A stretch of 64,000 nt of DNA. Source: Styela clava. Taxonomy: Eukaryota; Chordata; Ascidiacea; Stolidobranchia; Styelidae. The position numbers were made by a program, and so were the translations under genes. The stretch lies in NCBI RefSeq assembly GCF_964204865.1, contig NC_135256.1, positions 23,526,703 to 23,590,702 of the forward strand, read 5' to 3'. Shown here piece by piece: positions 1 to 64,000 of this stretch. The first letter of the stretch is position 1. The number at the start of each line of letters is the position of its first letter. Under the pieces are notes generated by a model, which saw only the letters and a program-made list of their open reading frames with translations, was not told the DNA's origin and did no database searches.

Positions 1-3000
1 TTATATAAATATTAAAGTGTTACATATATATACTAGAATTGCAGCAACCCGCCCTATAAGACAGATGTTTACTGAAAATAATAAATATATGAAACACTTT
101 AACAGTATTTAACAGCAATGAAATATTTCAGCAAATTGGGTCAAAAATAGCTCTTAATTTTGCATGCAGACACAAATCTAGCATATGTGAATTTGGGGAT
201 AAGCCTTCGTTTCTCCGTGTAAAATCAAATCCAAAGGTAATGAAATCAAATTCGCGACATCCTATCAGAATTTGTTGAACCGAACATGATGGAATAGAAC
301 GAAATGAATCAATGACTAAATTAAAATTCCTGAGAGATTTACCAAAAATAGTAGTGGTTAAAGGTTTTCAAATATTCATTTTTGTCGCACAAAATGTATT
401 GTAATTTTATTTTATACTGTTCATGAAGTTTCACACGCAATTCCAAGATTATAATTATTTCCGCGAACTCTAGCTTTATTGTGCTGTCAAGCTTTCTCCA
501 ACAGCGTTCTGAAGTGTTTGTCGCACGAATAAATCTATACAAAGCTAGTGGTGAGCCCTAGGTAAACTCTCTGAACTACACAGAATTTCTTCCACATCTA
601 TGTGAGGAATCATGTCTTTACTCCGAGAGAGTATATTTTTTCAATAACTATTCTTCCGGTTGAGGTTGAATAAAATTCAAACATATATTTTTCTGACAAC
701 CTAGTATTTAGATTGAAATGAAAACTCGATTGCTGAATTTTTTTGTTTAGTGGGTCCTTGAATCACAAACAATATAATGGTCAAATTTGCATTTAATAGG
801 GAATAGTAACATCGCCTTTGACTTCATAATCAATTTTACCATGTTGATAAATGTTGCACAAAAGACGTGTCACAAAAAAACGTCATCCCGTCTAAACATT
901 GTAGCAAAAAACTTGCCAAAAGACTCGCCAACTCAAGTCTTATTCTCAACATATTCTAATAACCAATTGTGGATTATTTTATAACATAATGGAAAAATAG
1001 AAAAACAATATGGCCGATCCCTATGCCAAAACTCACATACGGTTTGCCATAATACCCTTTTCCCACTTGGCAATTGTTGCTTTATTTTATTACTTACTAT
1101 TAAAAGTCGGAAAAGGGAGCTATTGGTAAGCATTTCACGAAAACGTTCACAGTACCCAAGTAAACGAGCTTATTCATTGTTCGGACATTCGACAGCATTG
1201 AATTTAATTACCCTCTTACATCCTATCGGAAACCTCTCGACCGTGAGGAATATAATAATGCGTGTTATAAGAGAATCACGTTAAAGCATAAAAACACCAC
1301 ATTCATTCCTGAGGGACACATCAAATGGGCTTCATGGAATTTCTTAGGGATAACGACCTTAATGCAAGTTATATTGATCATCATAACCGTCGTATTTTCT
1401 AAGAACTGACTTATTATTTTATATCATTAAAACAACTTTAAATAATAAACTTGAATACAATATATATATGACATTTTTACAAAAGTACACGCGTAAAATT
1501 AAAGTAGCCAATATAATAAAAGAAATGTGCTAATTGTTGTTTCTTTATATTGGCAATATCCTCAAAATGGTTCGAGTAATCGCTTCTCATCGCATCATTA
1601 TTTTGAATTCTACCGACGGTATTGCGATGGTTCAACGAATGAGATTGGGGTTTTAAAATATTATATCTTATTTAGATTCGCTGATTTATTTACATTGCAA
1701 TATTCAAATCCACGAAGAGTGACACTACTTTCAACCGTATATAATAAATAAGATCGTATACTTGTAACTTGTCCGAAGTGAAGAAAATAGCTAATGGAGG
1801 TTTATTCCTACTGCGTTAACCTGCCACGATTAATCATACACGCTTGCAGTACCCATCTTTCCCGTAGCTAATATAATTTACCAGCATCCGCATTGTAGGA
1901 TTTTCTCTGCGGCAATTAGCGGAGTACCTGCTTTCATTCACCTGTGCTGCCTAATATTATGTAAATTACTTCCCTTTGTCATCATTAGCTAATTGTCGCA
2001 TTAACGTTGATCAATGCGTAATATTTTGTAATATCACTATTATGTTTTCTATCAAATTAGCCAATATTTGTTTGGTCACGCAACAGTTTCGCCAATAAAT
2101 TTTTATCGATGCATACTGAAATACTCCTTTGGTGATCAACTTTTAGTGTTAGTCAAAACAAAATGCAGTGAAGTTTAGGAAAGTTGAAAGCGCGAGGTTT
2201 TATTGAAATAAAATTCATGTAAATTTATTGACTTTACTTCCAGTGTCTTATTGGCCACCAATATTTTCTGATATATAACTTAATTTCCTATTCATATCTC
2301 AAATTACTGATTGAAACTCTGAACAGATATGTGCCGAATCGAAAATCTGTACATTAGAGGGGAAAAAGATGTAATAGCTGGTATTTATATTTCTTTATTT
2401 TCTAAACTAAGAAATGTTCAAAATATTCAAATGAGTGGCATTGTTTCAACTTACTACATAACACATCATTAAAGAGATATAAAATGATAATATTAAACCT
2501 TCTATTCGGTGTGAAACTCAGAGTAAACCATAGAAAACAGATATTGAAACCAATATGCGAAATAATAAAAAGATTATTGACAAAATTTCGAAAAAGTTCA
2601 TAGACATAGGCAAGAACACATATATATGATGATTCTTTTGAATGAAGCTTTTTCAGATATTGAGAATACCTTCACCGCGCATAGAGCACCATGAAAGTAT
2701 ATCTGTTTCAACTAAATAGGATTTTTACTGGAGTACGTTCGACTTGTTAACAAAAAATTGGGAATTTCACTGAATACAAAGGGGGGTAATCGATCAAAAC
2801 TCAAATATTAAAGACTAGTTTACCAATTCAAAAACTTGAATTGTTCCATCATTTCCATGTTAAACCCATGATAACAATATGAACATTCCGCTAATACAGA
2901 AGGCCCTTAACAAATAAGATCTCTTGCTCCCAAACGAGAGAAGCTCATTCCCGCTGTGAGCGAAACGCTCAAAACTCGAAAAAAGAACTGCCCACTTTCG

Positions 3001-3580
3001 AAATACAGCACTCCAAATTTTCTGTACATTTTGTTCGACAGATCATTATCGCCTTGCCATTATCGCCTTTAAGGTGTCTTACTAGGACAGAGAGGAAATC
3101 CAGAAATGTTTTATTTACGTTATTATTTGGGAAATAAGACTTGTAATATAGTATATTAGAACTTATTAAGGGGCATATTACTCGTATTTATCCTGCTTCG
3201 AAAATAAAATTCAAATTCAATAAATTTGCTTTCTATTATTAAGTCATTTATGTTGTTTATCTAGACTTTAGAGCAAGGAATAGTCTTAATTATTCATTTA
3301 ACTAATGCAGAACAAATCAATTCCATATCCATTTTTCCCCATATCAACTGGATTTTCAGTAATTATTTGTTGATATGCGATATATGAACCAAAATATTTT
3401 GTACAGAAGATATTGTTTATTTATAAATTGATTGCATTTATTTGAAACAGATCATACGTTTTTAGATTTTTACGATCCGAAGTAGAATAAAATTTCAATC
3501 ATATCAATTAACGGTACAACAATAAACGACGCGAGGCTGTTCAACGGCCTTTATTATTTGACATCAACATTATTTTTGCA
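1..3580. other. Upstream flank of the Arx gene, no gene seen
   Basis: About 3.5 kb of AT-rich DNA with only short chance frames and no recognisable protein, tRNA or transposon signature. It lies directly 5' of the Arx start codon, so promoter and enhancers are expected here, but I cannot point to a specific element. An in-frame TAA at 3509-3511 closes the Arx frame upstream of its first ATG. Confidence 0.5.
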
Positions 3581-3589
3581 AAAAAATTA

Positions 3590-6135
3590 ATGATGGCTTC
3601 TCCAAGTACGATGAAATCAACGTATTCGATCGAACATCTGTTAGCTCGTAATCATCACCCTCATTGTCGTTCATCTTCTTCATCATCAGGACTCGGAAAC
3701 TCCAGAAGTTTCTCCACTGAAGAAATGCAAATTGCTGACATAAAAATCTCATCTGGTAAGAAATTGTATCATTTAATAAGTGGGGCAGGCAGGCTATTGA
3801 ATTTATTCCATGAGCCAAGATGACTAACGTACAGGCCTAAAAAGCGTATTTGAATTGAAATTTTCATCATAATTGAAAAACTTCACATTGTTCAAAAAAA
3901 AAAATACAAAAGAATTTAATATAAAAATTTCTTTTGATTCATATTTAGAAATCTCTATTTGGAAAATAAATAGAAAACACTATTATCACAGCGCGATTTA
4001 AACAGTGAAATTAAATATGTGTATATAAGTCTTTTTCAGATAATGTTTTCAACCCTAAATATTTTCCATCTTTGATTAAAACTTTAGACTTTACTTTGGA
4101 GAATGATAAAAATAATGAATGAACTGAATTTAATATTTCAGCGAAACTGTCATCAAGTAAAATGGACAGCGATACGGGCTCAGAGCGAACTTCAAGTCGC
4201 GAAGAATCGGAGTTAAGCGCTGGGGTACAAAACAAAAATGGCGGACCAGCGAACGCAGCACGAATAGAATTCATCGCCGGTGACAACATCACCCAAGATT
4301 CAGTTCCCACAGATCTTCAATTTCATCAATATTACAAGAACTTATTGAGAAACGCAAGTGGAAATCAAAAACTGGCATCGTTGTTCTATCCCATTCTAGA
4401 TCCGAGTTTCAGAGATGAAAACGACACATCGAATGCACGACTTCCCTCAGAAATAAGATCAAGTAATGAAAAGGCTTCAGTAGACAGTGATTGCCTTTCA
4501 GATTCAACAGACCCAAGATCTCCACAAGGTGTGTTATCAAGCACTGAAGGTGGACTTCTGAAAACAACCCGTGTCAAACGCGAATGTTTTCCAGATGACG
4601 AACGCAGTAATGCTAAAAGAAGTCCAATTTCCTCAGATCGTGGCTCGGAATCCGACATCCAGCCAGGAGACATGGAATCGAATACAGATGAAACTTGGAA
4701 AACAAACGACGTGACACCAAGTAAAAATGTCAATGAAAATACAACAATGCCGACAACATCGTCGCATTTGACGTCGCCAAAAAGCGGAAGTTCAGCCGAA
4801 AAGCGTAAGCAACGCCGATACAGAACAACTTTCTCAGCGTATCAACTGGAAGAATTAGAACGTGCCTTTCAAAAAACCCATTACCCGGACGTGTTTACCA
4901 GGTATTCCTTTAATTTAATTTGTCTCCGAAAATTTGTAAATATCACAAAAAGAACTTCAATTAGATTCTTTAATCAGAGGTTTAAAATGGCTCTTTCATT
5001 TTTTTTTCAGAGAGGAATTAGCTATGAGAGTTGACTTGACGGAAGCAAGAGTACAGGTAATAATATTGATTATATAGCGAAATAGTTATATAAAAACTAT
5101 AATGCTCAAATCTCATTGACATGTAATATTAAATCATTATTGCTATCCTGGTTTAGTTAGATATTTGGGCTGCGTAAACAAACGAATAGAGAGTATTGCC
5201 GGATATTCGAATGTCGGGTATTGTTACTGGTACGAACATTTAACGGCAGTACTGTCTTTAGCAATATAATAACGTTATTTCGTCTCATATTGTTTTAATA
5301 AGTTACTTTGTTATGGATTAGGCCTATATCTCACATGAAAAATCACTTTTAGGATATTGGTTGCAAATGCTAGATAAAAATATCGCATCATGTACGATAT
5401 TGTTTGCAGGTTTGGTTTCAAAACCGGAGAGCGAAGTGGAGAAAGAGGGAAAAGCAAGGCGGTTTGTTTGGAACACCATTTGGCGGGAACGGGATCCTGG
5501 GACCTTACCATCCATTGCATCTTTACACGGCTAATAGAGTTTTATTAGATCCTACTTCTCTTCATCACCCATTCATACATACGTCGGAACACGAAAGATT
5601 TCGTTCATATCATAATTTTCTTCAATCTGATGTCCCCGTGGCAAAAGCACCGATACCGACGTTTCCCGTGCCGTCTTGGAATCCGATAGCTTTTGCTGCC
5701 GCTACACTGGCATTACAAAAACCGAGAAGTCGGGCGTTACATGACCTTATTTCCCTATCCAGAGAAAAATATCCTGCCGGAAGAGTGCCAAACATCTCGA
5801 CAACGCATCCGGATATTTCACGGATGCAACAATTTCAAACCCACGCAACGAACAATCTACTGTCACCCTCGAGACTCTCTCAAGCGGCAGCTATGTCGTA
5901 CATAAATCCAATGGTTCTTCCTCAAATGTTTGGCATGCTATCAAATAAAAACGCCAACTCAGGAAGTCATACAGAGGGAATTGGGTTCAATAAACCATCG
6001 CCTGATTCATCTGACTTCAAATCAACACACCGCCGGTCTTTGGAAACCACGGGTAGCTCCCCAGAACTTATGTCACGTGAAAACGTGTACGAATTTGTTG
6101 CCGGATCGTCTTTACTCGAAAAGGCAAGAAAATGA
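3590..6135 (+). CDS. ARX: Arx/aristaless-type paired-class homeodomain transcription factor, 4 coding exons
   Basis: Sequence-specific nuclear transcription factor of the Arx family, known in development mainly as a repressor. I read four exons: 3590-3755, 4142-4901, 5011-5056 and 5410-6135. Each has GT/AG borders and phases that fit, giving 565 codons (human ARX is close to this length). Exon 1 carries an octapeptide-like repressor motif, YSIEHLLA, near residues 12-19. The homeodomain runs from about residue 279 to 338 and includes RRYRTTF, the WFQNRRAKW helix and Gln at position 50. One intron falls after homeodomain residue 46, a classical paired-class site, and another inside codon 31. 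The region between is rich in Ser, Glu and Asp. The C terminus ([22 protein letters not shown]) has no convincing OAR domain. Start choice: ATG at 3590, immediately followed by a second ATG; an in-frame stop lies upstream. Possible poly(A) signals: ATTAAA near 6382 and AATAAA at 6581. Confidence 0.9.
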
Positions 6136-6823
6136 AGTTCAGAATGGAATTGTGCAGAAGCATGCTCTATAACAGCGCGGCTCCAATCATCAAATTACAA
6201 AGTAAAGTTTAAAGGTTTTTTTTGCATAATCAATCATATTTTTAACTCACTGCCATTTCCCTGTAGAATTTAATCATTTTGACAAATGAACAGAATGTTC
6301 TGTGAAACGCAATACTTTTTTCGCTTTCGCTAATTAATTTTATACTTACATTCAGCTTATGTGATCATCTTTATTTTTGAAATTAAATGTGTCAACACAT
6401 CAGTCAGTTCAATACATAAATTTATCAGATTTCATATTTGGAAACCACCACGTAAGCCTTGTACACAGGACTATAAAATAGGGCCATATGTACTGAATAT
6501 AAATTGCAGCAAAATATCATGAACTTTGACATGGTTTAGACTAAACCTTTAGTGTTGAAATGGGCCCTTCGTGGGAGAGAAATAAATCCATTGCAATAGA
6601 GAGATTGGGGTTATATCTGAAAACATTACATTTGCATACACTGCTAAAAGTAGACGCTTGCTGGAAATCATATATTATCGCATAATAAATATGAAAGTCG
6701 AATATTCACAATATTTCTGTAAAAAAAAAATTGTGTACAAAAGTCACGTAATGAGACGGACGAGTGTGAGTTTGCTGTGAGTTTTGCAAATTACTGTTGT
6801 GATATATATATATCCAGTTAGAT
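6136..6823 (+). other. ARX: Arx 3' UTR and downstream flank
   Basis: No frame of interest. ATTAAA (about 6382) and AATAAA (6581-6586, and again near 6684) are candidate poly(A) signals for Arx. The stretch ends at the terminal inverted repeat of a hAT relic. Confidence 0.45.
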
Positions 6824-7642
6824 CAGGCCTGCACAACGTACGGCCCGCGAGCCTCCCTCTAAGTCTAAACCTTTGGATGCGTCCTGCGACACGAGTTGAA
6901 AAAATACTCACAAATGTAATGCTCAGTAAGCGAGCTTTCATTTAATCAACTTACCTCCATACTTTATCATAATGGCTCATTTGTTGCTATGCGGAACTTT
7001 ATATGACAAAAACATTGCAATGGCCGAAAAAAATAAACGAAAGATTGAAAATGAGAGTAGAGTATTTAAACCAGAATGGACAAGCAAATATTTAATTGTG
7101 GCCGAATACTCTAAGATACTATGTCTTGTTTGCCGAAGAGTGTTGTCAGTTCCAAAAGTATACAACAGACAGGAGACTCCCCGACTTCGTTAATTTAGAC
7201 CCGACTGAAAGGAGACTTGAAGCAAAAAGACTGTGCGACACTCTTCGCTCCGAACAGAAGGTTTTTAAGCTTTCAGGCAATTAAAGTGTCAGTGCAACCA
7301 GGGTAAGTTTCGAAATATCAAGAGAGATTGCTGCGGTTGGAAAAGGTTTCACTGAAGAAGAATCCATAAAAAATACATGCTGTGTGCAGTTTCGTTAATT
7401 AGCCCTAAAGAAACGGTAAAATTTCAAAAGATGCGCCTTTCACGCACAACGGTCCAATGTAGAATTGAGGGTATCGCGGAGCACTTGATCAATCATCTAC
7501 ATCAGAAATCAAAAGTATTTTCTTGTTATTGTCTGGACGTTAATGAAAGTACAGATTGTATTGATGTAGCCCAAGTCTAAGCAGTCTATGAAAGGTAGAA
7601 TAACTGGAAAATAAATTTGCAGTGAAATAATCGGTGAATGTT

Positions 7643-8041
7643 CACTAAACGCCGTAAGTACTTCTAGTTGGCGTGGCACAACCAGTTTTGCATATATATA
7701 TATATATAGTATTCCTAACCCCCACCTGGCTACGTCATCCAAAAATTACGTTACTACGACGTCACAATCACGCCATAGGGCTTGCCAAAGAAAAGGTACG
7801 ATCGCCCGAAATGGTATTTCCACCGACGATAGCGAACTCGCTAACGCCAGCCATCTCTCTCATATATGAGGGAGGAATGTTACGACGAGAAAACTAGCTT
7901 GCTTGATTTCGGGTACTTATTTCGTCACTGTGACGTTGTAGTGACGTAATTTTTGGATGGCGTAGTCAGGTGGGGGTTAGAAATAACATATGCAAATATG
8001 GTTATGCCACGCTAACTAGGAGTACTTGACGGCGTTAAGTG
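7643..8041. mobile_element. MITE with long terminal inverted repeats
   Basis: The ends are inverted copies of each other: CACTAAACGCCGTAAGTACT at the left and the complement of CACTTAACGCCGTCAAGTAC at the right. The match continues with mismatches for roughly 100 bp, through the shared CCCCCACCTG.CTACG and AATTACGT.ACTACGACGTCAC blocks. There is no coding capacity. It sits inside the hAT relic between transposase fragments. I do not see a clear target duplication, so the superfamily is open. Confidence 0.65.
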
Positions 8042-8640
8042 AACTAGGCCCCGATCCCGTCTGATGTTGACTGAATTTAATAACATACCCCCAAAAATTG
8101 CCTTGAACCAGTATCATGCAGCACCTGTTGTGTATTTTAAAACAGAAAGAACACAGTACTGTACATGCGCAAAATACGATATACACATACAGGATTTGAG
8201 TCAGGGTAAGCCCGATGGAGCACATTATTACGTGACAAACGAGTTTCGCCGCTGCCAAGGCGTGGAAATAAACGTGCCGAATATTATTGTCTCACTCCAA
8301 GAGAGGTGTGATAAATTTTATTTGCAACGATAGCATCGGCAAAAGAATGCCCAATGTTTTCTAATTTTAAGCGAGCGAAGAATTGGAAAATTGTAAATTA
8401 GATACTTGTGTTGAGCAGTCATGTAATATTTATGGTTTGAGAATATTTATTTTTTCGCGTTTAGATAATACATGGATACTTGGCAAGATTTTTTGAGGGA
8501 ATTTCAACCTTTATGACTAAAAATTAGGCAGGCCTTAGATCTGAATTGATGATTTGAATAAATCTTCAATAAATAATGAAACATTTATCGCGGCCAAAAG
8601 CAGGTTCGACACCCCTGGACTATACCAATACAAATGTATA

Positions 8641-8733
8641 CTCCTGAAGTATGCGCACCAAGATGCTGAACCCTAACCTGGTACACAACCAGAGTTCAGG
8701 TTGTGCGCCATCTTGGTGCGCATACTTCAGGAG
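8641..8733. repeat. Palindromic hairpin element, copy 1
   Basis: A 93-bp element with perfect 25-bp inverted arms that begin CTCCTGAAGTATGCGCACCA and close with the complement. An imperfect inner palindrome sits around CCTGGTACACAAC ... GTTCAGGTTGTG. Direct repeats CCAATACAAAT(G/C)TAT flank it at 8625-8639 and 8736-8750 and look like a target duplication. A close second copy is at 29266-29355. Confidence 0.7.
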
Positions 8734-9140
8734 GTCCAATACAAATCTATCAGCGTAGTCCGAATATTTGATTGGAGTATGCATCTGCGGGAAGAAAATG
8801 GACCGGTTTCTTTGCTGCAGGAGTGTGACAAAAAACAGAATTACGTACTACTGCATTTTACATCGACATATTTTATTAGCAAGGTTTGTAAATTTATTCA
8901 TGTTATGTCAGGTGTTTAATTTTAAAAACCTTCTGGTGTTAGCAAGAAAAATGTTCAGCTTATTCGGAAGCACCTACATATATATGCGAGCAAATCTTGT
9001 CGGTTTTGTCTTGTCGGAAAAAAACAATCAGCGCTCTTCCATCACTGATCGTAACTTAAAAAATATTTTGAAAATTTTTTAACTTTAACTCAATTATGAC
9101 GAACTTGTTGCCGGCAGAAAATGCAACATTTCTCAATAAA

Positions 9141-12040
9141 TTTTGGATATCCGCGTCAACTTGTTCACGTGTTACATTGTATATATGTTACAATTCAAAC
9201 ATCACATCATAATATATTTCATTCTGTGGCCATTAACCGTTTAACCGCGGCATGACGTTTCACGTAATAAATTATATGTTTAGCTTGTTACGCCACAATG
9301 GTTACAAAGCAATTTCGCGTAATATTATCCTGGTATCGCTCAAAATTATTCATGAATCGAGATAAGTTTCATGATCGCTCTGCTGCAAGAGATATGCAGC
9401 GTGGTTAGGACATATGTATGCATACATAAGTACATATACATATTTTAGTAAAACCCGATTCCGTTATTAAATATCATTTATGTGACAAATTATGAGTGTT
9501 CGATGTGCAAATTCTACTTTGAGATATATATATAAGAAAAACAGCATCAACTACTCACTTGCTGGTTGACGTTGAATATACGATTTTGAAATAAATTCGT
9601 GAACAATATATTTCTACCGAAAACTGATTCATAATTAATTATTGCCAAATTTTCATAATCAGCAATCTTGGTACTTCAATTATTAGTCACATATATTGGA
9701 TCCCTACTAATACAGTTAGTGATATTCTTTTGAATTAAACGCCAAAGGAGATAAATTTGCGATGACGTAATCATTTGTGAAGAAATTGTACATTATAAAG
9801 ATGATTTGTACCTGAGATGTCAGTTAAAGGTTAAAATAAATCGTAACCGTTAAAGTGTTTTCCCTGAAATTCCCAGCCCTAGACTAACCAAGTACTTACA
9901 AATGCTCATTACTCTTTTATCCTTGAAACGTAACTGAATTGCGCACTCCATGGCAATGTTGATCATTTCAAAGGCACGATGAACGACAATGAAGTTTAGT
10001 TATCAACGTTGTGCTTAGAGCGATGTCTGATTGGAAGTCAAACTGTTAGTTACAGGGGCTATTGTGGCGTTTAAAACAAGAGCAATGCTCAAATATATAT
10101 ACGGGTACGAAAGTCAACTAACTTCTGTACATCACTAGCCCAAGCGACCTTCACGCGTATCGGTAAGGCCTTAGATTAAAAATCTAGTTCGCATTTATCT
10201 AATCCCACTTTTTCATTTGAATGTACACTTATGCCTTGCATCTGGCGAGAGGAATTGATAGCATAATAGTTGTACTATGGTGAGCGAAATAGGGTTAATC
10301 CGTGTAAAATGCATATGCTGATCCTATTACGATATGCACTGATGCTAACACTGTACGACATGGGTTATTGTCAAGACAAGTACAAAAACGTTGAGTTTTC
10401 TGATACTATGACACAATATAAGAGCCTTGTCCTTCGCCTCTAGTTTTTAGATTTGATACATTACCAAATGCAGATGCCAGATGCGAGCCACGTTCAACCA
10501 CATTATTAGTGTATAGGCTACATCACAGAAAACAGTCCTCACTGCCAAGTATTTCACTTGCACTTTTTAGTAACCCAGCTCCTCGCGCCCCTGCTCACCA
10601 AGGAAGGTCATTATGAGTTGCACAAAAGACAGTCATTCAAATATTTGTTCCATTCCTACTATCCGGCAATCTCATTGCTATAAATTTGTTGCAAGATACA
10701 GCTATACTGCTTGGTAGATGTCAAAAATGAATTATATTATAACTATTCCCTATGGGAGTAATTTCCAACCGTTTTCAGTCACGACCCTTTTCAAAAAAAA
10801 ATCAGATCTCCCGACAATGCTCTAATGTTTCGAAAAATACGCTTAAATTATTTAACAATAGTGTTTGATTACTACATTGTGAACAAAAAAATAATAATAA
10901 CATTGCTGAATGATACAAAAGCACATCAAGATCTAATCCAAGTTCGTGCATGATAGCTTTGAAGCACGATAAAAATAGCTTGACTTCCACACATACTGAC
11001 AGAAAATCTTTGAGACTTGGCGAGTAACGAACTGGAGATTCTTATGTACAAATTGAACCAAATTTTCTTCTAATCAATAATTCTAGGTACAGTTGAGTTC
11101 ATTTCGACTCATTCATCATTATAAACAATAGTGCATTCTACTTTCCGCCTGAGATTGATGAAACGAAATTCCTCTATGATTTTATGACTATTAAGCTGGT
11201 TACAAAACCACAGTGCGAACGGGAATATAATGTTAGGCCAAAACATCTATCAATGGGCATAGCCAACATAGACCCCTCAATCAACTTTTAATTGTCTACC
11301 TGCGACGCCTACCTTTAACTACTCTACCAGAGCCATTATCTCTACCACTACTGCGGGATGGATTCGGCTCACCGAAGTGTTTCATTCGGCCCACTTGTGC
11401 CTGCTGAAATTACGAATGTAGTTTTTATGAATGTGAATTTCCGTTGAAAACATCGAGGAAAAATAACGAATTGTTGGCCAAAATAAATACTACAACCCCA
11501 CGTATCATCCGCGCTCGAACATAATGCGCACATCGAGCCACATATACTTCGAACTCACCCATCCGGATTATTTATGTGGGTTTGAAACTCTAGCTTTTCT
11601 GCCAAGACTAGCGCCTAATATTTCACCGTTTAGGCTTACAAATTACGTTGTTTTAGAAATCTATCTTCAAGGACTCTGCAACAAATGTTCTTCCCTTCTG
11701 TCCGGTTTATCAATTTCAGTACTTAAAAAAAAACAATCATTCTGTTTGTACTCACGTCACTTGCTGATCTTCCAATGCTATTCACTGTATCTCCTACACA
11801 GCAAGTAGGCTACCTATTGCTTTACATCAGTGAAATGAGCAGGCAGGCGATTGTTATCGACGCTATTTATTTGTAAATAAACCGTTTTTTATTCATAGTT
11901 TTATGTTTAGTTTCGAGTCTCCGGCCCAGTATATAACCAAGTTTGTAACAATATGTCAAAAGAGTTTTCTGGTTATATTTATGACGTAAAAACACATAAA
12001 TGGGAATTTATGGTTATCCTATACTGTACCAGGGCTGCTC
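9141..12040. other. Intergenic DNA, nothing recognised
   Basis: AT-rich sequence with short TA-rich microsatellite patches (for example near 9410-9450) and no frame resembling a known protein. No RNA gene was recognised. Confidence 0.4.
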
Positions 12041-12200
12041 AACTGGTAGCCCGCTGGTCGGCTACGGCTTCCTTCTTCACCCCGAAGTCTATGCATCTGA
12101 AATCGAATAACTGGCGAACCAATCCCATGTGCGACATGAACTGGTAACCGGATAAGAGGCCGTGGTGCCATATGATTATGTCGTCTTTCCTCTCAAATTA
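12024..12200 (+). repeat. Old SINE-A fragment, possibly next to a hAT end
   Basis: Resembles the body and tail of the 18.7-kb SINE. Shared, diverged blocks include GGTCGGCTACGGCTTCCT, a 'ccaagtc.atgca' equivalent, AATCCCAT, GGTAACCGGA, GAGGCCGTGGT.GCCATAT and GTCTTTCCTCTC. The start CCAGGGCTGCTCAACTGG resembles a Charlie-type hAT end, so a hAT scrap may be joined here. Confidence 0.55.
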
Positions 12201-14000
12201 TGATTAAAAACTCAAGTGTAAACAAAGGATTTCCACAGACAGTGAAAACTGTACTTACGATATTAATTCGTTCCGGGAGCGCCTTCTTAGGTAGAGAATT
12301 CCGTAAGTAGGGACACATTTTAACTGTAAATGCCCTTATCCGTTCCAAGCCCACGCAAAACTCGGACATAATATTTGTATAAATTATAATAATGGTTAAA
12401 ACCCGGAACAAGTACATGTTATAATTAGATTACTGCACAATAAATAGAACACATACACATGGAAAGAAGAAAGAAAAAAACGGTATGTTTCTGTACCTTT
12501 GTTTGCCATCGGTCATAAGAAAATGAGTGATTCCGATTCCCAAATTTCCACCCGCCAGTGATGGAGAATTAAGACCCTAAAACGTGTTTTATTTTTTGCG
12601 CTGGGGCTGATTTAAATATTTCATGTCGGCTGTTATGATTTTTTGCTTATAAATTAATACCGCCAACTTAAACGGAACAATATTGTCATCAACGACGTCG
12701 GGATAGGGAAATAAAAAAAATTCTCGTTCGGTCACTATCGAAACTGATGATGAAAACAACTAATTAGGACACAATTGACTTTTACATTCATTGTCGAAGA
12801 CGCACAAACATTCTCGAGGTCTTATAAGCACTTCAAGTCGGCGCTTATTGAATATTTGTAATGAAGTTTCATATTCGGGATTCTTATAAACACGAAAAAA
12901 CGATATTCGAATATTATATTCGATTTGGACATCCTTACATGAAATTAACTTAAACAAACAAATGTCACTACTAGCGTTTTATTAGTTTTCGATTTCCGGC
13001 TTTTCGTATGTAGAAAATCTTACTTAGTCGAAGCAATATTGAAGCAAGTTGGATTTTTCGAGTTTTTACTGTATGTCATTCATTGTTCACCTTTTCGGTA
13101 CCTGATCTTGTTGTGTCGTGATCCCACCTAACGTTGGTTTTTGGCAAGTTCATGTTCCGAACGAATCTTTACGTTACGTACTTCGTAAGATTTATTGTAA
13201 AAAAACACATCAAAATGCGAATTACACTCTGTTCCTATCCTTCCACATGCACGTGTCATAAACTGACTATGGTACATATCGTCGTATCAGAGTTTTTTTG
13301 TATCTATATTTCAAGTCAGTTGTCCTACTATAACACAGCAGTCCTATCAATCAGTCCTAAACTGTAGTTATACTGATTAGGTGTGCATGTCGCACATCCC
13401 TGTCTTAGGCCAGTAAGGTCTTGAACATGTATTCCCGTCTCTGTTTTACTGTTTAATTATTATGCAGATACGGTTACATTTTTGAGGCAAGTAAACATAC
13501 ATACTCTCTTCCTCCAAATATGTAATTCCTGTCATAAGTAATATTGGTGTTTGGTGTAGCCCTGCCCTATAACACTAATTGTTCCCTATAACAGCAAATG
13601 CGGGTCACAAATAATAATGCCTAGACTAGACCACCCTGCTCTAAATCATGCTATTATATTATTCCTGTGGTGAACAAAAGTCAGTCTTGAATTTTAACCA
13701 CAGTGCTATCAAGGAAATGCAAAATATAAGACACACTAAACCAGACAGTGGAGCAGCACAACATACATTGAAGGAAAAATTACAATCGAATTTCTTGATC
13801 AGGATTTAAATAAATAAATAACAAATGGAACATAACTATTGTTTTGGATATGTTTGGATGATTGAGAAAGAAAAAAGAATAGAATGGACAAGGCCTACCC
13901 ATCAGTTTTTAGTTTGTTCATGTTAATTCACGTCGGCAAAGAAAGTAGTAGCACCTGAAATCATAGTGGAAAACAAGAATTCAAAATAATTTAGCATATT
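12201..14000. other. Intergenic DNA, nothing firmly recognised
   Basis: Short chance frames only. The stretch 12250-12340 (ACTTACGATATTAATTCG ... TTCCGTAAGTAGGG) has the look of a mariner-like MITE end, but I could not find a partner end. Confidence 0.3.
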
Positions 14001-14074
14001 GTTTATCAGATTTTTATGCTGGACATTACAACCATGCTAGCCATGGCAAATGTGATTAGGATAAGATTTTCAAA

Positions 14075-14080
14075 TTTATT
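14075..14080 (-). promoter_or_regulatory. POLR3A: Candidate poly(A) signal of POLR3A
   Basis: TTTATT on the plus strand, AATAAA on the minus strand, about 150 nt past the POLR3A stop codon. No long poly(A) tract follows that would mark a fresh retrocopy. Confidence 0.5.
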
Positions 14081-14232
14081 CTGAGGAAGAGGATGAGTCG
14101 CTTTATCTATTTTGCTAGATGCATGTCGGCAACAATACAAATCACCCATAAAAGAAATTGAATGAACACAGAAGCAAAAAAAATTCAGTTTACATAATTC
14201 AATACCCAAATTGTACCCAACCCAAGGAAAAC

Positions 14233-17200
14233 CTATGCAATAGGAAGTGGAGTGTGAAGCTCAGGATTATCAAATATAAACTTCCTTTTCTGAGGTTTGG
14301 AACTCATTTGTGTCTTATGGAGCAGCTTAAATATTCCAGACCCAATACTCATTGGTATTCCCATGATAATACATTCTGAAACCCCTGAAATTGAATCTGA
14401 TTGGCCATAGTATGAAGCATCAAAAAGATGATCAGCAGTTTTTTCAAACGATGCCAGCATAAGCACACTTTCCTTCATACGAGCAAGGCCATATCGTGTA
14501 ATCCCAAGAACTTCTCCTTTGTATGTCATAAGATCAGCCAAAAGCATAAGGTGTCTGCGATCAATGCTCATGCCATGATTTACCATGGTATATTGCACTT
14601 CATTGATGATAGTTTGACGAGCAGCTTCGATTCCAAGACATTTTTCAACTTCCATTGTATTATTTGATGTTGTTTTTTCTCCATAAATTCCAGGAGTTCC
14701 GATAACGCCAGATAGATCATTTCCTTCTACAAGAAGTTTGTATTTTTTATTATCCTGTTTTTCATCAATGTGGATTACTGCCCTTGACACACCTACTAAA
14801 CCTTGTACAACTACATCTGTTACCATATCTTTTAACAATTGCATGGTGTGATACATGCTGCCCTTGTTCGTGTCAGTGGGATGAATTGTGATCACATCTT
14901 TGCTACGAATTATAACTTGATTTGGTTTGATGGGAAGATGTGATGTACATAAATTGTATCGTACAGTGTCTGCATTTACTTCCAGTTTCAACAGCCGTAC
15001 TCTTGTCATAGATAGCTTTATTATTAGAAAGCAATCATCAGTCTGATAAACTTCTTCAAAATATTCACTAATTTCACCAAGTGTTGTTCGTTCGATACGA
15101 CCTTTAATCTTTCTCGCAAAGTCCGAATCAGTATCATTTCGTAAATATGCAGTTATGATTGGGGTACTAATATTTTTTGAAGCATTAATGATTTCCTTGA
15201 TACGAGGAACGCCTAGTGTGATGTTCATAGATGCAACACCAGCAAAATGGAAAGTTTTTAAAGTCATTTGTGTACCGGGTTCACCTATACTTTGTGCACA
15301 CAACGCACCAACTGCTGTCCCAGGCTCCAGCCTTGCTTTCATATATTTCTTAGAACAGACCTCGATGAAAATATTTAACTGATTTTCAGTAATTCTATCT
15401 AACTGATACAAGACAGGTGGTCGAGTTGTTCCGTTGTCATTCACACCATATCTAGTTCTTGTATCTGCAATTCTTTTTGCGATACCTTTGAGATAATTTG
15501 TCAAATCGGATTTGAAAATATCACTTAGAGATGAATATTTAGAATCTAAAATTATTTTTTCAGCTTGAGAACATAGCAATGAGCTGCTTAAGGTTGAACT
15601 ATTTTGATCAGAATGTTTCGTTTTGACATACTCAAGCACACGATTAAAGTCGAGAGGTTGATCTTTCCCTTCCATGTCAGTTGGATCCAAGCCATCTCCT
15701 CCATAAATAAACTGAATGATATCTCTGGTAGAAGATCTGACAGTTAAATCATAATGTCCACATAAATCTTCCAGTGATTTCACCAATCTTCTTTGCATGT
15801 ATCCGGTCTCAGCTGTCTTAACTGCTGTATCAACCAGGCCTTCTCTGCCTCCCATAGTGTGAAAAAAAAATTCAGTTGGAGTAAGTCCGGAATAAAAACT
15901 ATTCTCAACAAATCCTCTCGCAGCTGGATCTTTAGAATGTTTCTCGAAATGTGGGAGTGAACGATCTTCAAATCCATTTGGAACTCTATTACCACTAATA
16001 GCTTGCTGACCAACACAAGCAATCATTTGAGAAATATTAATAAATGAACCTTTTGAGCCACAAACTGCCATAGTGAGTGGAGTATTGCTTCGATGAAGTT
16101 CCCGTAGACATGCTTTTCCAGCATGATCTCGAATAACAGATAACTCCTTTAATATGACGGCCTCCAAGGTTTGTTCCGGTGTGCATCCAGGTTGAGATTG
16201 AAGCTTGCCTTGTGCTAATGCAGAGATATATTCATCACATTTCTTATATCCATCTTCCAATAAATCTCTCTTTGCTGCAAGTAGCCCTTCCCCGGGTGTG
16301 ACATCACCTATTCCAATTGAAAAACCTCTGTTGCTTAAGTACACTGGGCAAACTCTCGCTAACCTCCACATTGCATCAGCTGCGGCTTGCTCCCCATAAT
16401 CTCTTAGAAGGATATAAAAAATGTTATTTTTCGAGCCAGATCCGAGTGTCGACTTGTCCATCGCTCCAGCTAAGAGCTGTGAGTTATAGATTACAACATA
16501 AGAGTCATTAACACAAAGATCTTCTCCGCTACCAGAATATTGCTTTCCTTTTGTTCTCAAATTTGCTTTAATTGGACATTCCTTGTTAGGTCGAAGAATC
16601 AATCCAAATATTTGCTTGCCTGTCCACAATGAACAAGGCTTCAATATTACTGGTGGAGGAAGATCAATTTTTATTCTTCGATCACGATATGCAAGTATAG
16701 AAGAAATAATTCTTGCAGCCTGAGCTCTTGAAAAAAAGACTTCTTTTCGTGTAAGTAGATAAGCTGCAGTGATGAAATCTTGTATAGCAGCAATGAGAAG
16801 TTCACCATTACGAGGCGTGACTAAATTGCTCTTCGTTCCCATCAAAATCAAAGCTTCTGCTTTTGCTTCTTCTGTCTGAGGAAGATGCAGATTCATTTCA
16901 TCTCCATCAAAGTCAGCATTGTAAGGATTGCATACACATTCATTGAAGCGGAAAGTTCTATGCGGCACAACTTTTGCAAAGTGAGACATGATGCTAAGTT
17001 TGTGGAGAGACGGCTGACGATTGAATAAAACTACATCTCCATCCATTAAATGCCTCTCAACAATATCGCCATACCTCAGTTCTGCTGCAATCTTTTGTCT
17101 GTTACCATACTTCAAAAATCTTTTCATGTTTGTATGTCTTTGCTGAAGAAAATTTGCTCCTGGATGTTTGTCGCTGCCATTTATAACAAGTTTCCGCATC

Positions 17201-18411
17201 AATTCAATATTACTTTTAGTCACTCTTTCAGGATAAGTTAAAATTTTTGCAACAAGTTCAGGAACACCAACTTGATCAATCCTCAAATTTGGGTCAGGAG
17301 AAATTACAGTTCGACCCGAAAAATCTACACGCTTTCCAGACAAATTACCACGAAATCTTCCCTGTTTGCCCTTGAGACGCTGTACAAAACCACGAGTGGG
17401 TTTTTGTGGTTTCATGTTAAATGGAATGCCAGATAACTCACTATTCATATACAAAGCACACTGCAGTTGCAGAAAATCCCAATCCTCCATTATCATTTGA
17501 GACTTTGCTCCAGAGGCCCGATGTTTTTCGATAACATTATTTAAGAACAAGATCTCAGTAAGTTTCATTGTTAAATCGTCTTCATTTGTACCAGACTTGA
17601 GATCATTGATGACAGAAGGTCTGATACACAATGGTGGGACAAGAAGTCTAGTTACTATCATATCTTGTGGTCTACCAACATCTCGATTCATCATTAATAA
17701 TGGGATATCTTCATCTGGAATTTTTTCAAAAAGGTCTTTAACAATCAGAGGGTTCAAATCTTCTTGAGCTCTATTAACAAGATTGTCAAGATCTTTGTTA
17801 TGTTTCTTTGCTGCTTCAAATGATTGAAAAAATTCTGTGATGCAAGGGTCAATAGACTTTTTAGTTGGGCTCTTATATTTTTCATGCACAATTTTAAGCA
17901 TCCCACATTTTTTCACTGTACCATTTAGCGCACCACAATACTGACAAAAATGCACTTTTTTGGTTTTCACAATAACTTTTTTGCGAAGAACACGTCGTTG
18001 CAAGTAAGTTAATCCAGGTTTTTTTAAAGAATTTAGAAAGTGCATTCTATCGGAATCTTCAAGCATCACATGACTACAGTCTTTACATATCATTTGTAAA
18101 ATACAAATAGTAGCTCGAAAATATCCAGCATGAAAGCATGGAAGTTCAAGGTCAACAAAACCATAATGCCCAACACAATCTGCCAAACTCTGACCGCATG
18201 TTTCACAATTTTTGTCTTTTCTGCTCGTACCCATGCGACGATCTAATACACCATATTCAACTGCAGTGTGGGACTGATCTTGCTGATACAAGTTTTTGCT
18301 CACACAATGAATATGTGAATATTTTCGCATCTCATCAGGTGTTTGAATGCTGAAACTGACATCGCTGATTTTCTTCGCCACATCGGCTTCTCGAAACTGT
18401 TCTTTAACCAT
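14233..18411 (-). CDS. POLR3A: DNA-directed RNA polymerase III largest subunit (RPC1)
   Basis: Catalytic core subunit of nuclear RNA polymerase III, which transcribes tRNA, 5S rRNA and U6 genes. The 1392-aa frame is full length for the family (human about 1390) and starts [16 protein letters not shown] as expected. The N-terminal zinc-binding set is visible (CETCG and CVGHYG around residues 69-82; CKDC near 109; CQYCG near 155). The Mg-binding catalytic loop [15 protein letters not shown] is near residue 500. The bridge-helix/trigger-loop region follows ([47 protein letters not shown]). The C terminus is intact ([21 protein letters not shown]). The whole coding sequence is one exon, unlike the many exons of vertebrate POLR3A. 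A possible 3' splice site (TTATTTCAG) lies about 35 nt upstream of the ATG, so a 5'-UTR intron or trans-splice site is possible. An AATAAA signal reads on the minus strand at 14075-14080. Confidence 0.98.
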
Positions 18412-18698
18412 TTTAAATAGTTTCCAAAAATAGATTTATACCTGAAATAATAACAAAGATTTACAACCAAGGTCAATGATGTGCAAAACTTTTATTGAGA
18501 AAATGAGGCTCAATGAGCATTAGAATGAAAGTGCGATTCCTCATTATGATGTGATTACTGATTATTCATGACAGAAGTTGCTTTTCTCTGTTCAGCCAGG
18601 GAAAATACACAGAGGAATTGCCAATGAGTGGGATAAACATGTGTACCTATATCTACGGCTCCTAATTAGCCTGAAATTGGAAGTGTGCCGTAGGTATT

Positions 18699-19040
18699 GG
18701 CGCAGCGGTGTGGCTCAACGGGCTAAGCGTTAGGAATACGCTCGCCACCGCACCTCTAATTACTCTGCCTGGGTTCGCAGGTTCGAATCCCATGCAGGGA
18801 TGGTTATGTGCGAGAGGATTGCTGGACTCTTCGTCGTCGTTGGGTCATGGGTGGTTCACGTAACCGCTGGTTACGGCTTCCTCCACCACCAAGTCCATGC
18901 TTCCGAAAACAAACAATACAGTAAAACTAATCCCATACCAGACTTGGAATGGTAGCGGACGAGAGGCCGTGGTTCGCCATATGGATAAGGCGTCTTATCG
19001 GCTTTCCTCTCCCCCCGGATAAATATGTAAATCCTATCCT
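18699..19040 (+). repeat. tRNA-derived SINE (family A), near full length
   Basis: The head is tRNA-like, with a pol III A box TGGCTCAACGGG (18711-18722) and B box GGTTCGAATCC (18780-18790). An unrelated body follows (GTGCGAGAGGATTGCTGGAC, GGTTACGGCTTCCTCCACCA, GAGGCCGTGGTTCGCCATAT) and the tail is GGATAAATATGTAAATCCTA. A full copy lies in reverse at 37797-38118, and fragments occur at 12.1, 20.1, 39.2, 43.9, 45.3/45.55 and 59.4 kb. Confidence 0.8.
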
Positions 19041-19324
19041 ATTTTGCTAATCGGTATCGAAGTGAAAGATACAACAATCATTTAGCTAAATGAAAGCATT
19101 GATAATAATACTACACAGGCTCAAAATAATCATACAATAATACAGAAATCGCAAATATATGATAAGTTCTTTTTGAAGAAGACATTGGTTAAAAGGTGTG
19201 TCTGCCACTTCGGTACAGGAATCATTAAACAGCTTTTCGTTACAAATATATTGTGGAGGAAGAAGTAATAACCCTTAAATGAAACACCATACCGTATGAT
19301 GGCAATGATTCCAGCAACCCTCCT

Positions 19325-19640
19325 TTGCACAGTCAAACAGGCTGGTCGGTTTGGCGCAACTTGCTATAGGCCTACCTGTATGTTAGGAATACACTTCTGC
19401 ACTTGCAACCGCACCTGTGGTTGGTGTGGGAAGATAAACTCTACCACAATTCGTAATGAAATAAAGATGATTGACACGGAATGCAGCGGCGAGTTGTGAA
19501 CATGGACCCAATTTACTCGTCTTCAAGAACAATAGCGTTATCGGTAATATTGGCCTACCACGGTATATCCGCATGCCTTCCTGTTATGTGCGAGAAGATT
19601 GCTGAACTCCTCGCCGTCGTTGGGTGGTATATTGTTGACA
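19325..19640 (+). repeat. Second SINE-like repeat (family B)
   Basis: The stretch from GTCAAACAGGCTGGTCGGTT to GTGCGAGAAGATTGCTGAAC recurs in reverse orientation at 38130-38485. Its start resembles a degenerate tRNA-type head (TTAGGAATACACTTCTGCAC ... AACCGCACC). Its end joins the same GTGCGAGA.GATTGCTG motif as SINE-A, so the two families share part of their body. Confidence 0.6.
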
Positions 19641-20139
19641 AACAGTATAACTACTCCCATGGACCTTTCCCCGAGCATGGACTTCCTTGTTTACTTCGTG
19701 ACATTGGCCAATCATCAAGATGCAAAAAGTGACGTAACAATGCCCCTTTTCGCATCCGCTCAGACACTTTTCTCACTCAGACAGATTTTCAAGCGTGATT
19801 GTAAACATTACCTCGTTTTCGCGTTTTTGAACTCTATTCGTTAGTTTTCAGTTGTGTTTTGGGAACTTAAATAAAAATCAGATAATTCAATGATCACTCT
19901 GTCTTTCTAGGAGTTTCAATTTAATTGCAGTAATAAAAATTAGGCTGTGATAGACTAGCCTGAAATTCTTTACCGGTACTTTTAAAAAACAGATTGTTGT
20001 ATGCGATGAATCATAATGATGGTTTGAAACACATACCCCATTTTACAGACGCCAACTCGCAAAAGCACTCTTAAAATAGCCTTGACAATTTTGCAATGAT
20101 AAAGTATAGGGAGAATTTTCCGAGGGTCAAAGGTCGGGG

Positions 20140-20262
20140 AAAGGTCCATACCACCCGACTTGGAATGGTAACCGGACGAGAGGCCGTGGTTCGCCATATG
20201 GATAAGCCGTTTTATCGGCTTTCCTCTCCCTCGGGATAAATATGTAAATCATATCCTATCCC
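20140..20262 (+). repeat. SINE-A fragment (3' part only)
   Basis: Matches the last third of the 18.7-kb SINE: CGACTTGGAATGGTAACCGG, GAGGCCGTGGTTCGCCATAT, the TTATCGGCTTTCCTCTCCCT block and a GGATAAATATGTAAATC tail. The tRNA-related head is missing. Confidence 0.75.
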
Positions 20263-20644
20263 ACTTGACATTCTCAACTCCCTACGCCTGCTCGCACATA
20301 GCGGTATGTTAGTCGTTGCACATAGCCTATTGTTGGCTCGTTGCGTCACCTTTTTGGTGACAATTAAATTTTAATGCAAGATAGATAATGATTTATTTCC
20401 GATACAAGTACATAATACAATAAGCATGAGCAAATAATAATAAGCATAAAAATGTATACGGAAGGGGACGGGCAAGACTTCCAAGGTCAACAAGGTCGAC
20501 CGACCCCTAAGGTAAGATTCTACCAAGACAGGACACTCTAAAGCAGGCATCATAATTACAATAGAAGAAATATAAATTTTTGAGTTTTAAGCCCGGTTAA
20601 GAGGCCCCAGAAATCAATTCCCCGAAAGTATTGGAATAGAAATA

Positions 20645-21425
20645 AAAATTACAAGGAACAAGAACATCACATGATTACGCAGATCATGTTTTTAATAGTA
20701 ATTAAAAATGCGAGAAAGAATAAGAAGGGCGTCGGGCTAATGAGAATGAGGCAATTTCTATGAATAGGTGCAAAATTAAAAATACCATACTTCCCAAGCT
20801 ATATAGTACATATAATTATTATTTCAGACTATATATAATAGTATCTTCAATAATTTTCACAAAGACATATGAAGAATCCATATATAAGATTGTGAATTCC
20901 TATCCATTTTATAAATCTGATAGCATACACTGTGATTTGCATGATATTGCATCATATTATGATCCGCTGAAATGCTGTTTTAATTTGCAAATAGGGTGGT
21001 ATCAATCAAAGATTGAAAATTACAAGAAAAAAGAACATCGCATGATTATGCAGGTTATACTTTTTTTTAATAGTAAATAAAAATGCGAAAAGAAGTGAAA
21101 AATTAAGAAGGGCATAAGCCTAATTATAATTTCCTCAAATTTAATTTTACTTTATGTTCGACAAAAATCAAATAGTGAAAATGAGGAAATGAGGCAGTTT
21201 CTATGAATGGGTGAAAAATTTAAAATACCATATTTCCAAAGCTATATAGTACATATGAACACTTCAGACTATATATAATAGTATCTTCAATAATTTTCAC
21301 AGAGACATACATCTATAAAATGGTGATTTCCTATCCATTTTATGAATCTGATAGCATACACTGAGATTTGAACGTCACTGCATCACATTATAATCCGCTA
21401 ATAAATGTTGTTTTAGTTTGCGATC
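20645..21425 (-). repeat. Tandemly duplicated LINE 3' region
   Basis: Two diverged direct copies, about 20645-20995 and 21015-21425. Shared blocks: the ATTACAAG.A..AAGAACATC start, AAAATGCGA.AAAGAA, GAGGCA.TTTCTATGAAT.GG, GCTATATAGTACATAT, AGACTATATATAATAGTATC and TCTGATAGCATACACTG. The right copy contains the end of the LINE reading frame at 21375. The left copy also includes the last few codons. This is either a 5'-truncated second insertion or a tandem duplication of the 3' end. Confidence 0.75.
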
Positions 21426-24400
21426 AAATAATTGTGGGGAACACTGTTTCATACTCTGTGGAATACTTTGCCATACATTAATACCTTCCAGCTTGAGCGA
21501 TTTCTTCATGCATGAAGAGTGATATCGCGGGGTGAAATACAATTTATTTGATGTACTCCTGGTCTCATATGGATGGATATTTGAAATTTTGACAAAAAAG
21601 TTTTGAAAATACTCTGGCAGCAGCACATTTTCATAACGATACATAAATTTTCCCACTTCACTTATGTAGAGTTCTTTCAATTGAAGAAATTCACAATGAT
21701 GATACAGTTTTGCATTATTTATACGTATTTGTCTAGATGACTCTCGGTACATCATACATCTAATCATCTTATTTTGTAAAACGGCAAGGGGTCTTAAAGC
21801 AGTTTTTGTCGCGTTACCCCAACATAATATACCATATCGAAGATGTGAAAAGGCCAGGCTATTATAAACTATTTTAAGGGTTTCAAGATTTACAAATCTC
21901 CTTAATTTATAAAGCATTCCAAGTGATTGAGAAAGTTTTTTTGAAAGGTAATCTATGTGATTTTTCCAATTAAGTTTTTCATCCAGAACTATTCCCAAAT
22001 ATTTTATAGTACTTGTTCATTCCAAGCTAATTGTGCCAACTTCTAATTTAAAGTTTTCAAACCTTATATTTTTCCCAGACCCAAAAACCATGAATTTTGT
22101 TTTCGGATAGTTAAGCGACAATTTATTTAGTTTCAACCAATGGTCAATTTGCTTTATTTTCAAATTCATTGCATGTTGGAGATCTACAATATTTGTGGCA
22201 GAGTCAAGCAGAGCTGTATCATCAGCGAATAGTGTGGTATCGAACGCACTGGTAGTAGGAAGGTCATTGATGTAGACTAAAAATAGTAGGGGACCAAGAG
22301 TGCTACCTTGTGGGACTCCACAAGATACATATTGAAGGGAAGATTTGTAACCATTCGATTCAATGAATTGTTGACGCTTCGTTAGATAAGATCGAATTAG
22401 ATTAAGTGGCAATCCACGTATGCCATAATGGGACAATTTGTATAATAAAATAGTGTGGTCAACCGTATCGAATGCCTTTGCCAAATCTAGGAAAATAGCA
22501 CAAGTTACTTTATTATCTGATAAATTATTCAATATTGATTCTTTTAGTTTGACTACAGCAAGCTCTGTAGAATGTGCATTTCGGAAACCAAATTGGGAGT
22601 TACTGATAATTTCATTAGTATCAAAAAAGTTTATCAGTCTTTTATACAAGGCTTTTTCAATGACTTTTGCAAATTGAGATAGTAATGATATTGGACGATA
22701 ATTATTCATGTCATCCCTTTTACCCTTTTTATACAATGGAACAACTTTGGCAAGTTTTAGAATATCTGGGAAAATACCTACCCTGAAGCTAGCATTGATC
22801 AAATTTGTTAAAACAGGTGCTATGACAAACTTAGCTATTTTTATAAGTTTGATAGGAATATTGTCAGAGCCTGATGATTTTTTTTCATCCAACTCATTCA
22901 AAAAATTTACAATTTCACATTCAGTAACATCTGTTAGATAAAAAGATCCATTTTTGCTAGGACCAAGCTTGTGTTGAGAGTCTCTAATAGTAGTGTTAAT
23001 TTTCGCAGCAAGATTTTTCCCTACATCTGCAAAATGTTTGTTTAGGGCATCACAAATCATATTATGGTTCCTAATTTCAGAGCTATCAAAATTTAGACAT
23101 GTTGGCATGTCATTTGACTTAGATTTTCTGTCAATTATTTGTCGAATTTGTTTCCAGGTTTTGGATATATTCTTCTGGCATGACCTGAAACAATCCTTAT
23201 GGTAATCTTCATAGGCTAGTGAAAGCAGCTTCCGAAGCTTGTCTCTATATCTTTTATATTGTATAAATCTTACTTCATTTCTACGCTTACAGAATTTTTG
23301 ATATAGCCTATTTTTGGTCTTAATAGATTTATATAGTCCCACGGTTATCCATGGTTTTAATTTCAATTTAGTACACTTCCTTGACAAAGTTTTCATAGGG
23401 GCATGTTGCTCAATTACAGATTTAATCGAGGATACAAAGACAGAAAATTTTGAATTTATATCTGAAACAGAATCAGTTTTCTGTTTCAGCAACAAGCCCA
23501 AATGTTCAATGTAATTTTCTTGATTAAATTCTTTGAAATCTCTGTGCAGGATTTTTATTTTATGTCTCATGCAATCAAGATTGATTTGTATAAGTAAAGG
23601 AAAATGGTCTGATATGTCATAAGTAATAATGCTAGTTTTCACATGATATTTCACATTGTTATAATACAAATGATCAAGGATAGTAGAGGTACTCTTACAT
23701 ATTCTTGTGGGCTTATTGATTGCACATAGAAAACCAGCACTATGAATGTCATCAATATATCTATGTATTTTGCTATCTATATCATACTTGAGAATATCAA
23801 TATTGAAGTCCCCCGCAATGTAAGCTGGTATATCACAAGAGGTAATGTTGGTTAGATTTTCAACAAATTTGGATTGAAACTCAAATATATTATATGACGG
23901 GTGTCTATATACCACACCTATTACAAAGCTCTTTTTTGGAAGCTTATAACATTTTAGTTTAATTTCTACCCACAGATTTTCACAGCCATTCAATTGGAAT
24001 TGTAGGTCAGAGCGTTCTACAGCAGTCAACGTATTTATCACATAAAGTCCCACTCCACCAGCTTTTGTGGAAGAATCAGAATGGAAAAAAGAGTACCCAG
24101 TTATTGAGACATCATGATTCATTCCCCCCAATTTGGTTTCCGAGATAGCAATAACTTCTGGTAAATTAGATCCTTCATGGAGGATAAATTCAATTTGAGA
24201 TTTGTTACGATACAAACTTCTCACATTTAAATGTAGCATAACAAAGGAAGATTTTGATTTATTCCTCAGATGCTAGTTACTACCAGTATTCCAATCTGTT
24301 ACATCAGATAATACGGCAGTTTTGTCATTAATATCAGAAAGGATGTTGCAGTCATACGGCGTGGACAAATTTTCTTCTATACATACTTTGCAATAAAAGG

Positions 24401-24560
24401 GACTGAAATCATTATTCATGTTTCTAGTTTGATATGAGGTCAGCTGTGAGCATTCAAAGTGAATCCAGTAGCGACAAATTTGACAGTGAATGCTATCCAA
24501 ATAACCAGAACAATCTTTGTTACAAAATTTGCACTCTGTCATAATTTTGGTAAAAGGCAT
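21375..24560 (-). pseudogene. LINE (CR1/Jockey-group) zinc finger-endonuclease-reverse transcriptase frame with two in-frame stops
   Basis: Retrotransposon protein. From the 5' side the frame encodes a PHD-like finger (CKFCNKDC ... CQICRYWIHFEC ... FYCKVC). An APE-type endonuclease follows (MLHLNVRSL, SETKL, VIGVVYRHP, AGDFNIDIL, YDISDHFPL). Next is a reverse transcriptase (YRPISLLSQFAKVIEK, FGFRNAHSTELA, DLAKAFDTVDH, GVPQGSTLGPLLFLVYINDL, and the catalytic FADDTAL). The C-terminal region starts YLGIVLDEKLNWKNH. All parts share one reading frame over 3.2 kb, broken only by TAG at 24273-24275 and TGA at 22017-22019. Intact pieces are 95, 740 and 207 or more codons. The 3' UTR continues to lower coordinates. 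A CR1/L2/Jockey-type placement is likely but not resolved to clade. Confidence 0.88.
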
Positions 24561-26033
24561 CTAATTATAGATTGGTGTACTGCCATATTTCGCTTTACAA
24601 ATGGAGCCTCACATGAAAATATTACCATAAATAAGGGCACGGAGAGCATTAACGAATTTTGTCAAGGTCTTTCTCATTTGTTATTTTTAAAGCCCTCGCA
24701 GTTTCATTCTTTCTCACAAAAATATTACAATGATAGGTCCATGCATACTTGTAGTTTCAAAAACAGAAAAACAGAATTTTCGTACTGAGATTTTAGAACC
24801 GAATTATATTTTTCTGATTTTTGTTTCATGTTTTGTTTTTTTTTTCAATTTAAAGGCTTGTCTTTGTATCAGATTGGTTCTTATTAGCCTGAGTATTTTA
24901 AAAGTTCAACAGCCCGAAAATTTTTGTGTGCTTATTTCTGGCCCAAGCCATGTTTAACAAGTTTTGTGTTTATTTTTGTAAGTGCGTGTTGATGAGCGGG
25001 CACATGATACTCATCATGTTTTAAACTTTTTTAAAAGTTTTGCTCGCTCTCCAGAATTCTTCATTTTCAATTTGTCTGTATTGCGAAGTTTTCAAAAAAA
25101 AAAAAAAAACTATCCATCTACTTACCTTAGGTAGATGATGGATAGGTATTTATATTTGGTTATTACGTATTTTCTCATTTCAGATTGCGTTAAAAGTCCG
25201 CTTTTATCAGAAGCGTGTGCTCAGAGATAAGCAGTTCCAAATAAAGTGCCTGACCATTCCTTAGAAAACGGGTAGGCCTATGTAAAATTGGAATGGCAGA
25301 TATCCTGCAGGTATAGCAGTGCAACGAATATTTAATTAGAGCTTTGCTAAATTTACTATTATTTTATTATTACTTTTTTTATTTCTAAATTTCGTATGAA
25401 ATCTGATATTTCGTCCAAGATTTCGCTGTATTATTTTATCCATGGGAACACTGGATGTCTGGTTTGATTATTGCTACGCTAAACTCGGAATTTTTTAAGG
25501 GTATCGGTAGCGTCAAGGGTAAAAACTGCTTCGCTCTGTGTAACGTGTCCATATATTTGAGCATTTCTTTGTTGTAATTGTAAATGCAATTGTAATTTCT
25601 TATATTTTGCACGGAGTAATTGTAATGTAATTAAAAAATTTGAGGGAGTAATTGTAATGGTAATTGAACTGAATTAATGTAATTGACTCAACTCTGCATG
25701 GTACACAGCATGAGGTTCAGTTGTGAACGAACTTAACATTTTGTCAAGTGTAAACGTTTTGGAACCGTCATACTTTAAAATACAAAATGAGAACCACATC
25801 CCGTATCCGTCTTTGATTCGTCCGTGTAAATCAACAAGAGAGCTATGCTCAAATATATGTCCAAGCTGTAACAATGTGGAGAGTATTTCTTGTCGTAAAT
25901 TATGTTATTATAGGATAACATATTTGATCCTGGCCAGGCGCTGTGCTTTTACGCAAATAGAGCACATTTTTTAATTTGTGCATAGAAAACGGAACATTCA
26001 GTAAGTTTATAGTCTAGGACAGGTTCAAAATTA
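24561..26033. other. Non-coding stretch 5' of the LINE
   Basis: May include the 5' UTR of the LINE. An A16 tract lies near 25097, flanked by short direct repeats of the TAGGTAGATGATGGATAGG kind. I recognise no gene. Confidence 0.35.
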
Positions 26034-26673
26034 TCACTCGATGATCTCAAAGTTTCGTTTTTTATCCAAAAACTGATTATTATAATTTTCAGTACTGCTT
26101 ACTGTTTGAAATGTAGACCCTAGTAGATTTGCCTTGTCATAATCACTTGTGACAGAAGCACCATATTGATCCGTAAGTCTAGGAATATTGTAATTTCTTG
26201 AAGAATTTAAAAATCCTTGTACCATTTTCCAAAGTTTCGAAAACTGGGTTGGCGATCTAATCGAGTCGCAGAATCCTCGCCATTTTCATATACGCGGTTT
26301 TCTGAGTCGAATAGCCTTTGTGCAGTCCTTTGTCCACCATGGTACTGACCTTTCATAATTATAACTTTAGGTCTAGGAATTGATTTGTTGACCGTGTGAA
26401 TGAGTTTAGATGTAAAACTATTGTTAAAGCTATCGATGTCTAATGTATTGGTGATACGAAGAACTAATGATGGTAACAGGTTTGAAAACTTTAACAGTCA
26501 GCTTTTTTTTAAATCATTTGTTACATTTGTATGACATTGTGGCGCGATGTCTGGAGAAGCCACAAACAGATCTAGTAATGACCATCGATGATCTGGATGT
26601 TAGTTGACGGCTGTATTGAGTCTTGTGGGATGCTCTGTGTTAAGTATCACAAGATAATGTTTATCTATTATAC

Positions 26674-27164
26674 CAGTGGTCGGCAACCACAGGGCCGCGG
26701 CCCATCGCCGGTCCGCGGAAAGTTTACTACCGGTCCGAAGAAAGGTGACATAAAAATGGACAAGGGCCTAATAACACCTCTACAATCTAACCACAAACTC
26801 TACGACTAAAAAACAGCACCAGACAAACACAACGCATTGGTTATTGCTAAACGAACATCGAGCAATACCCAGATATAGATACAGAAGCTGTACAAGCATT
26901 GTTAGCTTTCACAACATCGTATTTGTTTAAGGCCGGGTTTTCAATTGGAAAATTAAAAATTGGGAACTGTCCATTGCCAGCAAATAAATGTAGATCTCGC
27001 ATCAAATAGCATCATCTTTGTCTTTGAATTTATTGTCAACGTAAATTTTCAAACGCGTGTACTTTATTGCATAAGCTTATATAGTTCATTTGTATGAGGG
27101 CGGTCCGCCAAAATTTTGATCATGATATCCCGGTCCGTCACTTAGAAAAGGTTGCCGACCACTG
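26674..27164. mobile_element. hAT-type non-autonomous element with perfect 8-bp target duplication
   Basis: Terminal inverted repeats CAGTGGTCGGCAACC / GGTTGCCGACCACTG bound 491 bp with no transposase. The 8-bp target duplication TATTATAC is present at 26666-26673 and 27165-27172. The 5' subterminal GGGCCGCGGCCCATCGCCGG is typical of the Charlie-like hAT group. It interrupts the endonuclease of the old LINE. Confidence 0.93.
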
Positions 27165-27731
27165 TATTATACTACCTCGGGTAATATATATTGATTTTAC
27201 TTCCCCACGAATGGGGAAGCTATTCAAATCTCCCAGAATTAAAGTTTTTCGCGCCATTTTAGATTCCGATATAACTAAAATAAACACATTAACGATGTTA
27301 TATCCACAAACATCTTTTGACTTTGAGTACTTTTATTTCGGTACTTCGCCAGAAACTCTGGCCTCCCCCACGCAGGAGGGCCAAAACAGTATTTATAAAT
27401 ATAAATGAGATTTATTCTAAATAAGAAATAAATTGAACATGTAATGAAAATAACACGCCAATATAAAAGTAAATAATGCGGCTTATCTGAGTGGGCCAGC
27501 CGTCCAAAGAAATAGGAAATAAATGTCGGATGCTCGTCGAGAGGCTCGCGATCTGGCGGATATATAATTGGGGTGTAACATTTCAATCAACGTCAGCCGC
27601 GTTCAACTTGCGTAGCAAAACCACACAGAAACAACAAATCAAAAATAACGAAAAACAATCTTGCTGCGAAGGGCTGGCCAGCTCGGCAATGGGTTCTAAA
27701 GACGAAAACTACTGTATAATAGGTACCACTC

Positions 27732-28533
27732 CGTCACGCTAATAACCGAATTGCGTAAGTAATTTTTGACGATTTTGAGTTTTTTATATAATAGGTATTT
27801 ATGTAATGCTGCGCACCTGTCTGTTAACTCTGTTAATTTTATTTTAGGAATTTCGAAACCCATAAAAATGGAGATTCAGTATGACATGAGCATTTGTGCC
27901 ATTGTTTCGTCATAATGAATTATCATTGTTACCGCAGGACTATTGTGACGTCACAAAGGCAAAATAACCTCGACGACGTATTTTCGAGTTTTTGCATCTC
28001 GGATTCTAGCTTAGCGCGTATTAATATGAATTTATACTACAGTATAGGAAGGCGTGCATATTGTGATATTCACTGTCAGAGTCCAATTCACCTTGGTTGG
28101 CTTTTATATTTGGGTGCATTGCTGTTTTATTCTTTATATTTAATCTTAGTCTTATCTCGGTGGGTGTGAAGAACGTGTTATATTGATGAAATATATATTT
28201 TTGAACATAAAAAATAATGTAATTGAAACTGATTAGCTTTTTTGGGTATTAGACATTGTAGATACTGAGAATTACATCCGTTTTTAGAATGTTTAGTTTT
28301 CAGGACTGGTGCATAACATGGTAAACTTGACACATTTCTGCCTAATTCACGGAGCGTCATTATGACGTCACTTAACTGCGTCATACAAATCAATTCAAAT
28401 CCGGCTACAATCAAAAAATTGAATCATGGCAAATTATTGACTCTCAATGGCATAACAATATCATTAGGAAGTTTTTTACGTTTTTCTCAAAACTGCTAAA
28501 AATGACTTAAGCAATTCGGTTATTAGCGTGACG
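27732..28533. mobile_element. 802-bp MITE with 4-bp target duplication
   Basis: Terminal inverted repeats of about 45 bp begin CGTCACGCTAATAACCGAAT, with the complement at the right end. They stay similar through the AATTTTTGACGATTTTGAG / CTCAAAACTGCTAAAAATG inner part. ACTC flanks both sides (27728-27731 and 28534-28537). There is no transposase frame. The superfamily is uncertain. Confidence 0.8.
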
Positions 28534-29265
28534 ACTCGCCTTTCACTATTAACCAAATTAAGTGAGGAAAAGGTGTGGAGTGGTCGAAAAAAAAAAAAAA
28601 ATTAAAGACAATTGATCAAAATTATAAAAATATGATAAATCTACAAATTAAAACTTAGATAATGGAGGCGAGCGGTATAAAACTAATATATATATACTAT
28701 ATATATATGGTGGTCCATGCCCATTGCCGAGCGTGAATTAATAGAAGCGAGTGGTGGGGGAAGGGATTAATTTCAACCAGACAACTTTGGAGCCACTGGA
28801 TCAGTGGAGTTATTTCAGTGAGCAAAGGGCTCAAACTATCTCGGAAAACCGCCAGTGGGAATCAACCGGGTGATTATGACCAATCGAATTATAAAACAAT
28901 CACTCAAGCTCATAAACACATCTCATAAACACACAGGAAGTGCACACCACCACGCGGTGGGAACCCCGGATGGAGTTCCTGCCACAGTTCCGGGAGACCG
29001 CCGTAGCGACCGCTCCGGTCACACCCAAAGCACGAAGAGCTGTCTGGTTTCCAACGGCGTAACTGCCAAGATACACTGCATTTCAATCGCCGATGAATTT
29101 GATTGCTTTTTCGCGTATGGAAGCTTGTTGCTAATAAATATACATACTCCTCCGCCATCAAATTGTATCCATTTATCCGCGCAATTGTATTCATTCCGCA
29201 ATTAGATGTGTCTTCTGAAGTAAAATTAAATCGGGTATTTGCTGGACGTAATAGTATTTTGAGTA

Positions 29266-29355
29266 CTCCTGAAGTATGCGCACCAAGATGTCGCATAGCC
29301 TGGTACACAACCTGAGTTCAGTTTGTGCGCCATCTTGGTGCGCATACTTCAGAAG
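29266..29355. repeat. Palindromic hairpin element, copy 2
   Basis: Close relative of 8641-8733: arms CTCCTGAAGTATGCGCACCA and complement (one mismatch at the right tip, CAGAAG). Imperfect direct repeats GTATTTTGAG (29254) and GTATTTTAAA (29360) flank it. It sits within the old LINE. Confidence 0.7.
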
Positions 29356-29949
29356 GTCCGTATTTTAAATAACTTCAGCGATGAAAGCCATAAATAGCAT
29401 AGGTTCAAAGTTGATTTGGGAGATCGTTTGTTGCTGATTTATAGGCATATGAAATGCATGCATATTTCTTGTGGCTGAGATAAAGACTGCAGGCGAGAAA
29501 TTGACTTGTTTACAGCATTTTAAACAAGATTCGGACTCGGTATTTTTGAATTAGTATTGGTAGAAGGACTGTTTCTATTTTGCCATGACAATGGTGGAAA
29601 TTCTTCTGAACTAGGGGCTGGCGGTGATGTAACGATATTTCTTGCTTCAGAATATGCCATATTTTGTTGTGCCATAATCGACTGAATTTATGTTTCCATT
29701 TTATATTCAGTGCAACCCCATACCCTGCATTGTGATTTTTCGTGATTGGGCATTTGATGCTACTGTTGCATGCTTCATGTTCCGCAAAGTAATTCTGCAG
29801 TATTTTGCTAAATGACCGTATCGTTGGCAATTAAAACAAAAAGTTGGCAGGGAAAATATAAATTCTTGTTCGAAAGTTTAGTTATCCTATTTTAACTTAC
29901 GAGGATAAAATGTGGGTATCAAACTGCAAAAGTACAGATGACTTTTAAC

Positions 29950-30628
29950 TAGAGATGTACCGATACCACTTTTGTCGCCGATACCGATATTATGAAAATT
30001 CCGATACCGATACTATGTAATTATTACCTTAATTAAGTGTGCTGTGTGTGGCAGACGGGTTAAACAATGGTCTTTAAGCATTATTCATAGTACACATTAT
30101 TTCAGATTGAAAAAGAGATCACGAAAGATGCATTAATTGATTCAGATGCATTGTGCACTGAAGCTACTATAATCTCGGTGTCCAATTAGAAAACTCAAAG
30201 GCAGAGATATCCAATTCCAATTTAATATTAATATCGCGACCTTCGAATACCGTTTTTTTGTGTTTAAAGGAATATCGAATATAGCCCACACATTCTAGCG
30301 CCGCAGTCCTACGTTTTAATTGAAAAAGAACTCCGATTCCACTGTATGATTTAAAACTGGGCGTCTAGTTGCTATTTTTTTCTGTGTCGTGTTGATATAT
30401 TTCTTCATAATTGATATGTAATATCAAAATGTCAATTTTGCCGTTACTACCCGCGGGGGTGGGGACATGTATGGCTCATATATAGTTCACGATTTCTCCA
30501 GGCAAAAAATGAATTAAAAAGTAGTATTTTAACTTATCTTTTAAAACATTTTGGATCATATCAAAAAGGTAGATAACCGATAGATGACCGATACCGAGAA
30601 AATGGCCGATATTACCGATACATCTCTA
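29950..30628. mobile_element. hAT-type MITE with perfect 8-bp target duplication
   Basis: The ends are TAGAGATGTACCGATACC and, inverted, TACCGATACATCTCTA. Subterminal CCGATACCGATA repeats occur at both sides. CTTTTAAC is duplicated at 29942-29949 and 30629-30636. At 679 bp it has no transposase frame. Confidence 0.92.
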
Positions 30629-30636
30629 CTTTTAAC

Positions 30637-31208
30637 CAGTCTATTATTGGTTTTCATCTGTAAGCGCTTGACATAAACAACGTGTTGTCCAGACAGTGAT
30701 CATCACAGACGTCACTTATTACCCCACGAACCAGGTTGATTTTCTGAAAAAGCTCTGTTTCGACTGGAATTTTTATTTTGCTGTCTCCTAAATCTTCACA
30801 TCCTAAAATAAATGAATCTTCACTTGCTTTTCATTTGCGCATTCAATTTTTAGATTTCCGGTATTCAATACTTCAATTTCTACAAAGAAACCAATTTTTC
30901 CTAAATATTTCTATGAATAACATTTGAATTAAAAGAACAAAGTGGTTTTTCAATACCTCACAAATTTATTAATTTCAACGGAAACTTTTCCTGATGTCAT
31001 ATAATTTAGTTTTTTTTTACATGAAATCTCTTTAGCCTTTCTCTTTGAAGAAATGTCAACCCCTTGCATTGCTTCCAAACTATTAGCTTCGTCGCAATCA
31101 ATGTTGGGCGGCTGAGATAATGGCACCTATTCTCTATTGAGACAACTCTGTTGATTGGAATTATTCTGCTCAGCAATTACAAGATTTTTAATAGACAGGT
31201 TGACGTCG
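30637..31208. other. Spacer between two DNA transposons
   Basis: AT-rich DNA with no recognised gene or repeat. Confidence 0.4.
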
Positions 31209-31215
31209 GTTACAC

Positions 31216-34200
31216 CAATGACATTAAACAACATGATGCGCAACTCCGGCATTTTTGTCCGAAGATCGTATTCGATAGCACGCTCCAATGCACATACTTG
31301 ACGAGACGAAAACGAGCGGATGTGTGCTGCTTTCAAGGCGTAGCACGAATGGTGTTCGTGCCTGCTTTGACAGTTGTTGTCGATTTTAATGATATTTTTG
31401 AAAGTTGGGGTAAAAAGAAATCGGTAAAAGGTAAGGTGAATACTATTGTTGTATATCACACCCGGGCATCGCACTGTTAAGTACATGTGGGAAAGCCAGC
31501 CTTTGTCAAATACTACGAAGTTATTAATTCAGTACGGTACGTAGTTGCCCATTTGCCGAAATTACATATTTACTTACCCCTTATGGTTTCAAATAGTTCA
31601 TGCACCTCTAGTTAGATTTTTTTAATCAGTGAGGATATATACTCATTGTTGATTGCTGCTCATTGTAACATACTATTACGTATTCACTTTTATTTGCGTA
31701 TTGAATCAAAGTGTTAACAAGTTCACCTAACATTTCACTCATACCGGTCTATATTGTATAGTCTGATTTCTCAAGTATTTGGAGCCACGAATGCTTGTAA
31801 TTTTCCGACTAAACCCTTTTATTAGTTGGTTTATATACCAAATTCAGTAAAATATTTTTTAAATAAAACATGAGATATTGGATTTATTAGCTTTTCCATT
31901 CTGAATCATATAGACTGCTTTATTTATTCTTAACGAAAATTAATAAATCTCCTCTCTTTCTTCAGATGTGAAAGTTGTGGACAAACCTGTCTAAGCATTG
32001 TGAGACTCTTGCAGCACAAGAGGCAATAGCAGAAATAGTAAGTATATCAATCAAGAAATTAAGCCGACATAAAGCAAAACTTTCAACTATTCGTCTAATC
32101 TCAATTTCCTATTATTTATTCACAGGACAACTATAGCAGACGGGGAGATATCAGAAGTCTGGCGACATATCAGTGACAGTGTGATTCCAAGAAATATAAT
32201 GCAATTGAAAATAGAAAATTGCAATAGAAAAACAACCTATGGAGGCATGCAAAGACATTTGACCCTCCGGTAGAGTTGTGTATGGCCCCCACATCCTGCA
32301 GGGCTTGAGGAAAATAACTAAAAATTCCAAAGCGTAAGATTGCATAAGCGGTCTTATTTGTAAAAAGGCACACTGCACCTGTGTTATATTTGGTTCATCA
32401 ACTTTTGGTAGTACTATAGAAGAAATTCCGGAAGGGGTATAATCATCATTCATGATAAAATACTATCATATATTTTTTGAACAACTTCAATCTAGACCAG
32501 GGATCTCAAACTCGCGGCCCCAGAGAACTTCCAGTGCGGCCCTCGAACGCTTAACAATAATTGTAATAGTATTTTTGAAGTTTTTTTTTTATCTAAATGT
32601 AATAGATTTTTCAAACCTTCTAAAGTGAAATTGATTATTCACACAGAAAACAATTTACTGAAAGTAGTTTTGGAATATTAATTTTTTTGTCCACATTTTG
32701 ACCCAATTAAGAATACACATCAAGCTAGCAAAAGATTACTTGAATAAAACACTTGAGTAATTAAATTAAACGCAAAGTACATGAAGAAGGTGGCATTTTC
32801 GAAGAAAATGGCGGTTGTAACATTTCTGCTCTTCACAAAATTCTGAAGCACATTGTTTAATTTGTCATATTTCCGTCAATACAATCAAAAAACACAATAA
32901 GCTCAGCAGTCAATATGACAAATTCGAAGACCAACTTCGAACAGAAAATTTCCATGTGTTTGTATATTAATATAATTATACAACGACTTAGTTACTAAAA
33001 ATCAATATTAATAATAATTCAAGCAATCCTATGCCACGCAATGTAGTGCGAAATGTCTTGTCGAAAAAATCTGTCATTTGTTTTTTTACTGATCTATACA
33101 TGAAATGATAAGAGTAACTTTTTTGCATTACTGGAATTAATTAAACATTCGTAAAGATCCAGATAAACCCATGATCATGTGGCCTCGTTAGTTAGAGTTG
33201 GTACTATAAAATCATTTCAGACTGGCCTTAGTATGCTGGTGACACAAAAAAGATGCCAAACGCCAGGACAAATGTAATTATTAAAACATTGAGTTTATAC
33301 TGTAGTATTTTTGTTAATTTTAGGTTCATAAATTTAGATTAAGTTATTTTTAGTGTGTGTATTATTCTTTCCTTATTCAAAGCTTGTTCAAAAATGATTT
33401 TGATGGTTGTACATAGAATTTTACGATTTTTTATAATAAATACTGTAACTTGCAAATGTTGCAATAATAGTGGAATGCAAATCTTAATATGTAATTGCAT
33501 TTGAAATTGAAGAAAATAATAAAACTTAATCCAACTGTTTAGCTGCATCACAATATATGTCACAAACTAAAACTATCTTAAAAATATCTTTTAAGTATAC
33601 ATTATCAAAAACTGTTTGCGGCTCTTTTTACAATTTTCAAAATGCAATGCGGCTCTCGAAAACCCATGAGTTTGACACCACTGATCCATTCTAGACGATT
33701 CAAGCATTGCTTTGGGAAATTATATCACTTCAATTAAATTGAAATAATCTCGCTATATTAAATACGAAATCGTTGCTATCATAAAGGTGAACCAATTCAG
33801 CCACTCGAAATATATTGGCCTTCACAAAGTAATGGAGGCAAAATTGATAGTTCATGAGCTATGAACATTTGTTCTTTTCTTTGTCTTGAACTTTCCATAC
33901 TCCACAGCCCCTATTATTTTTTTTTAATTTTAATTACCATGTGATGGTCATACATATCTTTAACTTGTATTTTCTGTCATGATGTATTATCTCAATTTGC
34001 CAAACTATTAATTAATGTGCATATTTTGCTTCCAGATGACATAAATGTATTGTCATGTTTATTACCTCAGCTTGGAGTGTTGACAAGAAAAAGGTGCCAG
34101 TAAATTAGGTAAAAAAATTTTCAACTCATTGTTATAATCAGAATTCACAATCAATAGGAATTATAAACAGCCAACAATCAGTGAGAATTATATGCGAAAT

Positions 34201-34963
34201 CCCTCAGAATAAATTTGTCTAAAATCGGAGGAAGGCAAAAAATATAGGTAGTTTCATCCACACAAGCATTTCAAGAAGACTTGCTCGAGCCAAACTAAAT
34301 GAGCATCGTCAGGTGATCGGTAAGGCTGCAAGTTGAATTCAGCCCTGCAACCTCCTGCATAGAAGATAATATTAATTAGTGGGCTATGAGCTAAATTTAA
34401 ACAAACCTATCTACGATGCATTATGTACCAGCAATGTTACCTACGATTAACTGAATATGTAATATGTCTAATAAATTCACCTACAAAAGCAAGTTCGATA
34501 GGTGCAAACTTTGTGTTATGGAATTGTATCGCAGCACAGTTTTGTATGACACCCTCTTTAAATGAAATTTCAATGATTAAGCGCAAACATTAAAATTACT
34601 AACTTTGAACTTTGTCATTATCTGCAAAATGTTCCACACAAATCTTTCCGCTATCTCGTTTGTAATCTTCTCTGATAAAAAAAACGTCTATGATGTCCAG
34701 AATTGCTCTTTACAGCTTGCCTGTTATTCCAGCTTTCCAAGTAAGCAAAACTTCTTAGATATAGAGATTATTTTGTTTCGCTACAGGCGCAAAAAGGCAG
34801 GTACTACATGTAAAAAAGACGCCGAGTAGCAAATGCGAGCGGAAAACGGACGCGAAAGGCGACGAGAAATATGTGCATTGGAGCGTATCATGAAATACAA
34901 TGTTTTGCCTGTAGTCTTATGGAGTGACGTCAGAGTTGCCTATCATGTTGTTTAATGTCATTG
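31216..34963 (-). mobile_element. P-element-like (THAP) DNA transposon, copy 1
   Basis: Ends are perfect inverted CAATGACATTAAACAACATG. A subterminal CGCTCCAATGCACATA is repeated in inverted orientation about 80 bp inside each end. The 7-bp target duplication GTTACAC is at 31209-31215 and 34964-34970. The minus strand near the right end (about 34600-34760) encodes a THAP-domain relic (REDYKRDSGKICVEHFADND), which fits the P superfamily. The rest of the transposase is unrecognisable. It contains a nested hAT at 32498-33683. A second copy in opposite orientation is at 46648-50692. The 3.7-kb size is partly due to the nested insertion. Confidence 0.85.
32498..33683. mobile_element. hAT-type element nested in P-element copy 1
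   Basis: The ends are CAGGGATCTCAAACTCGCGG and, inverted, CAGTGGTGTCAAACTCATGG. Subterminal GCGGCCCTCGAACG at the left and GCGGCTCTCGAAAA at the right are typical of hAT-Charlie ends. The flanking 8-mers ATCTAGAC and ATCCATTC are poorly matched, consistent with an old insertion. The same element in the same place is in P copy 2. Confidence 0.82.
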
Positions 34964-35094
34964 GTTACACCAATGGTTCTCAAAGTTTTGGGGCCGTCGA
35001 TATACCGTCGCGATATCGCCCATTTTGAGAATCACTGTGCTTGACTTCCTGATGGAACTTTGAATAAATACTTGTCGAGGACAACCCGATGATA

Positions 35095-37375
35095 CGATCA
35101 TGAAAGTGTGAGACAAACAGAACAAATTTAAGAAAATTTGGAAAAGTGTGAGATAAGCAAGATATGTTTGAAACATGCGGTAAAAGTGTGGGACAAATAA
35201 TACAAAAGTGAAAAAACAGGTGGCACAAGAGTCCTAGGCTTGCACGTAATTGACAAAAATCAATTCCGTAATTACGGCCAAATCGATTACGTAATGACCC
35301 CGTTATTGCGATATTTTTTTCACACATTTAAACCTATCATAACAACTAATTTAATCCACTTCTATTCCGAATGGGACATCGAAGTTTGGTTTTCATATTC
35401 CCGGCAGTACTACACGCCGGCGACAGATGTTAAAGACAAATATCAAGGAGTGAATTCAAAATAATTTTATTCTGATTTTTATCTTTTATATTAGCTTTGA
35501 TTTTTTTTTTATTCACTTTATCACCAAATTTTATGCGATCAATTTTATCATTACCAACACTGGTAATATATTTAAGAAACGATAGTTTCACTTTTTTACA
35601 ATATCCGACTTTACTACTTAGTTAGCATTTTATAAGAATTATTGATGCCGACTTATTGACGATATTCCGAATTCCATGCTTCATTTTACATTAAATCATT
35701 TCGCGGCCTAAAAGTTATAACATTATTTGCGATAAATTTAGATCAAATATTAATTATTCGCGCATTATTTAAAATACTGTACTTATATGACATGCCTTCT
35801 CCGAAAATACAAAGTTATATCGCAAAACAATGCATTTTGTAACATTTATTTTGCACTCATGAAAAGATTAATAAGTCGACAATCCTATTTGCCAAGATTG
35901 ACACAAGTTTGGTCAAGTGCCGGTGGTATTCGAGTCGACGATAAATCAAAATAAGTTGCCGCATTTGGTAAAGACAGGTGATCATATTTGGCCGACATAT
36001 TGCGAGGCATTGTGAAAAACATATTGAGCAATGCCAAGTCCGGACAGATATATAACGATAAAATCGGTAACAGAACATCAAGATTTTGTAATAGAAAATG
36101 GATCTCGCGCAGAATAAACACGTGAAATCCCGCCGTATTGTTGTTTCTCTGCCGTCTCAATCGCTTCACCGATACCGAAAAGACTTAAGTTGCGTTGGTT
36201 CATTACGCAATTTCTCTTCCGTCTTTATATTGCTGTTTGATGAGCGCGAAATTAATTATCACGGCATTTACAAATAGACCATGTTTTATAAGTTGATCTC
36301 TTACATTCTTTAGTCATTTCACCCGAAGAAGTTGAAACCAGGTGTGTTGACGTCCATCGGTCTCAATACAATTCTATTCCTTATCTACGGTTAATTGGCC
36401 ATCCTAGATAAGTTGATAATAGGTTAGTAAATGACGCGTTATGCCTTCCCCATCTGCCTAACAAGAGAGAGAAAAACGGCTGCGAATACCGGAACTCTAA
36501 CTTCTTTTACTTAAACTTTAATTTTTTACAATCGACGGAATTGACTGCTCTGAAGAGAGCTCGTTTCAATCGCGAAAGCGCTCGACCAATAATTACGACT
36601 TTACGTAATTCGTAACTTCGCTTCCGTAACTCGAAATAATTCCGTAAATTACGTGCAAGCCTACACAAGACTATTAGAACAAACAAGTGTGAAAAGAGCA
36701 AGACACGTGTAGGCAAAACAGGACATGTTGCAGCAAATGTCAGGACGGTCAAGTTTGACTAGTGTGAGTCAAGCATGGCAAGAGGAGCAGGAGAAATGTG
36801 GAATTAGCAGGACAAGTGTGATACGCGAAATATAAGTTTAATTCAATCATGACAAGTGTGGCAAAAGCAGAACAACTGTGATAAAAGCAGGACAAGTAGA
36901 AAACAATAATGATATTGGGGTGTCCCAAGTATTTATCGTTTGGAGTATTCTAGACAAGTGTGAGACACGCAGGACAAGTATGGAACAATCGAAGCAAATT
37001 CGATTCATTCAGGGCATGTGTGGAAAAAGCAGGACAAGTTTGAGATAAGCAGGACAAGTGTTGGACAATAAATACAAGTTTGGAAAAAGCACGACAAATC
37101 TGGGGAAAGCATGAAAAGTGTGAGACAAGAAAAACGGGTTTGGTGAAAGCTAGACAAATGTGGGAAAAGTAGAGCAAGAGTTCGACAAGCAAGACAACTT
37201 CTATCCAATCAGGACGTGTATAGAACAAGCAGGAAAATTGTAGCAAAAGCAGTAGGCTACAAGCGTGGTATAAGCGTAAATAGATACTACTACAAGAATA
37301 TGTGCGACAGCAGAGTGAGTGTGGGACAAGAAAGACAAGTGTTATTCAATCAGGGTGACTCAGAACATTTGATTG
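35095..37375. repeat. Degenerate 20-bp-period minisatellite, split by an insertion
   Basis: From about 37030 to 37250, successive 20-nt units can be laid under each other (ACAAGTTTGAGATAAGCAGG, ACAAGTGTTGGACAATAAAT, ACAAGTTTGGAAAAAGCACG and so on). Units continue more loosely from 36664 to 37375 and also in 35095-35234. The consensus is near ACAAGTGTGGGAAAAGCAGG. The two blocks are separated by the element at 35235-36663. Antisense frames through it (for example 36950-37246) show a 20-residue periodicity caused by the repeat and are not credible genes. Confidence 0.8.
35235..36663. mobile_element. 1.4-kb hAT-like non-autonomous element inside the minisatellite
   Basis: Exact 17-bp inverted ends TAGGCTTGCACGTAATT. 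Subterminal regions are rich in TTACGTAATTACG-type motifs. The flanks CACAAGAG (35224) and CACAAGAC (36664) look like an 8-bp target duplication, with three extra bases (TCC) at the left. No transposase is recognised. Confidence 0.75.
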
Positions 37376-37517
37376 AAACAGTAATCATCAGGCAAATATG
37401 TTTTGAAACAATCGCTCTTCAAATATGTAAACGACTAAACGTAGGCTACATAGCGCATGCGCCAGTTAGCAAAAATAGAATTGAATAAGGACTCGGTTAA
37501 AATAACATAATATATAT

Positions 37518-37700
37518 ATACCCAGGTGACCGTACATTTGAACCCATGTGTATATCCACGGGTTCAATCTATATGCGGGTGCTAAAACACATGGGTTAGG
37601 GTTAGTATGAGTTCAACTATCCGAAAAACAAAAAAAATTCCATAGGTGCAATAGCATACAGGTGCAATTGTCATGGGTTCAAATGTAATGGAACCATATA
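37518..37700. repeat. Short inverted-repeat element
   Basis: ACATTTGAACCCATG near the left end is inverted at the right as CATGGGTTCAAATGT, with ACCGTACATTTG outside. Internal GGTGCAATAGCATACAGGTG is a partial direct repeat. It contains a chance GGGTTAGGGTTAG. It is likely a small MITE, but I see no target duplication. Confidence 0.5.
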
Positions 37701-37796
37701 CCCAATCGAATCCAAGGAGATCCAAATCTCGGCCCATCCCAAAAACAAATTACCGTTAACTTTTATGGCACATCTCTTTATGGTTTTAGATGAGTT

Positions 37797-38118
37797 AAGA
37801 TAGGATTTACATATTTATCCCGGGGCTTATACACGGCTTATCCATATGGCGAACCACGGCCTCTCGTCCGGTTACCATTCCAAGTCTGGTATGGGATTAG
37901 TTATATTGTTTGTTTTTCGGAAGCATGGACTTGGTGGTGGAGGAAGCCGTAACCGACCAGCGGTTACGTGAACCCCCCAACGACGGCGGGGAGTCCAGCA
38001 ATCCTCTCGCACATAACCATCCCTGCATGTGATTCGAACCTGCGAACCCACGCAGAGTAATTAGAGGTGCGGTGGCGAGCGTATTCCTAACGCTTAGCCC
38101 GTTGAGCCACACCGCCGC
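37797..38118 (-). repeat. tRNA-derived SINE (family A), near full length
   Basis: Reverse-strand copy of the 18.7-kb SINE. The A box (complement of CCCGTTGAGCCA, about 38098-38109) and B box (complement of GATTCGAACC, 38031-38040) are intact. The body and the GGATAAATATGTAAATCCTA tail are near identical. Confidence 0.8.
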
Positions 38119-38129
38119 GCCGTGCGGTG

Positions 38130-38485
38130 GCGCATTGTTTGTAGTTAGCCGCGCCGGTTGCCCGAGCTTTCAGAAATTATTGCGGATGCACAGGAAGGCA
38201 TGTGGATATACCGTAGAAGGCCAATATCACCGATAACGCTATTGTTCTTGAAGACGAGTAAATTGGGTCCATGTTCACAACTCGCCGCTGCATTCCGTGT
38301 CAATCATCGTTAGTTCATTAACTATTAACACTGTAACAGGTAATACGAATTGTGGTAGAGTTTATCTCCCCACACGAACCTCTATGCAGGATAACCACAG
38401 GTGCGGTTGCAAGTGCAGAAGTGTATTCCTAACGTCTCAACGTATAGCAGGTTGCGCCAAATCGACCAGCCTGTTTGACTGACAA
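38130..38485 (-). repeat. SINE-like repeat (family B), second copy
   Basis: Reverse complement of the 19.3-kb family B repeat. It shares CAATATTACCGATAACGC-type, CTTGAAGACGAGTAAATTGG and GTTCACAACTCGCCGCTGCA blocks and the GACCAGCCTGTTTGAC end. It is adjacent to, and in the same orientation as, a full SINE-A. Confidence 0.6.
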
Positions 38486-38506
38486 TAAGTTTGGAAAGGA
38501 ATTTCC

Positions 38507-38540
38507 GAACAATGAGCATATGTATATATGCTCATTGTTC
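38507..38540. repeat. 34-bp near-perfect palindrome
   Basis: 15-bp arms GAACAATGAGCATAT and complement around a 4-nt spacer GTAT. Related half-sites (TATATATGCTCATTG) occur near 60350, and a similar ATGAGCATATGCTTAT near 59290. Confidence 0.7.
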
Positions 38541-38799
38541 CGAAATATCATTTCGATTGGCATTCTGAGTGAGTGATATCGAAAAAGTGCGAATCAATTA
38601 TAATCGGGCACGCATATTGTAGTATTTCATAGCGATAATACTTTTATTAAATTGTAAGTTTAGGCCCAACGACGTGTTACGTTGAAATAATTAAATCAGA
38701 CTCGCACCATTTATCAGACTCCTGTCATCACGATAGGGAAATCCCCAACAGACGATACAAATGAAATAAATGATTCGTAGGCGAGGGTGCTTATAAACG

Positions 38800-40835
38800 A
38801 TGGGAAAATTGACTGCTGGATCTTTCCTGTTTAGAACGGGGGACATATTGTTTCATCCGTCTGCCGTCGCTTCAAAACTTTTCTCAACAAAAATTAACGT
38901 TAGGTCATTAGTAGAATGTAAAGTTGTAGCTATCAAACCGTTTTGGAAACTCACAACAAAGCTCTCAAATGTCAACTACAACATTGACACGAATTTGTCA
39001 GACAGAATAAAAATTACACATGACGAAAATCCCTCAAATAATCGGAGTAAGTATAATATTGAAATTGGAGAATGTTTTTGAGCTTTCAAATGTAGATACT
39101 TGACTTAAGTAGCACTTGATCTTTCTATATCGTTGTTATCCTGTTAAGAATGCCTTGTTAAGAATGGAGAGTTGATGATTCAGGTACACATATTTCGAGA
39201 GTGAGGAAGACGATAAGATGGCTTAATCATATGGGGGACTACGGCCTTTTTTGTTTCATAAGCATGGACTTGATGGTGTAGGAAGTCATAATGAACCAGT
39301 GGTTACATCTGTACATAAACCACGTATCCTTTTGCACATAATAAAATCTCATGATCCGAGGTATGATGTTCCCCCCGCAATGGCGATGAAAGCGAACTTT
39401 GAAAACAGCATTTAAAACATGAGCTCTTTACTTTTTAATATCATTATCGTATTTTTTCAACATTTTTAAACAGGCAGGGTTGAATCACTAGACATAATAG
39501 AAGATGATGTGACAGAATCTTTGATTATTAGTGCAACCGGTCATAAAAATGAACAAACTTTGAACATTTCTGTACCGCTTCGAGTAGGTATGCATTATTT
39601 TTTAAAAAATCCTCTTGTTTAAAAAATATTATTCTAGATTTTGATGTAATTTTCAGATCTGAAGGTTCTTGCAGAAGGATGTGCAACGGGTAGCTTATCA
39701 AATATGGAAAACAGTGCTCTAATTGTCAAAGCAGAACAACATAATATAAAACTCATGAATATTAAGGTTAGTTGAGCATATTTATCTTTATGGTATTAAA
39801 TTTCTGCAATGTTAATTTGGTGGATATCCTGCAATTTTCAGAGCAATGTAGTTACTGTAGAATCCAATGAGCATATCTCATGTTGCAATTCAATCAGAGG
39901 CGATATTAGTCTAAAGAGTGAAAGTGGAAATATAACAGCCAACAAACTCCAAGGAAACACAATCTCATTGTCAACCAGTGAAGGATTAATTTCTGTGGGA
40001 GATCTGTATGCAAAAGATTTGTCTCTGGTTGCAGATGATGGCAGTATTAGGTACTCAGTTTAATTGTACAAACATCATTTTTAGGATGAGTTAATCCAAT
40101 GTCCCAGCCGGGAAGAAAATATTGCTTATTTAATATTTATAATAAACTATTCAAACTTAATTGTGTTTCCAGGATTACAAGTATCCATGGCGATGCTGAA
40201 CTGCAAGCAAAAGGTGATATATCTGCAGGAACAGCTGAAGGGAAGTTTAATGCATGGTCAGAGGATGGCAATGTTCAGGTCTTTCTAACTGATAAAGTCG
40301 AATCAGCAGACATTGTTACAAACACAGGTATATTTATTGCAATATATCCGAACATATTTATAATTGCTCTGTAAAAAATCCTCTTGCAAATGGCTTCTTC
40401 TAACATCTGATCTAGTCAACTTGGTACTACAATCAATACGATAATTATTGTCATTATTAGCGAACTGTTTTATTTGTTAATTCTAGGCAACATCTCTCTA
40501 GCAATGTCTGAGAAACTAGGGTGCCAAATTGACGTTGAAGCTCAAGAGATCGATGACACTGCAACAGCATCTATGTTCAAAGATGTACACAGACAACATC
40601 GAGGTCCATGCTCAAGATACAGGGGTATAATATTTTTTATTTTATGAGAACCTTGAAAAGTCAAGCCAGGTTCTTCATTCACATTTGTATTTGAAAAATT
40701 TTCACTATTCTCATTTCAGCTGAAGTCAATGGAGGTGGACCACGAATAAGTGTAAAAGCCCTTGGAGGAATGGTCAAGTTGAGCACATCATCATGGCTAG
40801 AAGCAGTTTCTTTATTCAATGCGAAAAATCAATGA
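38800..40835 (+). CDS. FAM185A: FAM185A-like protein, 7 coding exons
   Basis: Conserved animal protein of unknown function with beta-strand repeats of the DUF4097/adhesin-like type. I read exons 38800-39046, 39474-39587, 39657-39766, 39842-40050, 40173-40327, 40487-40624 and 40720-40835. All have GT/AG borders and compatible phases, giving 362 codons. Repeat-like segments include ISLKSESGNITANKLQG, ISLSTSEGLISVGDLYAKDL, LVADDGSIRITSIHGDAEL and RISVKALGGMVKL. The frame of exon 6 is doubtful near its 3' end. The frame that joins the last exon gives KDVHRQHRGPCSRYR, while the +1 frame gives the more family-like YTDNIEVHAQDT. The stop codon lies 2 nt from the LAMTOR5 stop on the other strand. I chose the start ATG at 38800 because it opens the longest exon-1 frame; a mitochondrial presequence is possible but not clear. 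The assignment rests on pattern, not alignment. Confidence 0.65.
39200..39390 (-). repeat. Old SINE-A copy in intron 1 of FAM185A
   Basis: Diverged reverse SINE-A blocks: GGGGGACTACGGCCTTTTTT, AAGCATGGACTTGATGGTG, AGGAAGTCATAATGAACCAG, TGGTTACATCTGTACATAAA and TTTTGCACATAA. It accounts for much of the 427-bp first intron. Confidence 0.6.
40811..40816 (-). promoter_or_regulatory. LAMTOR5: LAMTOR5 poly(A) signal inside the FAM185A last exon
   Basis: TTTATT on the plus strand reads AATAAA on the minus strand, 21 nt past the LAMTOR5 stop codon and within FAM185A coding sequence (codons for SLFNAKN). Confidence 0.65.
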
Positions 40836-40837
40836 CA

Positions 40838-41205
40838 TCAAGACTGCAAAGCAGTTGAAGTGAGAATAACACCGGTACAAACATCATCTGATTGTTTAAT
40901 TGTCATTGATCTATATTTTCCATCGTTTGTCTCCAATACAATCACAGGTACACTCTGCAAAACATAATTTCTTTTAAGTTGAGTCTGCAGAGAAAACTTC
41001 AAAACTAAGTGGCATTGATATTCACCTGCGGCTTTTTTGCAAGTCTTTTCGCCTCATTACATAGGGCTGATACCTGCCCTGCTTGGCTAGATCTGCCCTC
41101 TCCTCGCACCCCTGTGCATAAACCTTTTGTATCCGCCATTACTACCCCAACGACATTTGGTCGGTCCATGATTAGATCCAATTGATCTTCTGTACTGGTC
41201 TCCAT
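40838..41205 (-). CDS. LAMTOR5: Ragulator complex subunit LAMTOR5 (HBXIP), 2 exons
   Basis: Small roadblock-fold subunit of the Ragulator complex on lysosomes, which anchors Rag GTPases for mTORC1 activation. Exon 1 (41205-41026, 60 codons) begins METSTEDQLDLIMDRPNVVG. It contains the family pattern VGVVMADTKGLCTGVRGEG and ends at CAG|GTGAAT. Exon 2 (40954-40838) follows TTTTGCAG, is in phase, and gives SVPVIVLETNDGKYRSMTIK and on to TALQS before the TGA. The total is 98 aa (human about 91). The 71-bp intron is the only one. It is third in a minus-strand series after NAGK and UXT and converges with FAM185A. Confidence 0.88.
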
Positions 41206-41524
41206 TGCAGTTTAAAAGTAGAAATAGCAGACTAAGTTATAAAACTAAAAATCTGAGAATAAGAAGAAAAGGTTGAACCTATTCATGGCCATAACCATGG
41301 AGAAATTCTGACTAGTGACTGCTTTTATATTAAATTTCAGAACCATGCAGTATAGTAAAATTGTCAATCACTACTGGGCATAGTCCACAGCATGAATTTG
41401 TCAAAATAAAATGCTTAGTTTTAGGGTTTTTCTTTCAGTGGAAAGCTGACTTTTATTCAATTAACTTCCTTCAACATCTTGAGCGGTTTCACCAGCCAAT
41501 ATGCCATCTTGATTTCCAGGAGCT

Positions 41525-42328
41525 TCATGACAACCCTTGTAGCTCTCTCAAGCCTTCAAGTACAAGTCGAATTTGTGCTCTGACATGAGCCATGTCTTTT
41601 GAAAAATTTTCAGCTTGTTTGTTTAGTATTTCCACCCTTTTGTCAATAAATTCCAAAGCCTCCTTGTATGTATACTCCACATAAAACCCATAGCCGACAC
41701 ACACAAATACTTTTGATGGATCATCGCTGAAAAACAATACGCAGCTAAAAGAAGAGATTTTTCTTAAATTGACACATTAGTAGATTTACAAGATCTCTAA
41801 ACATAATCTGTGAACCACTTATTTCTGTGGTAAATCAATACTGCCATAATTGAGTTGGTGTAGCCCGCATTAGAAATCTAAATGAATAGGCTACATATAC
41901 TTACACAACAGCTTGAGCGAAAAAATTACATCCGATATCTACTTGCGTCTTCAAAGGTTGGTTGTTTTTGTTAGCCTTACATTCTTCAAGTTTCTGTAAA
42001 GTGGTTTGTAGTTGCAAATATTCTGAAATTTCGCCATAAACTTTATCCCTCAAATCATTTAGATTTCTGAATTCAACAAGAGAATGTGTTTCATATTTGA
42101 AGTTATATGCAGTGAATGATGCACAGAAATTGTAGGTTGACCATTGCATGTGAAACATAGACAAGTTATTAGCAATGAGGAGCTGACATGTTTGCGACAT
42201 TTGCGTCGTTTGGGTAATACCAATAATAGCTTTGAAGAATTTAATACTTACTTTAGATCACCCCTTAAAGTTTCGTTTACGAAATGTTCATATTTCAACA
42301 CTTTGTCATCAATATTAGCTTTGTCCAT
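41525..42328 (-). CDS. UXT: UXT, prefoldin-like subunit, 3 exons
   Basis: Alpha-type prefoldin-like protein that works with URI in the R2TP/prefoldin-like (PAQosome) chaperone complex and in transcription. Exons: 42328-42252 (MDKANIDDKVLKYEHFVNET), 42066-41905 (NLNDLRDKVYGEISEYLQLQ ... QVDIGCNFFAQAVV) and 41726-41525 (DDPSKVFVCVGYGFYVEYTY ... LEGLRELQGLS). Donors and acceptors are canonical and phases close at both junctions, giving 146 aa (human 157). Two coiled-coil helices frame the central beta hairpin, as in the family. An AATAAA signal lies at 41457-41452 on the minus strand. It lies between NAGK (301 bp upstream) and LAMTOR5 (319 bp downstream). Confidence 0.93.
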
Positions 42329-42629
42329 CTGATTTATACATTAATTTTAAAACAAATTCTGAGAAAAATTAAAAACACAATTATGTAATTAATTGCAAAT
42401 ATATGAAATTCTTAATGTCAACATTACAGAATCTAACTATTAACCACTGATTCAAATGTTTGAATAGAAAAGTATTTTATTTAAAAAATCACTTTTAGCA
42501 CTCACTAAATCTCGATTTTACATTTATTCAAAAAAAAAAGATTTGGGTGATAAATTGCACATGATGAAAGATTGCTATAAATTGACCATGAAATCAGTTC
42601 ATGAATAATTTGACAGTTGCTTGCAATGA

Positions 42630-43634
42630 TCATAGTGCTTGTTTATGAAGCAATGTAGAATTGTTCGTTAAATCCATTTCAATGACTTCCGCACAATCCT
42701 TAGAGCCAAGTAAAGCTGCTCCAATAGCACTTGACTTTGCTGGACGAAGAAGTGTAATTGCTGAAATCTTCCTCTTCGACTCATGCTTGAGACATGACAC
42801 AAATGAATCTTTTAAGAGAGGCCAACTTTTCCACACAGAACCCACACATATTATTTGCAAACCATCATGGCTCTCTAACAAATCATTAGAAACCGCTGGC
42901 AGTACTGCTAAAATATGTTTTGCTTGATCACGGCCAGCTTCAGCAAACACCAATTTACATAGTGAATCATCACCATTTGTAGCGGCTTCTGCTAGCAATT
43001 TAGTAAAGCCCGCAAAGAATGTCTTGCTTGCATTCGTGTAGAAATGATCCAACATTCCATCATTGTCGATCACTTTAAAATACTCATGCATGAGCTTGCG
43101 CACGGCATCTGTTTTAGCAGGAGACTGATTTAAATTATCATCATCATCAAACAAATATTTAATTGCACGATGAGATATCCACCATGCACCACCTTCATCC
43201 CCCATAAACGGCCCCCATCCTCCACATCTTGTAACCTTTCCATCTTCGCTTCCATAAATACAATTTGACCCAGTACCAGCAATGAGTACAATTCCACCTC
43301 CTTTGCAAACAGTTGCCAGTGACCCAAGAGTGTCATTATGTATAACAATGCTATTGGAAAGCTTTGGATATTTTTCATTAAATTTATTTACCATAGACTC
43401 TTGTGCCCCACTGAGACATAGTCCAAGAGTTTTCAAGCACTGCTCGGCTGGTATTCCAGCTTTCTTTTTTGCCTCTTCTACAATGGAGTTTATTGTGTCA
43501 GTTGCTTCATCCAACCCGACTTGATAAGCATTGGAACATCCACCATAAGCCCAGGCCAACTCTTCTCCCCTTTCATTCAAAATTACTGCACTTGTCTGGG
43601 TACCCCCACCCTCTACTCCTCCATAAAAACTCAT
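42630..43634 (-). CDS. NAGK: N-acetyl-D-glucosamine kinase
   Basis: Cytosolic kinase that converts GlcNAc and ATP to GlcNAc-6-phosphate in amino-sugar salvage. The 334 aa (human 344) belong to the ASKHA/BcrAD-BadFG fold. The N-terminal phosphate loop is YGGVEGGGTQTSAV. The substrate Asp region is VIHNDTLGS. The second loop GIVLIAGTGSNC lies near residues 114-125, then GGWGPFMGDEGGAWWI near 137-152, and ICVGSVWKSWPLLKDSF near 262-278. The coding sequence is a single exon. The start MSFYGG is right at the loop. TTTACAG, 17 nt upstream, could be a 3' splice or trans-splice site. AATAAA on the minus strand lies at 42528-42523. A 23-bp tandem duplication sits just upstream. Confidence 0.97.
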   Translation of the reverse strand: MSFYGGVEGGGTQTSAVILNERGEELAWAYGGCSNAYQVGLDEATDTINSIVEEAKKKAGIPAEQCLKTLGLCLSGAQESMVNKFNEKYPKLSNSIVIHNDTLGSLATVCKGGGIVLIAGTGSNCIYGSEDGKVTRCGGWGPFMGDEGGAWWISHRAIKYLFDDDDNLNQSPAKTDAVRKLMHEYFKVIDNDGMLDHFYTNASKTFFAGFTKLLAEAATNGDDSLCKLVFAEAGRDQAKHILAVLPAVSNDLLESHDGLQIICVGSVWKSWPLLKDSFVSCLKHESKRKISAITLLRPAKSSAIGAALLGSKDCAEVIEMDLTNNSTLLHKQAL

Positions 43635-43653
43635 TTTCTCGGCCTGCTGTAAA

Positions 43654-43699
43654 GCTTTTTACGAAAGTAAGTAGATGCTTTTTACGAAAGTAAGTAGAT
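43654..43699. repeat. Perfect 23-bp tandem duplication upstream of NAGK
   Basis: Two exact copies of a 23-nt unit starting GCTTTTTACGAAAGTAAG (43654-43676 and 43677-43699), 20 nt upstream of the NAGK start codon on the minus strand. It may lie in the promoter or 5' UTR. Confidence 0.9.
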
Positions 43700-43884
43700 G
43701 TAGGTATTATAGGATGCACTATTACAGGATCTGTAACTTGAATATCAGAAGTGTTTAAACCCCTGAACTCGTAAGCTGATGCAAATACTGAAAAGAATTG
43801 GATATAAGCGAAAGCATCATACGTCACCCATGCGATTGTCCTATACAAATTAAAGTTGGGCAGCTAGGCATTGATAGAAGGAAT

Positions 43885-44185
43885 CACTTATAAGTGGTTC
43901 ATTGAATGATCATGCGAAGCGCTAGGAATAGCTCGTCACTGTACCCCTGGATTTGTTTGACTTCTGTGGGGGATAATTATGTGCAAGAAGATGGCCAGAC
44001 TTCGTGCCCCCTCACTTGTGATCACCCTTTGCAGATCCGCATCCTGTGTGGATAATCATCTACAAAAGGATTGCTGGACATCTCGCTCGTGTGGTGGTCG
44101 ATTATGATTTCCTTTACCATCAATCTCATGCATCTGAAACAAATAACTGGCTAACTAATTGACTGGTAGCAGGTCTAGATAGAGA
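43885..44185 (+). repeat. Diverged SINE-A copies
   Basis: Traces of the SINE head (GTGGTTCATTGAATGATCAT, GCGCTAGGAATAGCTCGTCA) and body (ATTATGTGCAAGAAGATGGC, AGGATTGCTGGACATCTCG, ATTTCCTTTACCATCAATCT, GAAACAAATAACTGGC) are present. The CAAGAAGATGGCC and CAAAAGGATTGCTGG motifs suggest two overlapping old copies. Confidence 0.5.
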
Positions 44186-44879
44186 GCTTTTATTTCCACA
44201 AAACAATGTTTCAAATAAAAAAGAACAGACAATATTACAGATTTTTATCTGAATGCAGTGCAGTGGATAATTTAAACATTGAGTTGTGATGGTCAGTATG
44301 CAAGACCTTTGCAGGCCCGAAGGCTCCCGACCATTTTCTTCACTGTGATTAAGCTTTAATAATGGATTCATTGGATTGTAACAATATTAAATTTAAAAAA
44401 AAATAGACAGAAAATGAGTTTATTTTTTTTTCTATGATTCAACACTATATAATCATGTTTATTGTGGAGTTCAGAGGACATGTGTAAAATTATACTACAC
44501 TGTGATCTGGTACAATACTATTCACTTCCTCAGATACCGTCTCGATATATAAAAAAAATAGGAATAAACAATCACAGATTCAATCATTAAACAAAACTAG
44601 AACTATATTACATCAATAATAATGTAAGACATATTAATGGTATAGAAGCGTATACTGATAAGTTTAAACTCTGATATACAATCAGAAGTTGAAAATGTAA
44701 CATCACATAAATAATAAAACATGTTTCACTTATCAAATATATTATTATTAATGGATGAGAAGGCAATTATTCTGAGTATTTTGTGAGCAAGAGCTTTTTC
44801 ATTTTCTTAGAAAACAATGGAGAGGAATTTTTTTCTTCAAAATATTTATTTTGAAATGTTTTGTTGTTTCATTAACTTT
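44186..44879. other. AT-rich spacer, nothing recognised
   Basis: No gene seen. Part may be the extended 3' UTR of the LINE fragment that follows. Confidence 0.35.
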
Positions 44880-45310
44880 ATAAGCTATTAACCTGAATCA
44901 ACAAGCGTTGTAGGTGTCGCTGCCTGAAGACCTCTTGAGGTCCCTCGCGACTCCTGTCACACAATTCAAGTTAGTTTCCACTTGTATTTGTAATAATTTT
45001 TCATATATTGTACCATGTTTAAATTGTGTTGACGAATGAATGAGGATTGATTGATTTTATTTCAAATGAGACATAACCCCAAACCTGGACACCATTGTAT
45101 TTTAAGGATTTTTTCTCAATACCAGTTAAAACCTGAGGTAGAAAATAAGACCTGGTTTTCTTCGATCTAGTACCATATTTATGTACATCTTTTAGATTTG
45201 TAAAATATTCCCCAAAAGCAGGGGGAAGAAAACCATTTTCATGGCGATGCATAAATTTTGCTATTTCCAAAGTATGCATACCTGACAGCTGTAGAAATGC
45301 ATGCTCACAA
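44880..45310 (-). pseudogene. LINE 3' fragment (C terminus of RT protein and 3' UTR)
   Basis: The minus-strand frame reads HAFLQLSGMHTLEIAKFMHR, HENGFLPPAFGEYFTNLK and KKSLKYNGVQVWG. This parallels the C-terminal region of the 21-kb LINE (LQLKELYISEVGKFMYRYEN, VLLPEYFQNFF, KKSLKLEGINVWQ) but is a different family. The 3' UTR has a hairpin-prone GAGTCGCGAGGGACCTCAAG ... AGCGACACC segment. That segment recurs at about 56880-56945 and 61125-61180. Confidence 0.7.
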
Positions 45311-45311
45311 G

Positions 45312-45585
45312 AGGCCATGGTTCGCCATATAATTACAGGAAGTCCTCGACTGACGACGTTGTTCCGTTCTCGAGAAGCGGTGTAATTTATGATGTAAATG
45401 ACGAGGACCAATGAGCCCAAAGCACTGATTTTCTTGATCTCAATGATCCAGTTTAAGGGCTTAGATATTACAGTACAGTATTACCTTTTATATTTTCATG
45501 AAGTGCGTTCGTAACCTTGAAACAGCGTTAGTCTAAACCCGAGGACTTCCTGTAAGTCGTTTTATCCTCTTTTCTCTGCCATGAG
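45312..45585 (+). repeat. SINE-A fragment split by a mariner-like MITE
   Basis: GAGGCCATGGTTCGCCATAT ends at the insertion. The SINE resumes at 45553 with AAGTCGTTTTATCCTCTTTT, equivalent to AAGGCGTCTTATCGGCTTTC in the full copy. Confidence 0.6.
45336..45552. mobile_element. Mariner/Tc1-like MITE
   Basis: A 217-bp element with perfect 12-bp ends CAGGAAGTCCTC / GAGGACTTCCTG, flanked by TA on both sides (45334-45335, 45553-45554). It has no transposase. Dinucleotide TA duplication and short ends fit the Tc1/mariner group. Confidence 0.65.
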
Positions 45586-46160
45586 AGTTGAGGGCCATAA
45601 AGCAAGGATGCTGCACGAACCGTCCAAGCCAGACACTAAAACATTGGAAGAATATTTTTACGCAAAATGATCAGACTAGGAATTTAATTGTAAGTGCCAA
45701 ATCGCGAAAACATTTTTGAAAAAGTTCAAAATTTTTGCAATGACTGCTGTACTGGTACTAGAATATGATGTAGCCTATGTAATGTTATGCGTGTTTAAAT
45801 GTAAACAGTAAATGAAACAGTACCGGTATCTGCATAATAATTAAACAGTGTAAAGGAGACGGACCGGTACATGTTCAAGATCTTACTGGACTAAGACACA
45901 GATGTGCGACATGCCGACCGCGACCGGTGTCTGTCCATAACCAGACACGGTGCCTGAATCGAAACCAGTATCGTAACTTCCAGACTTCTCAGGCGGTCAG
46001 TCTTAGTCCTGTTAGGCGTGGACACCTTACTGCCTTGTACTTGCAGCATTAGAAAACCACGGCATCCAGCAGGCAAATCCATACCCAACGACTTGTTCTA
46101 GCTAGACAAACATCGCCGGCTGAAAGTCTCGTGACTTTTGGCAATCAAGTTAGCCTGCAA

Positions 46161-46517
46161 CAGGCCTGCACAACATACCCGGCCCGCGAAACCTTTTATT
46201 GGGGCCCTTGAAATGGTTTCAGGGGATACCGGTATTATTAGGGCTAAAGAAATTGGCTTTTTAGCAATATATGTTTGTGTATTTGTATTGTAATGTGAGT
46301 GTCTGATACAATTGTGTGTATGTGCGTAAAACGAGAATCTACGGCGCGTGCGTGTTTGACCAAGAACTCTCGATTAGTCCAACAACTGGTGGTTAGACAA
46401 GCATTTTCGCTTTCAGTTTATTTGACAGCAGTTAGTTTGTTGTGTATAGGCCGCGAGCCGAGGCCCTGAAAAACGCCTAGAAAGTGAGTTTCGTAGCGCA
46501 CATCAGGTAACTACCTG
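46161..46517. mobile_element. Left end of a hAT-like element beside the LTR retrotransposon
   Basis: CAGGCCTGCACAACATACCC and GGCCCGCGAAACC match the left end of the 6.8-kb hAT relic. The following 300 bp show no frame. The last 60 bp (GTGAGTTTCGTAGCGCACAT ... GGTAACT) recur at about 56490-56525, on the far side of the LTR retrotransposon. Confidence 0.55.
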
Positions 46518-46843
46518 CGCCAGATTGGTACTGTAATGATTATTATGCTGTTTTCTGTTATTGTTGTGCGCACGTTCTTGATTACGTGATCTGTAGTTGT
46601 GTAAATTTGTTTACGACAATACATTCGAGTCTCGGCTTCTGTTGGAGCAATGACATTAAACAACATGATAGGCAACTCTGACGTCACTCCATAAGACTAC
46701 AGGCGAAAGATTGTATTTCATGATACGCTCCAATGCACATATTTCTCGTCGCCTTTCGCGACCGTTTTCTGCTCGCTTTTGCTACTCGGCGTCTTCTTTA
46801 CGTGTAGTACCTGCCTTTTTGCGCCTGTAACGAAAGAAAATAA

Positions 46844-47011
46844 TCTCTAAATCTAAGAAGTTTCGCTCACTTGGAAAGCTGGAATGGCAGACAAGCTGTG
46901 AAGAGTAATTCTGGACATCATAGACGTTTTTTTATCAGAGAAGATTACAAACGCGATAGCGTAAAGATTTGTGTGGAACATTTTGCAGATAATGACAAAG
47001 TTCAAAGTTAG
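46844..47011 (+). pseudogene. THAP-domain relic of the P-element transposase
   Basis: A 55-codon open stretch between stops contains SWNGRQAVKSNSGHHRRF, then FIREDYKRDSVKICVEHFAD. The Trp, the C-x2-H (CVEHF) and the spacing match the second half of a THAP zinc finger, the DNA-binding domain of P transposases. The first C-x2-4-C pair would lie upstream, where a stop (TAA at 46841) breaks the frame. Copy 1 carries the same block antisense at about 34600-34760. Confidence 0.6.
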
Positions 47012-47953
47012 TAATTTTAATGTTTGCGCTTAAACATTGAAATTTCATTTAAAGAGGGTGTCATACAAAACAGCAAAACTGTTTTTACTTCTATTGACGG
47101 TGCTGTGGTACATTTCCATAACACAAAGTTCGCACCTATCGAACTTGCTTTAGTAGGTGAATTCATTAGACATATTACATATTCAGTTAATCGTAGGTAA
47201 CATTGCTGGTACATAATGCCTCGTAGATAGGTTTGTGTCTAAATTTAGGAATTCAGCTCATAGCCCACTAATTAATATTATATTCCATGCAGGAGGTTGC
47301 AGGGCTGAATTCAACTTGCAGCCTTACCGATCACCTGACGATGCTCATTTAGTTTGGCTCGAGAAAGTCTTCTTGAAAGACTTGTGTGAATGGGAACTAC
47401 CTATATGTTTTGCCTTCCTCCGATTTTAGGAGACAAATTTATTCTGAGGGATTTCGCATATAATTCTCATTGATTGTTGGCTGTTTATAAATCCTATTAA
47501 TTGTGAATTCTGATTATAACAAAGAGTTAAAAATATTTTTACGTAATTTACTGGCACCTTTTTGTGTCAATACTCCAAGCTGAGGTAATAAACAAGACAA
47601 AACATTTATGTCATCTGGAAGCAAAATATGCACACTAATTAAATGTTTGACACATTGAGATAATACACCATGACAGAAAATACAAGTTAAAGATATATAT
47701 GACCATCACATGGTAATTAAAAAAAAACTAATAGGGGCTGTGGAGTATGAAAAGTTCAAGACGAAGAAAAGAACAAAAATTCATAGCTCATGAACTCTCG
47801 ATTTTGCCTCCATTGCTTTGTGAAGGCCAATATATTTCGAGTGGCTGAATTGGTTTACCTTTATGATAGCAACGATTTTGTATCTAATATAGCGAGATCT
47901 TTTTCAATTTAATTGAAGTGATATTATTTCCCAAAGCAATGTCTAGAATAGAT

Positions 47954-49379
47954 CAGTGATGTCAAACTCATGGGTTTTCGAGAGCCGCATTGCATTTTGG
48001 AAATTGTAAAAAGGGCCGCAAACAGTTTTTGATCATGTATACTTGAAAGATAGTTTTAGTTTGTGACATATATTGTGATGCAACTAAACAGTGGGATTAA
48101 GTTTTATTATTTTCTTTAATTTCAAATGCAAATACATATTAATATTTGCATTCCACTATTATTGCAAGTTACTGTATTTATTACAAAAAATCATAAAATT
48201 CTATGTACAACCATCAAAATCATTTTTGAACAAGCTTTGGATAAGGAAAGAATAATACTTAATCTAAATATATGGACCTAAAATTAACAAAAATACTACA
48301 GTATAAACTCAATGTTTTTTTAATTACATTTGTCCTGACGTTTGGCATCTTTTATGTGTCACCAGCATACTAAGGCCAAGCTGAAATGATTTTATAGTAC
48401 CAACTCTAACTAACGAGGTCACATGATCATGGGTTAATCCGAATCTTTGCGAATGTTTAATTAATTCCAGTAATGCAAAAAAGTTACTTTTATCATTTCA
48501 TGTATAGATCAGTAAAAAAACAAATGACAGATTTTTTCGACAAGACATTTTGCGCCACATTGCGTGGCATAGGATCGCTTGCAATATTACTGATATTGAT
48601 TTTTAGTAACTAAGTCGTTGTATAATTATATCAATATACAAACACATGGAAATTTTCTGTTCGAAGTTGGTCTTCGAATTTGTCATATTGACCGCCGAGC
48701 TTATTGTGTTTTTTCATTGTACTGATGGAAATATGACAAATTAAACAATGTGCTTCAGAATTTTTGTGAAATGCAGAAATATTGCAACTCCCATTTTCTT
48801 CGAAAATGCCACCTTCTTCATGTACGTTGCGTTTAATTTAATCACTCAAGTGCAGTGTTCCCTCTAAGGTGTGCGCGCGCACACAGCTTTCAGAGGCCGC
48901 GCACACGCATAGATTTACTGCGCACAGACGTAGTTCGATGTAATGTAACAATGTGCTCGGTTGGCAGGTTGAGAAAGTTTGTTGTTGACCCATTACCCGG
49001 TTAGAACGCCAAAATTTATTCATTGGTTTTTGCACAAATATTAGTCATTTCCAAAAAAGTGCGCACACACCAAAATTTCTGCACACACATACTACAAAAA
49101 TTAGAGGGAACAGTGCTCAAGTGTTTCTCATTCAAGTATTCTTTTGCTAGCTTGATGTGTATTCTTAATTGGGTCAAAATGTGAACAAAAAAAAATCAAT
49201 TTTCCAAAACTACTTTCAGTAAATTGTTTTCTGTGTGAATAATCAATTTCACTTTAAAAGGTTTGAAAAATCTATTACATTTAGATAAAAAAAAAACTTC
49301 CAAAATACTATAACAATTATTGTTAGGCGTTCGAGGGCCGCACTGGAAGTTCTCTGGGGCCGCGAGTTTGACATCCCTG
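47954..49379. mobile_element. hAT-type element nested in P-element copy 2
   Basis: Same element as 32498-33683 in opposite orientation. Left end CAGTGATGTCAAACTCATGG, right end complement of CAGGGATGTCAAACTCGCGG. Flanking 8-mers GAATAGAT / ATCTAGAT are partly alike. It is longer than in copy 1 because of the MITE at 48853-49115. Confidence 0.82.
48853..49115. mobile_element. 263-bp MITE with perfect 8-bp target duplication
   Basis: The ends are CAGTGTTCCCTCTAA and TTAGAGGGAACAGTG (inverted, one mismatch). GCGCGCACAC-rich subterminal segments are present. CTCAAGTG is duplicated at 48845-48852 and 49116-49123. P copy 1 holds the empty site at 32750-32757. hAT-type by target length and ends. 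Confidence 0.93.
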
Positions 49380-50827
49380 ATCTAGATTGAAGTTGTCCAT
49401 ATATATAACAGTATTTTATCATAAATCATGATTATACCTTTTCCTGAATTTCTTCCATAGTACCACCAAAAGTTGACGAACCAAATATAACACAGGTGTA
49501 GTGAGTGACCCGTAATCCTCATTTTCCAAAGCTGTTTTAAGTATGGCTGGCGTGTTTTGTGCCTTTTTACAAATAAGACCGCTTATGCAATCTTACGCTT
49601 GGAATTTAGTTATTTTCCGCAAGCCCTTCAGGATGTGGGGGCCATACACAACTCTACCGGAGGGTCAAATGTCTTTGCATGCCTCCATAGGTTGTTCTTC
49701 TATTGCAAACATTTATGGAGTAGGGCCTACTCTAATTATATTTCTTGGAATCACACTGTCACTGATATGTCGCCAGACTTCTGATATCTCCCCTTCTGCT
49801 ACAGTTGTCCTGTGAATAAATAATAGGAAATTGAGGTTAGACGAATAGTTGAAAGTTTTGCTTAAGGTCGGCTTAATTTATTGATTGAGATACTTAATAT
49901 TTTTGCTATTACCTCTTGTGCTGCAGGAGTCTCACAATGCTTAGACAGGTTTGTCCTCTGAAGTAAGAGAGGAGATTTATTAATTTTCATTAAGAATAAA
50001 TAAAGCAGTCTATATGATTTAGAATGGAAAAGCTAATAAATCCAATATCCCATGTCTATGTAAAAAATGTTTTACTGAATTTGGTATATAAACCAACTAA
50101 TAAAAGGGTTTAGTCAGAAAATTACAAGCATTCGTGGCTCCAAATACTTGAGAGATCAGACTATACAATATAGACCGGTATGAGTGAAATGTTAGGTGAA
50201 CTTGTTAACCCTTTGATTCAATACGCAAATAAAAGTGAATGAGCAATAGTATGTTACAGCAATGAGTATATATTCTCACTGATTAAAAAAATCTAAATGG
50301 AGGTGCATGAACTATTTGAAAACATAAGGGGTAAGTAAATATGCAATTTCGGCAAATGGGCAACTACGTACCGTACTGAATTAATAACTTCGTAATATTT
50401 GACAAAAGCTGACTTTCCCACATGTACTTAACAGTGCGATGCCCGGGTGTGATATACAACAATAGTATTTACCTTACCTTTTTCCAATTTCTTTCTACTT
50501 CAACTTTACAAAATATCCAGAAAATCGACAACAACTGTCAAAGCAGGCACGAACACCATTCGTGCTATGCCTTGAAAGCAGCACACATCCGCTCGTTTTC
50601 GTCTCGTCAAGTATGTGCATTGGAGCGTGCTATCGAATACGATCTTCGGCCAAAAATGCCGGAGTTGCGCATCATGTTGTTTAATGTCATTGGTTGGAGT
50701 AACGTGTGTTTTCTGTCCTCACTTGTACAGCACTAGACAGGAGAGTTTAGTTAATTAATGGCGTGGTGGCATGCGTTGAAAACGAATTTCACGTTATCAC
50801 TTTGAAATAATCTTCAAGAGGACTGAA

Positions 50828-51718
50828 ATGGCTTCTCCTAAAGCTCCCAAACAATGGCAGCTTAGCAAGTTCGAGACTATCAACTCGTTCGAATTGTGGC
50901 GCCAGAACCTACTTTATATTCTTGCAATAGACAGCAACTTTAGTCAATTTCTCACTGTCGGATTCACCTGGGGGAAGAAAACCAAATCTTCGCCGTTAAG
51001 AGGTTTTACCGACGACAGCGAACAATTCGCAGAGGAGTCAAGAAGAACCGCTGTTCAGAAAAATACGACACTTGACCTTATGTGGGGACAAATAGCTAAT
51101 TTTTGTCCAGTCATCTCAAGAAATACGATTATTAAGAACTCAACTTCTTTGAATGACATATGGCAATCGATTCGTATGCACTATGGCTTTCACACAACCG
51201 GGGCACATCTGTTAGACTTCGCAAATTTCAAGCTCGAAATTGATGAGCGTCCTGAAGATTTGTTCCAGCGGCCGATGGCCTTTGTTGAAGACAATCTTTC
51301 CACAAGTGGAAGTGGCATTAAACACCACGACGTTGTTTTAACCGAAGATGAAGAGATGTCACCGACACTTGAAAATTTCATTGTTCTCCAGTGGCTTGTG
51401 TTACTCCACGAAGGCTTACCCAAGCTAGTGAAACAAAAATACGGTACGGAGCTTCGTACTCGTACACTTGCGTCAATCAAGCCGGAAATTTCAGCCGCTA
51501 TTGACTCTCTACTGAACGAACTAACTACCATTGAAGAAGTTAAGTTGCATGGACAACTTACAAGAGGGCCAACAATCGAAGACTTTCTGATCAAGTCGCA
51601 TCTAAGAACAAACATACTCGTATCAAAGAGTGTCCATATTGCAAGCTGGCTGGTTACACTTCGAACCACTTTCTCAGCAAGTGCCCAAAGTTGCCAGAAA
51701 GGGATCGTGAATATCTAA
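50828..51718 (+). pseudogene. Retrotransposon gag region
   Basis: Structural gag-like protein of the LTR element. It starts [20 protein letters not shown] shortly after the 5' LTR and the primer-binding site. A CX2CX8HX4C knuckle ([18 protein letters not shown]) is encoded at 51631-51684, but in the next frame, so a frame change at about 51600-51630 separates it from the main gag frame. The knuckle belongs to the same frame as the downstream protease. Confidence 0.75.
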
Positions 51719-54476
51719 CCAGAGCAAGATATAGTCAGGCAGAGAAGCCGCATGCTGACAGCGTCGACGCAGAGGTAAGAATTTGTTCTTTTTCAAATCT
51801 TACACACGCAAGACGCGTAGATATCAAACCAGCCCCCCTCCTAAAGATGTATTGTGGCAATCATATTGTCAGTGTCCTACTCGATACTGGGGCTGAGTCA
51901 AATTTGATATCGCATTCTTTGTCGAAAATTTTACATGTTAGCGTTACCAAAACTAAACAAAAAGTTCTTCAAGCTGATGGCACGTCGTATTTATCAATCT
52001 TAGGTGAAACGACGATTCACCTAAGTAGGGGTAAATTATCAGTTCCTTTCAATGCCTTGGTAATAGATAACTTGGACAATGAAATTATTGCCGGAACCCC
52101 CCTTTTATGATCGACAATGATATCACATTGCGTCCTGCTAAATCTACAATCAGTTTCCATAACGGCGAGCCATTTGACATTTCCGGGTTCTCAAATTTGA
52201 AAACCAATTGTTCCACAATGCATATTGCCCGCCATACTGGAAAAACCAAAGTATTGTGGCCTGGCGAGTCCCTTAAAGTACCACTACCATTCAGTTTGTA
52301 TAACGAAAGAGAACTTGCAATCGAACCTAGAGCATACCGTAATAGTATAGGCTTGAACTCCTGGATATCCCCCAGGATTGTCGAACTTGATGGTACCGAC
52401 TTATCAATTCACAACGACACCGATGAACCTAAAATTATTGGCCGCCATGACCATATAGCACAGATTTTGCCGGTGACCACAGTTTCCGAGAATCCAAACC
52501 CTAACTTGGCTATGGCACCGTGTCAACCGAACTCACGTACAGCTCCTTATTCGGAAGAAATACTAGTAGACCCTGAAAATATTCTTTCACCACAAATAAG
52601 ATCCAAATTTCGCACCTTGCATTTAAAATATGACAATACTTTTAACCCCATACCACCAGGTTATGATGGTGCTGTGGGCCGTTTTGAGGCAGTTGTAAAT
52701 ATGGGACCAGTACAGCCGCCACAACGCAAGGGTCGGATTCCTCAGTACTCTCGTGATAAACTAGTAGAATTACAACATAAATTCGATGAACTTGAAAGTG
52801 CGGGAGTATTCAGACGCCCCGAAGATGTAGGCGTAACAGTAGAATATTTGAATCCATCGTTTTTGGTGAAAAAGTCCAATGGGGGTCATAGACTAGTAAC
52901 GGCTTTCGCTGATGTGGGTAGATATAGTAAGCCCCAACCATCACTTTTACCAGACGTAGATTCGTAAAATTGCCTGTTGGGAATATATAATTGTATCAGA
53001 TCTGACCAGCGCCTTTTACCAAATTCCATTAAGCAAATCATCCATAAAATATTGCGGTGTTGTAACACCATTCCGAGGAGTAAGAGTATATTCTCGAAGC
53101 GCAATGGGAATGCCTGGTTCTGAGACGGCACTAGAAGAGCTCATGTGCCGGATATTGGGAGAATTTTCGAAAGAGGGTATAATTGCCAAAATAGCTGATG
53201 ACCTTTATTGCGGTGGTAATACTCCGGATGAATTATTTTCCAACTGGTCCAGAGTGCTTAAAGCTTTAACAGAGTCTGACATTTGTCTCTCACCGACAAA
53301 GACCATTATTTCTCCCAAAAACGCCACAATTCTCGACTGGGTTTGGAGTGGGGGAGTAATAAAGGCGTCTTCGCATAGAATCTCGGCACTATCTACGACA
53401 GAGATGCCTACGAAGGTAAAAGGACTTAGATCATTTCTGGGTGCTTACCGAGTTTTATCACGTGTAATACCAAACTGCGCAACCATATTATCCGATCTAC
53501 AAAAACTTACTGATGGCCGAAAATCACAAGATGATATCATTTGGACAGACTATTCGCGTGAACGCTTTAATCAAGCGCAATCTTATTTAGCTACTAACAA
53601 AGCAATAACTTTACCTAAACCGAGCGATTCGTTGTGGATAGTAACAGATGGTTCGGTTTCATACCCGGGAATAGGTGCATCACCAGAAATAGGAAGACCT
53701 ACCTTGCCGGATTTTTTAGCGCGAAGTTGAAATCCAGACAACTCACATGGATCCCATGTGAAATTGAAGCTTTGAGCATAGCATCAGCAATACGACATTT
53801 TTCTCCCTACATAATCCAGTCGGGTAAACGTGTTAAAATAGTGACTGATAGCAAACCATGCGTGCAGGCATACGAGAAACTTTGTCGAGGCGAATTTTCC
53901 GCAAGTCCCAGATTATCCACTATTTTATCGTCGATCAGTCAATTCCAGGCTTCCGTACAACACATAGCTGGGTCCAAAAATCTTATTTCTGACTTTGCCA
54001 GTAGAAACGCCCCTGAATGTCTTACAAAAAATTGTCAAGTATGTTTATTCATAGGACAACTGCAGCAATGCCCCGTTATACGTGAAACCTCTGTACATGA
54101 CATTTTAGCTGGACGAACTAACATGCCTTTTACTAGTAGGTCTTCGTGGAGATCGATACAAATGGAATGCCCTGATTTACGACGGGTCCACGCTCATCTT
54201 TCCCAAGGTACAAGACCGTCGAAAAAATTGACAGACATTAATGACGTGAAAAGGTATTTAAACTTTGCCTCAATTTCACACGACGGAATTCTTATTGCCC
54301 GTCGAACTCGTCCGTTTTCGCCTCAATATAATAGGATTATAACCCCCCGACAAATATGTAGCGGCTTGTTAACTGCTCTCCACATAAAATTAGGTCACCC
54401 AACGTCGCACCAAATGATGTCTGTTTTTAACAGATATTTTTTGCTTTGGATAGCACCAATATCATTAAACAGGTGA
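51691..54476 (+). pseudogene. Retrotransposon protease, reverse transcriptase and RNase H region, frame-broken
   Basis: Aspartic protease motif LLDTGAESNLIS at about 51880-51915. The RT N-terminal part continues in another frame from 52107 (AVGRFEAVVNMGPVQPPQRK, LVKKSNGGHRLVTAFADVG). The catalytic core follows after a break near 52965 (SDLTSAFYQIP, SAMGMPGSETALEELM, IADDLYCGG at about 53190). The RNase H part includes IVTDGSVSYPGIG, TWIPCEIEAL, IVTDSKPCVQAYEK and SDFASRNAPE. Frames change at about 52100 (C6/T4 run), 52965, 53680 and 54440 (T6 run). An inactive copy is likely, though homopolymer errors could explain two of the breaks. Confidence 0.85.
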
Positions 54477-55750
54477 CAAACTCTTGCCACCATTGTGCCT
54501 CGTTGAAAAAATTTGTCCATAAACCTTTGACGCAAAGCACTAGTGACCCACCAGCATCACTTGGCCGCGAATTCGCTGCCGACGTTTTTAAACGACAAGG
54601 ACAACTAATTTTGGTGATAAGGGAGACCGTGTCTTCGCTAACTAAAGCAAGCCTAATTGACAATGAACAGGAAGCATCCCTGCGAGACGCTATTATAACA
54701 TCATGCATTGAACTTGTTCCAATGGATGGTCCACATGCAATCATTCGCACTGATGCGGCTCCCGGATTCGTCGCATTATCTAAAAATAACACTCTCTCCT
54801 CAAATCGTATGTGTATTGAAATTGGTAGAATAAAAAATATAAATAAAAACCCAGTAGGCGAAAAAGCCGTTCAAGAAGTTGAAGAGGAATTGGTCCGTAT
54901 TCTCCCTCACGGCCAATTGATTACACCTGCAACGTTGTCCATTGCTGTTGCAAAATTAAATTCCCGTATCCGTACTCGAGGTTTATCTGCTAAAGAGATG
55001 TGGTTCCAACGTGATCAATTTACAATGAAACAATTGCCCATGGCCGACAGAGACTTAATCGCTAGCCAATACGCTTCTCGACTACTGAATCACAAATACA
55101 GCGTGAAAACTAAATGTCCTCGATACCCTGGGTCTACACCGCAGTTGTCGGTTGGGAATCTAGTGTATCTGTACTCTGATCGAAACAAAACGCGAGCACG
55201 AGACCGATACATTGTCGTTTCAGTAGAGGGAAGATGGTGTTACATCAGGAAATTTAAGGGTAATCAATTACGAAATCAATCTTATAAAGTAAAAGCTAGT
55301 GAATGCTACAAAGTGGACGATGAGTTCACAAATCGACCTATCAAACCACCTTTCGATATGGACGAAAATGACTGCGGCAAGGAGTATGATCTTCCCCTAA
55401 CTCCTACACCACGTCATAGTTCCAATGAATCGTACAAACCAAACTCCAGCCCCATGACTCCATCTCGTCCTTCTGCGACTGTAGTCGGTCAACACGATAT
55501 AAAAGAATCACGAGATTACCGGCAAAGAGATGTCGAAAATATTCCTAGAGACTTGCCTGTATGTGACGTCCCTATACCTGAACATGCCAACTCCGAGCCA
55601 AGTCAAGAAGTTCATCCACAAGACAATTCTGCTGGTCCAGTACCTGATTCAGCAGTTGCTGTACCATCCGATGTTCCAGAAGTGACACACCGTTTTCCAA
55701 GGCGTGAACGACGAAGACCGGCATATCTCCAAGACTATGAACTTGGTTAG
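54384..55750 (+). pseudogene. Retrotransposon integrase
   Basis: The HHCC zinc domain spans the frame change near 54440 (HIKLGHPTSHQMM then CHHCASL). Core acidic residues are plausible in LGREFAADVFKRQ, IIRTDAAPGFVAL and NPVGEKAVQEVEEELVRIL. A beta-rich C-terminal part follows (SVGNLVYLYSDRNKTRARDR, YIVVSVEGRWCYIRKFKG). A low-complexity Pro/Ser/acidic tail ends 434 codons at 55750. The 54446-55750 section is a continuous open frame. Confidence 0.82.
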
Positions 55751-55908
55751 GGCAGAGCATATTAATTATCACAGGCCAGAATAACGCCTTAATATGCTCT
55801 CGTGGCTTTGGTAGTCTACCCAATGCCACTAGTTAGATATCTATATCGTATGTATATAGTCATGACATATAAATCATTCGAATACAGGGGTGGAGGTGAA
55901 GGGGAGCA

Positions 55909-56102
55909 CGCCAGATTGGTACTGTAATGATTATTATGCTGTTTTCTGTTATTGTTGTGCGCACGTTCTTGATTACGTGATCTGTAGTTATGTGAATTTG
56001 TTTACGACAATACATTCGAGTCTCGGCTTCTGTTGGAGTAACGTGTCTTTTCTGTCCTCACTTGTACAGCACTAGACAGGAGAGTTTAGTTAATTAATGG
56101 CG
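55909..56102 (+). repeat. 3' LTR
   Basis: 194 bp, CGCCAGATTGGTACTG ... TTAATTAATGGCG, directly after the purine tract. It differs from the 5' LTR at three sites by eye (two in the GATCTGTAGTT(A/G)TGT(G/A)AA block and one in AACGTGT(C/G)TTTT). It is uninterrupted, so it preserves the site where the P element entered the other LTR. Confidence 0.9.
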
Positions 56103-57245
56103 CTGAAAATGATATTAAAATGTTCCTTAAAAATTTGGTAACAAATATTGCCTTGTTCCCACTTCCAAAAGTTGCACGTTTTACGGAAAAGACGCTTTTA
56201 CTACAAGAAATATGTGCTACGATCTGTCCTATATTCTCTACATTTTCGGCAATGAACAATGACTTCTGCATGACGTAACAATTGAATCGACTCAGCTGTT
56301 GGCGAGCGGATGAATATTAGTTATTACTGCTCGACCTTGCGTTGAGTTGGGCAGCCTTTCCATAGCCCTGTTTAGTTATTATTAGTTAAGTTATGCTAAG
56401 ACGTTGTTGAAAAATTTATAAGTAAGTTATTAAACACTTGTAGATCCTTACCACGGACATGGGCCGTGAGACGAAGCCTTGAACACGACCAGAAAATGAG
56501 TTTCGTAGCGCACATCTGGTAACTAAATAAATTTTTCAGTTTTGTGTGAAAATGAACATACTGAACTCATTACAGCTTGTTCCACAATCCTGATGCAAAA
56601 TTGAATATAAAAAGGTTCCCGGAAATTCAATACCCATAAGTTTACAACACATGTATGTATGTATGTATGTTTATTAGTCTCGTAGTAGTAAGCAGTATAA
56701 AAAATTGAAAATATTAATATTGGAGAAGGGACGCATGCACAAGACCGTACCGGCCTAAAATACAAATGTGCGACATGCACATTACATAAGAACTATGCAA
56801 TTCGAAATCAGACTTCCTCAGTCAATCATGATTTATTAGGTAGATTAAGAAAAATATGGCATACATGTAACCAACAACAAAAAATACTTTAATTGTGTGA
56901 CAAGAGTCGCGAGTGACTTCGAAAGCAGCGACACCAACAATGCTGATTCACATTAGCGAATAAATTTTATTTAATAACCACAAGCAATTTACAACAAGAA
57001 CAGCATAAAAAGCTACATCCATTTTATAGAAGCTATCAAACGTATTTATTTTTTAGCAATGAAGTCACAAATTAACATCGTGAGCACGAAAACACAAATA
57101 AATCAGTTATTTCTCACTTAGAAATTTACCGGAAAAGTCAAGAAAATTAAATGAATGTACAGTATGTACATAACATATTGAACAGAAATATTACAAGTAG
57201 TCTTTTTTTAGTTTATGTGGTTATGACCGCCATGTTCTCGGTCGA
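56103..57245. other. Region between LTR element and hAT relic, with LINE 3' scraps
   Basis: An ATGT microsatellite lies at about 56651-56670. The segment 56860-56970 (AATTGTGTGACAAGAGTCGC, AGCAGCGACACCAACAATGC) is a LINE 3' end related to those at 44.9 and 61.1 kb. A short frame at about 56105-56278 shows no known domain. Confidence 0.5.
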
Positions 57246-58847
57246 TTGATAGATGTTTTGAAGGTCATTGGTTGTCACGAGCTGTCCCTCCGGGGGCACG
57301 AACGGGCTGGCTCTTCTAATAGAGGGGTATTTTTGGATATGGTGGAATACACCGCATCCCTAGATACAGTATTGAGAGATCATCTTGATGCCGCAACTGT
57401 TTCGAAAGGGACATCTAAGGATATCCAAAATGATTTGCTCGACTCAATGTATAAAATTTATTTACAACATTTGGCTCTGGAAATTGAGAATTGCCAGTTC
57501 CTTTCGATTCAGTCTGACGAGACAACTGACATCACGTGCGTTTCCCAACTGGCTGTGATTTTTCGGTTTGTGAAAGATGGTAAACCCACCGAGAGATTTC
57601 ACAGCTTTGTACCAATCGTTGATCGCACGGCTTGCGGGATATCGGCTGTACCGAAAGAAGTGTTACAGCCCTACAACGCGACGTCAAAATTGATAGCTCA
57701 AACTTATGACGGCGCGGCAGTCATGAGTGGGTCGAAACATGGTGTTCAAGTTTATATAAAAGAAGATTTTCCTCGTGCGCATTTTTTACATTGTTATGCA
57801 CACCAATTTAACTTAACCTCGTTATTAAAAATATGTGTCTTGATACCCTCTCGTCCGTATATTTTTTGCAAATGTTTCGGGGTTTTCTTCATTTTTTTCC
57901 GTTTCTCCGAAGCGCTCTGACATCCTTCGCCAGATATGTAGCCGCCGTCTCCCAGCTTGTGCACCAACACGTTGAAACTTCCAATCACGCGTGGTGCAGG
58001 GCGTGTCCGAAATTAGGTCTGAGCTCATTGAGTGTTTCAATGGCATTCAGAGCTCTCCGGTTTGGGACGAACGCTCTGTGAGGGAGGCGGCAGGTCTAAA
58101 GCGTCTGCTAGAAGATGGTGAGTTTTCATTTTTTCTCGCTTTTTTCTCCACAATATTCTATCACGTGGATGTATTATACGGCGCATTGCAGTCAAGGCTA
58201 ATGGATGGAGCGTCTGTGCAGTCGTGTATTTCAGACTTCTGCGATGCTGTATCTCGTATCCGAGAAACAATAAAATACGACGACACATGGAGTGCTTCTT
58301 TACGCCGCGGGCAAACAACGCAGCGTTTGATTTTATCTGCAAAGGAATGCTGTCAAATAGGCGATCGTCTGCGCACTGAACACCTTGCCGCGTTCTCTTT
58401 AATGAACCCCAAAAATTTTTCAAAATTTGCACGTCAATTTTCCATCCATTTGTTGGCTACTGTCTCCAAATTTTACCCCATGATAAACGTGGGTAAATTG
58501 GAAAATGAATTGCGATGTATATACACCAATCAAACTTTTTTGAACATCACATCAACTTGCGCGCTCTATGGGTTCCTCATAGATAACACTCTAGTAACTA
58601 CCTCTGGGCGTCTGCAAACTTTCTGGACATCATTTTGACGACGCCTATTTCTTCCGCCGACGCAGAGCGAACATTCAGCACGCTGAAGCGTATTAAAACG
58701 TATCTCAGAAACACAATGAAGCAAGATAGATTAAATTCCTTGGCTGTTTTATCCATTCACAGAGATGTTATTTCTGGGATGCATGACTTTAATCAGCGCG
58801 TTATTGAGCATTTTAGGTTTTGTCTGCTTTCCCGAAGTTTCTGTTAA
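57246..58847 (+). pseudogene. hAT-superfamily transposase relic, DUF4371 (ZMYM1-like) type
   Basis: Transposase fragments in three frames. 57246-57800 has LSLRGHERAGSSNRGVFLDM and SIQSDETTDITCVSQLAVIF. It continues with AQTYDGAAVMSGSKHGVQ and HCYAHQFNLTS, the DUF4371 and DDE-core pattern. After a frame change near 57850 and an in-frame TGA at 57972-57974 (where family members have TRW), the protein continues at 57991-58620 (SELIECFNGI). The C-terminal dimerisation part is 58635-58847 (PISSADAERTFSTLKRIKTY, DRLNSLAVLSIH). It is dead in at least three places. No terminal inverted repeats were found. Confidence 0.85.
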
Positions 58848-59412
58848 TATGTCATTGTATTTATCTGGGTAAATATTGCCTTTCCTTTTGAAAGAGGTTT
58901 CACAATAAACTATGTCTATATTTATTAATCCCTTGACTTGGACCGGTTTTAAAGACACTTTCTTATCGTTAAAAATTGTCGCTTTTGCCGATTGGTTGTT
59001 ACCGATGGAATGGTTTTTATACTCATAAAATGATGGGAGAACTTACAGCGCTCATCCTGTCCCCGTAGATGGGGGTGACTTGGTCCCGCAGTAGCTTGCC
59101 CCGGTTGTCAAAATGACCACGCGCCGCCACTGGTTCGTTGCATATTAAGAAAACGCATTGCTCGTTTCCAAAATCCCTTGCTTCAGCCGAGTCGGGTGCG
59201 AAATTGGCCGTATATGTTTACTTGAGGTCTTTAATTCTTCAATACATATTTGATTTTGGGTTTCGAAGTATGGTACGCTGAAAGCATACAACTATGAGCA
59301 TATGCTTATTGGGAATGCATATCTATTAGACAGAAAACGTATCTACAGAACAGAATATGAACCAGTCGCCGAGAGGAGTGCGGTTATTTATGTATTTATT
59401 AATTGATATAAC

Positions 59413-59492
59413 ATGGGATTTACATATTCATCCAAGGGGAGAGGAAAGCCGAAAAGAAGGCCTAAATATATGGCGAACCACGGCCTATCTCA
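59413..59492 (-). repeat. SINE-A 3' end fragment
   Basis: GGGATTTACATATTCATCCA, GGGGAGAGGAAAGCCGA and ATATGGCGAACCACGGCC match the complement of the SINE tail. Confidence 0.65.
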
Positions 59493-59494
59493 AT

Positions 59495-59720
59495 CATAGC
59501 TCTGTGCTTCATATGAATCACATGGCTCTGCGAGCCATTCGTTTACTCATTAAAAATACTGATTTTAACTATAAATTACTCTGGGATATCTTGCCATTGA
59601 AAACAAAAGCCAGAAATTGGGAGAAAAGCAGGGAATGAAATGTGTGTATTATGTAGTGGAGAACCTGAGTTTGTTTCACATATTTTCATGTATTGTAAAT
59701 TTACAAAAAATGTTTAGGAA
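59495..59720 (+). pseudogene. LINE C-terminal fragment with RT-type zinc finger
   Basis: LKTKARNW is followed, after a one-base frame change near 59620, by EMCVLCSGEPEFVSHIFMYC. This C-x2-C ... H-x4-C finger is typical of the zf-RVT region at the end of some non-LTR retrotransposon proteins. Only this scrap is present. Confidence 0.5.
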
Positions 59721-61023
59721 GATTTTGTTTTAGATATATTAAAATTGATCAGAATACATTTTGATATCAATATGATTCTTGCATATTATTTAATTTTAAC
59801 GATCCTTTACATAGTCGTATAGATACTGTTGATTTGGATGCAATTATACTTTTGTAATCAATAGTGAGAAATATTTCATGACTGCTATTAACTATGTGAG
59901 CTATTTTTTCTGCAATGCAAAATATTTCCTTCGTCTGCTATTTACTATGTGAATTAATTTTTCTGTAATGTAAAGTATTTCCATAACTGCTTTTACTATG
60001 TTGGCTGTTTTTTCGGTACTCGTAGTATGTGTACCAGGTTAGGTTACGATTCTCCTTATTTTTGTTCTATTAAAAGTTCGGGAATTGTCTGTGTTACACA
60101 AGTGAATATCCCCCTACCGATAGAATTTAGTCCATTTACACAACTTGATTCAAAGTAGGCGAACAAAATTAGTTACCTTCATATTGGTACACATACTTCT
60201 GGAGCACCATTTTTTTTGTAATGTAAAATATTTAATATGTGAACTAATGCAATGCGTTTTCTTAATATGCAACGAACCATTTAGCTGGACGACGTAAAAA
60301 ATGCAGGGAACAATGCCACAATGAGCAAATCGTTGCAAGTTTCCACTCATTGTATATATGCTCATTGGGTAGCGGTATATTTCGGTTGCGAATAATACTG
60401 GAATACGTATTGAATAAATGTATTTAGACTCCATAATCAGCATAGAATTAACAGGCAATAAAAATGATTGATAAAAACAAATGAATTAAAACTGATTATG
60501 AAATCAGGAGAATAAACAAAACCTTAGAAAAGATTTTTATACGTACAGAATATAAGATGGAGGGTTTTGCCAAGAAGACGTGGTACGTGTTCACTCACCT
60601 ATTGTATGGAAATTACGTACTAAAAACCTAATATGACGAAGAATATAAAGTAGCATGAAAAAAGGACACCTGGTGCAACGAGATTTTCGTATTCTGTGTA
60701 TGTCGAAACGTTGAATCAGGGCAGACGGGCGAAAACCGACTTGCTTAAAATGTTAAATTTGTGTTAAAATGTAGTCGTGTGGGAACTTTTGCCGCGATGT
60801 TGTATCGGATCGAACACGTTATGAATGTTCCCCGACTCTTTGATCCCATAGAAATTCTCCTCACATTTTACTATAGCAAAAATTTTGTTTTCTTTTCAAC
60901 AGTGTGTTGAAGAATTGGCGCTTACAAACTGGTTTACATGTTCAAAACCATCATTTTTTAATAAAAACATTCAACCACGTGCCTCTTACAGGTGCTGCTA
61001 GCTAATTTTAGTCAAGTCTATCG
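59721..61023. other. Intergenic DNA
   Basis: AT-rich. A GCTCATTGTATATATGCTCATTG-like half-palindrome near 60340-60365 is related to the palindrome at 38507. No gene was recognised. Confidence 0.35.
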
Positions 61024-61205
61024 CGACATGTTCAATCAATCATCATTTATTCGTCAACACAATCAATATAAATATAACACGGAAATATGGCAAGATATAA
61101 AGTAAATAAAAAAGACGAACTTTATATGTGTGACAGGAGTCTCGAGGAAGGTCTCCGAGCAGCGACACCTACGATGTTGATTCAGCTTTAAAATAAATTT
61201 AGTTA
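61024..61205 (+). repeat. 5'-truncated LINE 3' end
   Basis: TCAATCAATCATCATTTATT, CGTCAACACAAT, TGTGACAGGAGTCTCGAGGA and GAGCAGCGACACCTACGATG match, in opposite orientation, the 3' UTR of the LINE fragment at 44880-45060. Confidence 0.65.
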
Positions 61206-62060
61206 ACGCCCATGCTTCTAATTATTAATATTTATAAAACATAAAAAAACGAGACACCAAAACAGTTGAATAATATGTGTATATAACAAATTTGAGAAAC
61301 AAGAAAACCACCAAATATCTATTACAAACTTTTTTGAAAGAAAACGTAAGTATGTGAAGGAAAAAAATTCAAAGGAGAAACTAAGTATAAAAAGTAGATG
61401 AAAATACAATAAATGTACAATTTTCGTATTATATTTTCAGACCGTGTACATAACGGTTCGGGACTAATTTTTAATTATTGCAACTAAACTCCTAGGAAGA
61501 CATAATGACAATAGACTTATTTGGAAACCCGACTGAAAACTGATAAATAAAGCGCAAAATCGCGATATTTGTTTAAGCCAGGGATGTCCAACCTGCGGCC
61601 CGTGGGCCGCATTGCGGCCCACTTAATGTTTGGATGCGGCCCACTAACGAATCATTAAAAAATTTTTTTTTAGCAAATTTATGAAGTAATGAGCACGAGA
61701 GTCTTCATGTAATTTAGTCAAAATATATTTATTGTAATTTAGTCAAAAAATACTTTATATTTAATAAATAAAATAATTGTAGCGACCAAATTGAAACTCC
61801 CGTATGTATTTTTTCTCGCGCTCTGGTGCGCCGCCACCAGCTACTCGCCATGCCGTTCGCAAGTCTTTGTTCTCGACAGTGTTGTTTTGGCTGTGGCGGT
61901 GTGCAGACTATATCTCTCAAAAGTAAGTGCTTAATCATTTAAATTTTCTTTATTGTTGAAATAAATGCATTTTCAGTAAACTACAGCTCAGTACACCTAT
62001 TAATGGTTAATTTCTTTTTCAGAGAACTATAATCTTAAGTAATGAAAATTTTATATTTAT

Positions 62061-63876
62061 ATGGCCATGGAATCTATTACTAAAAAAAGGAAAATAGCAG
62101 AAGAAAAGAGGAAATTTAATATCCAATGGACGGAAAAATATTTTGTGACCGAGTTATTTGGCAATATAACATGTCTTATATGTAATGATAAGATTAGCGT
62201 ATGCAAGGAATACAATGTCAGACGTCATTATGTTTCGAAACATGAGTCAGAATATCAGACATTTAATGAAGAAAGAAGAAAAACGAAAATTGAAGAATTG
62301 ACAAAGGCAATTAGCTCACAACAAGCTAATCTTCAAAAACATATTGTTAAAAGTGGAACATGTACAAAAGTTAGTTACCTTATAGCTGAGAAATTAGCTA
62401 AGAAAGGAAAACCTCTTATTGATGGAGAATTAATAAAAGAATGCATTGTTATTGCTTTTAATGAGTACTGTCCAGACAAGGTGAATTTAGTAAAGGAAGC
62501 ATGTCTATCACATCAGACAATTGATGACTTGGGTGATAATATTGAAGGCATACTGAAGGACAAATTATCTGCATGCGTTCTTTACAGTTTAGCGTTGGAT
62601 GAAAGTATTGACCAAAGTGATACTGCACAATTAGTTATTTTCATTAGAGGAATTGATGAAAATTTCAATATTATTGAAGAAATGTTGGACTTGTGTCACA
62701 TAAAGGGCACAACAAGAGGCAAGGACATATATGAGATTGTTAATTTGTCATTAGATAAATTCAATATTGATAGGAAAAACATTTATTCAATTACAACTGA
62801 TGGTGCTCCTGCCCTGACTGGTCAACACAATGGTTTTATTAGTTTATTTAAAGAATCTGTTGATCATGAGATTCTCAGTTACCATTGCTTGATACATCAA
62901 CAACAATTATGTGCTCAAAAGCTAAATATGAAACATTTGATGACTGATCTTGTCAAGGCTGTTAATTTCATCAGATCACGGGGTTTAAATCATCGCGAAT
63001 TTAAAGCATTCTTGGACGAAGTTGGCAGTGAATATGAAGACGTAGTATATTTCTCAAAAGTTAGATGGCTCAGTAAAGCAGCAACCTTAAAAAGATTTCA
63101 GTTATTGTTGCCTGAAATAAAAGTGTTCTTGGAAAAAAAGAAGCAAAATGTGGATTTTTTAGAAAATGAAGAATGGTTGAATGATTTATCTTTCTTTGTA
63201 GACATCACTGTATTAGTATTAGTATTAGCTGAATTAAGTATTAGCTGAACTTAATTTGCATTTACAAGGAAAGGACCAATTATGTTCCTCAATGTTTGAG
63301 CGAATAACTAGTTTCACAAAGAAATTGGAACTTTTTATAGCACAGCTAAAAGCTGGTAAAATTGTACACTTCCGTAGTCTATCTGAAAGAGAAAAAAAGT
63401 TTTCTGTAAACTATGAAAAATATACTAAATTATGTGAGGATTTGCTTGGAGAGTTTACGATTAGATTTTCTGACTTTAGAAAGATTGAAATTGAGTTAAA
63501 ATTGTTTAGTGATCCATTTTCATTTGAATATGATAAAGCACCAGTGGAGTACCAACTTGAACTGATTGAGCTGCAAAGTCGGGAAGGTTTAAAAACTTTT
63601 CACAGGGAGAACACACTTCCTTCATTTTATAAGAAATTGCATTCTCTCAAAAATGAATTCAATCAAATTCTAAATTTATCCAGAAAATTATTATGTATGT
63701 GGGGAAGTACATACTCTTGCGAGCAGTTTTTTTCAAGCATGAAAAACATTAAAACTGCGGAAAGAAACAGGTTGACTGATAGACATTTAGCAAACATTCT
63801 TAGAATTAAGAATGCATCCTTCGATGCAAATATTGAAAACATTATGGCTGGAAGACAAAGTCAAAAGTCTCATTGA
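62061..63876 (+). pseudogene. hAT transposase, GTF2IRD2/Charlie-like, one frameshift
   Basis: DNA-transposon transposase. The N-terminal BED-like finger has C38, C41, H56 and H61. The catalytic core shows LALDESIDQSDTAQL, ITTDGAPALTGQHNGF, YHCLIHQQQLC and KVRWLSKAATLKRF. The C-terminal dimerisation region includes CMWGSTYSCEQFFSSMKNIK and NRLTDRHLANILRI. The frame is open for 395 codons to 63248. It then continues in the next frame from 63256 for 206 codons to the natural end. The break coincides with an imperfect 16-bp tandem duplication (TTAGCTGAA ... TTAGCTGAA) at about 63225-63252. Otherwise it is complete, about 600 aa. A host-domesticated gene is less likely, since a transposon terminus lies close by. 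Confidence 0.9.
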
Positions 63877-64000
63877 TTTAATATTGATTAATTAAATTTA
63901 ATGTGTTTTTTATGTATAGCTACATATAAACATTACAATATTTACAACGTTGTAATAATGTAAATAAACTGTATTCACGTGGTTTTGTTTTATATTGTAA
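63877..64000. other. 3' region of the hAT element to window end
   Basis: AT-rich, with AATAAA (AATGTAAATAAACTG, near 63963) as a candidate poly(A) signal for the transposase. No right terminus was found. Confidence 0.4.

Follow-up and report, generated by a model that had tools for sequence, protein, structure and literature searches.

Copies A and B are two P-like elements that lie inverted, about 12 kb apart, in the window (the whole 64-kb stretch of Styela clava DNA analyzed here), and both carry the same nested hAT. How did they come to share it? Their inverted arrangement, proximity, and shared passenger are what one would expect if they were the arms of one segmental (inverted) duplication. 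Alternatively, a hAT may have entered a P element first and the composite then moved, as the preliminary description had proposed, or hAT elements may have entered many P copies independently at a preferred site. The two copies and their repeats are as follows.

31209..31215, unstranded: left target site duplication of A, GTTACAC, 7 bp
31216..34963, plus strand: copy A, P-like composite with nested hAT, 3748 bp
31216..31237, plus strand: left 22-bp terminal inverted repeat of A
31280..31296, plus strand: left subterminal inverted repeat of A, ACGCTCCAATGCACATA
34870..34886, minus strand: right subterminal inverted repeat of A
34942..34963, minus strand: right 22-bp terminal inverted repeat of A
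34964..34970, unstranded: right target site duplication of A, GTTACAC, 7 bp
46648..50692, minus strand: copy B, composite inverted relative to A, 4045 bp
46725..46741, plus strand: subterminal inverted repeat of B
50612..50628, minus strand: subterminal inverted repeat at the opposite end of B

The 18-bp end CAATGACATTAAACAACA occurs exactly at 31216 (plus), 34946-34963 (minus), 46648 (plus), and 50675-50692 (minus); none of 100 shuffles gave four or more matches. The perfect inverted end spans 22 bp in A and B alike, the 17-bp subterminal repeat is present at both ends of each, and the target duplications are exact (GTTACAC for A, GTTGGAG for B). Thus, the original picture of two P-like elements with perfect 22-bp ends, a hAT shared at one position, and their own 7-bp duplications stands. 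Aligned in inverted orientation, A and B match in three blocks of 90.7 to 92.3% identity and, counting substitutions alone, differ by 5.4% in the P part and 5.0% in the hAT; about 55 bp of B (49504-49557) are absent from A. Their homology ends at the element termini rather than reaching into the flanks, and the 200 bp that flank A and B on each side have no match in the flanks of the other copies examined. An Rfam scan of the window returned nothing at gathering scores.

B is inserted in the 5' LTR of a retrotransposon, whose parts are listed below.

46518..46647, plus strand: part of the 5' LTR left of B, with GTTGGAG at its end
50693..50763, plus strand: part of the 5' LTR right of B, with the second GTTGGAG at its start
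50780..55750, plus strand: ORFs of the LTR retrotransposon hosting B, with aspartic protease and RVT_1 matches just under the Pfam cut-offs
55909..56102, plus strand: 3' LTR, the paralogous empty site of B, 191/194 identical, with a single GTTGGAG

Because the 3' LTR preserves the empty site of B, segmental duplication is ruled out. The differing 7-bp duplications, the flanks without homology, and the hundreds of further copies described below also argue against it, and we give the idea practically no weight. A and B therefore arrived by separate transpositions, as first claimed.

The hAT occupies the same place in both copies, and in B it harbors another insertion.

32490..32497, unstranded: left copy of the hAT target site duplication, ATCTAGAC, in A
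32498..33683, plus strand: nested non-autonomous hAT in A, 1186 bp
33684..33696, unstranded: right copy of the hAT target site duplication in A, with 5 extra bases
47954..49379, minus strand: nested hAT in B, with the third element within
48853..49115, unstranded: third element in the hAT of B, hAT-like, 263 bp, with 8-bp duplications CTCAAGTG; absent from A

A thus represents the empty site of the third element. The assignment to hAT follows from the 8-bp duplication ATCTAGAC on the left, which recurs with five added bases on the right, and from the CAG..CTG ends (CAGGGATCTCAAACTC and CAGTGGTGTCAAACTC). No ORF longer than 75 amino acids lies wholly inside the nested hAT.

The composite belongs to a large family. 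Its exact 18-bp end occurs at 956 places in the genome (477 + 479), compared with none for the reversed control, and the junction between P and hAT occurs at 463 places with up to three mismatches. We examined 23 composite copies, selected by exact 18-bp ends; because of this selection, the rate at which the ends decay cannot be read from them. All 23 contain the hAT. Their target duplications measure 7 bp in 21 copies and 8 bp in one (L009) and are missing in one (L021), so the expectation of further copies with 7-bp duplications was borne out. The duplications follow the motif GTNNNAC, and one copy has exactly GTAGTAC. For 10 of the 23, the nearest neighbor lies within about 1.1% in the P part; therefore, movement was recent. 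Single copies may have other histories: L018 and L021, the copy without a duplication, have 171 bp of right flank in common at 100% identity. Several candidates for other forms were set aside. L024 (2680 bp) has a size suggestive of a hAT-less copy, but it is an internal deletion that retains most of the hAT. L025, L028, L010, and L020, considered as autonomous copies, owe their length to inserts of other sequence, which in L025 and L028 have transposon-like ends.

These copies also bear on whether hAT elements inserted many times. It is known that hAT elements prefer nTCTAGAn-like target sites, and the site used here, ATCTAGAC, could be read in that light. Yet the same 5-bp irregularity of the right duplication recurs in 18 of 18 readable right junctions, and the divergences of P and hAT are correlated across copies (r = 0.92; 0 of 2,000 permutations as high), the outcome named as contradicting independent insertions. 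Moreover, the count of copies with and without the hAT, which the preliminary description had called for, gave 463 junctions versus 0 hAT-less ones in a genome-wide search allowing up to three mismatches. We consider repeated insertion very improbable. A single hAT insertion before amplification, with the composite as the mobile family, is supported by these results, in agreement with the order first proposed. A search for the exact hAT footprint pattern, for which the positive control comprised only junctions seen in readable copies, found none. With neither a hAT-less sibling nor an excision footprint found, the hAT would have been a passive passenger.

To which superfamily does the carrier belong? 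The composite has terminal and subterminal repeats and duplications of 7 or 8 bp, as P elements do, and A retains the following coding remnants.

32111..32372, plus strand: remnant of gene 2 (the gene for the C-terminal domain, discussed below), with matches to the relative L049
34260..34334, minus strand: P-transposase remnant, 88% DNA identity to the transposase ORF of L049
34593..34719, minus strand: 82% homology to the THAP-like part of L049, though no THAP domain is detected directly

L049 is a 10.15-kb element at C18:4775463-4785616. Its protein matches PF21787 (4.8e-20), PF21788 (6.2e-13), and PF21789 (4.5e-6), so that the 75-bp remnant of A ties the composite to a P transposase and the assignment to the P superfamily is sustained. 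Within the gene 2 remnant, positions 32111-32178 and 32289-32372 of A match L049 positions 2025-2093 and 2380-2463 at 80 to 81%. The THAP-finger relic reported earlier is a putative one: it is traceable through DNA homology to a region of L049 that itself matches THAP at E = 0.002, under the cut-off, but not by direct detection. When the P parts of A and B, with the left half of A excluded, were translated in nine frames with stops replaced by X, Pfam yielded neither THAP nor a P family at E<=1 and two unrelated weak matches only. A further nine frames, taken from B, L013, and L025, were equally negative for both at E<=10.

Judged by sequence, L049 is the closest transposase-bearing element seen. 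Its ends are identical to those of the composite at 20 of 22 positions, it is flanked on both sides by the 7-bp duplication GTCAGAC, and its homologous hAT site is empty. The P pieces of the composite are 69 to 90% identical to it, the right subterminal repeat is exact and the left one matches at 15 of 17 positions, and both elements have the asymmetry GATGCGC/GATAGGC between left and right ends. The RNase H and GTP-binding transposase domains are present in its clade. An exon of L060 likewise matches PF21787 (1.7e-20). A catalytic residue seemed to be lost at the start of the 402-aa frame of L049, but this reading was abandoned, since L060 has that part in a separate upstream exon. Of the autonomous relative with intact THAP and P transposase that had been sought, L049 offers the P domains, while THAP stays under the cut-off and the ends differ at 2 of 22 positions.

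We infer that a P-type transposase acting in trans cut and pasted the entire composite into at least about 460 places, with duplications at GTNNNAC sites that were mostly 7 bp long, and that the C18 clade would have supplied this transposase. The composite would have remained mobile as a whole because its P ends stayed intact. The mobilizer might instead be another, unseen P transposase, perhaps lost or confined to other individuals. Recent movement of the composite fits this alternative, as does the rarity of C18-type ends (12 exact places in the genome), and none of the elements read combines the exact ends of the composite with a transposase gene model that is complete and unbroken. Of 640 candidates, 103 were scored in the transposase search, so an autonomous partner may have gone unlisted. 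Against it stand the ends, subterminal repeats, asymmetry, 7-bp duplication, and internal homology that L049 has in common with the composite, and a second gene 2 copy with 98.75% identity over 801 bp points to recent movement of the C18-type family itself. We regard an unseen mobilizer as a real, if less favored, prospect. The intact P genes of the L031 type are discarded for this role, as their shared boundaries reveal other ends.

The C18 clade differs from typical P elements in the layout of its transposase. One strand would encode the THAP, RNase H, and GTP-binding parts; the other has a convergent second gene for the THAP9-type C-terminal domain. This opposite orientation, rather than a single polypeptide, was observed in 9 of 9 paired places of the clade (not all independent); a second P clade has the C-terminal domain on the same strand. 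By hhalign, gene 2 matches the P C-terminal domain with 94.8% probability (E = 4.8e-8), or 49.4% (E = 1.7e-4) in a thinner comparison. Its HMM matches range from 9e-8 to 8e-5, and no reversed ORF passed the inclusion threshold, the best reaching 0.022. In Pfam, gene 2 lacks a credible match of its own, and PDB and NCBIfam gave no credible relatives. For the two-gene elements on C2 and C19, the ends are a candidate inverted match only, without an acceptable duplication.

Gene 2 could be no working gene but the transposase tail, inverted and decayed beyond function. Stops in some copies (one TAA in C2:473936) point that way, as do dN/dS values: one pair gives 0.83, and another about 0.5 on nine differences. 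In contrast, two pairs give 0.37 and 0.35, frames of 290 and 314 aa remain open, and the convergent layout persists although gene 2 identity falls to 24 to 35% among the paired places. We find mere decay unlikely, though by no means negligible. The split transposase is the new part of this work; we found no description of such a convergent P layout in the literature. Its two halves may work together, and both may be needed for transposition.

Overall, we are confident that A and B belong to a high-copy non-autonomous P family founded by a single hAT insertion, moved as a composite, probably in trans, and tied to a split-transposase clade. The hAT, about 1.2 kb long, would have inserted once into an element of the two-gene lineage that was already internally deleted or became so later. 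More tentatively, and with slightly less than even confidence, we propose that a P lineage with a split transposase, in which a catalytic protein is joined in trans by a C-terminal domain from a convergent gene, reached a RAG1L/RAG2L-like layout independently and drove this P/hAT chimera to hundreds of copies.

Parts of this arrangement have parallels in published accounts. Galileo of Drosophila, also of the P superfamily, makes 7-bp duplications with the consensus GTAGTAC, and single copies contain nested insertions, including the hAT BuT4, each at one breakpoint (PMC2775673). The composite resembles it in these respects, with GTAGTAC in one copy, but its nested insertion belongs to a family of hundreds, and Galileo is described as having unusually long terminal repeats (PMC3688188). 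The P-MITEs of Anopheles gambiae are likewise non-autonomous P derivatives with terminal inverted repeats and a non-P-like center, in up to 310 copies; they measure 205 to 2450 bp, with 8-bp duplications and a center of debated origin (PMC1562414), whereas the composite has about 3.75 kb and mostly 7-bp duplications, and its foreign part can be identified as a hAT that has a target duplication of its own. Both Drosophila P and zebrafish Pdre2/THAP9 combine THAP, an RNase H domain with a GTP-binding insertion, and terminal and subterminal repeats (PMC7776569, PMC10983969), all paralleled here save that THAP matches under the cut-off; they differ in their 8-bp duplications and in a single polypeptide that includes the C-terminal domain. 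RAG1L/RAG2L transposons have two convergent genes per cut-and-paste element (PMC7204232), a likeness of layout only, since the proteins are others and the RAG-like duplications are 5 bp. In other P transposases, the tail is the homolog of gene 2. For RAG2L, we know of no claim of homology to a transposase tail.

The composite family documents with unusual clarity how one transposon is carried by another in nature: it offers hundreds of replicates, the order of events, and empty sites not only for B but also for the third element and, in the relative, for the hAT. It points to a P-type transposase that copes, over many rounds, with 1.2 kb of foreign DNA inserted in its substrate. Beside the RAG-like elements, the convergent split would be a further case of cut-and-paste machinery divided between facing genes, and it opens to test the idea that the C-terminal domain of P can act as a subunit of its own. 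New relative to the preliminary description are the size of the family, the LTR with the empty site of B, a third element within the hAT of B, and the convergent two-gene layout of the relative.

Copy A (31216-34963) and copy B (46648-50692), the two P-like elements with a nested hAT that we call composites, bear out the preliminary description. Their inverted ends are perfect over 22 bp, each has its own exact 7-bp target duplication (GTTACAC for A, GTTGGAG for B), and one hAT occupies the identical internal position in both. The proposed inverted orientation also stands, with 90.7-92.3% identity over three aligned blocks, and both copies contain the 17-bp subterminal inverted repeat ACGCTCCAATGCACATA. 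A third element, hAT-like (CTCAAGTG, 48853-49115), was inserted into the hAT of B, and A represents its empty site. Directly right of A's duplication, at 34971-35037, is a short sequence whose ends resemble those of a hAT (CAATGGTTCTCAAAG...TTTTGAGAATCACTG).

Copy B interrupts a retrotransposon within its 5' LTR; this retrotransposon's aspartic protease and RVT_1 matches fall slightly under the Pfam cut-offs, and the putative BEL/Pao label is a reading of its ORFs rather than a family call. The 3' LTR (55909-56102) matches B's flanks, joined across a single GTTGGAG, at 191 of 194 positions. It is thus an empty site for B, which therefore entered the LTR later than the retrotransposon's own arrival. 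Since the LTR pair diverges by 1.5% and substitutions between A and B reach 5.4% in the P part and 5.0% in the hAT, the two copies probably stem from composite lineages already separated before B landed. A repeat, TAGGCCGCGAGCCGAGG..., adjoins the retrotransposon at 46446-46513 and 56459-56525, with a downstream stretch 84% similar; elsewhere in the genome, one composite is interrupted by an insert of this repeat type (region L028).

The composite forms a large family. Its 18-base end occurs at 477 forward and 479 reverse places in the 376.6-Mb assembly containing the window, and the reversed control at none. By hand count, the first 100 places listed include 40 adjacent plus/minus end pairs, of which 28 span 3.70-3.85 kb. 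We fetched 20 regions with 21 pairs, namely the first 15 pairs listed and six others, chiefly of unusual sizes; pairs of 3552, 4023, and 13974 bp are among those omitted. Because a pair was taken only when its two ends were exact, the perfection of the ends is to some extent built into the resulting sample of 23 copies (21 fetched pairs plus A and B). Target duplications measure 7 bp in 21 copies and 8 bp in one (L009), and one copy (L021) has none. Twenty of the 21 7-bp duplications are distinct, the agreeing two belonging to adjacent copies in L026. Counted on both strands, their bases are G (26/42), T (35/42), three positions N, A (35/42), and C (26/42), a GTNNNAC-type pattern to be compared with the Galileo consensus GTAGTAC (PMC2775673).

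In a comparison of 200-bp flanks across the 23 copies, those of A and B matched the flanks of no other copy. The other copies gave 27 match rows, most of them repeats at varying offsets or the neighbor in L026. L018 and L021 have a common right flank over 171 bp at 100%, and L021 lacks a matching duplication. In L026, two copies have GTTAGAT in common. Composites lie exactly one 7-bp duplication away from an earlier copy or relative in L026 and at L049:8418-8424 (GTCAGAC), so that element-7 bp-element tandems arise.

A single hAT insertion preceded the amplification of the composite. All 23 copies contain hAT sequence (573-1191 of 1191 bp each). The left P-hAT junction is found at 463 genome places with up to 3 mismatches (control, 0), and the hAT-less version of the site at none; an exact excision footprint pattern, used without a separate positive control, also had 0 places. 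hAT elements prefer nTCTAGAn targets, and the site in the composite fits. Junctions are readable on the left in 22 of 23 copies and on the right in 18; the left target duplication is ATCTAGAC or a variant differing by one base, and its right-hand counterpart contains 5 additional bases in 18/18 readable copies. This irregularity is a fingerprint of a single insertion event. Pairwise divergences of the P and hAT parts correlate (r=0.92 over 253 pairs, a value reached by 0 of 2000 permutations); their medians are 5.7% and 5.5%. For ten of the 23 copies, A included, the P part of the nearest neighbor differs by no more than about 1.1%; B's nearest lies at 5.0%.

A search for the P-transposase RNase H family (PF21787) returned 44 matches in this genome and 0 in 14 control genomes. 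One of them, on contig C18, is related to the composite at the DNA level, with 88% identity along a 75-bp piece of the transposase, 82% across the THAP-like region, and 75-81% in patches on the opposite side. The right end of this relative reads CAATGACATATAACAACATGAT then GTCAGAC, and the left end, located by pattern search and read in L064, shows GTCAGAC then the same CAATGACATATAACAACATGAT variant, which delimits the element; a further search recovered both ends.

C18:4775463-4785616, C18 relative (read in regions L049 and L064), 10,154 bp, both ends and a 7-bp duplication
L049:1946-2815, strand opposite to the transposase and facing it, gene 2 frame, 290 aa

One 402-aa frame of the relative, from the transposase gene tnp, combines PF21787, PF21788, and PF21789; a THAP match (E 0.002) is under the cut-off. 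At the composite's hAT position the relative has uninterrupted sequence, AATCTAAACGATATGAGCATTGC. Exactly 7 bp past its right end, across GTCAGAC, there is a composite end, and a composite left end at C18:4789247-4789279 also has GTCAGAC outside; a composite thus seems to have inserted into the relative's target duplication. A C18-type transposase would bind the subterminal repeats and cut the shared ends in trans, with the hAT as a passenger.

Gene 2, of which remnants are present in composites, has no weighty match in Pfam, PDB, or NCBIfam. Its similarity is to the C-terminal region, matching THAP9_C, of the contiguous transposase found in a second P clade of this genome, the L031 type (blastp E 4e-7). 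With hhalign, four gene-2 rows against two C-terminal rows gave 94.8% (E 4.8e-8, 143 columns); a thinner comparison, three rows (two near-identical) against three near-identical C-termini, gave 49.4% (E 1.7e-4). Among 1183 ORFs from the collected loci and the window, a gene-2 HMM matched the C-termini of the L031 type (E 9e-8 to 2e-6) and L036 (E 8e-5); no reversed ORF scored better than 0.022, which is under the inclusion threshold.

In the C18-type clade, gene 2 and tnp are convergent. A genome search with tnp gave 104 matches, scored from 103 of 640 candidates, and one with gene 2 gave 20, which we paired by hand within 2.5 kb. Eleven gene-2 rows represent nine places with a tnp match, convergent in 9/9 and on the same strand in 0; the places are partly non-independent, those on C2 and C19 being copies 96-99% alike.

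Paired tnp/gene-2 places
L049:1946-4673
C6:18978563
C19:15771903
C2:30759413
C9:14680096
C5:24739852
C6:5758577
C4:5434074
C5:1923352

The remaining nine rows (eight places) have no paired tnp match, and some are probably composites; the row at C14:3322201, with a tnp match 5 kb away in divergent order, was left unpaired. At C2:30758173 and C19:15771208, 51 bp separate the ends of the tnp and gene-2 matches, and 24 bp those of the open frames; the THAP frame of the C2 element is exactly at the cut-off. For gene 2, dN/dS is 0.37 (L065/L069), 0.35 (L061/L067), 0.83 (L061/L068), and about 0.5 from 9 differences (L049/L066); L061/L060 has 5 differences and a dS of 0. Support for selection on gene 2 is moderate, because some copies are broken.

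The products of tnp and gene 2 together may correspond to what other P elements make as one polypeptide. In L031, L034, L036, and L038 the C-terminal region and the catalytic part share a strand; long alignments between the two clades show 22-28% identity, and short stretches more. Copies of this second family (L029, L031, L032, L033, and L035, on C9, C13, C6, and C10) have open frames of 662-834 aa, are about 98-99% identical, and have a common boundary near CCACTGAACT; from these sequences, the family looks recently active.

P-MITEs (PMC1562414) are non-autonomous P-derived families whose central parts are foreign and whose copies number in the hundreds. Target duplications of 7 bp, like most of those in the composites, were also already known from Galileo. 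The composite by itself therefore adds a well-documented member to a known kind. We found no description of a convergent split P transposase among the open-licence papers that our literature searches listed; the reference list of PMC7776569 includes a 2009 Ciona P-element paper.

Elsewhere in the window, more transposase relics (57201-58638 and 62046-63876) match DUF4371 and the hAT dimerisation domain. The minus strand at 14233-18435 holds a single 1400-aa open frame, a candidate that, read by eye, we take to resemble the largest subunit of RNA polymerase III.
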